A stretch of 45,467 bases of DNA. It comes from a virus. A program made the position numbers and the translations under genes. The first letter of the stretch is position 1, and each line of letters begins with the position of its first letter. This document shows, in pieces, positions 1-45,467 of this stretch. Location: positions 1 through 45,467 of IMG/VR virus record IMGVR_UViG_3300018954_000018; one strand, written 5' to 3'. The notes beneath the pieces were generated by a model, which was not told the DNA's origin, made no database searches, and worked only from the letters and a program-made list of their open reading frames with translations.

Positions 1-702
1 GACGCCGTCCGGGTCGCGGATGAGGTCAGCCAGCCAGACCTTGACGGTGGACCGGGCCATGCCGATGTGCTCGAAGTCGCTGTAGCCAACGGCGCGACCG
101 TCGGCCGGGAGGGCGGCCAGGAGGCGGCTGGCCGGGTCGGCCACCCGGCCCGGCCGACCGTCGGCCGGCCCGGCTGGTGGCGCCTCGGCCTGGCCGAGCT
201 GGCTGGCCACCTCCGCCACCGGCTCGGCCGGCCGGTCGCCGAGCTCGGCCAGGGCCACCGGCTCGGCTACCTCGGCCGGGTCGGCCGGCCGGTCCGATAC
301 CTCGGCCACGACCACCGGCGCCGGCTCGGCCAGGTGGTGCACCCGCCAGAACACCAGTAGCGGCACCACCGAGCACACCGCGGCCAGCCACCAGTGCAGG
401 TGGCCGACCCCGACCGTCCCGCTCGACCATGCGGTCGGCGTCGCGTACACGGCGTGGCTGCCCATGACGCTGGCCGCCACGATGACCACCGCACCGCCGA
501 CGTCTCGGCCGGCCGCCATCGCGGCCAGCACGTACATGTCCAAGGCCACCGGCGCCGCCCACGCCACGGCCGGTGGCCAGCCGACCGCGACCGCGAGCTG
601 CCACTCGCTCTGGGCGGCCAGGGCTAGCGCGGCCATCAGCGACACCAGCCGGCACCAGCCCGGCCAGCCGAGCCCGGCCAGCCGCCCGCGGGCGGCGGTC
701 AC
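1..702 (-). CDS. Spd-like membrane protein with C-terminal winged helix (cut by window end)
   Basis: The reading frame starts at GTG (700-702), which overlaps the stop of the upstream gene as GTGA, and runs off the left edge. Visible: about four hydrophobic segments in the first 130 residues, a Pro/Ala/Glu-rich linker with repeated ADPAEVAEPV-like stretches, then a helix-turn-helix region (around YSDFEHIGMARSTVKVWL). This layout resembles the DUF2637/Spd-type membrane proteins found beside traB in actinobacterial conjugative plasmids, which are thought to help plasmid spread between mycelial compartments. The terminal repeat lets the gene continue at 45467-45294, giving 245 residues. The last few codons at the left edge disagree with the right-end copy (see the terminal repeat). 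Family assignment is by architecture only. Confidence 0.72.
   Translation of the reverse strand, partial: MTAARGRLAGLGWPGWCRLVSLMAALALAAQSEWQLAVAVGWPPAVAWAAPVALDMYVLAAMAAGRDVGGAVVIVAASVMGSHAVYATPTAWSSGTVGVGHLHWWLAAVCSVVPLLVFWRVHHLAEPAPVVVAEVSDRPADPAEVAEPVALAELGDRPAEPVAEVASQLGQAEAPPAGPADGRPGRVADPASRLLAALPADGRAVGYSDFEHIGMARSTVKVWLADLIRDPDGV
13..138. repeat. 126-bp direct terminal repeat, left copy
   Basis: Identical to 45342-45467. Bases 1-12 differ as described for the right copy. It lies inside the Spd-like gene. Confidence 0.85.
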
Positions 703-1004
703 CGGCTGCCCCGCCGGATGCGGCGGCGCATCCGGGCCTCGGACCGGAAGACCCGGTACAGCAGCCCGGCCAGGGCAAGAGCGGCCAGGCCGACCAACAC
801 CGGTGCCACCCCGGGGCCCGCGCTGGCCGGCGCCTCGACCGCCACCTCGACGGCTGGCACCTGCGCTCGCGGCGCGTAGGCGTACACCAGCAGGGCAGCC
901 AGGGCCACCGTCCCGGCGCCGACGATCCACCGGCCGTACAGCGTCCAGATCGGCCAGCGCGACCCGAGGGTCTGGTTCGCGGCGCGTCGACGGTCCTCGT
1001 TCAT
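699..1004 (-). CDS. small two-helix membrane protein of the transfer operon
   Basis: 101 residues from ATG at 1002-1004. Two hydrophobic helices (about residues 27-44 and 65-83) are separated by an Ala/Pro/Val-rich stretch, and the C-terminus is very basic (RMRRRIRRGSR), presumably cytoplasmic. No enzymatic motif is seen. It sits between a hypothetical gene (21 bases upstream) and the Spd-like gene, which it overlaps by 4 bases, so the two are probably translationally coupled. Small membrane proteins of this kind are common in actinobacterial spd/tra clusters. A role in transfer or spread is inferred from position alone. Confidence 0.7.
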   Translation of the reverse strand: MNEDRRRAANQTLGSRWPIWTLYGRWIVGAGTVALAALLVYAYAPRAQVPAVEVAVEAPASAGPGVAPVLVGLAALALAGLLYRVFRSEARMRRRIRRGSR

Positions 1005-1024
1005 CGTGGTGCTGTCCTCTCCGG

Positions 1025-1453
1025 CTACTTCGTGGGGTCGATGCCCTGGGTGCGGATCTGCATGCTGCTGGGGTCGCCGATCGCCTGCAGCCACAGCGTG
1101 CGGGTCGCCGCGAACGCCTTCGCGGCCTCCTCCTCGGCGGCGGCGGCCTGCAGGAGGGACTTCCGGACCCGGCGGGCCGTCACGATCTTGTCGACACCGC
1201 CCGGCCACCGCGACGACTTCATGATCCCCCGGTAGATCAACTGCGCGGCCTCCCGCACGCCGTCCGACCCCGTCACCGAGTGCCGGCGGCACGTCGCCAG
1301 GTAGGTCAGGACACCCGACCCGGTGTGCAGGTTCGTGATGTCCAGGCCCGGGTGCGTGCGGGCCCGGTGCTGCGGCTCGGCGCTGCCCGCGGCGGCCCCC
1401 GCCGCCGCACGCCGCGACTGCGGACCGTTGCCGTTCAGGGTGGGTGCGGTCAT
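1025..1453 (-). CDS. hypothetical protein of the transfer operon
   Basis: 142 residues. ATG at 1451-1453 is chosen because AGGAG lies 8 bases upstream; an in-frame GTG three codons earlier would leave no spacing from that AGGAG. The N-terminal 30 residues are Ala/Gly-rich and probably disordered. The rest is helical, with a long Ala/Glu segment (LLQAAAAEEEAAKAF). No known family was recognised. It is the first gene after the repeat cluster at 1472-1607 and so follows the TraB-like gene in the same direction. Its frame is supported by the start context and by position in the operon. Confidence 0.68.
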   Translation of the reverse strand: MTAPTLNGNGPQSRRAAAGAAAGSAEPQHRARTHPGLDITNLHTGSGVLTYLATCRRHSVTGSDGVREAAQLIYRGIMKSSRWPGGVDKIVTARRVRKSLLQAAAAEEEAAKAFAATRTLWLQAIGDPSSMQIRTQGIDPTK

Positions 1454-1470
1454 CGTTCTCACTCCTAGTG

Positions 1471-1607
1471 CTTGGTCGGTGGTTTGGTCGGTGCCGGTCG
1501 ATCGTTTGGTCGGTCCATGCGTTTCCGCAGGTCAGAGGCGACCGACCAAGCGGAGGGCCGACCAAGTGCCCCTAGGGGAAAGAGGCGCGACCGACCAAGT
1601 TGGTCGG
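1471..1607. repeat. cluster of seven TTGGTCGG repeats, candidate clt/TraB recognition site
   Basis: Seven perfect copies of the 8-mer TTGGTCGG lie in the non-coding gap between the TraB-like gene and the next gene. Direct copies are at 1472, 1484, 1506 and 1600; inverted copies (CCGACCAA) start at 1542, 1558 and 1591. The last two copies form the 17-bp palindrome CCGACCAAGTTGGTCGG (1591-1607). A 10-bp palindrome CCCCTAGGGG lies inside the cluster (1569-1578). Streptomyces TraB proteins bind 8-bp repeats in a clt locus next to traB through a C-terminal winged helix. The position and repeat length match that arrangement, but the sequence differs from the TRS I know. An iteron origin or partition site is the main alternative. 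Confidence 0.7.
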
Positions 1608-1608
1608 G

Positions 1609-3996
1609 TCAGTCGTCGTCGTCGCCGTCATCACCACCGGTAGTGGCGGCGGCGTCCGTGGCGGACCGGTACAGGCGCCACTTCCCGCGGCCCAGGTCGT
1701 CGCCGTGCCCGGAGTCCACGAGCTTGCGCAGGCGCCTCGTGAGGGCCGGGCGCTGCGCCGGCGTCATCCCCGGGACGCTGTACCAGGCGTCGACCATGTC
1801 CTCCGTGGTCGTGTCGACGTGGACGGCGGCCGTCCCGGCGAACAGGCCCGCGACGATCCGCGCGAACTGCGCGTCGCGCTCCGCCGGCGTCATGTCGGCG
1901 CCCGGCGTCGTCGCCCCCGACAGGTCGATGTCCGGCACCCCGCTGTCGTCATGCTCGGCCCGCGGGTCGGCGCCTTCGACGGCCTGCGCGATCTCCGGGT
2001 CACGGGGCGCGTTGCGCAGCAACTCCTCGAGCGCCGTCGCCTGGTCGTTGAGCATCTGGTTCTCCTCGGTGTCGTTCGTCGGGTCGGTCGGCACCGCGTG
2101 CAGGTGCCGCAGAGGCGTGGGGAGCGGCTGGCCGCGGTCGACCGCGAGGGCCGCCGCCAGGGCCCGGGCGTTGTCCTCGCCGACGTTCAGCTCTCCGCGC
2201 TCGGCCAGCAGGGCGATGATGCGGATCTCGTCGCCGAGGGCGACCGCTCGGCGCATCTCCTCGTCGTCGGTGGTGGCGACCAAGAACGGCGCCGGCTCGG
2301 CGGCCGGGGCGGGCGGGATCTTCGACTCGGTCTCGGCGAGCCATTCCTCGAAGTCGACGATCTCGCGCCGTGCGTACGCCGGGCCGGCGGCCTGCGCGGA
2401 CCCGGCGTCGAGGCGCGCCATTCGCGGCGCCCACTCGGCGGTCACCGCGTGCAGCTGTGGGCCCTTGAGCTGGAAGGTGCGCGCCGGCATCGACCACCGG
2501 CCCTGGTCGACGTGGGACGCCTCCAGGTAGCACATGCCGGGCCGGTGGTTGCCCCACACCTCCGGCCGGGCACCTGCCTCGATCGTCTCGTCGGACAGGA
2601 CCATCCCGGCGTCGACGGCTGACTTCAGGCCGAACGCCCACCCCGAGCCAGTGACGGCCCGCAGGTCGGTCGGCATGTTCGTCGCGCTGTGCCGCTGCAG
2701 GGAGAAGTCCAGGCTGATCCCGACGGAGCGGGTCGCCTCCCCGACGCGGACGATGTCCGTGCCGAGATCCTCGAGGACCCGGGCCGCCTCCTGGAAGCCG
2801 ACGTACAGGTACGGCATTCCGAGCTCGGTCCACGCTCGGCGGGTCCACTCCGTCAGGCCGATCGACGCCAGCGCCTTCGCCCGGTGCGTGATGATGGGGT
2901 CGAGCGCGGCGACCATCGCCCGCGTGCCGGCGCGGTCCCGGACCACCCAGTCGACGGCGGGGCGGAACGCGGGGAGCACCTGGTCCGGCTTCGAGGTGTC
3001 CGACCACCAGATCACGACGTCGTCGCGGGAGATAAGTTCGGCCAGCTCGCACAGGGCGCCGGCCGTCTTCCCCGCCCCGGCCATGCCAGCGGTCGCCGTC
3101 GAGATGGAGGGACGGGGCTCGACGCCCTCGTCCTGCCCCGCGGGCTGGCCGGGCCGCACGATCTCCAGGTCGCCGCCATCCTCGTAGACGCCGATCCGCG
3201 CGGGGTCCGTGACGCTGCCGCCCGGGCGGGACAGGCCCGGCCACGGAAGCGACTGCCGGAGGACGTCCTCCTTCATCAGGGTGAGCGTCGAGCGCCCGGA
3301 GTCGTCCGGGTCCGGCACCACCCGCACGCCGGTCGCGGGCAGGCCCTTGAGCCGGGCCAGTGCCTCCCCTACGCGCTGCAGGTCCCGCACCGAGTTCCAC
3401 CGGTGGGTCATCCGCGCCACGATCCGGGTCGGGGAGTCCTCCACGACCCGGGCGGTGGTCGACGGGTGTAGGCCGAGGGCCTCGGCGAGCCGGTCAGTCA
3501 CCGGGTGCGCGTCGTCGCCGTCACCCCGGATCGCCCGGGAGCGGCGGATGTTCCAGGACACAGACAGGGCGAAGTTCGCGATGGCGTGCACGTCGGCCCA
3601 GGGGCGCACGAAGCCGTCGAGGCTCACCAGACCGATCACGCAGGTGATCCCGATGCTGGCGAAGGCGAAGGCGACCGAGACGCTGGCGCGGACCTGGACG
3701 CGCCGGCCGCGCGGCTCGGCCTCGTGCCACGTGGCGACCGCGAAGCAGCCGGCGATGATGAACGCGAACGCGAGGATCAGCCACCGCCACGCGCCGCCGC
3801 CCCACACCTGGTGGGCGAGCATCCCGACCAGGGGAATCGCGACGAAGCTGACGATCCACGGGCCGACAAACTCGTCGATGTTGGTCCCGGGGATGACGTC
3901 GAAGGTGCCCTTGCTCGAGCTGCGGGCGGCGGCGCGCGTCGGCCGGGGCGGCTTGCGCGCCGTGGTGCTGGCGCGCCGGCGGGTGGCTGTGGGCAC
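1609..3996 (-). CDS. traB: TraB/FtsK-like conjugative DNA translocase
   Basis: 795 residues from GTG at 3994-3996, preceded by GAGAGAGGA six bases upstream; an upstream ATG would add 90 residues of arginine-rich nonsense. Basic N-terminus, then hydrophobic segments at about residues 30-120 (membrane anchor), a middle region, a Walker A motif GMAGAGKT with Lys310 and a likely Walker B strand DVVIWWSD. A long acidic tail carries a winged-helix-like region near the end (around TTTEDMVDAWYSVPGM). This is the layout of TraB/TraSA proteins: a hexameric membrane ATPase that pumps double-stranded plasmid DNA between mycelial cells without a relaxase. The winged helix would read repeats such as those immediately downstream. 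A phage role other than conjugation cannot be excluded. Confidence 0.85.
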   Translation of the reverse strand: MPTATRRRASTTARKPPRPTRAAARSSSKGTFDVIPGTNIDEFVGPWIVSFVAIPLVGMLAHQVWGGGAWRWLILAFAFIIAGCFAVATWHEAEPRGRRVQVRASVSVAFAFASIGITCVIGLVSLDGFVRPWADVHAIANFALSVSWNIRRSRAIRGDGDDAHPVTDRLAEALGLHPSTTARVVEDSPTRIVARMTHRWNSVRDLQRVGEALARLKGLPATGVRVVPDPDDSGRSTLTLMKEDVLRQSLPWPGLSRPGGSVTDPARIGVYEDGGDLEIVRPGQPAGQDEGVEPRPSISTATAGMAGAGKTAGALCELAELISRDDVVIWWSDTSKPDQVLPAFRPAVDWVVRDRAGTRAMVAALDPIITHRAKALASIGLTEWTRRAWTELGMPYLYVGFQEAARVLEDLGTDIVRVGEATRSVGISLDFSLQRHSATNMPTDLRAVTGSGWAFGLKSAVDAGMVLSDETIEAGARPEVWGNHRPGMCYLEASHVDQGRWSMPARTFQLKGPQLHAVTAEWAPRMARLDAGSAQAAGPAYARREIVDFEEWLAETESKIPPAPAAEPAPFLVATTDDEEMRRAVALGDEIRIIALLAERGELNVGEDNARALAAALAVDRGQPLPTPLRHLHAVPTDPTNDTEENQMLNDQATALEELLRNAPRDPEIAQAVEGADPRAEHDDSGVPDIDLSGATTPGADMTPAERDAQFARIVAGLFAGTAAVHVDTTTEDMVDAWYSVPGMTPAQRPALTRRLRKLVDSGHGDDLGRGKWRLYRSATDAAATTGGDDGDDDD

Positions 3997-4016
3997 GTCC
4001 GGTCCTCTCTCGTGGG

Positions 4017-4289
4017 TCAGCGGGTGGGGGTGAGCCCGTGCGCGGCGTCGAGGAGCTCGAACGCCGTGGGGGCATCCGGGTCGCTGACCGGGAACCGGGC
4101 GGCCGGCCGCTCCCGCACCCGGCGGCAGCGGTACAGCAGCGCAGCGGACCCGACGACGACGCCCAGGCCGACGGGCGCGGGCGCGACCTCGACGACGACG
4201 GCGTCGACCGAGGCGAGCAGGGCGCTCGCGATGACGGCTCGGGCGCCGAGCGGCGCCGGCTGCCACCCGGCCAGCGGCCGGCGGGTCAC
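4017..4289 (-). CDS. small membrane protein upstream of traB
   Basis: 90 residues from GTG at 4287-4289, overlapping the stop of the zinc-ribbon gene as GTGA. Two hydrophobic stretches (about residues 18-35 and 39-55) are followed by a basic segment YRCRRVRERP and a soluble tail. It lies 20 bases upstream of the traB start, in the same operon. No family was recognised; the position suggests an accessory protein of the transfer apparatus. Confidence 0.68.
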   Translation of the reverse strand: MTRRPLAGWQPAPLGARAVIASALLASVDAVVVEVAPAPVGLGVVVGSAALLYRCRRVRERPAARFPVSDPDAPTAFELLDAAHGLTPTR

Positions 4290-4405
4290 GCCGCCACCGC
4301 CCGGACGGCGGGAGCGCAGCGGTTGCAGACCCGGAAGTCGACGCCGTCGAGCACGACGACCTGCTCGACCGGCTCGTGACGGCAGGACTCGCACCGGCCG
4401 CTCAT
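4286..4405 (-). CDS. 39-residue zinc-ribbon protein
   Basis: Very short frame (ATG at 4403-4405, stop at 4286-4288) with two paired cysteines, CESCRH near the N-terminus and CNRC further on. This forms a minimal CxxC...CxxC zinc ribbon. It overlaps both neighbours by 4 bases (ATGA upstream, GTGA downstream), which strongly supports translation. Function unknown; a small DNA- or protein-binding accessory of the transfer operon is likely. Confidence 0.68.
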   Translation of the reverse strand: MSGRCESCRHEPVEQVVVLDGVDFRVCNRCAPAVRAVAA

Positions 4406-4650
4406 GCCGGCACCGCCGCGGGACGGTCGACCTGAAAGCCGAACAGCCACCCGTCGTCCTCCCGGGCCATCGTGACGGTGGTGGCCTCCGCGTCACGCCG
4501 GACGCGCAGCTTCACGGACTCGCCCGGGAGCAGCGCCTCCGGCCCGCCGACCAGCTCGGGGACCGACAGGACGTACTCGGGGTTGTTGGGGTCGATCCGC
4601 ACCCAGTCGCGGTAGTGCTCGGCGGTGGCGATCACCTGTGCCCGGGTCAC
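4402..4650 (-). CDS. hypothetical protein, transfer operon leader
   Basis: 82 residues starting at GTG 4648-4650, overlapping the previous stop (GTGA) and overlapping the next start (ATGA). Mixed soluble sequence with beta-rich character in the second half (SVKLRVRRDAEATTVTMARE) and no membrane segment. Not recognised. Coupling to both neighbours shows it belongs to the transfer operon. Confidence 0.65.
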   Translation of the reverse strand: MTRAQVIATAEHYRDWVRIDPNNPEYVLSVPELVGGPEALLPGESVKLRVRRDAEATTVTMAREDDGWLFGFQVDRPAAVPA

Positions 4651-4748
4651 AGCGAACCGACCCAGGCCCGGACGATCGCCGCGGCGACGTCGCTCGTCTC
4701 GACCCGCCCGCCGGTGGGGGCCGCCTCGAAGAAGTGGCTACTAGTCAT
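4647..4748 (-). CDS. 33-residue leader protein, first gene of the transfer operon
   Basis: ATG at 4746-4748 opens a 33-residue frame whose stop overlaps the next start as GTGA. The peptide has a polar N-terminus (MTSSHFFEAAPTGG) and a helical C-terminus. The start codon lies inside the palindromic operator ACTAGTCATGTGACTAGT, so a repressor bound there would directly block the operon. It is the most upstream plausible coding frame of the minus-strand operon. Function unknown; a small leader or regulatory peptide is possible. Confidence 0.5.
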   Translation of the reverse strand: MTSSHFFEAAPTGGRVETSDVAAAIVRAWVGSL

Positions 4749-4791
4749 GTGACTAGTACGCCACCATGCCCTACCGTTAGTCAAGTGACTA
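4740..4791. promoter_or_regulatory. divergent promoter region with two palindromic operators
   Basis: Two related inverted repeats lie between the minus-strand transfer operon and the plus-strand regulator gene: ACTAGTCA-TG-TGACTAGT (4740-4757) and TAGTCA-AG-TGACTA (4778-4791). Their centres are 36 bp apart. The common core TAGTCA-N2-TGACTA looks like a dimer binding site, and each covers one outgoing transcription start zone. The most obvious candidate ligand is the adjacent regulator (4821-5018) or another HTH protein of the element. Promoter boxes are not clear enough to name. Confidence 0.68.
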
Positions 4792-4820
4792 TGGCGCTGA
4801 TGGAGGGGGGCGGCACTACC

Positions 4821-5018
4821 GTGACGCCCGTGCATCACCTCGTCGGCGTCCGCGAGATCATGGCCATGTTCCGCTTGTCGCGACAGCGCGTGGACCAGCT
4901 CGCCGCCGAGCCCGACTTCCCCGTGCCCACGGCCACGCTCGCGCAGGGCCGCGTGTGGGAGCGCACCGACATCGAGGACTGGGCCCGCAGCACCGGCCGC
5001 GAGATCGCCGACTCCTGA
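4821..5018 (+). CDS. AlpA/MerR-type helix-turn-helix regulator
   Basis: 65 residues from GTG at 4821, placed 10-14 bases after a GGAGGGGGG run; upstream in-frame ATGs lie in or next to the operator and would remove that spacing. The sequence VGVREIMAMFRLSRQRVDQL is a compact winged HTH followed by the Arg-Val-Trp wing typical of AlpA/excisionase-like proteins (GRVWERTDIEDW). Such proteins regulate transcription or direct excision. It is divergent from the transfer operon and likely acts at the two intergenic palindromes. It could instead be the recombination directionality factor. Confidence 0.75.
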   Translation: MTPVHHLVGVREIMAMFRLSRQRVDQLAAEPDFPVPTATLAQGRVWERTDIEDWARSTGREIADS

Positions 5019-5037
5019 CCGGCACCCGGACGCCACG

Positions 5038-5073
5038 AAGGCCCCGCCCCTCCATCGGGAGGTGCGGGGCCTT
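5038..5073. terminator. bidirectional hairpin terminator
   Basis: Long inverted repeat AAGGCCCCGCCCCTCC (5038-5053) against its near-complement (5057-5073), with one mismatch and a 3-base loop. The plus strand then has TTCGTCG rather than a long T run. It lies between two convergent genes (4821-5018 plus, 5096-5512 minus). Confidence 0.8.
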
Positions 5074-5095
5074 CGTCGTGCGGGGGGGGGAGTCT

Positions 5096-5512
5096 CTACC
5101 GGCGGGCCGGCTTCACCGTGAAGGTCGTCGTGCCGTGCACGTAGCTGTCCTCGCGGCCGTCGACGAACAGGGTCGCCTCGCCCGTCCACTCCCCGGCCGG
5201 GTAGTCCGCGCACAGCCTGAGCTTGATCTGAAACCGCGTGTCGCCCTGCCCCGTGGACGGCGCTGCCTCGATCGGCCGCCACCCGTGCGGCATCCTCGAG
5301 GGCCGCAGGTTCGCGTACATCAGCCACGGCCGCGTGCCGCCCACGCTCACCCGCACCTTCGTGGTCGCCGTCGCGCACCCGCGCTTCGGCAGCTGCACGT
5401 CGGCGACCGACAGCGTGACGCGAGCGGGCGCCGGGGCGGGAGCGGCGGCGGCCGGGGCCGCGGTCAGGGTGGTGGCGAGGGCGCTCGCGGCGATGGCCAG
5501 GGGGAGTCTCAT
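5096..5512 (-). CDS. small secreted protein with signal peptide
   Basis: 138 residues from ATG at 5510-5512 (a GTG two codons earlier is also possible; neither has a clear Shine-Dalgarno). A basic start is followed by an Ala/Leu/Thr-rich signal sequence ending near AAAAPAPAP. The mature domain is about 110 residues, beta-rich, with two cysteines that could form a disulfide (GCATATTK and RLCADYPAG). No catalytic motif was recognised. It stands alone on the minus strand, ends at a shared terminator and has a GTGATTCATCAC operator 15 bases upstream of its start. That suggests prophage expression as a cargo gene, for example in exclusion or surface modification; that role is a guess. Confidence 0.7.
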   Translation of the reverse strand: MRLPLAIAASALATTLTAAPAAAAPAPAPARVTLSVADVQLPKRGCATATTKVRVSVGGTRPWLMYANLRPSRMPHGWRPIEAAPSTGQGDTRFQIKLRLCADYPAGEWTGEATLFVDGREDSYVHGTTTFTVKPARR

Positions 5513-5526
5513 GCGCACGGACCGTA

Positions 5527-5762
5527 GTGATTCATCACGCTGCGCGTCCGACTGATGAGGCGCGTCCGCCGAACGGCCGGGACGGACAGCGCCGCCCCAC
5601 CCCAGACCTCGGGGGCGACCGGAGTCGCGGGGTGGGGCGGCGCGTTGGGCGGCGCCATCGGCGGAAGGGCTCGGGGGTCGACCTCCACCGACGGCGCCGG
5701 CTCGGCGATCCGTGGAAGTGATTCACGGATACGGAGCACCTTGCCCCGAATCGGTGAATCAC
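5527..5762. promoter_or_regulatory. non-coding control region with GTGATTCA operators
   Basis: The gap between the divergent secreted-protein and repressor genes contains three related sites: GTGATTCATCAC (5527-5538), GTGATTCAC (5718-5726) and its inverted copy GTGAATCAC (5754-5762). The second also lies within a hairpin ATCCGTG...CACGGAT (5709-5731). Two more sites occur at 8578 and 43810. Placement around the XRE gene suggests these are its operators. The rest of the gap shows no convincing gene. Confidence 0.6.
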
Positions 5763-5808
5763 GCTAGTCCTTCGGGAGAACTCGCCTCTGACCTGCAACG
5801 GTGCGCCG

Positions 5809-6063
5809 GTGTCCGACCGCCTCGCGCTCGACCTCGCCCGCGCCGTCCGCGCCGAGCGGGCACGCGCCGGCCTGTCCCAGTCCGAGCTTGCCGAGCGGAT
5901 GGGCGTGCACCGGAACGTCATCTGGAAGATCGAGTCCACCGAGCGGCGGGTCAACGCCGACGAGCTCCCTGAGCTGTGCGCCGCGCTCGGCGTGACCCTG
6001 GCCCAGCTCCTCGCCCGGGCCGACCCGGACGACCTGCGCCGCCTCGGCCTGCCGGTCCCGTAG
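5809..6063 (+). CDS. XRE-family helix-turn-helix repressor
   Basis: 84 residues from GTG at 5809. The classic Cro/CI HTH is clear at about residues 20-60 (GLSQSELAERMGVHRNVIWK, then VNADELPELCAALGV). No oligomerisation or cleavage domain follows, so it is shorter than lambda-type repressors. No ribosome binding site precedes it, so it may be leaderless. It is preceded by paired GTGATTCAC sites and followed by attP and the integrase gene, which is the usual immunity/integration arrangement of small actinophages. Likely the lysogeny repressor or a regulator of integration. Confidence 0.8.
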   Translation: MSDRLALDLARAVRAERARAGLSQSELAERMGVHRNVIWKIESTERRVNADELPELCAALGVTLAQLLARADPDDLRRLGLPVP

Positions 6064-6183
6064 CTGGTACCCGGGGTAGCAGAACCACGCTCCCAGCGGT
6101 CCGAAAGTGGCCTCAGAGGTCGTCAGGTGACCCGGCTGCACCCGCGTTCCTGCAGACCAGCGGAGTCCCCGCACGCACGTTCC

Positions 6184-6209
6184 GGGTTCAACTCCCCCCT
6201 CGCGCACCA
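6184..6209 (+). other. attP: attP core: 3' end of a tRNA, probably tRNA-Leu
   Basis: The 26 bases have the exact spacing of a tRNA 3' end: T-loop TTCAACT, a 5-base T-stem strand CCCCC, a 7-base acceptor strand CTCGCGC, discriminator A and CCA. The 5' part of a tRNA is absent upstream and the T-stem cannot close fully, so this is not a functional tRNA gene. It lies 65 bases before the integrase start. Integration into a host tRNA with the 3' end restored is the likely mechanism. From memory, the acceptor strand fits actinobacterial tRNA-Leu genes beginning GCGCGAG. Confidence 0.75.
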
Positions 6210-6250
6210 TGTTTGACCAGGCACTTCATCGGAAGCGGTCGCGGCGGGTA

Positions 6251-6274
6251 CCACCCAGGTAGCAATCTGGGTGG
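6251..6274. promoter_or_regulatory. hairpin directly before the integrase start
   Basis: Perfect 8-bp inverted repeat CCACCCAG (6251-6258) and CTGGGTGG (6267-6274) with an 8-base loop, ending one base before the GTG start of int. It covers the place where a ribosome binding site should be. It could limit integrase translation, or serve as a binding site for an arm-binding or regulatory protein. Confidence 0.55.
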
Positions 6275-7420
6275 GTGCCCGACGCGAACGTGAACCTGCG
6301 GACCCTCCCCGACGGCCGGCAGCGATGGCGCCTGCAGTACCGGATCGACGGCCGGCAAGGCGTCCGGACGTTCAGCAACGAGAAGGCCGCGAGCCGCTGG
6401 CTCGCGGTCTTCCGTGCGCTCGGGCCCGCCGCCGCCCTACGCCTGCTCGACGCCGACGACACCCCGGACGCGACCACCGCGCTCACCGTCGCCGACGCCG
6501 TGCGCGAGCACCTCACCAGCCTCACGGGCGTCACCCGCGGCACCCTCGACTCCTACCGCCGCGAGGCCTCGCGCGACATCCTGCCGACGCTCGGCGACCT
6601 GCCCCTGACCGCGCTCGACCGCGACGTCGTCTCCGGCTGGGTGAACCGCCTCACCGAGCAGGGCCTCGCCGGGAAGACGATCGCCAACCGGCACTCCCTG
6701 CTGTCCGCCACGTGCGGGTGGGCGGTCGAGCGGGGCCACCTGCCCGGGAACCCGTGCCGCGGCGTGCGGATGCCGCGCACCCTCAAGCGCCGACCCGTCT
6801 TCCTCAGCCCGACCCAGGTCGCCGAGCTCCTCGACGCGCTCGGCGAGGTCGACGGCCGGTACCGGGGCCTCGTCCTGACGCTCATCGGCACGGGCATGCG
6901 CTGGTCCGAGGCGACCGCCCTGCAGGCGCAGCACGTCACCGACGACGTCGCGGTGCTGCGCCTGCACGTCGAGCAGGCCTGGAAGGACACCGACTCCGGG
7001 TCGATGAAGCTGGGCCCGCCGAAGACGCGCGCCGGCACCCGCACCATCCCCCTCGACCGACCGTCCCCCGTCGCCGACGTCATCGGGGCCGCGCTCGCCG
7101 GCACCCCGCCCGGCGGCTGGTTGTTCAGGTCTCCCCGCGGCGCCGTCGTCCGGAACGCCACCTTCCACACCCGCGTGTGGATACCGACCATGCGACTGCT
7201 GACCGACCGCGGGTGGGCGGTGCGCCCGAGCGTGCACGACCTACGGCACACCGCGGCGTCGCTCATGCTCGCGGCCGGCGCCGAGATCCACGCGGTGTCA
7301 TCGATCCTCGGCCACGAGCACGTGTCCACCACCGTCGACGTGTACGGGCACTTTCGCCCGGGGGCGAAGGAGGCCGCTCTACACGGCCTCGGCAGCCAGC
7401 TGGCCGCCGCGCTGCAGTAG
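6275..7420 (+). CDS. int: tyrosine-family site-specific integrase
   Basis: 381 residues from GTG at 6275. The N-terminal part has an arm-binding-like region (LPDGRQRWRLQYRIDGRQG) and a SAM-like core-binding domain. The catalytic domain has Arg209 (GTGMRWSEA), a Lys in the beta-hairpin region (PPKTRAGTRTI), His321-xx-Arg324 (HDLRHTA), His347 (ILGHEH) and nucleophile Tyr357 (VDVYGH). All catalytic residues are present and the length is normal. It would recombine the neighbouring attP with a chromosomal tRNA attB. The hairpin at the start codon and upstream repressor suggest tight control. The stop region overlaps a convergent small gene by 42 bases. Confidence 0.95.
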   Translation: MPDANVNLRTLPDGRQRWRLQYRIDGRQGVRTFSNEKAASRWLAVFRALGPAAALRLLDADDTPDATTALTVADAVREHLTSLTGVTRGTLDSYRREASRDILPTLGDLPLTALDRDVVSGWVNRLTEQGLAGKTIANRHSLLSATCGWAVERGHLPGNPCRGVRMPRTLKRRPVFLSPTQVAELLDALGEVDGRYRGLVLTLIGTGMRWSEATALQAQHVTDDVAVLRLHVEQAWKDTDSGSMKLGPPKTRAGTRTIPLDRPSPVADVIGAALAGTPPGGWLFRSPRGAVVRNATFHTRVWIPTMRLLTDRGWAVRPSVHDLRHTAASLMLAAGAEIHAVSSILGHEHVSTTVDVYGHFRPGAKEAALHGLGSQLAAALQ

Positions 7421-7588
7421 CACCTCCCTCACGGCCGCACCGATCGCCGCGGCGTCCAGGTGCTCGCCCACCACCAGGAGAGCGTGCTCGTCCAGCCAGT
7501 ACCAGTTCGCTCCGTGCGGGAGTGCCCCCCGCGTGATCGTGAAGGTCCCGGCCCCCCGGCCCTCGCCCGCTGTCCCTTCCCCTGCCAC
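7379..7588 (-). CDS. small hypothetical protein convergent with int
   Basis: 69 residues from GTG at 7586-7588 with GGAGG four bases upstream. The protein has a Gly-rich start and a plausible folded core (YWLDEHALLVVGEHLDAAAI). Its last 14 codons overlap the 3' end of int on the other strand. No family was recognised. The good start context and amino acid composition favour a real gene, but a spurious frame is possible. Confidence 0.5.
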   Translation of the reverse strand: MAGEGTAGEGRGAGTFTITRGALPHGANWYWLDEHALLVVGEHLDAAAIGAAVREVLLQRGGQLAAEAV

Positions 7589-7759
7589 GTGCCCTCCGAC
7601 CTGTCCGCCCCGAACCCGGTCGGTTCATCCCACACGACCCTGATCGTCCGCATGCGAGGACGTCGTCCGCATGGTCCGAACGTGGGGGCTCTGGGCGGCG
7701 GGGCCCGCCTGGCTCGCCCCACGGCTGCTTCGGCCGGCCAGCAGCGGCCACACCCGGCC
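7589..7759. other. intergenic stretch with an 11-bp direct repeat
   Basis: No convincing gene is seen. TCGTCCGCATG occurs twice (7644-7654 and 7663-7673), 19 bp apart, so on roughly the same helix face. It lies upstream of the small minus-strand gene 7379-7588 and may be its operator. Confidence 0.4.
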
Positions 7760-8155
7760 TCAGGCGTGAGTCAACGCCGGATGGGCCAGTTCACCGACCA
7801 CCAGGCCAGCCAGCCTGCCGGTCACCACGCCGTCGACCACGAGCGTGACAAGCGGGTCCTCCGACTCCGTGAACGCTGTCAGCACGCCCGTTCCGTAGGC
7901 CCATCCGCCGCCGTCGACCCAGAGTCCCTCGAACCAGCGAGTCAACGTCTCCCGCCGGATGTGGTTCATGTCAGCGCCGAAGGTGTCGGGCACGTACAGC
8001 TCCGGGCCGCCACCGGCGCCCAGGTCGACCCGCCGGAAGTCGTAGCAGCGCTCCGGGTCCGAGCCCCCGGAGAAGTCGCCGCCCGCCATGATGCGTCGGC
8101 GGATCACGTCGTCAGCGTGAAGCACCTGGATGACCACCTGCGTCAGGACCGTCAT
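7760..8155 (-). CDS. hypothetical protein next to the repressor
   Basis: 131 residues from ATG at 8153-8155. The first half is mixed and ends in a GGG loop. The second half contains IRRETLTRWFEGLWVDGGGW and a beta-rich C-terminus. No membrane segment, signal peptide or known motif was recognised. It lies 23 bases downstream of the HTH gene 8179-8586 in the same direction, so the two are likely co-transcribed. A lysogeny-associated function (immunity or exclusion) is suggested only by that position. Confidence 0.65.
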   Translation of the reverse strand: MTVLTQVVIQVLHADDVIRRRIMAGGDFSGGSDPERCYDFRRVDLGAGGGPELYVPDTFGADMNHIRRETLTRWFEGLWVDGGGWAYGTGVLTAFTESEDPLVTLVVDGVVTGRLAGLVVGELAHPALTHA

Positions 8156-8178
8156 GGCCCCATCGTGCCCCAAGGGGC

Positions 8179-8586
8179 CTACAGCTCGCCCTTGAGCTCC
8201 AGCGCTCGCCGCATCGCGTAGGCGCGGACCTCGGTCTCCCACAGCCGCCGCTTGGGCTCCGTCATGCCGTCGACCAGCCCGTCGGGCCAGTCGAGCAGGT
8301 CCCCGACGCCGTCCGGCACCGCATCCGTTGTCGGCGCCGCCTCGCCGGCCGCGAGCCGCTCGAGCGTGCCGGGCTCCCAGCCGAGGGCACCCTCGATCGC
8401 AGCGCGCGTCGACTGGTGCGGCCACTGGTCCTTCAGGAACTTGCGGACCGTCTCCCGGTTGACCTTGGCCCGCTGCGCCAGCGTCGCCGTCGACATGCGC
8501 GGCTCGAACTCCGACATCCGCTGCAGCACAGCCTGTCTCGCGCGCTCGTGGTCCCCGCTGTCTGTCACCCCTTGACAGTGATTCAT
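8179..8586 (-). CDS. helix-turn-helix repressor, CI-like position
   Basis: 135 residues from ATG at 8584-8586 (a GTG six codons later is an alternative). An N-terminal HTH (about residues 27-65: MSTATLAQRAKVNRETVRKF) is followed by a conserved helix (GALGWEPGTLERLAAGE) often seen in actinobacterial regulators, then a Trp-rich C-terminal region. It is divergent from the Cro-like gene at 8742, the position of a phage CI-like repressor. Its start codon lies inside a GTGATTCAT site, next to a TGTCA-TGACA inverted repeat (8565-8577), so it is probably autoregulated or controlled by the 5809-6063 repressor. Confidence 0.8.
   Translation of the reverse strand: MNHCQGVTDSGDHERARQAVLQRMSEFEPRMSTATLAQRAKVNRETVRKFLKDQWPHQSTRAAIEGALGWEPGTLERLAAGEAAPTTDAVPDGVGDLLDWPDGLVDGMTEPKRRLWETEVRAYAMRRALELKGEL
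8565..8586. promoter_or_regulatory. operator at the start of the HTH repressor gene
   Basis: Inverted repeat TGTCACCCCTTGACA (8563-8577) is followed directly by GTGATTCAT (8578-8586). The second motif matches sites at 5527, 5718, 5754 and 43810 and covers the ATG of the minus-strand repressor gene. Confidence 0.5.
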
Positions 8587-8704
8587 CGGCAGCCGCCGCG
8601 CAAGAGTTGGCAAGCCTTGGCTTCACTACCCGCGATCCTCGGCAACCCGCGTCCGCCGTTCGGGTGGTTCTGAGCGCCACTGGTTGCTTTCGTTTGCTCC
8701 AAAC

Positions 8705-8734
8705 TTGACATCAGTGGCACACGATCGGCACAGT
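8705..8734 (+). promoter_or_regulatory. early promoter driving a leaderless transcript
   Basis: TTGACA (8705-8710), an 18-base spacer and CACAGT (8729-8734) put the likely transcription start at about 8741, one base before the ATG at 8742. No ribosome binding site is present, so the first gene would be read from a leaderless mRNA. Confidence 0.65.
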
Positions 8735-8741
8735 CTGCGGC

Positions 8742-8957
8742 ATGAGCACGAAGGATCGCCGAGAAACCGGCCTCATCATTGGCAACCGGCGCCGCCGTCA
8801 CCAGCTCAGCCGGACTCAGCTCGCCGAGCGGCTCGGCTGCTCGACGAGCCACGTCCGGAACCTCGAGAACGGCTGGAGGCCGGTCACGCCCGCCCTCGCC
8901 ACCCGCCTCAACGCCGTCCTCGGCCTCGCCCTCCCGACCGACGGAGAGACCTCGTGA
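8742..8957 (+). CDS. Cro-like XRE helix-turn-helix protein
   Basis: 71 residues; ATG at 8742 is at the predicted 5' end of the transcript. A single XRE HTH fills almost the whole protein (LSRTQLAERLGCSTSHVRNL, then VTPALATRLNAVLGL). It is divergent from the CI-like repressor and first in the long plus-strand early operon, as expected of a Cro-type switch protein. The next gene overlaps its stop by 4 bases. Confidence 0.82.
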   Translation: MSTKDRRETGLIIGNRRRRHQLSRTQLAERLGCSTSHVRNLENGWRPVTPALATRLNAVLGLALPTDGETS

Positions 8958-9256
8958 CGACCCTCAACGAGCAGGCGAACCCCGCCGGCCTGCCCAAGCT
9001 CCTCGACACCGACGACCTCGCCACCTACCTCGGCATCAGCCCGTACACCGTCGAGCGCACCGCTCGCGCCGGCCTGATCCCGGGCGCCTTCCAGCTGGAG
9101 AACCGCGCCTGGCGGTACCCCGAGGACGGCGTCGTCGCCTACATCAAGGCGAAGCAGGCGCAGAGCGCCACCGTCACCGCGCTGCCCGCCCGCCCGGACC
9201 CCGACGGCGACGAGCACGGCCGCGTCCGCCGCCGCCGCACCGCCCGTGCCTCCTGA
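8954..9256 (+). CDS. AlpA/excisionase-like DNA-binding protein
   Basis: 100 residues from GTG 8954 (GTGA overlap, GGAGAG upstream). A MerR/AlpA-type winged HTH is visible (LLDTDDLATYLGISPYTVER, then WRYPEDGVVAYIKA), with a basic Arg-rich tail. Such proteins in actinophages act as excisionases or early regulators. Position directly after the Cro-like gene fits an excisionase expressed at induction; a transcription factor is the alternative. Confidence 0.75.
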   Translation: MTTLNEQANPAGLPKLLDTDDLATYLGISPYTVERTARAGLIPGAFQLENRAWRYPEDGVVAYIKAKQAQSATVTALPARPDPDGDEHGRVRRRRTARAS

Positions 9257-9340
9257 GCACCCCCCGAAACGCGCGAACCCGGGGCCGCCAGCACGCGGAC
9301 CCCGGGCAGTGACGCCACTTCGATCAAGGAGAAGCATCGC

Positions 9341-9646
9341 ATGAACGCCCTGCTCGTGACCATCGCCCTCACCGGGGCCATCGCCGCCGCCCTCGTCGTC
9401 GCCCTGCTCGTCGAGGTGCGCCGCCGCCTCGCCGCCGCCCCACCGCCCCGGCACGCCGCCGGCCCCCCGGACGACCTCGGCCGCTGGGTCGCCGACATCA
9501 CCGGCCCCTACCGCCGCGGCGCCACCGCGCTCGCGGCCGACGTCCGCGCCGGGCTCCTCGAGCTGGCTCACGACACGCGCGGCGCCTGCCGCTCGGCCGC
9601 CGCCGCCATCACCGCCCGGGCCCGCCGCGCGCAGGTGACCCGTTGA
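9341..9646 (+). CDS. small membrane-anchored protein
   Basis: 101 residues; AAGGAG lies 9 bases before the ATG. One N-terminal transmembrane helix (about residues 4-25, ALLVTIALTGAIAAALVVAL) is followed by a basic, Ala-rich cytoplasmic domain. Function unknown. It starts a chain of genes joined by 4-base overlaps. Confidence 0.65.
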   Translation: MNALLVTIALTGAIAAALVVALLVEVRRRLAAAPPPRHAAGPPDDLGRWVADITGPYRRGATALAADVRAGLLELAHDTRGACRSAAAAITARARRAQVTR

Positions 9647-10050
9647 ACGCCCCGGAGCCGGATGGCGCGGCGGGTACGAGCTCGGTCGGCATCATCTACC
9701 GCTGCTGCATCCTCGGCCGCCTCGAGGCGCCGCCCAGCCACGCCCACCTCACCCGGGACGTGTCGGGTCGGTGGTGGGTCGCCGTCGAGTGCCCGTGTGG
9801 CGAGGCCCACCAGACCGAACTCACCCACTGCCGCCACCTCGTCATCGCGCTGCGGGCCGCCGGCGTGCGGACCCACCTCGAGCCCAAGCCGGCCGACGCC
9901 TCCGCCGAGCTCGCCGACCCCGCTCGCAGGAGCACCGCGCGGCCATTCGGCTGGCGGGACCTCCTGTCGTTCGTCTCGCGCCTGAACAGCACCCAGTGCA
10001 TCGGGCGCCTCGAGGAGGCCGAACGTACCGACCCCGGGGCCAGCCGGTGA
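9643..10050 (+). CDS. hypothetical Cys-containing early protein
   Basis: 135 residues from TTG at 9643, overlapping the previous stop as TTGA; the rare start is chosen because of this coupling. The N-terminal half has cysteines and histidines in a pattern that could bind zinc (YRCCILGR, VECPCGEAHQ, THCRH). The C-terminal part is helical. Not recognised. The following gene overlaps its end (GTGA). Confidence 0.6.
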   Translation: MNAPEPDGAAGTSSVGIIYRCCILGRLEAPPSHAHLTRDVSGRWWVAVECPCGEAHQTELTHCRHLVIALRAAGVRTHLEPKPADASAELADPARRSTARPFGWRDLLSFVSRLNSTQCIGRLEEAERTDPGASR

Positions 10051-10256
10051 GCACCCTCGCCGCACCCGGCCGCACCGGCCGCCGCGCTCGCGTCCTCGCC
10101 GCCCGCCGCCGGCGCCGCATGCCCTCGCGCATCACGTTCACCGCCCCCTGCTCGTGCGGGCGCCTCGTCCCCTGGACGTCGCTGCGCGACCTCGCCGGAC
10201 CCTCCACCGCCAGCCGCACCTTCCCCGCCTGCACCTGCACAGGAGCCGCCGCGTGA
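10047..10256 (+). CDS. small basic zinc-ribbon protein
   Basis: 69 residues from GTG 10047. An Arg-rich N-terminus (RRARVLAARRRRR) is followed by two CxC pairs (PCSCGR and ACTCTG) that could hold one zinc. Both ends overlap neighbours by 4 bases. Probably a nucleic-acid-binding early protein; no family was recognised. Confidence 0.58.
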   Translation: MSTLAAPGRTGRRARVLAARRRRRMPSRITFTAPCSCGRLVPWTSLRDLAGPSTASRTFPACTCTGAAA

Positions 10257-10894
10257 CCACCACCGACCAGACCGCCCCCCGCACCGTGCTCGGCTTCCTG
10301 TCCCAGCTCGGCCGCCCGCGCACGGGGCCACCCGGCGACCTCACCCACCTCTACCCCGCTGGCTGGTCCTGGTGCTTCGTTGTCGACGGCGACCAGGCCG
10401 ACGGGAGCGCCCGCGTGGCCTTCTGCGACCGCGAGACCGCCGAGCAGTTCGCGCTGCAGGCGGTCGAGCGGGTCGAGGCCAGGATGCGCGTCTTCCGCGA
10501 CGCCGACGGCGGGTGGGCGTACCAACCCGCCGCCGTGGCCCGAGCGCAGCGCCGGACCGGGCGCCACTCCTGGCCCCGCGACCTCATCAGCCTCAGCGGC
10601 ACGTGGGGACCTGCCGCCGCGAAGCCGCCCGCCCGCGAGGTGGTGCTCGCCCTGTACGGCACCGTCGCTCAGACCTGGTGCGCCCACGCCCCGGCCGAAC
10701 CGCGCTCCCCGCGCAGCGATGTCGACAGCGCTCGCCGCACCTGCGACTGGGAGCACAACGGCCTCACCTGGTCGCCGGCCGCGGTCGAGCAGGCCCACGC
10801 CGCCGCCGACGAGCACGCCCGCGCCGTCGGGCACACCGTCGACGTCCTCGAGATCGCCCGCACCCACCGATTCCCCCGGTCCGGCGCCAGGTGA
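10253..10894 (+). CDS. hypothetical early protein
   Basis: 213 residues from GTG 10253 (GTGA overlap). Mixed alpha/beta sequence with several Trp residues (WSWCFVVDGD) and a C-terminal helical part; an Ala/Pro linker lies in the middle. No motif was recognised. It is coupled to both neighbours. Confidence 0.6.
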   Translation: MTTTDQTAPRTVLGFLSQLGRPRTGPPGDLTHLYPAGWSWCFVVDGDQADGSARVAFCDRETAEQFALQAVERVEARMRVFRDADGGWAYQPAAVARAQRRTGRHSWPRDLISLSGTWGPAAAKPPAREVVLALYGTVAQTWCAHAPAEPRSPRSDVDSARRTCDWEHNGLTWSPAAVEQAHAAADEHARAVGHTVDVLEIARTHRFPRSGAR

Positions 10895-11313
10895 GCCAGC
10901 GCCCGGCCGGCCCGGTGGAGTGGACCTCGGCGATGCACCAGGCGCAGCAGATCCTCGACACCCTCCCTGCCGAGGACCCGAAGGACGTCGCCCGGCGCCG
11001 CGCCGACCTGGTCGCCGCGACCACCCGGCACCTGTCGATGCCGCAGCGCGACCTCGCCGTCGAGCTGCGGCGCGTCGTCGCCGAGAACGACGGGAACGTC
11101 ACGGCCGCCGCCCGGGCGACCGGCCTGGCCGTCACCACCGTCCGCCGCCTCCTGAACCGGCCCACCGGGGAGGTCACCGCCGGCGTCGCGTCCGCCGTTG
11201 TCAGCACCGCCCGCGGCTACGCCCGGCCCGCCGGCACCCGCCATCCCCGCGCCGTCCGCAACGTCATGCACGGCGCTCGCCGCGTCGACTCCACCTCGGC
11301 CGCCCGGAGCTGA
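10891..11313 (+). CDS. DNA-binding protein with HTH segment
   Basis: 140 residues from GTG 10891. The central region reads LRRVVAENDGNVTAAARATG followed by TTVRRLLN, a Fis/HTH-like pattern. The C-terminus is basic and flexible. Likely an early DNA-binding protein; target unknown. It overlaps the previous gene by 4 bases and leads into the zinc-finger gene after 4 bases. Confidence 0.6.
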   Translation: MSQRPAGPVEWTSAMHQAQQILDTLPAEDPKDVARRRADLVAATTRHLSMPQRDLAVELRRVVAENDGNVTAAARATGLAVTTVRRLLNRPTGEVTAGVASAVVSTARGYARPAGTRHPRAVRNVMHGARRVDSTSAARS

Positions 11314-11317
11314 CCCC

Positions 11318-11680
11318 GTGGCCGAGACGTGCACGAAGTGCTCCGCACCCGTCAAGTACGTCCTGACGGTCGGCGGTCGCCGTGTGCCCCTCGAGCCGGA
11401 CCCGCACCCCGCCGGCACCCACGTACCCGTCAAGGTCGGCGGCCAGACCCGCTCCCGGGTCCTCGGCGGCGGGGAGCTGCCCGCCCAGGAACCCGCGTGG
11501 CGCGACCACCGCACCACCTGCTCCGCCGGGAAGCACGCCAGCGACCGCGCTGCCCGCCTGCGACCGAAGTGCCGCGTCTGCACGAAGCCGATGGACCCCG
11601 AGCTCGCCTACCTCGAGCAGTGGGAGACCCACCCCTCATGTGACCCCGCCCACCACACCGACGAGACGAGGACCGCGTGA
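11318..11680 (+). CDS. zinc-finger protein
   Basis: 120 residues from GTG 11318. Cysteine pairs appear at both ends: CTKCSAP near the N-terminus and CRVCTKP with a later THPSCDP. An intervening beta-rich segment and CSAGKH complete two likely zinc sites. This pattern recurs in actinophage early proteins of unknown role. Its stop overlaps the methyltransferase start (GTGA). Confidence 0.62.
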   Translation: MAETCTKCSAPVKYVLTVGGRRVPLEPDPHPAGTHVPVKVGGQTRSRVLGGGELPAQEPAWRDHRTTCSAGKHASDRAARLRPKCRVCTKPMDPELAYLEQWETHPSCDPAHHTDETRTA

Positions 11681-13252
11681 GCACGACCACCCTCGACGAG
11701 CGCATCGTCCTGGAGGCCTTCGCCGGCCCCGGCGGCTGGTCAACCGGCCTGCGCATGCTCGACCAGCCCTGCCGCAGCATCGGCGTCGAGTGGGACCGCG
11801 ACGCCTGCCGCACTGCCCACGCCGCCGGGCACCTGCGCGTCCGCGCCGACGTCGCCCGCTTCGACCTGACCGAGCTCGCCGCCGTCTGGCTCCTCATCAT
11901 GTCGCCGCCCTGCCAGGCGTGGTCCCGGTCCGGGAAGCGCAAGGGCATCCTCGACCAGGCCGCGATCTTCCAGCACGCCCAGCGCGTCACCGGCGCCGGC
12001 CGGTGGCTGCCCTACACCGACGCCGGCCCGCTCCCAGCCGGAGAGGGCGACGGCGGCGGCACCTGGAACGACGCGCGCTCCCCGCTGGTCCTTGAGGTGC
12101 TGCGCTGGGTGCTCGCCGTCCAGCCCGCCCACATCGCTCTCGAGCAGGTCCCGGATGTCCTGCCGTTCTGGCACCTGATCGCCCGCTGGCTGCGGGGGCT
12201 CGGGTACAACGCATGGGCCGGGGCGCTGTCCGCCGAGCGGTACGGCGTCCCCCAGACCCGGGAGCGGGCGATCCTCATCGCGTCGCGCGAGCGGGCGGTC
12301 ACCGCCCCGGCCGCCACGCACACGGCCTACGACAGCCGGCTCCCGGACGGCGGACGATGGCACGGCGCCGACGGCGACCTGTTCGGCGGCGGCCTCGCCC
12401 CCTGGGTGTCGATGGCCGACGCGCTGGGATGGACCCCTGCCGTCGTGGTGAACACCCGCGGGGACAGGCAGACCCCCGGCGGGAACGAGTTCAGCGCCGA
12501 CCGGCCCTCCTGGGCGCTCACGGAGAAGACCCGGTCCTGGACCGTCCGGACCGGCAACAACACCACCGCGACCGACGGGTCGAAGGGGCTGCAGCGCTAC
12601 GAGCGGCCTGTCGACCACCCAGCGCCGGCCCTAGACACGAACGTCGGCGCGAAGTGGCGGGTCGGGATGGGCGATGTCCGCCAGGCCAACGGGACCGTCC
12701 GCGCGACGGACGAACCCGCCGGGACCATCACCGCGTCCCTCGACAACGGCAACCACCGCTGGCTCCTGCACACCAACCGCGACCAGCGCCCTGACGGCAC
12801 ACGCCAGGTCATCGACCCCTCCGAGCGGCCAGCCCCGACCCTGACCGCCAAGTCGGGCGGGCAGTGGGTCTACGTCAACGGCAACCAGGCCAACGCCGGT
12901 CCGGCGCGACATCACCGAGCCTGCCCCGACGGTCATGTTCGGCGAGCGATCGAACAAGGTCGAGTGGGTGCACGAGCGTCCAGCTACCACCGTCGCGGGT
13001 GACCCGCGTATCGCCGAACCCGGCCACCGCGACCGAGAGGGCGGCCGGGCGCGGTTCGACGGCGACTCCATCCGCGTCACCGTCGAGGAAGCCGCCGTCC
13101 TGCAGAGCTTCCCGCCGGCCTACCCGTGGCAGGGCACCAAGTCCGCGCGGTTCCGCCAGGTCGGTGACGCCGTCCCCCCGCTGCTCTCCGCTCACGTCCT
13201 CGCCGCCGTCCTCGGTGTCCCCGCACCGACGCACCAAGAGGTGAGCGCCTGA
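11677..13252 (+). CDS. C5-cytosine DNA methyltransferase, interrupted by a frameshift
   Basis: The first frame (GTG 11677 to stop 13002) has AdoMet motif I (EAFAGPGGWSTGL), catalytic motif IV SPPCQAW with Cys79, motif VI ALEQVPD and motif VIII QTRERAILIA, then a target region with repeated AxTLT/AGTIT units. The C-terminal motifs IX-X (VLQSFPPAYPW, FRQVGDAVPP) lie in another frame that ends at 13252. The junction lies near 12893-12902. Removing one base (the T at 12900) would give a continuous protein of about 524 residues. Either this is a broken gene, a sequencing error, or an unusual frameshift. Such enzymes protect phage DNA from host restriction. Confidence 0.85.
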
Positions 13253-13404
13253 TGCCCCGCCACTGCCAGTGCTCGTCCACGACCCGGTGCTGCCCCGTCC
13301 TGGGCCACCCCGGGCACATCACCCCCCACCGCTGGTGCCTCAACGCCGACCTGACCCGACCCACCACGCCCACCGCGGGGCCAGCACCGAGGAGCAACCG
13401 ATGA
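13252..13404 (+). CDS. 50-residue Cys/His-rich protein
   Basis: ATG 13252 overlaps the methyltransferase stop (TGATG), and the stop overlaps the next ATG (ATGA). The N-terminal half has five cysteines and several histidines (RHCQCSSTTRCCPVLGH, then HRWC), suggesting zinc binding. The tail is Pro/Thr-rich. Found only by its overlaps and composition; function unknown. Confidence 0.55.
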   Translation: MPRHCQCSSTTRCCPVLGHPGHITPHRWCLNADLTRPTTPTAGPAPRSNR

Positions 13405-14252
13405 CCTGGTTCAAGGTCGACGACAAGCTGCACGACCACCGCAAGCGCCGCCTCGCCGGCCTGCCTGCGATGGGCCTGTGGGCCGTCGCCGGCTCCTGGT
13501 CGGCCGACAACGACACGTACGGCTTCATCCCCGCCGACGTGGTCGGCCGCTGGGCCGGGAACGCCCGGGCGCTCGCCAAGAAGCTCGTCGATGTCGGCCT
13601 GTGGGTGCCCACCGAGCAGGACGGCGAGGCTGGGTGGCGCTTCCACGACTGGGACGACTTCCAGCCGACGAAGGCCGAGCGGGAGGCCGACAAGGCCGCC
13701 GCCCGTGAGCGGATGCGTGCCGTTCGGGCCGCCAGAGCAGGCCGGGGCTCGACCCCGGCCGAGCCTCCCGGTTCGGAACCTGTTCGGGCGAACACCGAAC
13801 GAACCGGCGGCGAAGTTCGCCCTGAGTTCGTTCTGCCCCGGCCCGGCCCGGCCCGACCCGACCCGAATACCTACCTACTCACCCTCGTGTCTCGGCTGGC
13901 GGCAGGTGACGCGCGCGGAAATGCGCCGCCGCCGGCCGAGGTCATCGCTTCATGGCAGGAGACGGCAGGGCCGGACATCGAGCTCAACACCGAGGCCCGG
14001 GAGTACCTCGCCCGGTTCGGGGACCGCCCGCCCCGTGACGAGCGCGGCGCCTGGCTCGGCTGGCTCCGCAAGGCCAACGAGCGCGCGGCCACGGCCACCG
14101 ACCGCGACCCGGCCACCGGCCGCCCCCTGCGCCTCGTCGCGACCTGCACGCACCCCGACTGCCTCGACGGTTGGGCGGGGGAGGACGACCAGGGCCGGCC
14201 CCGCCCGTGCCCGAGCTGCAAGCCCCGCGCCTCGGCCGTCGAGGCGTCCTGA
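13401..14252 (+). CDS. DnaD-like phage replication protein
   Basis: 283 residues from ATG 13401. The N-terminal 110 residues (MTWFKVDDKLHDHRKRRLAG, MGLWAVAGSWSADN, then FHDWDDFQPTKAERE) match the winged-helix replication-initiation proteins common in actinophages. A variable Pro/Arg-rich linker with a GGCCC-type DNA run follows (residues about 110-160), then a helical C-terminal region and a terminal zinc-like motif (CTHPDCLDGW...CPSC). Probably recruits host helicase to the phage origin. The next gene encodes a nuclease, consistent with a replication block. Confidence 0.72.
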   Translation: MTWFKVDDKLHDHRKRRLAGLPAMGLWAVAGSWSADNDTYGFIPADVVGRWAGNARALAKKLVDVGLWVPTEQDGEAGWRFHDWDDFQPTKAEREADKAAARERMRAVRAARAGRGSTPAEPPGSEPVRANTERTGGEVRPEFVLPRPGPARPDPNTYLLTLVSRLAAGDARGNAPPPAEVIASWQETAGPDIELNTEAREYLARFGDRPPRDERGAWLGWLRKANERAATATDRDPATGRPLRLVATCTHPDCLDGWAGEDDQGRPRPCPSCKPRASAVEAS

Positions 14253-14299
14253 CCCGCCAGCACCACCCCGCGCCCGCCACCACCGAACGGAGCACCACC

Positions 14300-14845
14300 A
14301 TGCCGACGCCGACCCGCAAGCGCAGGGGCGCTCAGACCCAGATGCTCGTCACCCGCTGGCTCGCCGCCCACGGCTTCCCGTACGCCACCGACGCCGGTGC
14401 TGGCCGGGGCGGCCGGGACATCATGAACGTGGTCGGCCTCGCGATCGAGGTCAAGGCGCGCCGGGACCTCTCCCTGCCGTCCTGGCTCCGGCAGGCGGTC
14501 GCCGCGGCCGGCCTCGACGTCCCGGTCGTCATCCACCGCCCCGACGGCTTCGGCCCTACCTCGCTGCCCGACTGGCCCGTCACCATGCGCCTCGCCGACT
14601 GGACGCACCTCGTCCGGCAGGCCGGCTACGGCGACCCCCTCGCGCCCCTCCCCGGGACGGACGGCGTGCCGATCACCCCCGAGCAGCTGCGCCACGCGGT
14701 CACGTTCCTCATGCAGCACTGGGAGACCATCGACGGCGACGCGAAGTACCTCGGGGACTGGATCGCCGAGATCCTCTGGCTGGGCCTGCACCAGCCGCCG
14801 AACACCGAGCCCGCCGCCGCGCCGGGCACCGAGGGCCAGGGATGA
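14300..14845 (+). CDS. PD-(D/E)XK nuclease, Holliday-junction resolvase/VRR-type
   Basis: 181 residues from ATG 14300. Basic N-terminus (PTRKRRGAQTQ), then the nuclease core: DAGAGRGGRDI with the metal-binding Asp, followed by LAIEVKARRD carrying the E-x-K catalytic pair. The C-terminal half is an extra helical domain. Proteins of this type resolve branched DNA in phage replication and recombination. It follows the DnaD-like gene and overlaps the next gene by 4 bases. Confidence 0.72.
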   Translation: MPTPTRKRRGAQTQMLVTRWLAAHGFPYATDAGAGRGGRDIMNVVGLAIEVKARRDLSLPSWLRQAVAAAGLDVPVVIHRPDGFGPTSLPDWPVTMRLADWTHLVRQAGYGDPLAPLPGTDGVPITPEQLRHAVTFLMQHWETIDGDAKYLGDWIAEILWLGLHQPPNTEPAAAPGTEGQG

Positions 14846-15666
14846 GCGCCCCCCGGTGCCCCTGCGGAGCCCCCACCGGCTCCGGCGGCTTCCTCTGCTC
14901 CGACTGCACCGGCAAGCTGCAGACCCGCCTCGAGCTGGTGCCCGACCTCCTCGAGGAGCTCGCCACCACCCAGGCCCGCCAGGGACGCGCCGACCCCGGC
15001 GGGAAGCGCACCGACGTCTCGCCGATGCCGCACCTCGTCGCCGCCGAGGCCGCCGTCACCCTGCGCCGGCTCGTCGGCCGGTCAGCCACAGCGCTCGCCG
15101 CGGCGCTCGCGGGCGAGGCGGCCGACTCCGGCCCGGGCCGCGCGCCCGCGGCCTGGCTCGCCCGCCACGTCGGCGCCGTCCGCCACCGCGACTGGGCGCC
15201 GGCCCTCGCCGTCGACCTCAAGGCCGCCAGCGATCAGGGGTGGCGCGTCATCGACCGGCCCGAGGAGCTCTGGTACGCCGGACCCTGCGGCGGCTCGATC
15301 CGGCAACCCGACGGCTTCCTCGAGTGCGGCTGGAAGCTCTGGGCCCGCCTCGATGAACCGATGATCAAGTGCCGGAACTGCCACACCACCTGGGACGTGC
15401 TCGCCCGCCGGAAGTGGCTGTCCGAGGCCGGCCGCGCCCACCTCGAGAGCGCCGGCGTCATCGCCTCCGCCGTCACGATCATGCGCCGCCGCCGGCTCCC
15501 CGCCTCCACGATCCGCAGCTGGGCCCACCGCGGCCACCTCGCCGCGATGGGCACATACGACGGCCGCACGCTCTACCGCGTCGGCGACGTCCTCGACCTG
15601 CTCGAGCAGTCCGAGCGCGACCCCGACTCCCTCGACGACACCACCCTGATCGGAGCTCCAGCGTGA
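14842..15666 (+). CDS. zinc-binding DNA-binding protein with MerR-like HTH
   Basis: 274 residues from ATG 14842 (ATGA). The N-terminus has a zinc ribbon (CPCGAP...FLCSDC), the middle another Cys group (GPCGG, LECGWK, CRNCHTTWD), and the C-terminus a MerR/AlpA-type HTH (LPASTIRSWAHRGHLAAMGT, then LYRVGDVLDLL). This domain order is frequent in actinophage early regions. It probably binds DNA as a regulator; the target is unknown. Confidence 0.65.
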   Translation: MSAPRCPCGAPTGSGGFLCSDCTGKLQTRLELVPDLLEELATTQARQGRADPGGKRTDVSPMPHLVAAEAAVTLRRLVGRSATALAAALAGEAADSGPGRAPAAWLARHVGAVRHRDWAPALAVDLKAASDQGWRVIDRPEELWYAGPCGGSIRQPDGFLECGWKLWARLDEPMIKCRNCHTTWDVLARRKWLSEAGRAHLESAGVIASAVTIMRRRRLPASTIRSWAHRGHLAAMGTYDGRTLYRVGDVLDLLEQSERDPDSLDDTTLIGAPA

Positions 15667-16145
15667 CCCCAACGACCCCCGATACCGCCGCCGCGCCCAC
15701 CCAGCGCGCATGGTTCGACCTGGTACCCGAGAACGGGACACCGGAAGGCACCGTCGCGCAGATGGCCGCCTACGCCATCGCCCACGGCCGCGCCCACAGT
15801 GACCGCCTCCGCGTCATCTTCAACACCTACGACATCGACGACAGCCACCGGTCACAGGAACTAGACGACGCGATCCGCGCCACCAACCGCCACAACCTCT
15901 GGCCCTACACCGCCGCCTTCACCGCCGCGGCGCTGGCGAGGGGGTGGACCACCCAGGACGCCGCCGACGTGCTCGCCAACGACGCAGAAGCGTGCGACGA
16001 CCTGCTTTACGAGTGGGCCAACGAAGCGGGAATTGACCCGGACAGCGTGGCGTCTGCCGACGACGTCATCACCACCGGCTACGGCGTCTCCGGCGCCGAG
16101 TGGGCACGTCTCCGCGGCGTCGAGAAGCAGCAGGTCCCGGCGTGA
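15663..16145 (+). CDS. hypothetical protein
   Basis: 160 residues from GTG 15663, overlapping the previous stop (GTGA) and the next start. Acidic, mostly helical, no cysteine pairs except one C in a D/A-rich stretch; no motif was recognised. Its position before the MazG-like gene places it in the early metabolism block. Confidence 0.6.
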   Translation: MTPTTPDTAAAPTQRAWFDLVPENGTPEGTVAQMAAYAIAHGRAHSDRLRVIFNTYDIDDSHRSQELDDAIRATNRHNLWPYTAAFTAAALARGWTTQDAADVLANDAEACDDLLYEWANEAGIDPDSVASADDVITTGYGVSGAEWARLRGVEKQQVPA

Positions 16146-16474
16146 CGCACTCCGTGCTTGATGAAGTCGGCCGTGAGCGGCTTCGGCAGGACGCGAAGTG
16201 GGGCGAGCAGAACCACCCCGACGGCACCGGGCCCGACATCCGCTGGCTCCAGCGCCACACCGCCGGCCCCCGCGCCGCCTTCCTCGCCAACCACTTCCGC
16301 GCCCGATGCCAGGCGAACGGCCCCGAGGCGGACAACTGGCGGGACATCCTGCTCGAGGAGGTCGCGGAGGCCTTCGCCGAGGACGACCCCGACCATCTCC
16401 GCGCCGAGCTGGTGCAGATCGCCGCCACCGCCGTCCAGTGGATCGAGGCCATCGACCGACGCGCAGCCTCGTGA
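16142..16474 (+). CDS. MazG-like nucleoside triphosphate pyrophosphohydrolase
   Basis: 110 residues from GTG 16142. The start DEVGRERLRQDAKWGEQNHP and the acidic helix DILLEEVAEAFAEDDPDHLR with EL...WIEAI are typical of short phage MazG/all-alpha NTP-pyrophosphatases. The E-E-x-x-E pattern would bind magnesium. Such enzymes adjust nucleotide pools or lower alarmone levels during infection. The assignment rests on motif and length. Confidence 0.72.
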   Translation: MTHSVLDEVGRERLRQDAKWGEQNHPDGTGPDIRWLQRHTAGPRAAFLANHFRARCQANGPEADNWRDILLEEVAEAFAEDDPDHLRAELVQIAATAVQWIEAIDRRAAS

Positions 16475-16505
16475 CGGCGGCCTGCCGCCGGGGCACACTG
16501 GTCCG

Positions 16506-16784
16506 ATGGTCAGCGCTCGACGGAAGGCCGAGGACAGCCTCGCCGGGTTCCGCGCCCGCCTCGCCGCCGAGCGAGCCGACGAGGACCCGCAGGACAGGCT
16601 CCCGCGGCACTGTTGGGTCATCGACCCACCCGGCCACCTCGGCCGGTGGCCGGGCGTCGTCCTGCAGTGGCGCCGCGGTGAGGCCGGCTGGGAGGGCCGC
16701 ACGGTGTACGGGGTGACCACCCTCAAGGGAGACCCGGCGGTCGTGCAGGGCTGGCTACCCGCCACGCACCTCGCGCCTGCTTGA
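16506..16784 (+). CDS. small hypothetical protein
   Basis: 92 residues from ATG 16506. A basic N-terminal helix is followed by a Trp-rich beta domain (RWPGVVLQWRRGEAGWEGR). Not recognised. Its stop codon is embedded in the -35 box of the next promoter. Confidence 0.58.
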   Translation: MVSARRKAEDSLAGFRARLAAERADEDPQDRLPRHCWVIDPPGHLGRWPGVVLQWRRGEAGWEGRTVYGVTTLKGDPAVVQGWLPATHLAPA

Positions 16785-16840
16785 CAATGCTCTGACCTGC
16801 TGCAACAGTCTCGACTATCTAATCGCGAGAGCTGTCAGAG
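16781..16840 (+). promoter_or_regulatory. promoter with structured leader before HNH/terminase block
   Basis: TTGACA (16781-16786), 17-base spacer, AACAGT (16804-16809). The same segment folds: CTCTGAC (16790-16796) pairs with GTCAGAG (16834-16840), and inside it TCTCG (16809-16813) pairs with CGAGA (16826-16830). The element may be a late promoter or a structured regulatory RNA; the two readings overlap. Confidence 0.5.
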
Positions 16841-16899
16841 AGGCTCGTCACCGCTCCTCCGGTGCCGGGCCTCACTGCATGCCCGCCCAGGAGGCGTCG

Positions 16900-17226
16900 A
16901 TGCGGGCACCGCGCCGATCCCCAGGACGCTCCGGTCCGGCATGGACCGCGCTCGCCGCTCGAGTGCGGCGCGAGGAGCGCGAGTGCGCGTACTGCAACGT
17001 CGAAGTGATCTACGACGTACCCATCGGGCACCCTCAGCGGGGAACCGTCGACCACATCATCCCGCTGGGACAGGGCGGCGCCCCCCTCGCCAGGGACAAC
17101 GTCTGCTGCGCATGCCACCGCTGCAACGTGGCCAAGGGCGAGCGCACCCCTGAGCAGTGGCGTGCAGCGCAGGCCGCCGACACCAGGCAGGCACCCTCCG
17201 AAGACCCCCTCTGGACCAAGGTGTAG
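16900..17226 (+). CDS. HNH homing-type endonuclease
   Basis: 108 residues; ATG 16900 is chosen for the AGGAGG five bases upstream. Core motifs: CAYC, VDHIIPLGQGG with the HNH His, DNVCCACHRCNVAKG with the second zinc pair and Asn. HNH proteins next to terminase genes take part in DNA packaging by cutting at the cos end, together with the large terminase. The position 0.5 kb before terS fits a cos-type packaging system. Confidence 0.88.
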   Translation: MRAPRRSPGRSGPAWTALAARVRREERECAYCNVEVIYDVPIGHPQRGTVDHIIPLGQGGAPLARDNVCCACHRCNVAKGERTPEQWRAAQAADTRQAPSEDPLWTKV

Positions 17227-17242
17227 CGCCCATGCTGGGCAC

Positions 17243-17548
17243 GTGAAGGCGTTCGCATGGTGGCGCGACGAGCCCACCCTCCTCGAGCAGGCCAAGGCCA
17301 CCATGCTCGAAGCCGACGACCTGTTCGGGCGTCACCGTGCATGGGACGCCGAGGTGGTGCGCCTGCTGCAGAGCACGTACATCGACCCGCGTATGCAGGT
17401 GGCTGCCCCTCGCCGGCCCTGCAGGCACGAAGGGTGCGAGCACCGGGTTGACCTGCACCGTGAAGGCGCAGGACAGGGGTGCAGCGTGGACGGATGCCTC
17501 TGCCTCGACACCCCTGAGCTCGCATCACGCTCCCGTCGAGGCGACTGA
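17243..17548 (+). CDS. hypothetical protein between HNH and terminase
   Basis: 101 residues from GTG 17243. The first 50 residues are helical (TLLEQAKATMLEADDLFGRH). The second half has a Cys/His-rich group (CRHEGCEHRV...GCSVDGCLC) that could bind zinc. No known family. It stands between two packaging genes and may be part of that module. Confidence 0.55.
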   Translation: MKAFAWWRDEPTLLEQAKATMLEADDLFGRHRAWDAEVVRLLQSTYIDPRMQVAAPRRPCRHEGCEHRVDLHREGAGQGCSVDGCLCLDTPELASRSRRGD

Positions 17549-17746
17549 GCCAAGCCCCCATCCGGCCCTCCCGGCCGAGAGTTTTTGGATCATGGACCTC
17601 CATGACCCCGCTCCCTGTCGAAGAATCTCACCGGAGCGTGACGGGGGGACCTGCATCACCTCCTGAACGACCGTGAGCGCGCTCGAAGCGCCTCAGAACC
17701 CGCCCGCTGGTACCTCGGGTACCCCTGGAGTCGCAGAGGGGCGCAC
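17549..17746. terminator. short hairpin terminator and packaging-gene leader
   Basis: A 5-bp GC stem (CGGCC 17563-17567, GGCCG 17573-17577) is followed by GAGTTTTT, the best intrinsic terminator in the window. The rest holds a GGTACC-TCG-GGTACC repeat (17710-17724) and the leader of terS. No gene is seen. A cos site could lie in this gap, since it separates HNH from terminase; no cos consensus is evident. Confidence 0.5.
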
Positions 17747-18160
17747 ATGGCTTCGCGCAAGCCCATGACGATCCGCCTCGACGACGGCGTGCACGATGCG
17801 CTGGCCGCCGAGGCCGAGGAGCACGGCCGGACCCCGGCCGCGCACGTCGCCGCCCTGGTCGAGGCCGCGCTCGGCGCCGAGACCGTCGGATTCGCCGGCT
17901 ACGTCGAGGCCGAGACCCGCAAGGACATCGACGCGATGTTCACCGGGCACCCGATGGGTGACGCGCTGGCCGCCGTCGCGATCACCCTCGCCCGGACCCT
18001 CGACGACGGCGCCGGCATGGCGACCGCCGCGGTGGCGAAGCAGCTGGTCGCGACCCTCGTCGAGCTGGCGCGATACGAGGACGGGAGCACCGACGATGAC
18101 GATGCTCCGGACCTCGGCGGCCCCGCGATGGGCGACGAGGAGGACGCCGAGCCGGCCTAG
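17747..18160 (+). CDS. terS: terminase small subunit (putative)
   Basis: 137 residues from ATG 17747. The N-terminus is ribbon-helix-helix-like (RKPMTIRLDDGVHDALAAEA) and gives way to a helical middle and an acidic tail (DDDDAPDL...DEEDAEPA). It directly precedes and overlaps the large terminase gene by 65 bases, as usual for small subunits, which recognise the packaging site. RHH-type regulators would look similar; position decides. Confidence 0.72.
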   Translation: MASRKPMTIRLDDGVHDALAAEAEEHGRTPAAHVAALVEAALGAETVGFAGYVEAETRKDIDAMFTGHPMGDALAAVAITLARTLDDGAGMATAAVAKQLVATLVELARYEDGSTDDDDAPDLGGPAMGDEEDAEPA

Positions 18161-19559
18161 CCTGGGCAAGCAGGCCGCCGAGCTCACGAAGTGGGGCCTC
18201 GGCCGCGACTTCATGCCGTGGCAGCGTCAGGTCGCCGACGTTGCGCTCGAGATCGACCCGGCGACGAATCTGCCCGCGTACCGCACGGTGGTCCTCACCG
18301 TCCCGCGGCAGTCCGGGAAGTCGACGCTGCTCCTGAGCGTCTTCCTGCAGCGCTGCATGTCGACGTTCTGGTCGAGCACCAGCCGCCCGGGCGGCGCGCC
18401 GGGCCGGCAGCGGTGCCTCTACACCGCTCAGACCCAGAAGGACGCCCGCGAGAAGTGGGAAGACGACTACGTCACCGACCTCGAGGCGAGCGACAAGCTG
18501 CGCGGCAGGTTCCGGGTCTCCCGTGCGAGCGGCCGCGAGCAGATCCGGTTCACGAACGGCTCGTCGGTCGGGATCTCAGCCAGCACGGAGAAGGCCGGGC
18601 ACGGCAAGGTGCTCGACCTGCCCGTCGTCGACGAGGCCTTCGCGCAGGTCGACGACCGGCTCGACCAGGCCTTCGTCCCGGCCATGTCGACGCGCCGGCA
18701 GGCGCAGCTCTGGGTCGTCTCGACCGCCGGCTCGCCGGAGTCGCTGTACCTCAAGGCGAAGGTCGACGCGGGACGGCGCCTGGTCGAGAACGAGACGACG
18801 TCGGGCCTGGCCTACTTCGAGTGGAGCGCACCCGAGGACGCCGACCCGGACGACGAGGACGCATGGGCGCGCTGCATGCCCGCCCTCGGCCACACCATCG
18901 ACCTCGAGGTCGTGCGCTCGGCCCGCCTGAGCCTGAGCGCCGTCGAGTTCCGGCGGGCCTACCTGAACCAGTGGGTCGACCGGCACGCCGGCGAGCGGGT
19001 CATCCGGGCCGACGACTGGAACCGCTGCTACGACCCGGAGTCGGTCATCGACTCGAAGCTCGTGATCGCCCTCGACGTGGCCCTCGACCGGCAGATGTCC
19101 GCGGTGTCGGCCGCCGGCCGCCGCAGCGACGGCGGCACGCACATCCAGGTCGTGCGGCATGGCCACGGCACCGACTGGGTGGTGCCGTACGCCGTCGAGC
19201 TGGCGAAGTCGCGTCGCGCGGTCGCCGTGGTGCTCGACCCGTCCGGCCCGGCCGGCTCGCTGATCCCGGATCTGCTCGCCGCCGGTGTCGAGCCGGTGGT
19301 CACCACCGCCCGCGACATGGTGCAGGCGTGCGGCGCGTTCTACGACGCCGCGACGACCACGACCCTGCGGCACCGCCGACAGCCACCGCTCGAGCAGGCC
19401 CTCGCGTCCGCTCGCCGCCGCGAGCTCGGCGACGCCTGGGCGTGGGGCCGACGCCAGTCCGGCGCCGACATCACCCCCCTGGTCGCGTGCACGCTCGCGC
19501 ACTGGGGAGTCGCGACCCGTGCGGCACGCACGTACGACCCGCTGCAGAGCTTCTACTGA
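18096..19559 (+). CDS. terL: terminase large subunit
   Basis: 487 residues; ATG 18096 is used (a later start would cut into the ATPase domain). Walker A VPRQSGKST with Lys75, Walker B VVDEA with Asp179/Glu180, then the RuvC-like nuclease domain (VIALDVALDRQ, VVLDPSGPAG, and QSGADITPLV near the end). Pumps DNA into the prohead and cuts it. Standard length and domain order; overlaps terS. Confidence 0.93.
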   Translation: MTMLRTSAAPRWATRRTPSRPSLGKQAAELTKWGLGRDFMPWQRQVADVALEIDPATNLPAYRTVVLTVPRQSGKSTLLLSVFLQRCMSTFWSSTSRPGGAPGRQRCLYTAQTQKDAREKWEDDYVTDLEASDKLRGRFRVSRASGREQIRFTNGSSVGISASTEKAGHGKVLDLPVVDEAFAQVDDRLDQAFVPAMSTRRQAQLWVVSTAGSPESLYLKAKVDAGRRLVENETTSGLAYFEWSAPEDADPDDEDAWARCMPALGHTIDLEVVRSARLSLSAVEFRRAYLNQWVDRHAGERVIRADDWNRCYDPESVIDSKLVIALDVALDRQMSAVSAAGRRSDGGTHIQVVRHGHGTDWVVPYAVELAKSRRAVAVVLDPSGPAGSLIPDLLAAGVEPVVTTARDMVQACGAFYDAATTTTLRHRRQPPLEQALASARRRELGDAWAWGRRQSGADITPLVACTLAHWGVATRAARTYDPLQSFY

Positions 19560-19573
19560 CCGGGAGGTCGACC

Positions 19574-19774
19574 ATGATCGCCCGTGTCACCACCGGCCTC
19601 GAGGTGCTCGGCATCCTCGTGCTCACCACCGCCCTCGGCCTGGCCGTCCACCAGCGCGCCGGACTGATCTGGGCACTGGTCGCAGCTGGGCTGGCCCTGT
19701 TCGCGTGGAGCTGGGTCGTCGAGCTCGTCCGCGGTGAGCCCCGGCACCGGCCGCCCCAGCGGGGAGCCTCGTGA
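19574..19774 (+). CDS. small two-helix membrane protein
   Basis: 66 residues; GGAGG six bases before ATG 19574. Two hydrophobic helices (about 10-25 and 30-50) with a short basic tail. Sits between terL and portal with a 4-base overlap to the latter. Function unknown; small membrane proteins at this place occur in actinophages. Confidence 0.65.
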   Translation: MIARVTTGLEVLGILVLTTALGLAVHQRAGLIWALVAAGLALFAWSWVVELVRGEPRHRPPQRGAS

Positions 19775-20928
19775 GCCTGTTCCGCCGCCCGAAGACCGAG
19801 ACCCGGATGATGAGCGCCACCGAGGCGTTCGCGATGGGCCTCGACCAGCGGGCCCGCGACTCCTCAAGCCTGGTCCCTCTATTCGCCGCGCACCGTGTGA
19901 TCATCGACGCCGTGGCGGCGACGCCGCTGCACCGCTACCGCGACCAGCCGGACGGTTCCAAGGTCCGACTCCCCTCGACGGACCTGTTCCGGGACCGCGA
20001 CCGGACGGCGTTCAGCTTCAAGGCCCGGTGCGTCGCGTCGTTGCTCTACGACGGCAACGCCTTCGGGTACATCACCAGCCGCGACGCGACCGGCTGGCCG
20101 TCCGGGATGGTCTGGCTCGATCCCCGCCGGACGAAGGTCGAAGACCGCGACGGTGTGCCGGCCTACTTCTTCGATGACCGGCGCCTGAGCCTCGACGAGG
20201 TTGTGCACGTCCCCTGGATCACCGAGCCCGGCAAGCACCGCGGGATCTCCCCGCTGGCCGCCTTCAAGTCCGCGTTCGAGACCGGCGTCGCCGCGCAGCG
20301 GACGGCGTACGACTGGTTCGAGAACGGCGCGATCCCGAGCGTGCACGTCCGCAACACCGAGATGACGATCGACCCCGCCCAGAGTGACGCGCTCAAGCAG
20401 CGGTACAAGGCCTCCGTGCACGGGCGCGACGTGCTCCTGACCGGCTCCGACTGGGAGATCACGACGATCGGCGTCCCGGCCGACCAGGCGCAGTTCATCG
20501 AGACGATGAAGCTCACGGCGACGCAGGTCGCCACGATCTACGGCGTCCCGCCGGAGGAGATCGGTGGCGAGACCGGCAACTCGCTGACGTACAAGACCCT
20601 CGAGCAGACCGAGCTCCGCTTCAACGCCCGCGTAGTGCGTCCGTGGGCGACGCGCATCGAGGAGCACCTCACCGCGCAGCTGCCCCGCGGGCAGTACGCC
20701 CGCTTCAACCTCGACGCGAACGTCCGGGCCGACCTGATGTCCCGCTCGCAGGCCCACGCGATCAACCTCGGCACCGGCGTGATCACCCTCGACGAGGCCC
20801 GCCTGCTCGAGGATCGCGCCCCGCTCACCCCGGCGCAGCGCCAGCGCTGGACCGAGGACTACGGCAAGCAGCCGGCGCCCGCCGGCGACCCCGCCACGAC
20901 ACCGAAGGGCGGCGATGATGACGACTGA
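19771..20928 (+). CDS. portal protein, HK97 type
   Basis: 385 residues from GTG 19771 (GGGGAG upstream). Conserved portal segments: FKARCVASLLYDGNAFGY, EVVHVPWITEPGKHRGISPL, FIETMKLTATQVATIYGVPP and a C-terminal acidic tail. Forms the dodecameric ring at the capsid vertex through which DNA enters. Length and order (terL-portal-protease-capsid) are standard. Confidence 0.92.
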   Translation: MSLFRRPKTETRMMSATEAFAMGLDQRARDSSSLVPLFAAHRVIIDAVAATPLHRYRDQPDGSKVRLPSTDLFRDRDRTAFSFKARCVASLLYDGNAFGYITSRDATGWPSGMVWLDPRRTKVEDRDGVPAYFFDDRRLSLDEVVHVPWITEPGKHRGISPLAAFKSAFETGVAAQRTAYDWFENGAIPSVHVRNTEMTIDPAQSDALKQRYKASVHGRDVLLTGSDWEITTIGVPADQAQFIETMKLTATQVATIYGVPPEEIGGETGNSLTYKTLEQTELRFNARVVRPWATRIEEHLTAQLPRGQYARFNLDANVRADLMSRSQAHAINLGTGVITLDEARLLEDRAPLTPAQRQRWTEDYGKQPAPAGDPATTPKGGDDDD

Positions 20929-21628
20929 ACGCCGCACCACGACCGGCACCGTCCAGCTCCGGGCGGGCACCGACGCGGGCATGGGCAAGCTCGGCGGCTA
21001 CGCGCTGAAGTTCAACACCTACTCGCAGAACCTCGGCGGCTACGTCGAGTCGTGCGCCCCCGGGCTGGTCGACGAGGCCACCCTGCGCGGTGAGCGCGGC
21101 GACGTGGTCGCCCGGTACCAGCACGACGACCTGTTCCTGCTCGGCCGGCAGGTCTCCGAGACGCTCCGGCTGTCCGCGGACGGCACCGGCATCGACTACG
21201 AGGTCGACCTGCCGGAGACCGGCTACGCGCGCGACCTCGCCGCCCTGGCGAAGCGTGGCGACGTCCGGTACTCGTCGTTCGCCTTCCGAGTCCTCGAGGA
21301 CGAGTGGACGTACACCGAGCAGGACTTCCCGCTCCGGGTGCTGCGCTCGATCCAGCTCGTCGACGTCGCCCCGGTGGTCAACCCCGCGTACCTCGACACC
21401 TCGACCGGTCTCCGCTCGCTCGCCGAGCAGCGGGGACTCGACCTCGCCGCGGTGACGAAGGCCGCCGAGGTGAACAAGCTCGGCGTCCTCCTGCGGGAGG
21501 GCACCGCCGCGGTCATCGACCTGAAGCCGACGGGACAGGGCGCCACCCACCCCGACGGTGACCAGTCGTTGCGCCGGATGCGTGCAGCCGTCCGTCTGCG
21601 CGCGCGACACCCCAGCACCGCCCTCTGA
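20915..21628 (+). CDS. prohead protease (HK97 U35/S78 type)
   Basis: 237 residues from ATG 20915, overlapping the portal gene by 14 bases. The catalytic His is in RYQHDDLFLLG (His70) and the catalytic Ser in VRYSSFAFRV (Ser120/121). A C-terminal extension is Arg-rich and probably disordered. Cleaves the scaffold domain of the major capsid protein during maturation. Confidence 0.9.
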   Translation: MMTTERRTTTGTVQLRAGTDAGMGKLGGYALKFNTYSQNLGGYVESCAPGLVDEATLRGERGDVVARYQHDDLFLLGRQVSETLRLSADGTGIDYEVDLPETGYARDLAALAKRGDVRYSSFAFRVLEDEWTYTEQDFPLRVLRSIQLVDVAPVVNPAYLDTSTGLRSLAEQRGLDLAAVTKAAEVNKLGVLLREGTAAVIDLKPTGQGATHPDGDQSLRRMRAAVRLRARHPSTAL

Positions 21629-21718
21629 CGGCAGGGCGACACCCACCGTCACAACCCCTGTTCCTGGCCCGCTCGGCATCACCGCTCGGGCCCCTCGTCA
21701 TGCCCTGGAGGGCACGCC

Positions 21719-22960
21719 ATGTCCGAACTGATCAAGACCCTGATCGAGCGCCGAGCGAACACCTTCCGCGGCATGCAGGAGGTGCTCGAGCGCGCCGAGT
21801 CCGAGAACCGCGACCCCTCGGTCGAGGAGCAGACCGACTTCGAGGCCCGCACCGCCGAGCTCGACCGGATCGACCAGCGGATCGAGACGCTGACCAAGGC
21901 CGCCCAGCGCGACGCCGACATCACCGCCTCGTTCCGCTCCCTGAACGAGCGCGAGCAGCAGAACCCGCGCGAGGAGGAGCGCCGCGGCGACGGCCCGGCG
22001 GTCGCCTCGCAGCTGCGGTCGATGTTCTCGGGCGAGACCCGCGGCTTCGAGATCAAGCCGTCGAAGGCGACCGACGTCGCCACCCCGGAGGCCCGCGCGC
22101 TGTCGAAGCTGACCGCCGGCGCCGGCGGCAACCTCGTCTACCCGACCTTCTACGACCGCCTGTTCGAGCACATGATCGAGACCTCGGCGATCATGTCGCG
22201 CGCCACGATCATGCGGACGGCGACCGGCGAGCCGATCGTCATGCCCAAGGTCACCAGCTTCTCGACCGCCGCCCTGGTCGCCGAGCTGGGCACCATCCCC
22301 CAGTCCGACCCGGCGTTCGCGCAGGCGACCCTCTCGGCCTACAAGTACGGCGTCATGCTCCAGCTCTCGCACGAGCTGATCAACGACACCGGCTTCGACC
22401 TGGAGGGGTTCGTCTCGCGCCAGGCGGGGCGCGCGGTCGGCATGGCCTTCGACGCGCACCTGATGAACGGCACCGGCACGAACCAGCCGACCGGCCTGAT
22501 GACCTCGGTCACCGTCGGGAAGACCGGCGGCACCGGCGTCGGTGGCGCGTTCACGGTCGACGACCTGATCGACCTGAAGTACAGCGTCACCACGCCGTAC
22601 CGCCCCGGGGCCGGATGGATGATGCGCGACTCCTCGGTCGGCGCCATGCGCAAGCTCAAGTCGGCGCAGGGCGTCTACCTCTGGGAGCCCGGCCTGCAGG
22701 TCGGCGCGCCGAACCGCTTCGACGGCGACCCGGTGTACGCCGAGATGTCGATGCCGGCGGTCGCCCTGAACGCCAACAGCGTGCTGTACGGCGACTACGA
22801 GGCCTACACCGTCCGCCTCGTCGAGGCGATGCGCTTCGAGCGTTCGACGGACTTCGCCTTCAACACCGACGCCGAGACCTACCGCTGCCTGCTGCGCGGC
22901 GACGGCTTCCTGCTCGACACCACCGGCGCGATCAAGGCCTTCAAGGGCGGCGCGAGCTGA
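21719..22960 (+). CDS. major capsid protein, HK97 fold
   Basis: 413 residues, GGAGGG upstream of ATG 21719. The N-terminal 110 residues form a charged coiled-coil scaffold (RRANTFRGMQEVLERAES, EQTDFEARTAELDRIDQRIE) that the protease removes. The rest has HK97 capsid sequence (YPTFYDRLFEHMIETSAIMS, MNGTGTNQPTGLM, EAMRFERSTDFAFNTDA). Builds the icosahedral head. Confidence 0.94.
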   Translation: MSELIKTLIERRANTFRGMQEVLERAESENRDPSVEEQTDFEARTAELDRIDQRIETLTKAAQRDADITASFRSLNEREQQNPREEERRGDGPAVASQLRSMFSGETRGFEIKPSKATDVATPEARALSKLTAGAGGNLVYPTFYDRLFEHMIETSAIMSRATIMRTATGEPIVMPKVTSFSTAALVAELGTIPQSDPAFAQATLSAYKYGVMLQLSHELINDTGFDLEGFVSRQAGRAVGMAFDAHLMNGTGTNQPTGLMTSVTVGKTGGTGVGGAFTVDDLIDLKYSVTTPYRPGAGWMMRDSSVGAMRKLKSAQGVYLWEPGLQVGAPNRFDGDPVYAEMSMPAVALNANSVLYGDYEAYTVRLVEAMRFERSTDFAFNTDAETYRCLLRGDGFLLDTTGAIKAFKGGAS

Positions 22961-23009
22961 CCCGCGGCTGACGCCGACTCCCGTTCCGCTCGCTCCCGAA
23001 GGAGTACCG

Positions 23010-23558
23010 ATGCAGATCGTTCTCGCCGCCCAGATCAGCGGCACCCGCGACGGCAAGGTCTGGCCCGCGCCCGGCACCGTCCTGGAACTGCCCGACGACG
23101 AGGCCCGCGCGCTCGTGCGGACCGACATGGCGCTGCTGCCCGACGACCCCCGGGTCGAGCGCCTGGGCAAGTACATCGCCACCGACACCGAGCTCGCCGG
23201 CGCGCCCACCGGGCGCGACATCACCGAGGGACAGCCCGACACCGTGCTGTCCCGCTCCCGCGCGCTCACCCAGGAGCACGGCACCGACGCCGACGCGATC
23301 CGGGCCACCACCCGGGAGGCGGCCGAGCGGATCGACTACACCGACGAGCTGACCGTTCCCGTGGTCGGCGTCGGTGCGGGCCCGACCGTCGGTGACGACG
23401 CGCCGGCTCCGGCGCAGACGCCGGGTGCCGCCGAGGCGAACCCCGACCTCGCGAAGCGCACCGGGGAGGACACCGCGAACGAGGTCGAGGCCGCCACCGC
23501 GCGGGTCTCGGGCACCGAGCGCGCCGTCCGCAAGTCCGCGCCCGCCCGGGAGCGCTGA
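23010..23558 (+). CDS. head-associated protein, possibly decoration
   Basis: 182 residues with GAAGGAG before ATG 23010. The first 60 residues look like a compact beta domain (AAQISGTRDGKVWPAPGT). The rest is Ala/Thr/Glu-rich, low in hydrophobics and likely extended. Found immediately after the capsid gene and ended by a strong hairpin, so it belongs to the head module. A capsid decoration or stabilising role is possible; no family was recognised. Confidence 0.6.
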   Translation: MQIVLAAQISGTRDGKVWPAPGTVLELPDDEARALVRTDMALLPDDPRVERLGKYIATDTELAGAPTGRDITEGQPDTVLSRSRALTQEHGTDADAIRATTREAAERIDYTDELTVPVVGVGAGPTVGDDAPAPAQTPGAAEANPDLAKRTGEDTANEVEAATARVSGTERAVRKSAPARER

Positions 23559-23564
23559 CAGACC

Positions 23565-23604
23565 GCGTCGGGCGGGCCTGACCCACGGCAGGCCCGCCCG
23601 ACGC
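23565..23604. terminator. 16-bp perfect hairpin ending the head module
   Basis: GCGTCGGGCGGGCCTG (23565-23580) is the exact reverse complement of 23589-23604, with an 8-base loop. No U run follows. It separates the capsid operon from the glycosidase/spike island. Confidence 0.8.
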
Positions 23605-23638
23605 ACTGGCTCGACCCCTTCGAGAGTGAGGCCCGCCG

Positions 23639-25927
23639 GTGGCAACGAACTACCCGAACGCGATCGACAGCTTCACCACGAAGACGGCCGGCGCACCGAT
23701 CGCCGAGTCGCACGTCAACAACCTGCAGGACGCCGTCGCGGCGCTGCAGGGCACCCTCGGCACGAACCCGCAGGGCGACGCAGCCACCGTCGCCGCCCGG
23801 CTGACCGAGATCGCCACCCTCGCCACGCAGGCGGCGGCCGGCGCGCTGATCGACGGCTCCGTCACCACGGTGAAGATCGCTGACGAGGCCGTCACCGGCG
23901 CGAAGCTCGGCGACGACGTGCCGTACCACGTCCTCGCCGGCGGGCAGGGCTTCTACGAGGAGACCGCCCGGACCTCAGCAGGCCCGGTCCGCTACCTCGC
24001 GTACAGCCGGTGGGGCCGGGCCGGCGACAGTGGCGCCGTGGTCGAGTACGACCCCGTCACGAACCCCGAGGGCGCGCCGGCCGCCGACCGGGTCAAGCCG
24101 CTCACGCAGACCAACGGCACGACGCTCTGGGTCAAGCTGGTCGCGACCGGCGGCACCCCGGACCTCAACCCGCCCGACGTCTCCGCGGTCTCCGCGACCG
24201 CCGTCACGCGCACCAGCGCGCAGATCCTCGCCACCACCGACGAGACGAGCACCTGCATCGTCGAGTACGGCACGACCACCGCCTACGGCACCGCGAGCCC
24301 GGCCAGCACCGGCGCGACCACGCACTCGATCGTCCTGTCCAACCTCACCCCCGGCACGCTCTACAACTACCGCGTGCGCGCTCGCGACGTCGCCGGGAAC
24401 CTCACCCTCGACACGAACCGCACGTTCACCACGACGGCGGCGGTGGTCGCGCAGGAGATCGCCTACTACCAGCCGACCGGCACCTTCGGATGGCAGTACC
24501 TCACCTTCGGCGCCGACGTCGGCGCCGACTCCTACGTCGAGTTCGACGTCGAGGGCATCACCGACCAGGACAAGAACTGCGGCGCCGTCTTCCGCTGGGC
24601 GAGCGGGTCCGACCTCGTGCGCGTCTACATCTCCCGCACGACGTGGTCGGTGGACGGCGTCGGCTTCTTCCTCGACCAGGACCGCACGTGGGCCGGCACC
24701 GCCTCGAGCAACGGCGCCGGCAAGGTCCGGATCGAGTGGCGCGGCCAGTCCGTCACTGCGTACTGGAACGGCTCGCCCATCGGCACGATCGACGTCGGGG
24801 CCACCGCCGCCGGGAAGACGGCTCGCCGGACCGGCCTCGCCGTCTGGCAGAACGTCGCCAGCGCCGTCAAGATCACCAACGCGAAGTCGGCCAGCACCGA
24901 CAGCTCCGAAGCGCCGCCGCCGGACGACGGCCCACCGCCGACCCCGGGCACCGCGGGCGCCGCAGCAGTTGCGCTCTGGGGGCCGACCCGCTCGGGCCTG
25001 CCGTGGCACTCCGGGATCTGGGCCGGCGGCGGGGCGCAGTCCGGCGCCCGCATGGCGGCAGCCGGCACCTTCCTCGGCCACACCATCGACTGCGGGCTCG
25101 CCTACTCCTACCCCCGCGACACCTGGGCCACGATCTCCAACACCGGGAACTGGGGGATCTACGGCAACTGGCCCGGGAAGATCCTGTTTGGCCTCGCCAT
25201 GCTCCCCGGGGAGGCCGCCGGCCGGTGGGACCAGATCCTCAACGGCTCGCACGACTACGTCTTCCAGGGCCATGCGAACGCCGCGCTCGCCGCGAACCGC
25301 GGCGACTCCATCATCCGCGTCGGCTGGGAGTGCAACGGTAACTGGTACCCGTGGGCGGCATCGCGCTCGACCGCGGGCGACTTCAAGCTCGCCTGGCGAC
25401 GCATCCGCAACATCATGAAAGCTATCGCGCCGAACCTCAAGTTCTGGTTCGACTCCGCCGCCGCAAGCCAGTACATGGGGCGGGTCGAGAATGTCGCGAA
25501 CCGCACGCTCGAAATCACCGAGCTCTACCCCGGCGATGACATCGTGGACGGCATCGGGGTCGACCACTACGACTTCTTCGGCGTGAAGGCGAAGACGAAC
25601 GCCGAGTGGGCAAATGCCCTGCGCCCCGCCCACCGGGCAGGGATTCAGGACTACGTCGACTTCGCCCGCGCCCGGGGTAAGCCTTTCGGGATGCCCGAGT
25701 GGGGCACGCACAAGGTCGACGGCTACGGAGACAATACCTTCTTCATGCAGAAGATGTGGGAGTTCTTCGTCGCGAACTCCGATGTCCTCGCGTACGAGGC
25801 GTACTTCTCAGAGAACGCGAACTACATCCAGAACGCGATCTTCGACCCGGACCAGAACCCGAACAGTCGCCTGCACTACCAGAAGCACCAGGGCAGGCCC
25901 GACCTCTACCCGACCGGCGCAACTTGA
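23639..25927 (+). CDS. modular virion protein: FnIII-like, concanavalin-like and GH26-like glycosidase
   Basis: 762 residues from GTG 23639. Order: N-terminal virion-attachment-like region (NNLQDAVAALQGTLGTNP), a fibronectin III-like domain at about 180-275 (DVSAVSATAVTRTSAQIL to TTTA), a beta-sandwich (280-420), a Pro-rich linker, then a GH26-like barrel (430-762). In the barrel, RVGWECNGNWYPW carries the likely acid/base Glu564 and GMPEWG the nucleophile Glu687. GH26 enzymes cut mannans and related glycans, so this is a candidate depolymerase on the virion. Its frame continues beyond the TGA stop into the next gene. GC content falls in the barrel, a sign of transfer. Fold assignment is by motif. 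Confidence 0.8.
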   Translation: MATNYPNAIDSFTTKTAGAPIAESHVNNLQDAVAALQGTLGTNPQGDAATVAARLTEIATLATQAAAGALIDGSVTTVKIADEAVTGAKLGDDVPYHVLAGGQGFYEETARTSAGPVRYLAYSRWGRAGDSGAVVEYDPVTNPEGAPAADRVKPLTQTNGTTLWVKLVATGGTPDLNPPDVSAVSATAVTRTSAQILATTDETSTCIVEYGTTTAYGTASPASTGATTHSIVLSNLTPGTLYNYRVRARDVAGNLTLDTNRTFTTTAAVVAQEIAYYQPTGTFGWQYLTFGADVGADSYVEFDVEGITDQDKNCGAVFRWASGSDLVRVYISRTTWSVDGVGFFLDQDRTWAGTASSNGAGKVRIEWRGQSVTAYWNGSPIGTIDVGATAAGKTARRTGLAVWQNVASAVKITNAKSASTDSSEAPPPDDGPPPTPGTAGAAAVALWGPTRSGLPWHSGIWAGGGAQSGARMAAAGTFLGHTIDCGLAYSYPRDTWATISNTGNWGIYGNWPGKILFGLAMLPGEAAGRWDQILNGSHDYVFQGHANAALAANRGDSIIRVGWECNGNWYPWAASRSTAGDFKLAWRRIRNIMKAIAPNLKFWFDSAAASQYMGRVENVANRTLEITELYPGDDIVDGIGVDHYDFFGVKAKTNAEWANALRPAHRAGIQDYVDFARARGKPFGMPEWGTHKVDGYGDNTFFMQKMWEFFVANSDVLAYEAYFSENANYIQNAIFDPDQNPNSRLHYQKHQGRPDLYPTGAT

Positions 25928-25975
25928 AGTGATCAGTCGACCAGTGGCTTCTACGCCTACGGGTCGGCCCCGACG

Positions 25976-27229
25976 ATGGACCTGGGAACCGCGAAGACGC
26001 AGGCCCGGGACATCTACAACTCGTGGAAGACCGCCATGCTGTCCCAAGGCGGCATGCCTGCCGGCCTGTCCGGTCAGAACGCCTGGCGCGTCGTTCGTCC
26101 CGGGGACGGCAACGACACCGTGTCCGAGGGCATCGCCTACGGCCTCCTCCTCACGGCGATCTGGGGCAACCCAGCGTTGCCGGCAGGCCTGTACGACTCT
26201 GGCGCGCAAGCGATCTTCGACGGGCTCTGGAAGTATTACCATCACTTCAAGAATGCCAATGGCATCATGGACTGGAAGATCTCTGCCAGTGGCGTAAAGA
26301 TCGGATTCGGCGGCGCAACCGACGGCGACGTAGATGCAGCAATGGCGCTCCTCATGGCGCATCGCATCTGGGGATCGGGCGGGGCGATCAACTACGGAGC
26401 CGCCGCGACTACGCTTATCAACGCTATCCGGGACTTCGAGATCACGCCGGCGAACCACAGCCAGCCGAACGTGATGAAGAACGGCGACATGACGCCGTGG
26501 ACGAATACCGACCAGCGGTACAACCCCGACTACTGGTTCCCGGCTTACACATGGGAGTTTGAGAAGCACACAAGCGACACCCGGTGGACTGCCATTCGTA
26601 CCGTGAACAACGCGATCGTGAACTACTTCAATACCAACTTCACCACCGGCATGGTCCCCAACGAATGCAATCGTGACGGGACCAACTCCAACTCCATGCC
26701 GGGCGGGCTCCCCGCGTACCAGTTCGGGTACAACTCCGTGCGCCTCTGGCGCCTGTACCTCGATCTGTACTGGAACGGCCCGACCGCGGCCCCGGTTGCG
26801 CAGGCCATGGCGAACAAGCTCGGCAACTGGTCGAAGGGCCAGGTCGGCGGTGCTTTCCCGGGCAATCTCGGCGGGGTCTACAACCTCGACGGGACCGGCA
26901 AGCAGCAGCCGCTCTACCTGGCCTTCGCCTCGGTCTACGGTGCTGCCGCCTGCGGCTCGGCGGACTCCAGCAACTCCGCGCACGCCGCAAGCATCTTGAA
27001 CTGGCTGCACGCGAACCGCGGTGGCGGCGACTACTTCGGCGGCTCGAACTCCGCTGTCGTCGCGGCGATCATGGCCGGCGTCTTCTACCCCGGCACCGTG
27101 ACGGCTCCCACCACCGTCATCAGCGGTGGCACGCCCGCGACGGTGTTCAGCGACGTGATCAGCGGCGGCACGCCCAGCACGGCGTTCGCGAACGTCATCA
27201 GCGGCGGGGCCCCGAGCACCTTCGCCTGA
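25976..27229 (+). CDS. GH8 family glycoside hydrolase
   Basis: 417 residues from ATG 25976. GH8 signatures: VSEGIAYGLLL with Glu51 and the TDGDVDAAMALLMAHRIWG segment with Asp116/Asp118. Length fits endoglucanase, chitosanase or xylanase. No signal peptide and no ribosome binding site precede the ATG, and the frame is the same as that of the upstream GH26-like gene, with only one TGA between (25925-25927). The C-terminus carries a VISGGTP repeat. GC is lower than in the surrounding genes (for example 26230-26290), suggesting recent acquisition. It may be made by readthrough, or as a separate protein by reinitiation. Confidence 0.8.
   Translation: MDLGTAKTQARDIYNSWKTAMLSQGGMPAGLSGQNAWRVVRPGDGNDTVSEGIAYGLLLTAIWGNPALPAGLYDSGAQAIFDGLWKYYHHFKNANGIMDWKISASGVKIGFGGATDGDVDAAMALLMAHRIWGSGGAINYGAAATTLINAIRDFEITPANHSQPNVMKNGDMTPWTNTDQRYNPDYWFPAYTWEFEKHTSDTRWTAIRTVNNAIVNYFNTNFTTGMVPNECNRDGTNSNSMPGGLPAYQFGYNSVRLWRLYLDLYWNGPTAAPVAQAMANKLGNWSKGQVGGAFPGNLGGVYNLDGTGKQQPLYLAFASVYGAAACGSADSSNSAHAASILNWLHANRGGGDYFGGSNSAVVAAIMAGVFYPGTVTAPTTVISGGTPATVFSDVISGGTPSTAFANVISGGAPSTFA
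27116..27226 (+). repeat. 13-residue tandem repeat at the GH8 C-terminus
   Basis: Three consecutive units of 39, 39 and 33 bases (27116, 27155, 27194) encode VISGGTPATVFSD, VISGGTPSTAFAN and VISGGAPSTFA. Short Gly/Pro/Ser repeats of this kind end many phage fibres, which suggests the GH8 protein is virion-attached. Confidence 0.75.
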
Positions 27230-27253
27230 CCCGATGCACCGAAAGGACCGCCC

Positions 27254-29296
27254 GTGGCGACCTCCGTCGCACAACTCGTCCCACGTACGGGCACCGCTGC
27301 CGCCTGGGTCTCATCGAACCCCGTTCTCGCAGCGTCCGAGATCGGGCGCGAGACCGACACCGGCCGTTGGAAGTTCGGCGACGGCGTCACCGTCTGGACG
27401 TCCTTGCCCTACGAGGCGAAGGAGCTCGTCGTCGTCCAGGTCGTCGCGGACGGCGTCACCGACGTGTCAGGGCAGATCCAGGCGGTACTGACCTCGCTCG
27501 TCGGTGCGCACTCGAGGTCGTACCGCGTGGTCGTCGAGCCGGCCTTCCCGTACTCCGGGGGGAGGATCTACCTCAACGGCAAGGTCCGCATTCAGACCTC
27601 GACGACGGTCGTCAGCTTCGCCACGGATGTCCTGCTGGGGCCGCTGTGCGACCCGGACGGCTTCGGGTGCCTGTCGATCATCGGGGCCAGTTCGGGCACC
27701 ACGACGATCACCTCTGGGGCGGTGCGCGGGAACGCCGCCCCGGTGGTGGCCGCGACGACCGGCATCGCGGCCGGCGGGCTGGTGTGGATCTACGACACCG
27801 ACACCGCGGGCAACGCGGCCTCCGGCAGCAAGCAGGAGGTCGCCGAGGTCGTCGAGGTCGCTGGCACGACCGTCTACCTCGACCACCCGCTGCACCACAC
27901 CTACAGCGGCACCGTGACGATGGCCTACCTCGCTCCGATCACGAACAGCGGCTTCGAGAACGTCCACGCCGCCTTCACCGGCCAGCAGGCCGCCGGTTTC
28001 CTGTTCCCGGTGAAGCTGCAGTGGACCCGCGACTGCTTCCTGACCAACGTCATGCTGAAGGGCAAGCTCGGGAACTCGTGGTCGCGTGAGGGATTCAATG
28101 TCCGCGCCAGCTACCGGACCCAGTACGACAACTGCACCGCCGTCTACCCCTGGAACAACGCCGTGGGGTCGACGTACAGCTACGGCTTCTCCGCGGACGG
28201 CTCGACGGATGTGAAGTACACCTCCTGCCGGGCGAACAACATGCGGCACGGCTTCACCGCCGACAAGGGCGCCGCCAACATCAGCTACTCGCAGTGCTCG
28301 GCGATGAACGTGCTCGCCTCCGGCTTCGACATCCACGGCGCCTGGGCGCGGGACATCATCTACACCGGGTGCAACGCCAGCTCGGCCCCGGACGTGCGGT
28401 CGGCGAACGACGGCTTCCGGGCTGGCTTCCTGGCCGGGAACACCACGTACACCGTGGGCGTGACCAACGTCCAGTACGAGGGGTGCACGTCCCGCGGCTT
28501 CGCGCCGTACACGCGAGCGGGCGCCTTCGGCAACGGCGACGGCGCGGGCTTCGGGGTCGTCGACGGGTGCTCGAACATCCGGTACTCGGGGTGCACGGTG
28601 CTCGACTCCGAGATCGGCTGGTACGTCCTGTCGGAGGTGGGCCAGCCGATCACGAACGTGCTGATCACCGGGTCCGCCGTGCACAACCTCGTGTCGTCCG
28701 ACCCGACGACCCGGCCCGCCCTGCCGCTGTACGTCAAGGCCGGCGCCGCGCCCAACGATGTGGACGGGCTCACCGTCGACGGCTTCACGGTGATGAACAG
28801 CCCGACCGCCGGGTCGATGCGGATCTACGGCACCTCCACGAACCAACTCGCCAACATCACGCTGAAGAACTGCACCTGGACGAACAGCCTGGGCGCGAGC
28901 GGCGTGTACTCGGTCGACGCCCGCTACGTCGACAAGCTCGTCATCACCGGATGCGACTTCCTCAGCACCCGCCGCGGCATCACGACGCTGAACTGTCCCG
29001 GCGCCGAGATCTACCGGAACGCCTTCATCAACCTCACCGAGCCCGGCCGGTTCTGGAACGACTCCGGCGGCAACACGAACATCCGGATCTCGGACAACAG
29101 GTTCTCGCCGGCGCCGACCGCGCTCACGACCGCGGTCACCTCGACCGGCGTCTTCGTCGAGTTCCCGGCCGTGACCGCGGTCGCCACCGCGAACCTGCCG
29201 ACCTACCCGGCGTCGGCCGTGGGCGCGTACAGCGGCTTCGACTCCACCGTGGGGAAGCCGAAGTGGTGGGACGGCACCGCGCACGTCACCTGGTGA
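27254..29296 (+). CDS. beta-helix tail-spike or head-fibre protein
   Basis: 680 residues from GTG 27254 (GAAAGGA upstream). The first 55 residues contain NPVLAASEIGRETDTGRWKF, the N-terminal fibre repeat of phage receptor-binding proteins. The rest has rung-like Asn/Cys patterns (VKYTSCRANN, ISYSQCSAMN, DIIYTGCNAS, IRYSGCTVLD) expected of a right-handed parallel beta-helix, a fold used by polysaccharide lyases and hydrolases. Likely a receptor-binding spike that digests surface glycan. Active site not identified. Confidence 0.75.
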   Translation: MATSVAQLVPRTGTAAAWVSSNPVLAASEIGRETDTGRWKFGDGVTVWTSLPYEAKELVVVQVVADGVTDVSGQIQAVLTSLVGAHSRSYRVVVEPAFPYSGGRIYLNGKVRIQTSTTVVSFATDVLLGPLCDPDGFGCLSIIGASSGTTTITSGAVRGNAAPVVAATTGIAAGGLVWIYDTDTAGNAASGSKQEVAEVVEVAGTTVYLDHPLHHTYSGTVTMAYLAPITNSGFENVHAAFTGQQAAGFLFPVKLQWTRDCFLTNVMLKGKLGNSWSREGFNVRASYRTQYDNCTAVYPWNNAVGSTYSYGFSADGSTDVKYTSCRANNMRHGFTADKGAANISYSQCSAMNVLASGFDIHGAWARDIIYTGCNASSAPDVRSANDGFRAGFLAGNTTYTVGVTNVQYEGCTSRGFAPYTRAGAFGNGDGAGFGVVDGCSNIRYSGCTVLDSEIGWYVLSEVGQPITNVLITGSAVHNLVSSDPTTRPALPLYVKAGAAPNDVDGLTVDGFTVMNSPTAGSMRIYGTSTNQLANITLKNCTWTNSLGASGVYSVDARYVDKLVITGCDFLSTRRGITTLNCPGAEIYRNAFINLTEPGRFWNDSGGNTNIRISDNRFSPAPTALTTAVTSTGVFVEFPAVTAVATANLPTYPASAVGAYSGFDSTVGKPKWWDGTAHVTW

Positions 29297-29324
29297 TCAA
29301 CGCTCGCTGAAAGGAGGTACGACG

Positions 29325-31394
29325 ATGCCAATCGAAGACGCGGCTCCGGCCGCCGGCACCGACCCGGTCGCCGTCCTGGTCGACGCCCTGCAGGCGGCCA
29401 CCGCGGCGCAGGGTGTCGCCCTGCAGAAGGCCTCCAACCTCGCCGACCTCCCGGCCCCGGCCACGGCCCGGACGAACCTCGGTCTCGGCACCGCGGCCAC
29501 AGCCTCGTCGGCAGCGTTCGACGCCGCTGGCGCAGCGACGGCCGTCCAGGCGACGTCGTTGCAGAAGACGTCGAACCTGTCGGACCTCGCCGTGCCGGCG
29601 ACCGCCCGGACGAACCTGGGCCTCGGGTCGGCGGCCACCATGACGCCTGCGCAGCTGGCGGCGGACTCCGCCCTCAGTGGCACTTATGGGGTGGGGCTGT
29701 CGGTCGGCCTGGCCTCCGGGACGGACGACACGGCGGCCATCAACGCGGCGATCACGTCGGCCGCGACGTTCGCCGTGGGCAGGGTGTTCGGCAAGCCGGG
29801 CGAGGCGTACCAGATCAGCGCGCCCATCGTGGTGCGCGGCGGGACCGAGCTGGACATGACCGGATGCACCATCACCCTCAAGTCCGGCTCGAACTGCAAC
29901 ATGGTCAAGAACGCCGCCCTCGTCGCGGGGACCGGCAGCGACACCGGCATCACGGTGACCGGCGGGACGTGGGCCCGCGGGTCCGTGCAGGGCGCGGGGA
30001 ACAACCTCCACTCGCTGTACTTCCAGAACGTCACCGGGCTGAACGTCCGCGACCTGACCTACACGTCTTCGTCGGGCAAGTACGGCGTCTACGTGTACGC
30101 CTGCTCCAACTTCCGGGTCACCAACATCACCTTCGCCTGCTCCAGCGACGGCGTGCACATGACCGGCGCCTGCACCAACGGCCTGGTGTCGGGGATCTAC
30201 GGCACCACCGGGGACGACTCGGTCGCCATCACCACCGTCGACTACGCCAACTACCTGAACGGCAACCTCGGCGACGCCACCGACATCGTCATCGAGCAGG
30301 TCCGGACCACGAACACCGGCCCCGGCGGCACCGTCAAGATCCTCGCCGGAACCAGCGGCGCCGCGACCGCCGCCCGCCGCATCACCGTGCGGGACATCAG
30401 TGGCACCTCCCCCTCGTCGGCGCTCTACATCGGCGGCGACACCGCAGAGGCAGGCACCCAGGGCGGCATCCACGACACCATCACCGCGGAGCGGGTCAGC
30501 AACGCCGGGACCGGCCACAACGTCATCGTGGCGACCGGCACCCACCGGGCGCTGACGCTCCGGGCGACGCCATCGCCGTCCGGCACCAGCAAGCACGCCT
30601 GCTACATCTCCTCCGGCGCCGTGATCGAGGACATCACCTTCGAGGGCTCCTACTTCACCCCGCCCGCGTCCACGTACGCGATCCTCATGCAGGGCGCGTC
30701 CGCGTACCCGTCGGTGGCGACCATGCGGGTCATCAACTGCCGCCTGAACGTGGCGACCACCTCGGCCGGGCTCATCCAGACCTCCCACGCCTCGTGCGTC
30801 CTCGGCGCGGTGTTCGTCAAGGACCTCATGGTCGACCGCGCCGCATGGGCGATCGGCGACTTCTACATGAACCCGGTGGCGCTGTACCTGAACGGCGTCC
30901 GGTGCACCGCAGGGCAGGTGTCCGGCTGGTTCGTCGTCGAGACAGCCGGGGTCGTGGACGTCAAGGCCGCGCACGGCCTCACCGGGCCGTCCGGCTTCGG
31001 CGCCAACGGCGCCGGGCAGGTCGCGTCCCGCTCCTTCGGGCTCCCGGTCAACGTCAACACCTCCACCGCGCTGCAGAAGAACGTGGGCGACCAGGCGTAC
31101 AACAACAACGCCGGGAACCTGCCGATCGGCCCCGTGGTCGCGGACGGCACCCGGTGGCGCTCCGTCGCCACCGGCGCAGTCAAGTCCGGCACGGCCGTCC
31201 TCGTGGGCGGCACCGTCACCGTGGCCGACACCGCCATCACCGCGAACAGCGTCATCCGCCTCTCGCACCAGACGATCGGCGGCACCCCCGGCGCCGTCTA
31301 CGTCTCCGCCAAGGCCGTGGGGGCGTCGTTCACGGTCACCTCCACCTCGGCGTCCGACACCTCGACCGTCGCGTACGACGTCCTGGCCTACTGA
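29325..31394 (+). CDS. beta-helix spike with fibre repeats
   Basis: 689 residues; strong AAAGGAGGT before ATG 29325. Residues 33-60 and 79-106 are two copies of the phage fibre repeat LQK(A/T)SNL(A/S)DL...TARTNLGLG. A beta-helix follows (GTDDTAAINAAITSAATF is the common entry of pectate-lyase-like folds), with TGDDSVAITTV resembling the GDD of GH28 polygalacturonases. The C-terminal 150 residues differ and may trimerise. Candidate polysaccharide-degrading spike; substrate unknown. Confidence 0.75.
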   Translation: MPIEDAAPAAGTDPVAVLVDALQAATAAQGVALQKASNLADLPAPATARTNLGLGTAATASSAAFDAAGAATAVQATSLQKTSNLSDLAVPATARTNLGLGSAATMTPAQLAADSALSGTYGVGLSVGLASGTDDTAAINAAITSAATFAVGRVFGKPGEAYQISAPIVVRGGTELDMTGCTITLKSGSNCNMVKNAALVAGTGSDTGITVTGGTWARGSVQGAGNNLHSLYFQNVTGLNVRDLTYTSSSGKYGVYVYACSNFRVTNITFACSSDGVHMTGACTNGLVSGIYGTTGDDSVAITTVDYANYLNGNLGDATDIVIEQVRTTNTGPGGTVKILAGTSGAATAARRITVRDISGTSPSSALYIGGDTAEAGTQGGIHDTITAERVSNAGTGHNVIVATGTHRALTLRATPSPSGTSKHACYISSGAVIEDITFEGSYFTPPASTYAILMQGASAYPSVATMRVINCRLNVATTSAGLIQTSHASCVLGAVFVKDLMVDRAAWAIGDFYMNPVALYLNGVRCTAGQVSGWFVVETAGVVDVKAAHGLTGPSGFGANGAGQVASRSFGLPVNVNTSTALQKNVGDQAYNNNAGNLPIGPVVADGTRWRSVATGAVKSGTAVLVGGTVTVADTAITANSVIRLSHQTIGGTPGAVYVSAKAVGASFTVTSTSASDTSTVAYDVLAY

Positions 31395-31395
31395 C

Positions 31396-31413
31396 CCGCC
31401 CATAAGTGGGCGG
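31396..31413. terminator. small hairpin at the end of the spike island
   Basis: CCGCCCA (31396-31402) and TGGGCGG (31407-31413) form a perfect 7-bp stem with a 4-base loop just after the spike stop codon. With the hairpin at 23565-23604 it brackets the island. Confidence 0.6.
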
Positions 31414-31447
31414 CTATGCCTGATCGGATCGAGAGGACGGCGCGACC

Positions 31448-32314
31448 GTGAGCAACAGCATCGACCTGGGAGACCCGATCCCCGGCCTTGGCATCCTCGT
31501 GAGCGGCACCACGGGCGCCGCTGCGTCGGCCGCCGCGGTGGTCCTCACCCTGACCCTGCCGGACGGCACCACGGTGACCCCGACCGTCGCCAACCCCGCG
31601 ACCGGCCTCTACAGCGCCGTCCACACGACAACGCAGGCCGGCCGGTACGTCGCCCGGTGGGTGGCGACCGGCATCACCGGCGGCGCCCCCCGCGAGGAGC
31701 ACGAGCAGGTCTTCAGCGTGCTGCCGCCTGGTCGCGTGCTGGTCTCGCTCGCCGAGGCGAAGGCGCACCTCAACCTCCCGGCGACCTCGACCCAGCACGA
31801 CGGCGAGGTCGAGGCCTTCGTCGAGGCGATCACCGATGCGGTCGAGACCCACCTCGGCCGCCCCCTGCGGCCGGTCACGACGACCACCGCGTTCACCTCC
31901 GTGGGGCGCGAGCTCCTGCTCAACCGCGTGCCGTGCGCGTGCACCGCCTGCGCCCCATTCCGCTACCTCACCGTCGCCAGCGTCACCGAGGACGGCCGGG
32001 CGCTCACCTCGAGCGACTGGCAGCTCGACGCCGAGGCGGGCATCCTCCGCCGCGGGCAGTACGGCACCTGGAGCTGGCTCACGATGCGCGTACGCGGCGT
32101 CGTGGTCGTCTACAGCGCCGGGTACACCGTCACCCCGCCCTGGGCCCGCCTCGCGATCCTGCGGGGCCTCGAGAACGCCTGGACACGCTCCCAGCAGCGC
32201 CCACACCCGAGCTACGGCCAGGGCGCCGACGCCGAGTTCCTTCCCGGCTCCAGCTACGCCCTGCCGTACCCCGTCCAGGCACTCATCGCCCCCCACCGCG
32301 CGGCCGGCTTCTGA
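31448..32314 (+). CDS. head-tail connector with N-terminal Ig-like domain
   Basis: 288 residues from GTG 31448 (GAGAGGA upstream). An N-terminal beta-rich domain of about 95 residues (Ig-like or carbohydrate-binding; TLPDGTTVTPTVANPATGLY) precedes a connector-like region (LVSLAEAKAHLNLPATSTQH, FVEAITDAVETHLGRPL), which is typical of phage gp6-type connectors. The Ig-like extension is unusual. The connector attaches below the portal. Confidence 0.78.
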   Translation: MSNSIDLGDPIPGLGILVSGTTGAAASAAAVVLTLTLPDGTTVTPTVANPATGLYSAVHTTTQAGRYVARWVATGITGGAPREEHEQVFSVLPPGRVLVSLAEAKAHLNLPATSTQHDGEVEAFVEAITDAVETHLGRPLRPVTTTTAFTSVGRELLLNRVPCACTACAPFRYLTVASVTEDGRALTSSDWQLDAEAGILRRGQYGTWSWLTMRVRGVVVVYSAGYTVTPPWARLAILRGLENAWTRSQQRPHPSYGQGADAEFLPGSSYALPYPVQALIAPHRAAGF

Positions 32315-32766
32315 TGCCGGCGCCCGTCCTCGCCGTCAAGGCCGCGGTGGTGACCCTGATCGGCGCCCTGTTCCCCGACACCAGCGCGGTGCAGGCCGCC
32401 TACGGCACCCCCGGCGCAGTCGCCGCCCAGGACGTCGTGCTCGTCGGCGACGCCCGGGTGACCGTGTCCCGGCCGACGATGGGCCCGCGGCGCTCCCGCG
32501 AGCACGCGATCGAACTCGACGTCGTCTTCGACTGCTTCCGCTTCGGCGGCGCCGAGCAGCAGCAACCCGCCACCGAGGCGGCGCTCGCCGCCCTCGACGT
32601 GCTTGAGGAGCACCTGCGCGTCCCCGGGAACGAGACCCTCACCGGCACCTGCCGGGAGGCCTGGGTGTCCGGCTACGAGCTGACCGAGCCGGACGACGCC
32701 GAGGAGACCGGCCAGGGCCGGCGCTCCATCGTCACCGCCACCATCACCGCCGCCGTCCGCACCTAG
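32314..32766 (+). CDS. tail completion/terminator-like protein
   Basis: 150 residues; ATG 32314 overlaps the previous stop (TGATG). Alpha/beta sequence with VVLVGDARVTVSRPTMGPRR and ELDVVFDCFRFGG. It lies between connector and tail tube, where phages encode tail completion or tail-terminator proteins. Assigned by size and position. Confidence 0.65.
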   Translation: MPAPVLAVKAAVVTLIGALFPDTSAVQAAYGTPGAVAAQDVVLVGDARVTVSRPTMGPRRSREHAIELDVVFDCFRFGGAEQQQPATEAALAALDVLEEHLRVPGNETLTGTCREAWVSGYELTEPDDAEETGQGRRSIVTATITAAVRT

Positions 32767-32774
32767 GAGCCCTC

Positions 32775-33164
32775 GTGACCACGTACCTGCGCAACGTCTC
32801 CCCACTCGGGGACCTCTCGGTGCCCTTCGTCGGCTTCGTGCCCGCCGGCGGCTACTTCGCCGTCGACGACACCCGGGCCGGCAAGCCGCCGACCGACTTC
32901 ACCGAGGTCGACCCCGAGGACCCCGAGCAGCCGGCCCCGCACCTCGTGCGCGAGGTCGTGGAGGACGGGATCGTCGTGCGCCGTGAGGCGTACGACCCCG
33001 GCACCGGCCTGCTGCAGCAGGCCGAGCACTACGAGAAGGCCACGAAGAAGGCCCACGACGAGTGGCTCAAGTCCCGCGAGGACGCCGCGAAGGCCGGCGA
33101 CGGCGCGACCACCGCTACCCCCGCGCCCGCCACCCCCGGCGGCAACCAGAACCCGGAGGCCTGA
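32775..33164 (+). CDS. hypothetical head-tail junction protein
   Basis: 129 residues from GTG 32775 (TAGGAG upstream). A beta-rich first half (LGDLSVPFVGFVPAGGYFAV), a charged helical second half (YEKATKKAHDEWLKSREDAA) and an Ala/Thr/Pro tail. Placed directly before the tail tube gene; function unknown. Confidence 0.58.
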   Translation: MTTYLRNVSPLGDLSVPFVGFVPAGGYFAVDDTRAGKPPTDFTEVDPEDPEQPAPHLVREVVEDGIVVRREAYDPGTGLLQQAEHYEKATKKAHDEWLKSREDAAKAGDGATTATPAPATPGGNQNPEA

Positions 33165-33167
33165 CCC

Positions 33168-34193
33168 ATGGCGACGTTCCAGGACTGCTCGATCGGGATC
33201 TCGGTCCCCGAGTCGACGTACAAGACGTACGTCGCGCCGACGCGCTTCTACGAGTTCATCAGCGAGTCGGTGAACTGGCAGAAGAACGTCAAGCAGGGCC
33301 AGGGCCTGCGGGTCGGCAGCCGCGTCCCGCGGTCCGGGCGCCGGTTCACCGCCTCCGCCGGCGGGGCCGGCACCTTCCAGGTGGAGTGGCCGTCGAAGGG
33401 CGGCGGCCTGCTGCTGCAGGCCGCGCTCGGCGGGGCCACCTCGACCGTCGTGGCGGCGACCACCGCCTACCAGCAGGTGTTCACCCTCGCCGACGTCCCG
33501 CCGTCGTTCACGCTGCAGAAGGGCATCCCGCGCGTCGACCAGGCCACGGTCGACGCCTACACCTTCCTCGGCTGCATGGTCGGCTCCCTCGAGTTCTCCA
33601 TCCCGAACAGCGACCTCGCGCAGGCGACGTTCAACATCGACGCCGGGGACATGACCACCGCGCAGGGCTACGTCGCCCCGACCTACACCGGCTCCCCGGT
33701 GAACCTGTTCCCCTTCACCGTGGCGTCGATCTCCCTCGGCGGCACGCTCACGGCGCCGACTACCACCGCGCTCGCCACGGTGACCGGCGCCAGCGCCGCC
33801 AGCGTGCGGTCCGCGTCGATCTCGATCAACAACAACCTGAACGTCGAGCGGTACAACCTCGGCGGCGGCGGCCGGAAGGCGAAGCCGACCGTCGGCATGC
33901 GGGCGATCTCCGGGTCGATGACCCTCGAGTACGACAGCGTGACCTACCGGGACGCGTTCCTCAACGAGACCGACCTCGCGCTGCTGATCAACCTCGTCGG
34001 CACCACGAACGCCGGTACCGGCCGTCCCGAGCAGCTGCAGATCGCGTGCCCGAACATCCGGTTCGACACCCAGCTCCCGGAGGCCAACGGCGGCGACCTG
34101 ATCACCGTCGACATGGGCTTCACCGTGCTCGACAACACCGTCGCCGCGCAGCCGATCTGGATCACCCAGACGACGAGCGACACCGCCCTGTGA
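33168..34193 (+). CDS. major tail tube protein
   Basis: 341 residues from ATG 33168, four bases after the previous stop. Sequence is almost entirely beta-strand, with Thr/Ser/Gly richness and segments such as QGLRVGSRVPRSGRRFTASA and LEFSIPNSDLAQATFNIDAG, characteristic of actinophage tube subunits. It is longer than many, perhaps with an added domain. The gene is followed by tail-assembly genes in normal order. Confidence 0.85.
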   Translation: MATFQDCSIGISVPESTYKTYVAPTRFYEFISESVNWQKNVKQGQGLRVGSRVPRSGRRFTASAGGAGTFQVEWPSKGGGLLLQAALGGATSTVVAATTAYQQVFTLADVPPSFTLQKGIPRVDQATVDAYTFLGCMVGSLEFSIPNSDLAQATFNIDAGDMTTAQGYVAPTYTGSPVNLFPFTVASISLGGTLTAPTTTALATVTGASAASVRSASISINNNLNVERYNLGGGGRKAKPTVGMRAISGSMTLEYDSVTYRDAFLNETDLALLINLVGTTNAGTGRPEQLQIACPNIRFDTQLPEANGGDLITVDMGFTVLDNTVAAQPIWITQTTSDTAL

Positions 34194-34759
34194 CCAAGCC
34201 TGGCGCGGGGATCACGGCCGACGCGAGCGACTTCATCGCGGTCGGCAGAGCCCTGCGCCAGGCCGGCGACAAGGGCCTGCGCCGCGAACTCTTCAAGGCC
34301 GTCCAGCGGGCCACCAAGCCCGCGAAGGCCGAGATCAAGAAGTCGGCGCTCACCACCCTGCCGAAGTCCGGCGGCCTCAACCGGTGGGTCGCCGACGTCT
34401 CGGTGGTCACGAAGCAGGCGTACAGCGGCCAGAACGTCGGCGTCCGCATCGTCGCGTCGAAGGCCGCGAAGAACAAGCGGGTCCGCAGCAAGCAGATCGG
34501 CCCCATGCCGAAGGGCCGGGCCCGGACGTACAAGGTCCGCCGGTCCGGCACCTTCGGCCCCGTTGCCGACCTCGCGGCCATCGAGCGGGGTCGCGTCTGG
34601 CACCCGTTCTGGGGCCGCATGCCCGAGCCGCGCAGCCGCGGTCTGCAGCGTGTCCGTCCCGGCTTCTTCACCCGCCCCATCGAGGGCGCCGTCGCCGACC
34701 GGATGCGCAAGGAGATCACCGCCGCCCTCGACACCACCGCCCGCAATCTCAAGCCCTGA
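34190..34759 (+). CDS. minor tail component (HK97 gp10-like or similar)
   Basis: 189 residues from GTG 34190 (GTGA overlap). Strongly basic: KAVQRATKPAKAEIKKSALT, KNKRVRSKQIGPMPKGRART. A basic protein of this size usually occurs near tail tube genes (gp10-like or other junction proteins). Exact function is inferred by position. Confidence 0.6.
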   Translation: MTKPGAGITADASDFIAVGRALRQAGDKGLRRELFKAVQRATKPAKAEIKKSALTTLPKSGGLNRWVADVSVVTKQAYSGQNVGVRIVASKAAKNKRVRSKQIGPMPKGRARTYKVRRSGTFGPVADLAAIERGRVWHPFWGRMPEPRSRGLQRVRPGFFTRPIEGAVADRMRKEITAALDTTARNLKP

Positions 34760-34776
34760 CCAGGAGAAGTCCACCC

Positions 34777-35169
34777 ATGCTGCTCCGCATCGCAGACCTT
34801 GACGGCGAGCCCCTCGAGGTCCCCCTGATCGCCGTCGACCGCGCCGAGATCGGCGCCCTCATCGCCCTGAAGCTGCAGGCCGGGCTCTCCATGAAGGACA
34901 TCGGGGCGATCGAGATCGACCCCGAGGACCCTGACCCCACCGTGCTCGCCGTGATCCTGTTCCTCAGCCTGTCGGCCGCCGGCAAGCCGCGCACCTGGCA
35001 GCAGGTGCTCAAGGTGCCCGTGATGGGCCTGAGCTTCGTCCGCGAGCCCGGGGACGGCGCTGAGGAGGAGGACGACGCCGCGGACCCTTCGGTGGCCCCG
35101 CCGGCTTCCGCTCCGGACGGCGCCGCCGGGGCGGCGGAGCCCGACAACGCTTCCCCGTCGACGACGTAG
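34777..35169 (+). CDS. tail assembly chaperone, short form (gpG-like)
   Basis: 130 residues from ATG 34777 with AGGAG ten bases upstream. The N-terminal 90 residues are folded (LDGEPLEVPLIAVDRAEIG, VLAVILFLSLSAAG); the end is acidic and low complexity. It lies between tail tube and tape measure, the position of the gpG/gpGT pair. It helps tail tube subunits assemble around the tape measure. Its stop (35167-35169) lies inside the -1 extended form. Confidence 0.8.
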   Translation: MLLRIADLDGEPLEVPLIAVDRAEIGALIALKLQAGLSMKDIGAIEIDPEDPDPTVLAVILFLSLSAAGKPRTWQQVLKVPVMGLSFVREPGDGAEEEDDAADPSVAPPASAPDGAAGAAEPDNASPSTT

Positions 35170-35321
35170 AGGCCTCGATCTACGAGTACCTCCTGCCGGT
35201 CTCCCACGTCTGGCCCGGCGTGACGTGGGAGGTCGTGCTCCGGCTGCCCTACCACGTGTGGTGTCTGTACGTCGCGAACGCTGACGAGTGGCTCAAGGCC
35301 ACCGCGAAGGGAGGACTGTGA
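34777..35321 (+). CDS. tail assembly chaperone, -1 frameshift form (gpGT-like)
   Basis: A second frame, -1 relative to the short form, is open from 35064 to the stop at 35319-35321. It continues as FPVDDVEASIYEYLLPVSHV and VTWEVVLRLPYHVWCLYVAN. It has no start codon of its own in that part, so it is probably made by a programmed -1 frameshift between 35064 and 35169. C-CCT-TCG at 35085-35091 would allow the Pro tRNA to slip from CCT to CCC and is a possible site. The stop overlaps the tape measure ATG (TGATG). Confidence 0.72.
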
Positions 35322-38300
35322 TGCCCGGCAGCTCCCTGACCTTCAGCCTGTTCGGCAAGGACGTCTCGGCGGGCTCGGCCATGAGCGAGCTCGGGCGCCA
35401 TGCCGCCGCGACGGGCCGGCAGATCCAGAGCATGTCCGGGGCGCTGTCCGGCGCCGGCATCGGCACCGTCGCGCTCGGCTCGATCGCCGCGAACGCCTTC
35501 AGCGGCATCGCGCAGGCCGCGCAGGACGCCGGTCGCGCCGTCCTGGGCACCGTCGCCGCGAATGAGCAGGCGGCGATCTCGTTCGAGACCCTGCTCGGCT
35601 CGGCGGAGCGCGCGTCCGCCTTCATGACCGAGCTGAAGGACTTCGCCAAGTCCACCCCGTTCGAGACCGGCCCGCTCACCCAGTACAGCAAGGCCCTGCT
35701 CGGCGCCGGCTTGGCCGCCGAGCACGTGGTGCCCTTCCTGACCGCCTGGGGCGACGCCTCGGGCGCCCTGGGGCAGACGCAGGAGCAGTTCGGCCGCACC
35801 ATGACCGCGGTCACCCAGATCATGTCCAAGGGCAAGGTCTCGGCCGAGGAGCTCGGTCAGATCGCCGAGTCGGGCATCCCGATCTGGTCGGTCCTGTCGC
35901 GCGCCCTGGGCAAGCCTGCCGGCGAGCTGATGAAGCTCGGCGAGCAGGGCAAGCTCGTCGCGAAGCAGGTGCTCCCCGCGCTCGAGGCGCAGATGCGCAA
36001 GGACTACGGCGGCGCGATGGGCAAGCAGGCCCAGACGCTCAACGGCCTCTGGTCGACCCTCATGGACACCCTGAAGCAGGGGACCGCCGACGCGCTGCTG
36101 CCCGTGCAGGACGAGCTCAAGGGCGGCCTGACGCGCTCGATCGAAGTCGCCGGTCGGGTCACCGGCTGGCTCGCCGACACCGGCGTCCCCGCCTTCGCCC
36201 GGTACGGCCAGGCGTTGCGCGACCACCTCGTCGGGCCCTGGCGTGCCGCCAGTGACTTCCTGCACGAGACCGCCCTGCCCGCCCTGCGCGAGGTCGCGGA
36301 GTGGGTCGACGAGAACAGCGAGAAGCTCAAGCTCGGCGCCGCGGCCATCGCCGGCGTCGTGGTCGCGATGCAGGGCCTCTCCCTGGCCTCGAGCGGGCTC
36401 GCGGCGCTCGCCGCCCTGGCGAACCCGATCGGCATCGCCGTGGTGGCCGTGGGGGCCCTGGCCGGTGGCCTGACGTACCTGTACCAGAACAGCGAGCCAG
36501 TCCGGGCCTTCCTGGACGACCTCGGCGGCAGGGTCATGCCGGTGCTGCAGGGCGCTGCCGAGGCGGTGGGGGACTACTGGTCGAACAGCCTGTCGCCCGC
36601 GCTGGCCGACTTCGGCTCCGCCGTCCTGCCGCCGCTGGTCGAGGCGTGGGAGTCGCTCGTCGAGAACTTCGGCGTCGGCACCCCGACCTTCGAGGCCGCG
36701 GGCGCCGCCCTGAAGATCCTCGGCGCGTTCGTCTCGAACCTGCTCCTGCCGTGGCTGAAGATGCTCGTCGTCGAGGGCCTCGGCCGGCTGAAGGCCGCCT
36801 TCGACGTGATCGGCCCCGTGCTGAACAACGTCGTCGTGCCGGCGCTGAAGTTCCTCATGCAGGTAGGGCTCCAGGTGTTCAAGGGCCTGCTGATGGCCGC
36901 CGCCGACGCCTTCGGCTGGGTGCCCGAGATCGGCGACAAGCTGCGGAACGCGAGCGACAGGTTCAACGCCTTCGCCGACGACGTGAACCGCTCCCTCGAC
37001 GCGATCAACTCGACGAAGACGATCACCATCGCGATGACGTCGACCGGCGACCCGTCGGGCTCGGTGTACGAGTCGCAGGTCCCGGGCGCTGCCCGCGGCA
37101 GCGGCGGCGACTCGCGGTACAAGCCGCTCGCCAACACGCCCCTCTCGGGTGGGTCGAACCAGGCGAAGATCTGGAACTACTTCAAGGGTCAAGGATTCAC
37201 TGACGCCTCGAGCGCCGGTGTCATCGCCAACCTGATCGCCGAGTCCGCGCTGAACCCGAAGGCGATCCAGAAGGGCGGCCCCGGCCGGGGCCTGGCGCAG
37301 TGGTCGCTCGGCGAGCGGTGGATGCAGCTGCAGTCCTGGGCCACGAAGGGCAAGCGCAACCCCTGGGACCTCGGCACCCAGCTCGACTACCTCATGCGCG
37401 AGCTCGGCAAGGCGCCCGGCACCGCCGGGGCATTCACCGGCGACCTCGGCAAGCTCAAGGGCATGACGTCGTCCGCGGACGCCGCCGCCTACTTCATGCG
37501 CACCTTCGAGCGACCGAAGAACACCGACCCCTCGGCCCGCCAGCGGGTCGCCGCCCGCGTGTACGCGCAGATGAAGGGCAAGGGCGGCACCACCGCGCCG
37601 TCCGGCGGCAGCGGCGGTGGTGGCACCGGGTACGAGGGCATCGCCGACGCCGCGTCCTCGTCGAAGGCGAGCAGCGACGCCGCGCGGAAGGCGAGCAGCG
37701 ACGCCGCGCGGAAGGCGAGCGAGGCCGCGCGCAAGGCCGCCCTGAACGCCCTCCGCAAGGATCTCTCGGACGGGCTCATGGCCGCCCTGACCGGCACCCG
37801 GGCCCAGGTCCGGGCCCGGCTGTACCTCCTGATGGAGGACGTGACGAAGCTCGGGTCGGCCGTCGGGCGGCGGATCGTCTCCACCACGGCGCGGACCCTG
37901 CTCCCGCTGGCCTCCCAGCACGACGCCGTGATCAAGCGCCTGGAGAAGGCGCAGGCCGACCTCAAGGGCCTGCGCGACGCCTCCCGCCAGTTCGCCCGGC
38001 AGACGTGGGAGTCCACGATCGAGTCCGGCAACGTCACCACCTCCGACGACCGCTCGTTCGGTGGGATCGCCGAGAAGCTGCGGCAGTCCGTCGTCGCCGC
38101 GCGCAAGTTCGCCGACGCCATGGCCGAGCTCAAGCGCCGCGGCCTCGGCGTCGAGGCGCTCAAGCAGCTGACCGCCGCCGGCCCCGAGCAGGGCCTCGCC
38201 TACGCGCAAGGCATCCTCGCCGCCGGGAAGAAGGGCATCGCCGAGATCAACCGGCTGCAGGGGCAGCTCGGCCAAGCAGGGTCGTCCCTGGGCAACACCA

Positions 38301-38749
38301 CCGCCGACGCCATGTACGCCGCCGGCATCCGGTCCGCCGAGGGGCTGGTCAAGGGCCTGCAGTCCCAGCGCAAGGCTTTGGAGGCGATCATGTCCGGGCT
38401 CGCGCAGGCCATGGCCGCCGCCCTGCGCAAGGCGCTGGGGATCAAGTCGCCGTCGGTCGTCTTCGCCGGCATCGGCGACCAGATCGGGGCCGGCCTGATC
38501 ATGGGCCTCGACCGCCAGGCGGCGCCCGTGACCAGCACCGCCGCGGGCCTGATCTCCCGGGCGGCGTTCGCCGGCCCCGCCGGCGGCCGTGGCGGCCCCC
38601 GGTTCGTGCCGCACCAGGCGCGGACCGAGACGCACATTCACCTGAACCGCGCGCTCGTGGGCAACGAGCAGCACATCGCGCGCGTGCTCGGCGTCGCGCA
38701 GCGCCGTACTGCTGGCCGCGGCGTCACCATCGCCGCGGGCGCACGATGA
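35321..38749 (+). CDS. tape measure protein with tail lysozyme domain
   Basis: 1142 residues from ATG 35321. Features: tape-measure segment near the start (LRF-like MSELGRHAAATGRQ, ETLLGSAERASAFMTELKDF), a hydrophobic region (AAAIAGVVVAMQGLSLASSG), then at about residues 610-752 a phage-tail-lysozyme-like domain (FTDASSAGVIANLIAESALN, LAQWSLGERW). A repeat region and a long helical tail follow. The protein sets tail length and its lysozyme part may open the thick cell wall during DNA injection. Length would predict a tail of roughly 170 nm by the usual 0.15 nm per residue rule. Confidence 0.9.
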   Translation: MPGSSLTFSLFGKDVSAGSAMSELGRHAAATGRQIQSMSGALSGAGIGTVALGSIAANAFSGIAQAAQDAGRAVLGTVAANEQAAISFETLLGSAERASAFMTELKDFAKSTPFETGPLTQYSKALLGAGLAAEHVVPFLTAWGDASGALGQTQEQFGRTMTAVTQIMSKGKVSAEELGQIAESGIPIWSVLSRALGKPAGELMKLGEQGKLVAKQVLPALEAQMRKDYGGAMGKQAQTLNGLWSTLMDTLKQGTADALLPVQDELKGGLTRSIEVAGRVTGWLADTGVPAFARYGQALRDHLVGPWRAASDFLHETALPALREVAEWVDENSEKLKLGAAAIAGVVVAMQGLSLASSGLAALAALANPIGIAVVAVGALAGGLTYLYQNSEPVRAFLDDLGGRVMPVLQGAAEAVGDYWSNSLSPALADFGSAVLPPLVEAWESLVENFGVGTPTFEAAGAALKILGAFVSNLLLPWLKMLVVEGLGRLKAAFDVIGPVLNNVVVPALKFLMQVGLQVFKGLLMAAADAFGWVPEIGDKLRNASDRFNAFADDVNRSLDAINSTKTITIAMTSTGDPSGSVYESQVPGAARGSGGDSRYKPLANTPLSGGSNQAKIWNYFKGQGFTDASSAGVIANLIAESALNPKAIQKGGPGRGLAQWSLGERWMQLQSWATKGKRNPWDLGTQLDYLMRELGKAPGTAGAFTGDLGKLKGMTSSADAAAYFMRTFERPKNTDPSARQRVAARVYAQMKGKGGTTAPSGGSGGGGTGYEGIADAASSSKASSDAARKASSDAARKASEAARKAALNALRKDLSDGLMAALTGTRAQVRARLYLLMEDVTKLGSAVGRRIVSTTARTLLPLASQHDAVIKRLEKAQADLKGLRDASRQFARQTWESTIESGNVTTSDDRSFGGIAEKLRQSVVAARKFADAMAELKRRGLGVEALKQLTAAGPEQGLAYAQGILAAGKKGIAEINRLQGQLGQAGSSLGNTTADAMYAAGIRSAEGLVKGLQSQRKALEAIMSGLAQAMAAALRKALGIKSPSVVFAGIGDQIGAGLIMGLDRQAAPVTSTAAGLISRAAFAGPAGGRGGPRFVPHQARTETHIHLNRALVGNEQHIARVLGVAQRRTAGRGVTIAAGAR
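37664..37732 (+). repeat. 24-base repeat in the tape measure gene
   Basis: Two identical units (37664-37687, 37688-37711) encode KASSDAAR and a third shortened one (37712-37732) KASEAAR. Such helical repeats change tape-measure length when copy number changes. Confidence 0.7.
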
Positions 38750-41652
38750 CGGGCCTCCCGGCCGCCCACGTCTTCGAGGTCCAGTTCGCCCCCGGCACCT
38801 GGACCGACGTCACGGGCTGGGTGGTCGGCGAGGACGACACCGAGCTGCGCTTCGGCCGGCCCACGGAGTTCCAGGAACCCGAGGCGATCACCCTCGACTT
38901 CCAGCTCCGCAACGGCGACGGGCGCTTCACCCCGGACAACCCAGCCTCCCCGTACTGGCCGTATATCACCGAGGACAACCCGGTCCGCATGACCGTGGTC
39001 CTCGGCGGGCCCGCGGTTGGCGGCGCGACGTACGGCTCCGCCACCTACGGCACCGCCGTGTACGGCGCGGGCTCGTACGGCGGCACCACTTATGCAGGCA
39101 CCGGCGCGTCCTACGTCCGGTTCGTCGGCAAGGTGACGACCTGGGACGTCGACTTCCCCACCGGCGCCGCCTACGACGGCGTGGTCACCGTCCAGGCGAG
39201 CGACGCGCTCGGCGCGCTGGCGAACCGTGAGCTCGAGGCCGAACAGCTCGAGCAGGCGGTGACCCGCGCGCTGGCTGCCGGCTCGTGGGTCGACGTTTAC
39301 TCGTTCAGCGGCGCGCAGAGCGTGACCGCCTTCGCGAACGTTGGGGTGCCGACGCCGGGTGGCCAGCTGGGAACGGCGACGCTCGTGCCCGCCGTAAGCC
39401 GCCTCGGCACGGCAACCGCGGGCACCGCGGACGGCGGGATCGCGACCGAGACGATGCTCACCTTCGGGGTGAGCAACGTCTACTCGGGGCCGTACCTGCG
39501 GGTGGTGCCCGGCGGCGGCGACGTCAAGGTGGTCGACCTGTACTTCCGGGTGCCCGCTGGCTTCGTCGCGCCGCCGTCGAAGAACCTCGGCGTGCTCGAC
39601 GTCTACCAGGGTGGGCGGAACCTGCTGCAGGTCGCCGTGGGGCTCGCCGGCGGCCTGAGCGCGCTCTACCTGATCGACCCCGCCACGAACACGTACACGA
39701 CGCTGCGGGCCTCGATCGCCGACGGGCAGTGGCACCGGTTATCCCTGGCCTGGGACGGCGTCTTCGGCACGAACGTCGTCCTCGACGGCCGAACCGTCAA
39801 CAGCACAGTGATCATGCGGGCCGCGACGGCGCTCTACCTCGGCGGGATCGGCTCGCCCTCGGCCGAGGGCCGGCAGGTCCGGAACCTGCCGATGGACCTC
39901 GCGGGCCTGACGATCCAAGGCTTCGACGGCATCGGCTCCGCCAACATCTCCGCCCCGGAACCGGTGACCGACCTCGCCCGGTGGGCTTCGCTCGCCGCCC
40001 TCGTCGACCCCGGCCTCGCCCCCGTCGGCGTCGCCGGCACCTGGACAGCGGGCCCGTACGCCACCGGGGCCGTCGTCACCCACGGCACCGACACGTGGGT
40101 CGCAGTCGCGCCGTCGACGGCCGTCACGCCCGGCACGGACCCGGGGAAGTGGGCCCGGGAGACCCGCCGCATGGTGTGGCCAACGTCGACGGCGGGCCGG
40201 ACCGTGCTCGACGCCATGCAGGTGCTCGCCCGCACCACCGGCGGGTACGTCTGGCAGACCCCCGCCGGGGTCCTCACCTACGTCCCACCCGAGTACGCCC
40301 TGCCCTCGAGTGTGCTCGCCACCGTCACCCTCGACCTCGACGACGACGCGAGCTCACCGCCGGTGTGGCGACGCTCGGGGGAGACCCGCCCGACGCGCGT
40401 TACCGTGTCAAGCCCGGTCGCCACCGCAACCGCCGTCGACACCACAGCGGAGATCGGCGGCGCCCGCCGCGAGATCACCCTCGACACGGCCGCGGCCAGC
40501 TCGGCGGACGCCTACTCGCTCGCCGCCGGACGGCTGCTCACCAGCAACCGCCTGCGGCTGGCACAGCTGCAGGTCGACCTCTCCACCTCCACCGCCGACC
40601 TGTACGAACTCCTCCTCGGTGGCCTCGCGCCAGGCGCGCGGCTGCGGATCGCCGGCTTGCCGTCGACCGTGTTCGGCGCCAGCTACACCGAGGTGCACGT
40701 CCAGGGCTGGTCCGAGCGTTGGTCGGCGACCGACGCCGTGCTGACCTTCGACTGCACGCCCGCCGACGACCCGCCCGGTGCTCGGTTCGACGACGCCACC
40801 TACGGCCGGTTCGCCGCCGACCCCGGCACCCAACTCGCGCACGCGATAACCGCTGGCGCGACCAGCGTCACCGTGACGAGCGGGACACCGTTCACCACCG
40901 CCGGTGGTGACATGCCGTTCTCGCTCGACCTCGGTGGTGAACGGGTCACCGTCTCCGCGGTGAGCAGCCCGTCCACGAGCCTGGCCACCACCCCGGCGCA
41001 GCGGCGCAACCTCGCCGCGGCGCCCTCGTTCGAGAACGCCTTCGGCCCCCTCTGGTCCGGCGCGACGTCCGGGTACGTCACCAGCGCCGTCGCCCGCTCT
41101 ACCGTCCGGGCCAGCTCCGGGGTCGCGTCGATGCGGATCACGTGGCCGTCCGCCGCCGCGCAGGCCTCCGGCGCCTTCCTCGTCCTCACCGGCCTCACGA
41201 TCGGGCAGCGCTACTCCTGCTCGCTCGACGTGTGGGTGCCCCTCGGCTCGCCCGCAGTCCGCATCTTCGAGCGGGCAGGGACCGGCGGCACCGTCACCTA
41301 CGCGCCGCGCACCTCCGGGACCACGAAGGCCGCATGGACGCGGCTGGCCATGTCGTTCACCGCGACCGCCACCACACACGACCTGGGCGTCGGCAACGAG
41401 GAGTCGGTCGCCTCCGGCCGGCAGTGCTGGGTCGACTCCGTACTCGTCGAGCCGACCACCGCCGGGCCCGGCGCGTATTTCGACGGCACCAGCCCGGGCG
41501 GGTCGTGGACGGGAACCGCAGGCGCGAGCGAGTCCCGCCAGAACGTGCAGACCCTCACCCTCAGCGCCCGCGGCGTCGCCCCCACCATCGCCCGAGCCCA
41601 CCCGGCCGGCGAGCCCATCGACGTCTGGCTCGCCGCCACTTTCGCACCATGA
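38746..41652 (+). CDS. minor tail protein with LamG-like and carbohydrate-binding-like domains
   Basis: 968 residues from ATG 38746 (ATGA overlap). The N-terminus resembles distal/minor tail proteins (FGRPTEFQEPEAITLDFQLR), with an unusual Tyr/Gly repeat (TYGSATYGTAVYGAGSYGG). A LamG-like sandwich is at about 255-370, and a carbohydrate-binding-like domain near the C-terminus (SFENAFGPLWSGATSGYV, YSCSLDVWVPLGSP). Belongs to the tail tip and may contact cell-surface glycans. Confidence 0.82.
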   Translation: MTGLPAAHVFEVQFAPGTWTDVTGWVVGEDDTELRFGRPTEFQEPEAITLDFQLRNGDGRFTPDNPASPYWPYITEDNPVRMTVVLGGPAVGGATYGSATYGTAVYGAGSYGGTTYAGTGASYVRFVGKVTTWDVDFPTGAAYDGVVTVQASDALGALANRELEAEQLEQAVTRALAAGSWVDVYSFSGAQSVTAFANVGVPTPGGQLGTATLVPAVSRLGTATAGTADGGIATETMLTFGVSNVYSGPYLRVVPGGGDVKVVDLYFRVPAGFVAPPSKNLGVLDVYQGGRNLLQVAVGLAGGLSALYLIDPATNTYTTLRASIADGQWHRLSLAWDGVFGTNVVLDGRTVNSTVIMRAATALYLGGIGSPSAEGRQVRNLPMDLAGLTIQGFDGIGSANISAPEPVTDLARWASLAALVDPGLAPVGVAGTWTAGPYATGAVVTHGTDTWVAVAPSTAVTPGTDPGKWARETRRMVWPTSTAGRTVLDAMQVLARTTGGYVWQTPAGVLTYVPPEYALPSSVLATVTLDLDDDASSPPVWRRSGETRPTRVTVSSPVATATAVDTTAEIGGARREITLDTAAASSADAYSLAAGRLLTSNRLRLAQLQVDLSTSTADLYELLLGGLAPGARLRIAGLPSTVFGASYTEVHVQGWSERWSATDAVLTFDCTPADDPPGARFDDATYGRFAADPGTQLAHAITAGATSVTVTSGTPFTTAGGDMPFSLDLGGERVTVSAVSSPSTSLATTPAQRRNLAAAPSFENAFGPLWSGATSGYVTSAVARSTVRASSGVASMRITWPSAAAQASGAFLVLTGLTIGQRYSCSLDVWVPLGSPAVRIFERAGTGGTVTYAPRTSGTTKAAWTRLAMSFTATATTHDLGVGNEESVASGRQCWVDSVLVEPTTAGPGAYFDGTSPGGSWTGTAGASESRQNVQTLTLSARGVAPTIARAHPAGEPIDVWLAATFAP

Positions 41653-41662
41653 CAGGAGCGCC

Positions 41663-42202
41663 GTGGCAACCAAGCCCAGCCCAGCCGCCGCCGCAGTCGG
41701 CGGCCGGATCACCGCCGGCCGGTGGAACTCCGACCTCGTCGCGATGTGGGAGTTCCTCGACCTCAAGCGCCCCGCCTGCTACCTGGTGCAGAGCACGCCG
41801 TCCCCGGCGTTCTCCGCCGGCAACTTCTCCGGTGTCGGCTTCGACACCGAGGTCGTCGACCGCGACGAGCAGCACGACGCGAACGAAGTCACCCGGATCC
41901 GGATCGGGAAGACGCTCGGCTGGTACGAGGTGTCCGGGTCGATCGCATGGTTCACGAACGGCACCGGCCAGCGCCGCGGCGCCCGCGTCGCGCTCAACGG
42001 CGTCGGCGTCAACGGTTCCGAGGCCTTTCACACCGTCACCGCCGCCCCGCTGATGACCGTCATCCCCCGCGTCCTGGTCCGCGCCAGCTCCCCGACGGAC
42101 TACGTGCAGCTGCAGGCGTGGCACGACGCCACGAGCAGCATCTCGACCGCCGTGTCGGGCGCGTTCCGGTCCAGCTTCACTGCCGTCTACCTCGGCAGCT
42201 GA
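41663..42202 (+). CDS. tail fibre or tail-tip protein
   Basis: 179 residues from GTG 41663 (CAGGAG upstream). Start VGGRITAGRWNSDLVAMWEF is typical of small phage tail proteins. The rest is a beta-rich knob (YEVSGSIAWFTNGTGQRRGA, LMTVIPRVLVRASSPTDY), similar to C1q/TNF-like fibre knobs. Last gene of the tail operon; a strong terminator follows. Confidence 0.7.
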   Translation: MATKPSPAAAAVGGRITAGRWNSDLVAMWEFLDLKRPACYLVQSTPSPAFSAGNFSGVGFDTEVVDRDEQHDANEVTRIRIGKTLGWYEVSGSIAWFTNGTGQRRGARVALNGVGVNGSEAFHTVTAAPLMTVIPRVLVRASSPTDYVQLQAWHDATSSISTAVSGAFRSSFTAVYLGS

Positions 42203-42211
42203 CCCCCATCC

Positions 42212-42252
42212 CCTCGCCCCGGCCGCCTATGGGTGGACCGGCCGGGGCGAGG
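42212..42252. terminator. 14-bp perfect hairpin ending the tail operon
   Basis: CCTCGCCCCGGCCG (42212-42225) pairs exactly with 42239-42252, with a 13-base loop. It separates tail genes from the lysis cassette. Confidence 0.82.
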
Positions 42253-42277
42253 CTCAACGTTTACGCAAGGGGGAGCC

Positions 42278-42628
42278 ATGCTCACCGATGTGGCCGATCT
42301 GCTGAAGGAGGGCGGTATGTCTGCCCCCGCCTGGGCCTTCTTCACGGCAATCCTGCTCGCCCTGATCGCTCTCCTGAAGGAGTCGATCCAGGCCCGGCAC
42401 GCCGCGACCGCCGCGAAGAAGGCCGCCAGCGAGGCGTCAGATCAGATCGACGAGGTGCGCAAGCTCTCCGAGCCGACTGGTAACGGCTTCGCGGAGAAGG
42501 TGCTGAAGGGCCAGGAGGACATCGTCCTGCGCCTGAAGCGCCTAGAGGTGGGCCAGGACGCTCACGCCGGCACCCTCATGGCGCACCTGCTGGAGCACGA
42601 CCGCAAGCACGACCACCCCACCGACTGA
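42278..42628 (+). CDS. membrane protein of the lysis cassette (holin-like, DUF2746-like)
   Basis: 116 residues from ATG 42278 (GGGGGAG upstream; an ATG at 42317 after AAGGAGG is an alternative start, so two lengths may be made). One transmembrane helix (about residues 18-34, AWAFFTAILLALIALL) is followed by a helical, charged tail (AATAAKKAASEASDQIDEVR). The His-rich end is HDRKHDHPTD. Dual starts resemble holin/antiholin pairs. Precedes a second membrane protein and the endolysin. Confidence 0.68.
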   Translation: MLTDVADLLKEGGMSAPAWAFFTAILLALIALLKESIQARHAATAAKKAASEASDQIDEVRKLSEPTGNGFAEKVLKGQEDIVLRLKRLEVGQDAHAGTLMAHLLEHDRKHDHPTD

Positions 42629-42695
42629 CCCCCTGCACCACCCTCGCGCCGCCCGGTCCCGGACGGCGATCTCGTCATGCCCGAAGGAGTCCACC

Positions 42696-42962
42696 ATGCC
42701 CACCCGTGAGCCCCTGATCTCCACTGCGACCGCCGTCGCGGTCGTGACCGCCGTCATCGCCCTCCTCGTCGCGTTCGGCGTCGGCCTGAACGACGACCAG
42801 CGGACCGCGATCCTCGGCTTCACCGCCGTCGCCGTCCCCCTGGTCACCGCGCTGCTCGCCCGCAGCAAGGTCACCCCGACCGCCGACCCGCGCAACGACG
42901 CCGGCGACCGGCTGGTCCCCGCCGACCTGCCCGAGGGCGGCAGCACCTTCCGCACCCTGTGA
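42696..42962 (+). CDS. holin
   Basis: 88 residues; GAAGGAG upstream of ATG 42696. Two hydrophobic helices (about 10-30 and 40-57) joined by LNDDQRTAIL and a polar tail. Its stop overlaps the endolysin start (GTGA). Size, topology and position fit a class II holin that forms the membrane hole for the endolysin. Confidence 0.78.
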   Translation: MPTREPLISTATAVAVVTAVIALLVAFGVGLNDDQRTAILGFTAVAVPLVTALLARSKVTPTADPRNDAGDRLVPADLPEGGSTFRTL

Positions 42963-43813
42963 CCACCTACCTGCGGCGCGCGGACTGGACGCGCACCGCG
43001 CCGCGCAAGGCGCTCGCCGCGCTCGACCCGGACCGCCTGCGCGGCTTCGCCGTCCACTGGCCCGGCTCGGCCGCACCGCTCGGCGACCTCACGCAGACGC
43101 AGGTCGCCCGCCGCCTCGAGTCCTACCGGGCCATGCACACCGCCCCCGGTGGCATCGGCACGAAGACGGGCGCCTCAGACATCGCCTACCAGGTCGCGAT
43201 CGACCAGGAGGGCCGCGTGTGGCCGCTGCGCGGGGTTGCCTCGAGGTCGGGCGCGAACGGCGACGCTGGCCTGAACGCGCTCTGGGGCGCCGTCCTGCTG
43301 CTCGTCGGCCCGGGGGAGCAGCCGTCGCGCAAGCTCGTGCACGCCGTCCAGGACTTCCGTGAGGACGTCTGGCTCAAGCGCTACCCGAAGGCGACCCGCG
43401 TCGTCGGGCACCGCGACCTCCACGGCACCGCATGCCCGGGGCCGCTGGTGTACGAGCTCGTCACCCGCGGCGTCTTCCGCCGCCCACCCGCCCCGCCGGT
43501 GGCGCCCAAGCCGCCGGCACCGCCCTCGAAGGGAACCGACGTGGCAGAGCTGACGACCCGCGACATCCGGGAGGCCGTGCTCGGCACGAGCTACCGGGAG
43601 TACGTCGACGAGAACGGCGACGCCGTGCGCAACCCGCGCACGATCGCCGACTTCATCGTCTCGAGCCACCGCAACACCGTCGAGATCGAGCACCGGCTCC
43701 AGGCGCTGCAGGACGTGCTCGTCGCCCGGGACGACGCGCAGACGGCGCTCCTGCGGGAGATCCGCGACGCCGTCGCCCCGCCGCCCGCCCCGGTGGAGGC
43801 GGCGCGAGGGTGA
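42959..43813 (+). CDS. endolysin, N-acetylmuramoyl-L-alanine amidase
   Basis: 284 residues from GTG 42959. Amidase_2-type domain in the N-terminal 175 residues, with zinc ligands His33 (FAVHWPG), His151 and Cys159 (GHRDLHGTACPG). A Pro-rich linker leads to a helical C-terminal region (IREAVLGTSYREYVDENG, IVSSHRNTVEIEHRLQALQD), probably for wall binding or oligomerisation. Cuts the bond between muramic acid and the stem peptide. Confidence 0.9.
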   Translation: MTTYLRRADWTRTAPRKALAALDPDRLRGFAVHWPGSAAPLGDLTQTQVARRLESYRAMHTAPGGIGTKTGASDIAYQVAIDQEGRVWPLRGVASRSGANGDAGLNALWGAVLLLVGPGEQPSRKLVHAVQDFREDVWLKRYPKATRVVGHRDLHGTACPGPLVYELVTRGVFRRPPAPPVAPKPPAPPSKGTDVAELTTRDIREAVLGTSYREYVDENGDAVRNPRTIADFIVSSHRNTVEIEHRLQALQDVLVARDDAQTALLREIRDAVAPPPAPVEAARG

Positions 43814-43818
43814 TTCAC
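43810..43818 (+). promoter_or_regulatory. GTGATTCAC site at the end of the lysis operon
   Basis: The same core as at 5527, 5718, 5754 and 8578 covers the endolysin stop codon. A repressor site at a transcript end recalls the stoperators of some mycobacteriophages. Low confidence, as one 9-mer could arise by chance. Confidence 0.35.
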
Positions 43819-43903
43819 CGGCGGGCGGCGGCCAGCCAGGCGTAGCGTCATCCGCACGGTGTCGCCGCCGGTGCCCCCCGTCGCTGCGCGGCGACGCCCG
43901 ACA

Positions 43904-43949
43904 ACGAAGCGGCCCCACTCCCAGGTCGAGGGGAGTGGGGCCGCTTCGT
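43904..43949. terminator. 19-bp perfect bidirectional terminator
   Basis: ACGAAGCGGCCCCACTCCC (43904-43922) pairs exactly with 43931-43949 with an 8-base loop, followed by CGT-rich DNA. It stands between the convergent endolysin and secreted-protein genes and ends transcription from both sides. Confidence 0.88.
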
Positions 43950-43963
43950 CGTGTCCCGGTGGA

Positions 43964-45142
43964 CTACTGCTGCACCCACCTGTCGAGGACGGCGGCCGCC
44001 ACGGTCGGCGCCGGCGGGCCCTCGACGCTCGTCTCGGCGGTGTGCGCGGTCGTGTAGACGCTCACCTTGTCCCCGGCCACCACCGGCAGCGACAGGCTGA
44101 CGTAGGGCTGCCCGGCGACCATGTTGGGCGCGGTCTCCGTGCGGTCACCGACCCGCAGGTGCACCCAGTAGACGTAGGGGGCGCCGGGGGTGATGGCGAC
44201 CCGGTACGTGACCCGCTTCGGGCCCTCGCACTCGCACGTCTTGATGAGCCGGACGATGACGGGGCAGATGATCGTGGTCGCCCCGGTCGCCCGGTCGACG
44301 TGCCCGCCGCCGAGGATCACCTGGTGCCCGGCGCTCGGCCGGTTGAGCCACACCGTGCTCGACGACGGCACGACCGCGGTCGCGCGGACGGTCGCGCCGA
44401 ACCCTTCGGGCGTGACCGCGAACCGAGCCCGGCCGCGCCGGTCGGTGCGGGCCTGGGACTTCGCGACCTTGGCCTTCGTGCCGGTGAGCGTGACCAGGGC
44501 ACCGGCGGCGGGCCGCCCCCCGGTGGTCACGGTGACCGTGACGGTGCCCCGCTGCTTCGGGAGCAGCTGAGGTGCGGCGACCTTCATGGCGAGCTTGCCC
44601 GCCGTGACCGACGCCGCCAGCAGCGCCCGGTACCCGGCGCGGTCGCCGGGCGTGAGCTGGGCGATGTACCCCGGGAGGTCGGCGCGCAGCGCGAGGGCCT
44701 GCTGCTGCCCCGCCCTCGTCGGCTGACCGGCGGGGTCCTGAGCGATGAGGGTCGCCAGGGCGAACCAGACGCGGGCGTTCGCGTGCGCCCGGTCGCCAGC
44801 CCGGGGCGCGTTGACGATGTACGCCGCCCGGGCGACGGCCGCCTTCGGCATGACCGCGGCGGCCGTGCCCGTACCGACCCTCCCGTTCGGCGCGAGCAGG
44901 TTGTACGAGACGCACCACCCCTCGCGACCGTTGAGGACGTACGACCCGGCCCACATGGTGCGGGACACGCTGTGGTGCTTCCCGGCCTTGAGGGCGAGGC
45001 CGGGGCCCTTGACGAGCGTCGGCTTCGCGGTGGCGGCACGCGCCACCGGGGCGGGGGCGGCCTGGGCGGGTGGCGCGGCGACTGCCGCGCCGGACAGCGC
45101 GGCGACGAGCACCGCGCCGAGGGATGCCAGAGACTTGCGCAT
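43964..45142 (-). CDS. large secreted protein, thioester-domain-like plus Ig-like domains
   Basis: 392 residues from ATG 45140-45142 with AGGAG seven bases upstream. A signal peptide (RKSLASLGAVLVAALSGAAV to AQAA) is followed by a domain at about 45-175 with GWCVSYNLLAPNGRVG and HANARVWFALATLI. The spacing recalls actinobacterial thioester surface domains, though the expected Gln near AxxAxW is not seen. A transthyretin/Ig-like domain follows (VTVTVTTGGRPAAGALVTLT), then a C-terminal beta domain with CxC (KTCECEGP). No sortase signal. It lies downstream of the transfer operon on the same strand, so it may be a surface factor for cell contact, or a lysogenic conversion gene. Confidence 0.7.
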   Translation of the reverse strand: MRKSLASLGAVLVAALSGAAVAAPPAQAAPAPVARAATAKPTLVKGPGLALKAGKHHSVSRTMWAGSYVLNGREGWCVSYNLLAPNGRVGTGTAAAVMPKAAVARAAYIVNAPRAGDRAHANARVWFALATLIAQDPAGQPTRAGQQQALALRADLPGYIAQLTPGDRAGYRALLAASVTAGKLAMKVAAPQLLPKQRGTVTVTVTTGGRPAAGALVTLTGTKAKVAKSQARTDRRGRARFAVTPEGFGATVRATAVVPSSSTVWLNRPSAGHQVILGGGHVDRATGATTIICPVIVRLIKTCECEGPKRVTYRVAITPGAPYVYWVHLRVGDRTETAPNMVAGQPYVSLSLPVVAGDKVSVYTTAHTAETSVEGPPAPTVAAAVLDRWVQQ

Positions 45143-45170
45143 GATCCAACTCCTACGAGGTTGGGTCAGG

Positions 45171-45235
45171 GGCAGCCCCACCCCGTCGACCCGCACTCGA
45201 GGTGCAACTCGCGTGCGGTGAGCGGTGGGGCTGCC
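45171..45235. terminator. extended hairpin between the Spd-like gene and the secreted-protein gene
   Basis: GGCAGCCCCACC (45171-45182) pairs with 45224-45235, and inside it CCGCAC (45191-45196) with GTGCGG (45213-45218). It follows the stop of the transfer operon on the minus strand and precedes the secreted-protein start, so it may end the operon or act as its attenuator. Confidence 0.65.
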
Positions 45236-45293
45236 CTGCGGGTGATGCAGGTGGGTGGTGCAGCCGGCCCCCGCCGGACAGCTGTGGATGGGG

Positions 45294-45467
45294 TCAGACG
45301 TTGCGGGCGAAGCGGCCGGGCGCGACCCGGACGGCGTCCCCGTCGCGGATGAGGTCAGCCAGCCAGACCTTGACGGTGGACCGGGCCATGCCGATGTGCT
45401 CGAAGTCGCTGTAGCCAACGGCGCGACCGTCGGCCGGGAGGGCGGCCAGGAGGCGGCTGGCCGGGTC
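45294..45467 (-). CDS. C-terminal part of the Spd-like protein (rest at window start)
   Basis: The frame entering from the right edge encodes 57 residues and stops at 45294-45296. Its winged-helix segment is the same as that encoded by 13-138. Joined to 702-139 it completes the 245-residue membrane protein in one frame, which supports circularity. The final sequence is IRDGDAVRVAPGRFARNV. Confidence 0.8.
   Translation of the reverse strand, partial: DPASRLLAALPADGRAVGYSDFEHIGMARSTVKVWLADLIRDGDAVRVAPGRFARNV
45342..45467. repeat. 126-bp direct terminal repeat (copy of 13-138)
   Basis: Bases 45342-45467 equal 13-138 exactly. The first 12 bases of the window do not continue the match: they are the inverted form of the spacer 45327-45341, which lies between the 6-bp inverted repeats CGCGAC (45321-45326) and GTCGCG (45342-45347). 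The pattern fits a circular molecule assembled with an end overlap plus a small inversion or fold-back at the left tip. Circular size would be 45,329 bp. Confidence 0.85.

Follow-up and report, generated by a model that had tools for sequence, protein, structure and literature searches.

The plasmid-phages of Streptomyces are circular elements that combine phage genes with a plasmid transfer gene. Two of them, pZL12 and pFP4, are reported both to conjugate and to make phage particles (PMC3583192; PMC4170104), an account that comes only from papers citing the original experiments (Zhong 2010; Chen 2012). AICEs, in turn, are defined by the combination of Int, Tra, and Rep, the last being RepSA, RepAM, or Prim-Pol (PMC3218068), and PhiNon1 of Nonomuraea gerenzanensis is a prophage that has been seen both integrated at a tRNA gene and as a circle (PMC5431353).

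We analyzed a 45,467-nucleotide stretch of viral DNA (hereafter, the window) from the record IMGVR_UViG_3300018954_000018, a circular genome with a 45,329-bp circle. The window resembles pZL12 and pFP4 in that a single circle bears phage genes together with a gene for plasmid transfer. Like pFP4, it encodes an integrase and a TraB-family protein alongside its phage genes; pFP4 also has a DUF2637 protein, for which the window has a divergent DUF2637-like counterpart. Both plasmids, however, carry ParA (PF13614), which was not detected in the window, as was also the case for the primase-polymerase of pFP4, and the translocase of pZL12 resembles TraB only distantly (E = 1.7e-4). pFP3 (Streptomyces sp. 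F2, NC_023067) resembles the window in its HK97-type head (the two TerL proteins are 41% identical), its tyrosine integrase, and its TraB-family protein, and has a DUF2637 protein where the window has a DUF2637-like one, but differs in encoding ParA and DnaB. The AICEs and Streptomyces conjugative plasmids (pSAM2, pJV1, pSN22, and pWTY27) share with the window TraB, an Spd-like protein, and a clt-like array 3′ of traB, and the AICEs also an Int acting at a tRNA 3′ end; unlike these elements, the window contains a full phage morphogenesis module, and no RepSA, RepAM, or Prim-Pol gene was found in it. PhiNon1 is similar in its integration at a tRNA and its circular form, although its site is a tRNA-Val. 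The Pseudonocardia alni element pPaSha2 has phage genes, an "FtsK," DUF2637, and an integrase; we rejected it as the closest precedent because its FtsK is of the EccC/FtsK type and not a TraB.

The window encodes an HK97-type siphophage gene set extending from TerL, portal, protease, and capsid through connector and tail to holin, endolysin, and tyrosine integrase (Table 1). PHROGs and Pfam confirm the packaging, head, tail, lysis, and integrase genes that the initial annotation had described as complete, a slightly generous term in that no small terminase was identified in this annotation of the window. Positions 13 to 138 are repeated exactly at 45342 to 45467 (126 nt); the 12 bases at the tip contain three mismatches. 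The minus-strand gene that includes position 1 continues across the circle junction. The terminal overlap and this read-through bear out the claim that the phage genes and the transfer operon lie on the same circle.

Table 1. Features of the window, in order of position
Feature	Position	Strand	Basis or remark
Divergent DUF2637/Spd-like membrane protein, 245 aa	1..702, continuing across the junction to 45294	-
Small membrane protein, 101 aa, overlapping next gene	699..1004	-	Hydropathy; no family
Small protein, 142 aa, weak TraA-like similarity	1025..1453	-
Predicted clt, 7 copies of TTGGTCGG/CCGACCAA in 1472-1607	1454..1608	none	Directly 3′ of traB
traB-like dsDNA translocase, 795 aa	1609..3996	-	NCBIfam NF041214; tblastn; tree and motifs; PDB profile
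Small membrane protein, operon, upstream of traB	4017..4289	-	Hydropathy
Cys-rich ORF, 39 aa, operon	4286..4405	-	No family
Small operon protein	4402..4635	-	No family
Small HTH/excisionase-like protein	4791..5018	+	By eye
attP core, 26 bp, identical to tRNA-Leu(CAG) 3′ end	6184..6209	+
Tyrosine integrase	6275..7420	+	PF00589 4.6e-17; phrog_1 1.9e-69
Excisionase/MerR-like regulator	8954..9256	+	phrog_66 8.9e-11
C5 cytosine DNA methyltransferase	11677..13002	+	PF00145 9.8e-21
Phage replication initiation protein	13401..14252	+	phrog_2447 3.4e-38
RusA-like Holliday junction resolvase	14300..14845	+	phrog_244 1.2e-13
Terminase large subunit (TerL)	18096..19559	+	phrog_9 3e-76
Portal protein	19771..20928	+	phrog_12 5.8e-60
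Prohead protease	20915..21628	+	phrog_80 6.5e-36
HK97-type major capsid protein	21719..22960	+	phrog_10 1.7e-70
Tail fibre/spike genes	23639..31394	+	Domains GH26-like, GH8, beta-helix
Head-tail adaptor, two small genes, tail tube	31448..34193	+	phrog_442 2.5e-26; PF18906 7.1e-31
Tape measure protein including tail lysozyme domain	35321..38749	+	PF20155, PF18013
Holin and endolysin (amidase)	42696..43813	+	phrog_9752, phrog_1493
3′ end of Spd-like gene	45294..45467	-	Includes second copy of terminal overlap

The minus-strand translocase had been proposed to be TraB/FtsK-like, and the proposal is upheld by its match over residues 42 to 552 to the NCBIfam model for plasmid_TraB (NF041214, E = 1.3e-113), at 380.7 bits and thus below the 800-bit equivalog cut-off, and by a tblastn match to Streptomyces plasmid TraB (34%, E about 1e-57). 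The protein has the TraB layout, with N-terminal membrane segments, an FtsK/HerA-type motor that a PDB profile matches to the FtsK motor, and a C-terminal winged-helix-like domain alignable with the TraB winged helix. It is divergent: even the nearest TraB in the alignment is no more than 32% identical. Whether it would group with FtsK proteins that have no transfer role had been raised as a check; the tree and motifs place it on the plasmid-TraB side, apart from chromosomal FtsK. Pfam and NCBIfam scans of the window returned no relaxase families.

Of the nine copies of the 8-mer TTGGTCGG in the window, seven fall within a 136-bp span of the 155-bp gap that immediately follows the 3′ end of traB, compared with at most four copies in simulated genomes (n = 40). 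The experimentally defined clt of pWTY27 is reported to hold the same position 3′ of traB (PMC3583192). Arrays are found 3′ of traB in 19 of 27 viral contigs versus 13 of 506 and 22 of 943 controls (about 2.5%), and the repeat motif differs from element to element. No exact-repeat array comparable to that of the window lies 3′ of the translocase in pFP4, pZL12, or pFP3, the last having no exact 7/8-mer array there, so the array is not universal. Its copy number and position suggest that the TTGGTCGG array is likely a clt, the predicted transfer site read by TraB. The initial annotation had overlooked the array, which is the strongest evidence for a transfer module.

The membrane proteins of the operon had also been called Spd-like. 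Their topology agrees, but for the gene at the window start the sequence link is transitive only: its product aligns over 252 aa, at 27% identity, with a phage-plasmid protein whose own PF10935 match is sub-threshold, and it has no direct PF10935 match itself. The weakly TraA-like product reaches E = 0.0092 and 16 bits against the NCBIfam model plasmid_TraA (NF041213, cut-off 80), 8.4 bits with a custom TraA profile, and an hhalign probability of 8%, with no tblastn match in plasmids, and from these scores its identity as TraA appears doubtful. The small HTH/excisionase-like protein had no NCBIfam match.

The attP core is present in tRNA-Leu of several genomes, and with the tyrosine integrase it gives the window the integration site usual for AICEs with a tyrosine integrase, a tRNA 3′ end; no tRNA genes or Rfam families were found within the window. 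Of the AICE functions, Int and Tra are present; no Rep of the RepSA, RepAM, or Prim-Pol kind was detected, and a phage-type replication initiator is found instead. Phage-plasmids combine phage genes with the plasmid replication and partition genes of an episomal lysogen, of which the window has the phage genes; Pfam and NCBIfam scans of the window proteins tested returned no Rep or Par families. What distinguishes the window from the known plasmid-phages is that it is integrative, with no plasmid replication or partition gene detected.

An alignment-based scan identified 29 distant TraB relatives in IMG/VR contigs, and phage head or packaging genes occur in 20 of these contigs; scans of viral and genome contigs with TraB peptides returned no close relative. 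One contig, G435 (IMGVR_UViG_3300046557_000579), runs from tail and lysis genes through a minus-strand TraB and a methylase to TerL, portal, and capsid, matching the gene order of the window, and like the window it has its own integrase, no ParA match, and an array 3′ of traB. A second (IMGVR_UViG_3300045107_000255) shares TraB, TerL, portal, capsid, and the array 3′ of traB. Contigs of this type differ from the window in their repeat motifs, and the shared genes are mostly 23 to 48% identical at the protein level. The survey thus finds the pairing of phage genes and TraB repeatedly in actinobacterial viral contigs. The earlier impression that no described example had both sets so complete does not hold, given the described pZL12 and pFP4, the two modules of pFP3, and the 20 of 29 IMG/VR contigs; the combination has precedent in the plasmid-phages of Streptomyces and is recurrent.

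We conclude that the window is probably a temperate, integrative actinobacterial siphophage with a TraB-type dsDNA transfer module that it has acquired or kept, of the sort by which small plasmids pass from cell to cell. Its integrase would act at the 3′ end of a tRNA-Leu(CAG) gene, inserting the circle there, and after excision the circle would be packaged into HK97-type virions. By the alternative route, a TraB hexamer would form at the membrane, use its C-terminal winged helix to hold the TTGGTCGG repeats (clt), and drive the dsDNA circle, intact, into a cell in contact, where the Spd-like membrane protein may help the circle spread through the recipient.

The module might instead be a decaying passenger, acquired through recombination with a plasmid or AICE and now inactive, in a phage that spreads by virions only. 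The Walker A motif of TraB (GMAGAGKT) is intact, but its Walker B motif (YLYVGFQEAA) has QE where others have EE or DE; among the 32 aligned TraB proteins it alone carries Q for E/D at the first acidic position, a change that, judged from the motif, could weaken ATP hydrolysis. The accessory genes are divergent, with no convincing TraA, and the 22 terminase-related viral records searched contain no TraB match, which suggests that the module is dispensable for the phage. Decay is nevertheless unlikely: traB is a long, undisrupted reading frame with strong codon bias, the DNA-binding domain is present along with Walker A, and the repeat array, whose loss would be expected in a decaying module, is clean and cognate-looking.

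Spd proteins of Streptomyces plasmids are linked to intramycelial spreading, and with a DUF2637-like protein present in the window, TraB and Spd of a working module might mainly carry the excised circle across septa within one colony, not between strains. We give this reading little credence, as a clt-like array and TraB are the parts sufficient for inter-strain transfer in pWTY27 and similar plasmids. Spread through septal cross walls has been described (PMC4170104), and such movement is compatible with mating transfer.

An assembly chimera of a phage with a plasmid or AICE is very improbable. No other IMG/VR contig with the operon was found, so the operon-phage linkage rests on a single assembly, and a second contig, L130, spans only 11334 to 22240 of the window. 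We reject a chimera because the circle closes inside the operon with an open reading frame running through the junction, composition along the window has no outlier, and distant relatives hold both modules, among them the independently assembled G435 with its repeated layout. That the translocase is an FtsK-like phage protein without a DNA-transfer role, as a weak match to phrog_1358 might suggest (FtsK/SpoIIIE-like, filed by PHROGs as moron/host takeover; 1.9e-4), can be dismissed as extremely improbable, its best families being plasmid TraB and phrog_24831 (function not known), the winged helix at its C terminus and the repeat array 3′ of its gene being TraB traits, no match occurring among 50,697 phage records at 1e-5, and a plain FtsK identity being ruled out by profile and tree.

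If the transfer module is active, a single element would travel in virions and also through contact between cells; virion immunity would therefore fail to block it, and each route could reach a different range of hosts. More tentatively, there may be a widespread class of actinobacterial integrative prophages that keep virion and TraB/clt dsDNA mating routes both working with no plasmid phase, each phage with its own TraB-clt address code spelled out by the repeats that follow traB. An array of short repeats immediately 3′ of traB, with a motif that varies by element, would offer a simple predictor of transfer competence and therefore open TraB-clt specificity to systematic study. The array method recovers the published repeats of both pJV1 and pWTY27.

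The ends of the window share an identical terminal overlap, with three mismatches within the 12 bases beyond it at the contig tip. The minus-strand reading frame at the beginning of the window stays open across the overlap and terminates at 45294, so that the two parts encode a single 245-aa protein. The window is thus a single circle with a unique length of 45,329 bp. The phage part was independently assembled at least once, because the IMG/VR contig L130 matches 11334-22240 at 100% identity; L130 covers these positions only, and no second independent assembly of the transfer operon was found. Family matches span head and packaging (TerL, portal, prohead protease, major capsid, and head-tail adaptor), tail (tail tube, tape measure with tail lysozyme, and fibers or spikes), lysis (holin and endolysin), and integration and replication (integrase, excisionase-like protein, phage replication initiator, and RusA-like resolvase). 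No small terminase was recognized in the window, the phage side of which is essentially complete.

The initial annotation proposed that a phage and a plasmid-type transfer operon share one circle, and the circular overlap, the phage families, and the match of the translocase to NCBIfam plasmid_TraB (E = 1.3e-113; 380.7 bits, below the equivalog cut-off of 800 bits) bear this out. The translocase also matches plasmid TraB proteins by tblastn, shows the sequence signatures of TraB, R-S-A/V-G and S-x-Q-R, and ends in the winged-helix-like domain common to TraB. A profile built from the aligned TraB family matches solved FtsK motors; in a tree, the window protein lies on the TraB side, apart from chromosomal FtsK, and a long branch makes its exact placement uncertain. 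In its Walker B motif (FQEA), glutamine (codon CAG) takes the place of the first acidic residue, and in this the protein differs from 31 of 31 other aligned TraBs; the acidic pair is otherwise invariant among the 32 aligned proteins, including that of the window. Judged from sequence, this residue would argue against activity of the transfer module, and the clean repeat array described below would argue for it.

This array, a predicted plasmid transfer site (clt), is absent from the initial annotation. Its motif, TTGGTCGG/CCGACCAA, occurs nine times window-wide, mostly in the gap 3' of traB, whereas in simulated genomes of the same third-order composition (n = 40) no 8-mer exceeded four copies per 140 bp. 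The array occupies the same place as the experimentally defined clt of the Streptomyces plasmid pWTY27, which immediately follows the 3' end of the translocase gene and has 7-bp repeats within it (PMC3583192), and 8-bp repeats are the reported recognition target of TraB (PMC4170104). Applied to pJV1 and pWTY27, the simple repeat counter used for the window finds the repeats already published for them (CCGCACA and TGACACC, respectively). At least four copies of one 8-mer appear within 280 bp 3' of traB in 19 of 27 IMG/VR contigs with TraB relatives, compared with 13 of 506 stretches drawn at random and 22 of 943 located after other ORFs. Together, the enrichment, the pWTY27 parallel, and the recovery of published repeats indicate that the array is very probably the docking site to which this TraB would bind.

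Features of the window and their positions
Feature	Position (strand)	Observation
Terminal overlap	13-138 = 45342-45467	126 nt identical
DUF2637/Spd-like gene	1-702/45294	similarity through an intermediate protein only
TraA-like gene	1025-1453	marginal similarity
Predicted clt	between traB stop (1609) and next gene start (1453)	155 non-coding bases; seven copies of TTGGTCGG/CCGACCAA
TraB-like translocase gene	1609-3996 (-)	795-aa product
attP core	6184-6209	26 bp identical to tRNA-Leu(CAG) 3' ends; just upstream of integrase
Tail region	23639-27229	GH26-like domain and separate GH8 protein
Secreted protein gene	43964-45142 (-)	adjoins transfer operon; signal peptide; Ig-like similarity (Big_1, sub-threshold)
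CTCTGACCTGC motif	1527 (-), 5787 (+), 16791 (+)	

The repeat motif varies from element to element among TraB loci. Most viral TraB loci have short-repeat arrays in the 280 bp 3' of traB (L131-L158), with element-specific motifs, among them TGACACC, GGTGCCAC, CGGAACAG, GGTGCAAC, and CGTCCGGA; these could serve as a catalogue of TraB-clt specificities.

The attP core, the predicted integration site, exactly matches the 3' end of tRNA-Leu(CAG) genes in 5 of 397 Actinomycetota genomes sampled, and variants with one or two mismatches occur in about 80 further genomes; the reversed pattern gave zero matches. ARAGORN assigned tRNA-Leu(CAG) at all seven loci checked. No ParA was found in the window, nor any plasmid Rep family in Pfam and NCBIfam scans of the window proteins tested, so an integrated lysogen is predicted and not a plasmid-like one.

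The initial interpretation was right in kind, but the combination is not new in kind. The Streptomyces elements pFP3 and pFP4 carry head and tail genes, an integrase, DUF2637, and TraB, and the TerL proteins of pFP3 and the window are 41% identical. An alignment-based IMG/VR scan found at least 29 contigs with TraB relatives; among the 29 listed, 20 contain TerL, capsid, or portal families (the only three sought), not all necessarily true hybrids, since some IMG/VR records derive from isolate genomes and may join a prophage to a neighboring element. A tyrosine integrase was present in 12 of the 22 contigs tested for one. One relative, IMGVR_UViG_3300046557_000579, shares the gene order of the window: tail and endolysin, minus-strand TraB, methylase, TerL, portal, and capsid. 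Relative to the conjugative plasmid-phages already known, the window is an integrative variant and has a predicted clt. Because the scans above found neither ParA nor a plasmid Rep family, it departs from the plasmid-phages in lacking recognized genes for plasmid replication and partition, and from the AICEs (Int, Tra, and Rep elements) in lacking a recognized Rep gene; we therefore describe it as working like both and file it as neither.

An Allokutzneria contig (NODE_28; 40,999 bp, stated read coverage 2547), with a TerL 54% identical to that of the window, is probably a high-copy phage or phage-plasmid. Near traB, the small conjugative plasmid pWTY27 has a gene annotated as encoding a phage major capsid protein (record positions 10642-12102), which may be left over from a phage hybrid. 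For the secreted protein beside the transfer operon, a search found no plasmid homologue; this protein may have a surface or contact function. The GH26-like domain and the GH8 (cellulase/chitosanase-type) protein are unusual as phage tail enzymes and suggest a polysaccharide-coated host. The CTCTGACCTGC motif, also present in L004, L049, L052, L071, L072, and L073, recurs across many actinobacterial phages and plasmids and is possibly a promoter or operator element common to them.

Follow-up and report, generated by a model that had tools for sequence, protein, structure and literature searches.

In the window, by which we mean the whole stretch of viral DNA analyzed (45,467 bp), the gap 3' of traB carries a cluster of 8-bp repeats that we propose, with a probability of roughly 85%, to be a clt in which a new TraB recognition sequence (TRS) serves an already known mechanism. 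This proposal is based on the layout shared with 57 of 87 traB loci, on the position of the pJV1 and pWTY27 clt repeats at the same place, on a recognition helix devoid of its usual tryptophan and on the lack of the window's word behind the 86 other traB genes. The coincidence with pJV1 and pWTY27 is the strongest of these arguments. A candidate clt had already been put forward in the preliminary description, and its place 3' of traB, its 8-bp unit, its seven copies (equal to the median of related clusters), its TraB neighbor and the predicted winged helix of that protein all support it. The features concerned are the following (coordinates in the window, strand, feature).

1-702, minus: P0003, membrane protein truncated at the window end, presumably spread-like as judged from its position and hydrophobicity
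1025-1453, minus: P0002, small protein resembling transfer/spread proteins, encoded downstream of the repeats; L066 and L067 have homologs 3' of theirs
1472-1479, plus: putative TRS copy TTGGTCGG (CCGACCAA when read in the direction of traB), exact 8-mer count
1484-1491, plus: putative TRS copy TTGGTCGG, exact 8-mer count
1506-1513, plus: putative TRS copy TTGGTCGG, exact 8-mer count
about 1519-1539, minus: 21-mer GCCTCTGACCTGCGGAAACGC holding CTGACCTG (1528-1535), a box common to many clts and actinophage right ends
1542-1549, minus: putative TRS copy TTGGTCGG, inverted, exact 8-mer count
1558-1565, minus: putative TRS copy TTGGTCGG, inverted, exact 8-mer count
1569-1578, no strand: CCCCTAGGGG palindrome between TRS copies; CCT(T)AGG-type palindromes are similarly placed in related clts
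1591-1598, minus: putative TRS copy TTGGTCGG, forming the left arm of the 17-bp palindrome, exact 8-mer count
1600-1607, plus: putative TRS copy TTGGTCGG, forming the right arm of the 17-bp palindrome and lying 1 bp away from the traB stop codon
1609-3996, minus: traB, 795-aa FtsK-like translocase with Walker A motif GMAGAGKT and, at the C-terminus, a predicted winged helix with about RPALTRRLRKLVDSG as its recognition helix
6275-7420, plus: tyrosine integrase
17796-19559, plus: large terminase, with which the phage head genes begin

Counted over both strands, TTGGTCGG occurs nine times in the window against an expectation of 1.7, a number never reached in 100 shuffles. Seven of these exact copies, four on the plus and three on the minus strand, are clustered at 1472-1607; the two stray copies, at 790-797 (minus) and 40719-40726 (plus), both lie within ORFs. 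The preliminary description had given the same four direct and three inverted copies and the same two extra copies inside genes, and the 17-bp palindrome and CCCCTAGGGG it included in the cluster were found again at 1591-1607 (as CCGACCAAgTTGGTCGG) and 1569-1578. When the whole window was shuffled 200 times with dinucleotides preserved and copies were counted without overlap per 146 bp, the best exact 8-mer cluster held three copies (175 shuffles) or four (25 shuffles), compared to seven in the window itself, and none of its other 400-bp stretches contains seven copies of an 8-mer. The gap spans 146 bp (1463-1608) between the traB stop codon and the start of P0002, with a GC content of 64% compared to 72% for the window. 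Large ORFs crossing it were rejected as genes, as they are alternative frames of GC-rich DNA. Its strand folds better as RNA than shuffles do (z -3.9), an excess that is explained by the inverted repeats. The gap thus presents what characterizes a clt with its TRS, a non-coding cluster of repeats of about 8 bp beside a tra gene. Searching genome-wide for paired TTGGTCGG yielded mostly coding or tandem repeats and was uninformative.

The product of traB has the FtsK-like motor, the Walker A motif and, by inspection, the N-terminal membrane segments of a TraB protein. It matches the NCBIfam model NF041214 (plasmid_TraB) over residues 42-552 with E=1.3e-113, a score below the model's curated cut-off, and shares 26-35% identity with TraB of Streptomyces and other actinobacterial plasmids, including 33% with pCQ4 TraB, where the Walker A motif is conserved. 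The Pfam FtsK_SpoIIIE model gave no match. A further match is to PHROG 24831 (E 8.6e-65), a family of unassigned function that, judged from sequence, can probably be named TraB-like. AlphaFold, supplied with an alignment of 32 rows, modeled the last 116 residues with a pLDDT of 83 and the order helix-strand-helix-helix-strand-strand of a winged helix. Structural neighbors of this model are mostly winged helices, with Z up to 7.6, a range in which common arrangements can score; Foldseek alone found no match in the PDB at E below 0.001. The winged-helix-like end noted earlier is therefore borne out at the level of predicted structure, and with it the C-terminal domain typical of TraB. Calmodulins returned by a PDB sequence search with the C-terminal profile were discarded as an artefact of acidic low-complexity sequence.

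In the TraB protein of pSVH1, helix alpha3 of the winged helix reads repeated 8-bp motifs (PMC3583192, PMC4170104). The window shares with pSVH1 the 8-bp units and the TraB winged helix, while the pSVH1 word itself lies outside our comparison. The recognition helix in the window has alanine at the position where most relatives carry tryptophan, and reads RPALTRRLRKL instead of SRxW..xxL. The tryptophan is also missing in a small clade consisting of L040, L066, L067 and L068.

To place the cluster among its relatives, we compared 87 traB loci, drawn from plasmids, genomes and viral contigs and differing in their 3' regions. From each we took the sequence between 60 bp ahead of the traB stop and 340 bp beyond it, and shuffled it 60 times. 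The window's TraB as sole query returned no related loci from the viral contigs, which were reached only with an alignment of the TraB family, and no TraB was found with it in 50,697 deposited phage records. An exact 8-mer cluster beyond all 60 shuffles is present 3' of traB in 57/87 loci. When one mismatch is tolerated, significance in the 3' stretch is reached by 35/87, compared to 0/87 for one-mismatch clusters in 400-bp in-gene controls (the figure of 57 refers to exact clusters). The stretch tested holds no significant exact cluster in the remaining 30 loci, some of which have diverged repeats, some a cluster further away and some frameshifted ends. The first copy usually lies within a few bp of the traB stop (median offset 8 bp), and clusters have a median of seven copies when one mismatch is counted.

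The layout is conserved and the word is not. The best 8-mer takes the form of 34 distinct words across the loci, with group-specific ones such as CTGACACC, CCGCACA, CGGAACAG, GTGGCACC, CGTGACACC, CCGTGACA, GTCCAAACC and GGCCAACC. A cluster of CCGACCAA is absent from the 86 other loci, the nearest words being GGCCAACC (L110) and GTCCAAAC (L103). The suspicion that the repeat may embody a new specificity is thereby strengthened for the 87 loci compared. Three other loci (L018, L022 and L023) encode a TraB of the SRSWVSGQ type with the candidate TRS TCTGACAC/GACACCCC behind traB, a group to which, we assume, pSAM2 perhaps belongs. If it does, TCTGACAC/GACACCCC predicts the clt of this model AICE, for which none has been described (PMC9513070).

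Two published systems tie this position to transfer. The clt repeat of pJV1, CCGCACA[C/G][C/G], for which inverted repeats were reported as well (PMC3583192), is found exactly in the 3' stretch of its traB (L013). That of pWTY27, four copies of TGACACC bound by the TraB-like TraA in footprints and needed for transfer (PMC3583192), lies 3' of traB in pCQ4 and an Amycolatopsis plasmid (L009, L011). Similar to the window, the pJV1 clt (nine repeats) is a cluster of 8-9-bp repeats starting right behind a traB whose product belongs to the same family (about 31% identity), yet its word differs, repeats of the pJV1 group run mostly one way compared to the 4/3 division here, and its carrier is a plasmid instead of a phage. 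The pWTY27 clt likewise begins inside or behind the tra gene; it uses another word, and its binding and role in transfer are experimental findings where those of the window are inferred.

Reader and repeat vary together over the loci. Loci with similar winged helices tend to have similar repeats (r 0.60, Mantel p 0.001), as do loci with similar motor domains (r 0.63, Mantel p 0.001). A weak correlation with the winged helix is left once the motor domain is accounted for (partial Mantel r 0.10, p 0.039). At the sequence level, these correlations show that reader and address travel together; they do not resolve which residue pairs with which base. In the comparison of related elements suggested at the outset, the cluster is kept with another 8-mer that tracks TraB; co-variation of helix and repeat beyond ancestry is only weak. 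Mixed repeat orientation (four and three) is uncommon, as the median majority fraction over the loci is 0.8, but the window has it in common with its closest clade, L066 and L067, which also encode P0002 homologs behind their repeats (35% identity over 82 aa, E 3e-12, and 30%, E 8e-5, respectively). L040, a close TraB relative, uses the different repeat CCTGACAC.

By analogy with the known Streptomyces plasmids, TraB would be the reader of the repeats: its subunits would attach to the CCGACCAA copies through their winged-helix C-terminus and form a hexamer on the circular double-stranded DNA of the element, which they would pump into a neighboring cell or hyphal compartment. FtsK and SpoIIIE, too, are ring ATPases whose DNA-reading end is a winged helix and whose recognition words are 8 bp long. 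Their orienting sequences are scattered over chromosomes, whereas the words of the window are grouped at one spot by the gene.

The main rival of a clt is a replication origin, in which the repeats would be iterons recognized by a replication ATPase whose tail is a winged helix, and would lie beside traB by position alone. We consider this improbable, though it is the rival that deserves most attention, since the same arrangement is seen with AAA_25 replication ATPases that end in a winged helix. In L082, a phage without TraB, four copies of TTGGTCGG (470-640) directly follow an AAA_25/Toprim gene, and 10/19 homologs of this protein have, immediately 3' of their gene, a significant 8-mer cluster specific to the member concerned, compared to 0/19 controls. 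A cluster of their own 3' of the gene accompanies AAA_25 (often Toprim) ATPases with winged-helix-like ends in L082, L244-L248, L274, L276, L278, L280 and L286, and these clusters are probably replication iterons. The AAA_25 relative L246 has DnaA boxes in the gap 3' of its gene, and L277 contains three copies of the published pWTY27 iteron GTGGGAAC (PMC3583192), a number also reached by shuffles. A repeat cluster next to a winged-helix ATPase therefore does not by itself mean a clt. L082 is also the only one of 15 viral matches to the 17-bp palindrome that has a cluster; the other 14 lack further copies nearby and look like chance. Iteron initiators such as pWTY27 RepA (PMC3583192) and the AAA_25 ATPases resemble TraB in being adjoined by their own repeat cluster and differ in serving replication, not transfer, with DnaA boxes in one case (L246). 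For the window, in contrast, the adjoining gene is traB, beside which clusters have been published as clt, the gap still has 64% GC, and DnaA boxes are absent from this gap as from all 87 traB gaps; the initiator neighbor with DnaA boxes or an AT-rich stretch expected of an iteron origin is thus missing here. Iteron origins without DnaA boxes do exist. Given the TraB neighbor and the lack of a DnaA box, we regard a clt as much likelier than iterons for the window.

That the repeats are operators of a repressor controlling P0002 and its downstream neighbors is less probable still. The gap does lie upstream of P0002, inverted repeats are typical of operators, and a separate operator-like set (GTGATTCAC-type, 5527-5762) near an HTH gene indicates that such regulation exists in the window; but seven copies over 136 bp exceed the usual number for an operator, and the layout recurs behind distant traB genes that have other downstream genes. 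The separate set comprises GTGATTCA, GTGATTCAC and GTGAATCAC at 5527-5534, 5718-5726 and 5754-5762, close to the HTH gene (5809-6063), and is a candidate operator set for a lysogeny or transfer repressor. A 19-nt inverted repeat (5035-5053/5058-5076, 95% complementary, 4-nt loop) closely follows the end, at 5018, of a small HTH-like gene and is likely a terminator.

Two further elements accompany the repeats of the putative clt. CCCCTAGGGG occurs once in the window (expected 0.03), and CCT(T)AGG-type palindromes are present in 22/87 traB gaps where 0.026 are expected per 340 bp of the same loci, an excess that is only descriptive because the pattern was picked after being seen. The whole clade of the window has them (CCCCTAGGGG, GCCTAGGGGAT, CCCTTAGGGGAT, CCCCTTAGGGGAT, CCCCTTTAGGGGAT and GCCTAAAGGGAT). 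An essential inverted repeat is mentioned for the clt of pIJ101 (PMC3583192), of which these palindromes could be the counterpart. The second element, absent from the preliminary description, is the 21-mer GCCTCTGACCTGCGGAAACGC with its CTGACCTG, the latter being present in 31/87 traB gaps compared to 4% of control stretches (again a pattern chosen after being seen). The 37 bases around the 21-mer are matched in 589 phage records and, among the matches listed, it mostly lies 30-160 bp from the right end of actinophage genomes in non-coding DNA. Despite its enrichment in traB gaps, CTGACCTG was dropped as a clt-specific second element, and we do not call it part of the clt because it is also widespread at these genome ends. 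The 21-bp box occurs in other intergenic places too, twice beside tRNA-like sequence (L028, L038). The box core CTCTGACCTGC recurs in the window at 5785-5795 and 16789-16799 (both plus). A phage cos or packaging region in the gap, as suggested by the non-coding position of the 21-mer about 30-160 bp from many actinophage right ends, is very improbable, since CTGACCTG is also found in clts of plasmids and AICE-like loci and the CTCTGACCTGC copy at 16789, just upstream of the HNH-like and terminase genes, occupies the usual place of cos, which it may mark.

The carrier of traB is a tailed phage of soil actinobacteria, as evidenced by the large terminase at the start of the head genes; portal, head protease, tail and tape-measure genes follow from 17.8 kb on. 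The tyrosine integrase indicates that it probably integrates. Neither att sites nor a tRNA were identified in the window. An AICE combines integrase, TraB and a plasmid-type replication initiator without virion genes, whereas virion genes are present here. A contig from another metagenome (L073, 1-10907) matches window positions 11,334-22,240 at 100% identity, its last 91 bases being unmatched; at the sequence level this supports the phage part of the window, and the contig stops short of traB. A glycosyl hydrolase family 8 domain (PF01270, E 1.6e-26) is encoded at 25976-27229 among the tail genes, possibly as part of a tail depolymerase. Other viral records combine both gene sets: 24/33 with a TraB relative hold a large terminase (PHROG 9 or 2), a count that is only indicative as isolate-derived viral records may merge neighboring elements, and a Phage_portal family match is found in 9/33 (8 over the cut-off). 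A distance of 2.4 kb separates traB from the terminase in L040, a related record. The plasmid-phage pZL12 (PMC4487206), for which a tra requirement is mentioned (PMC3583192), similarly combines phage genes with a conjugation gene; compared by description, it differs in that the window has a tyrosine integrase.

In summary, transfer by TraB requires one protein and one site, and, to our knowledge, few such sites have been mapped so far. With the site readable from sequence in 57 elements, candidate pairs of reader and address become available. A broader pattern, of more interest as a lead than the proposed clt of the window itself, may be the self-addressed winged-helix ATPase: ring ATPases of this kind in actinobacterial mobile elements (TraB, AAA_25) would each keep a private 8-bp address behind their own gene and diversify along with it, and the TraB of the window and the unrelated ATPase of L082 would have converged on TTGGTCGG. 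We put this forward as a tentative idea that is rather unlikely to hold as a whole; if the TTGGTCGG address is indeed common to both, the pump or initiator of one phage could act on the DNA of the other. TraB-type modules and their sites recur in records of tailed phages, an indication that some phages have two modes of spread.
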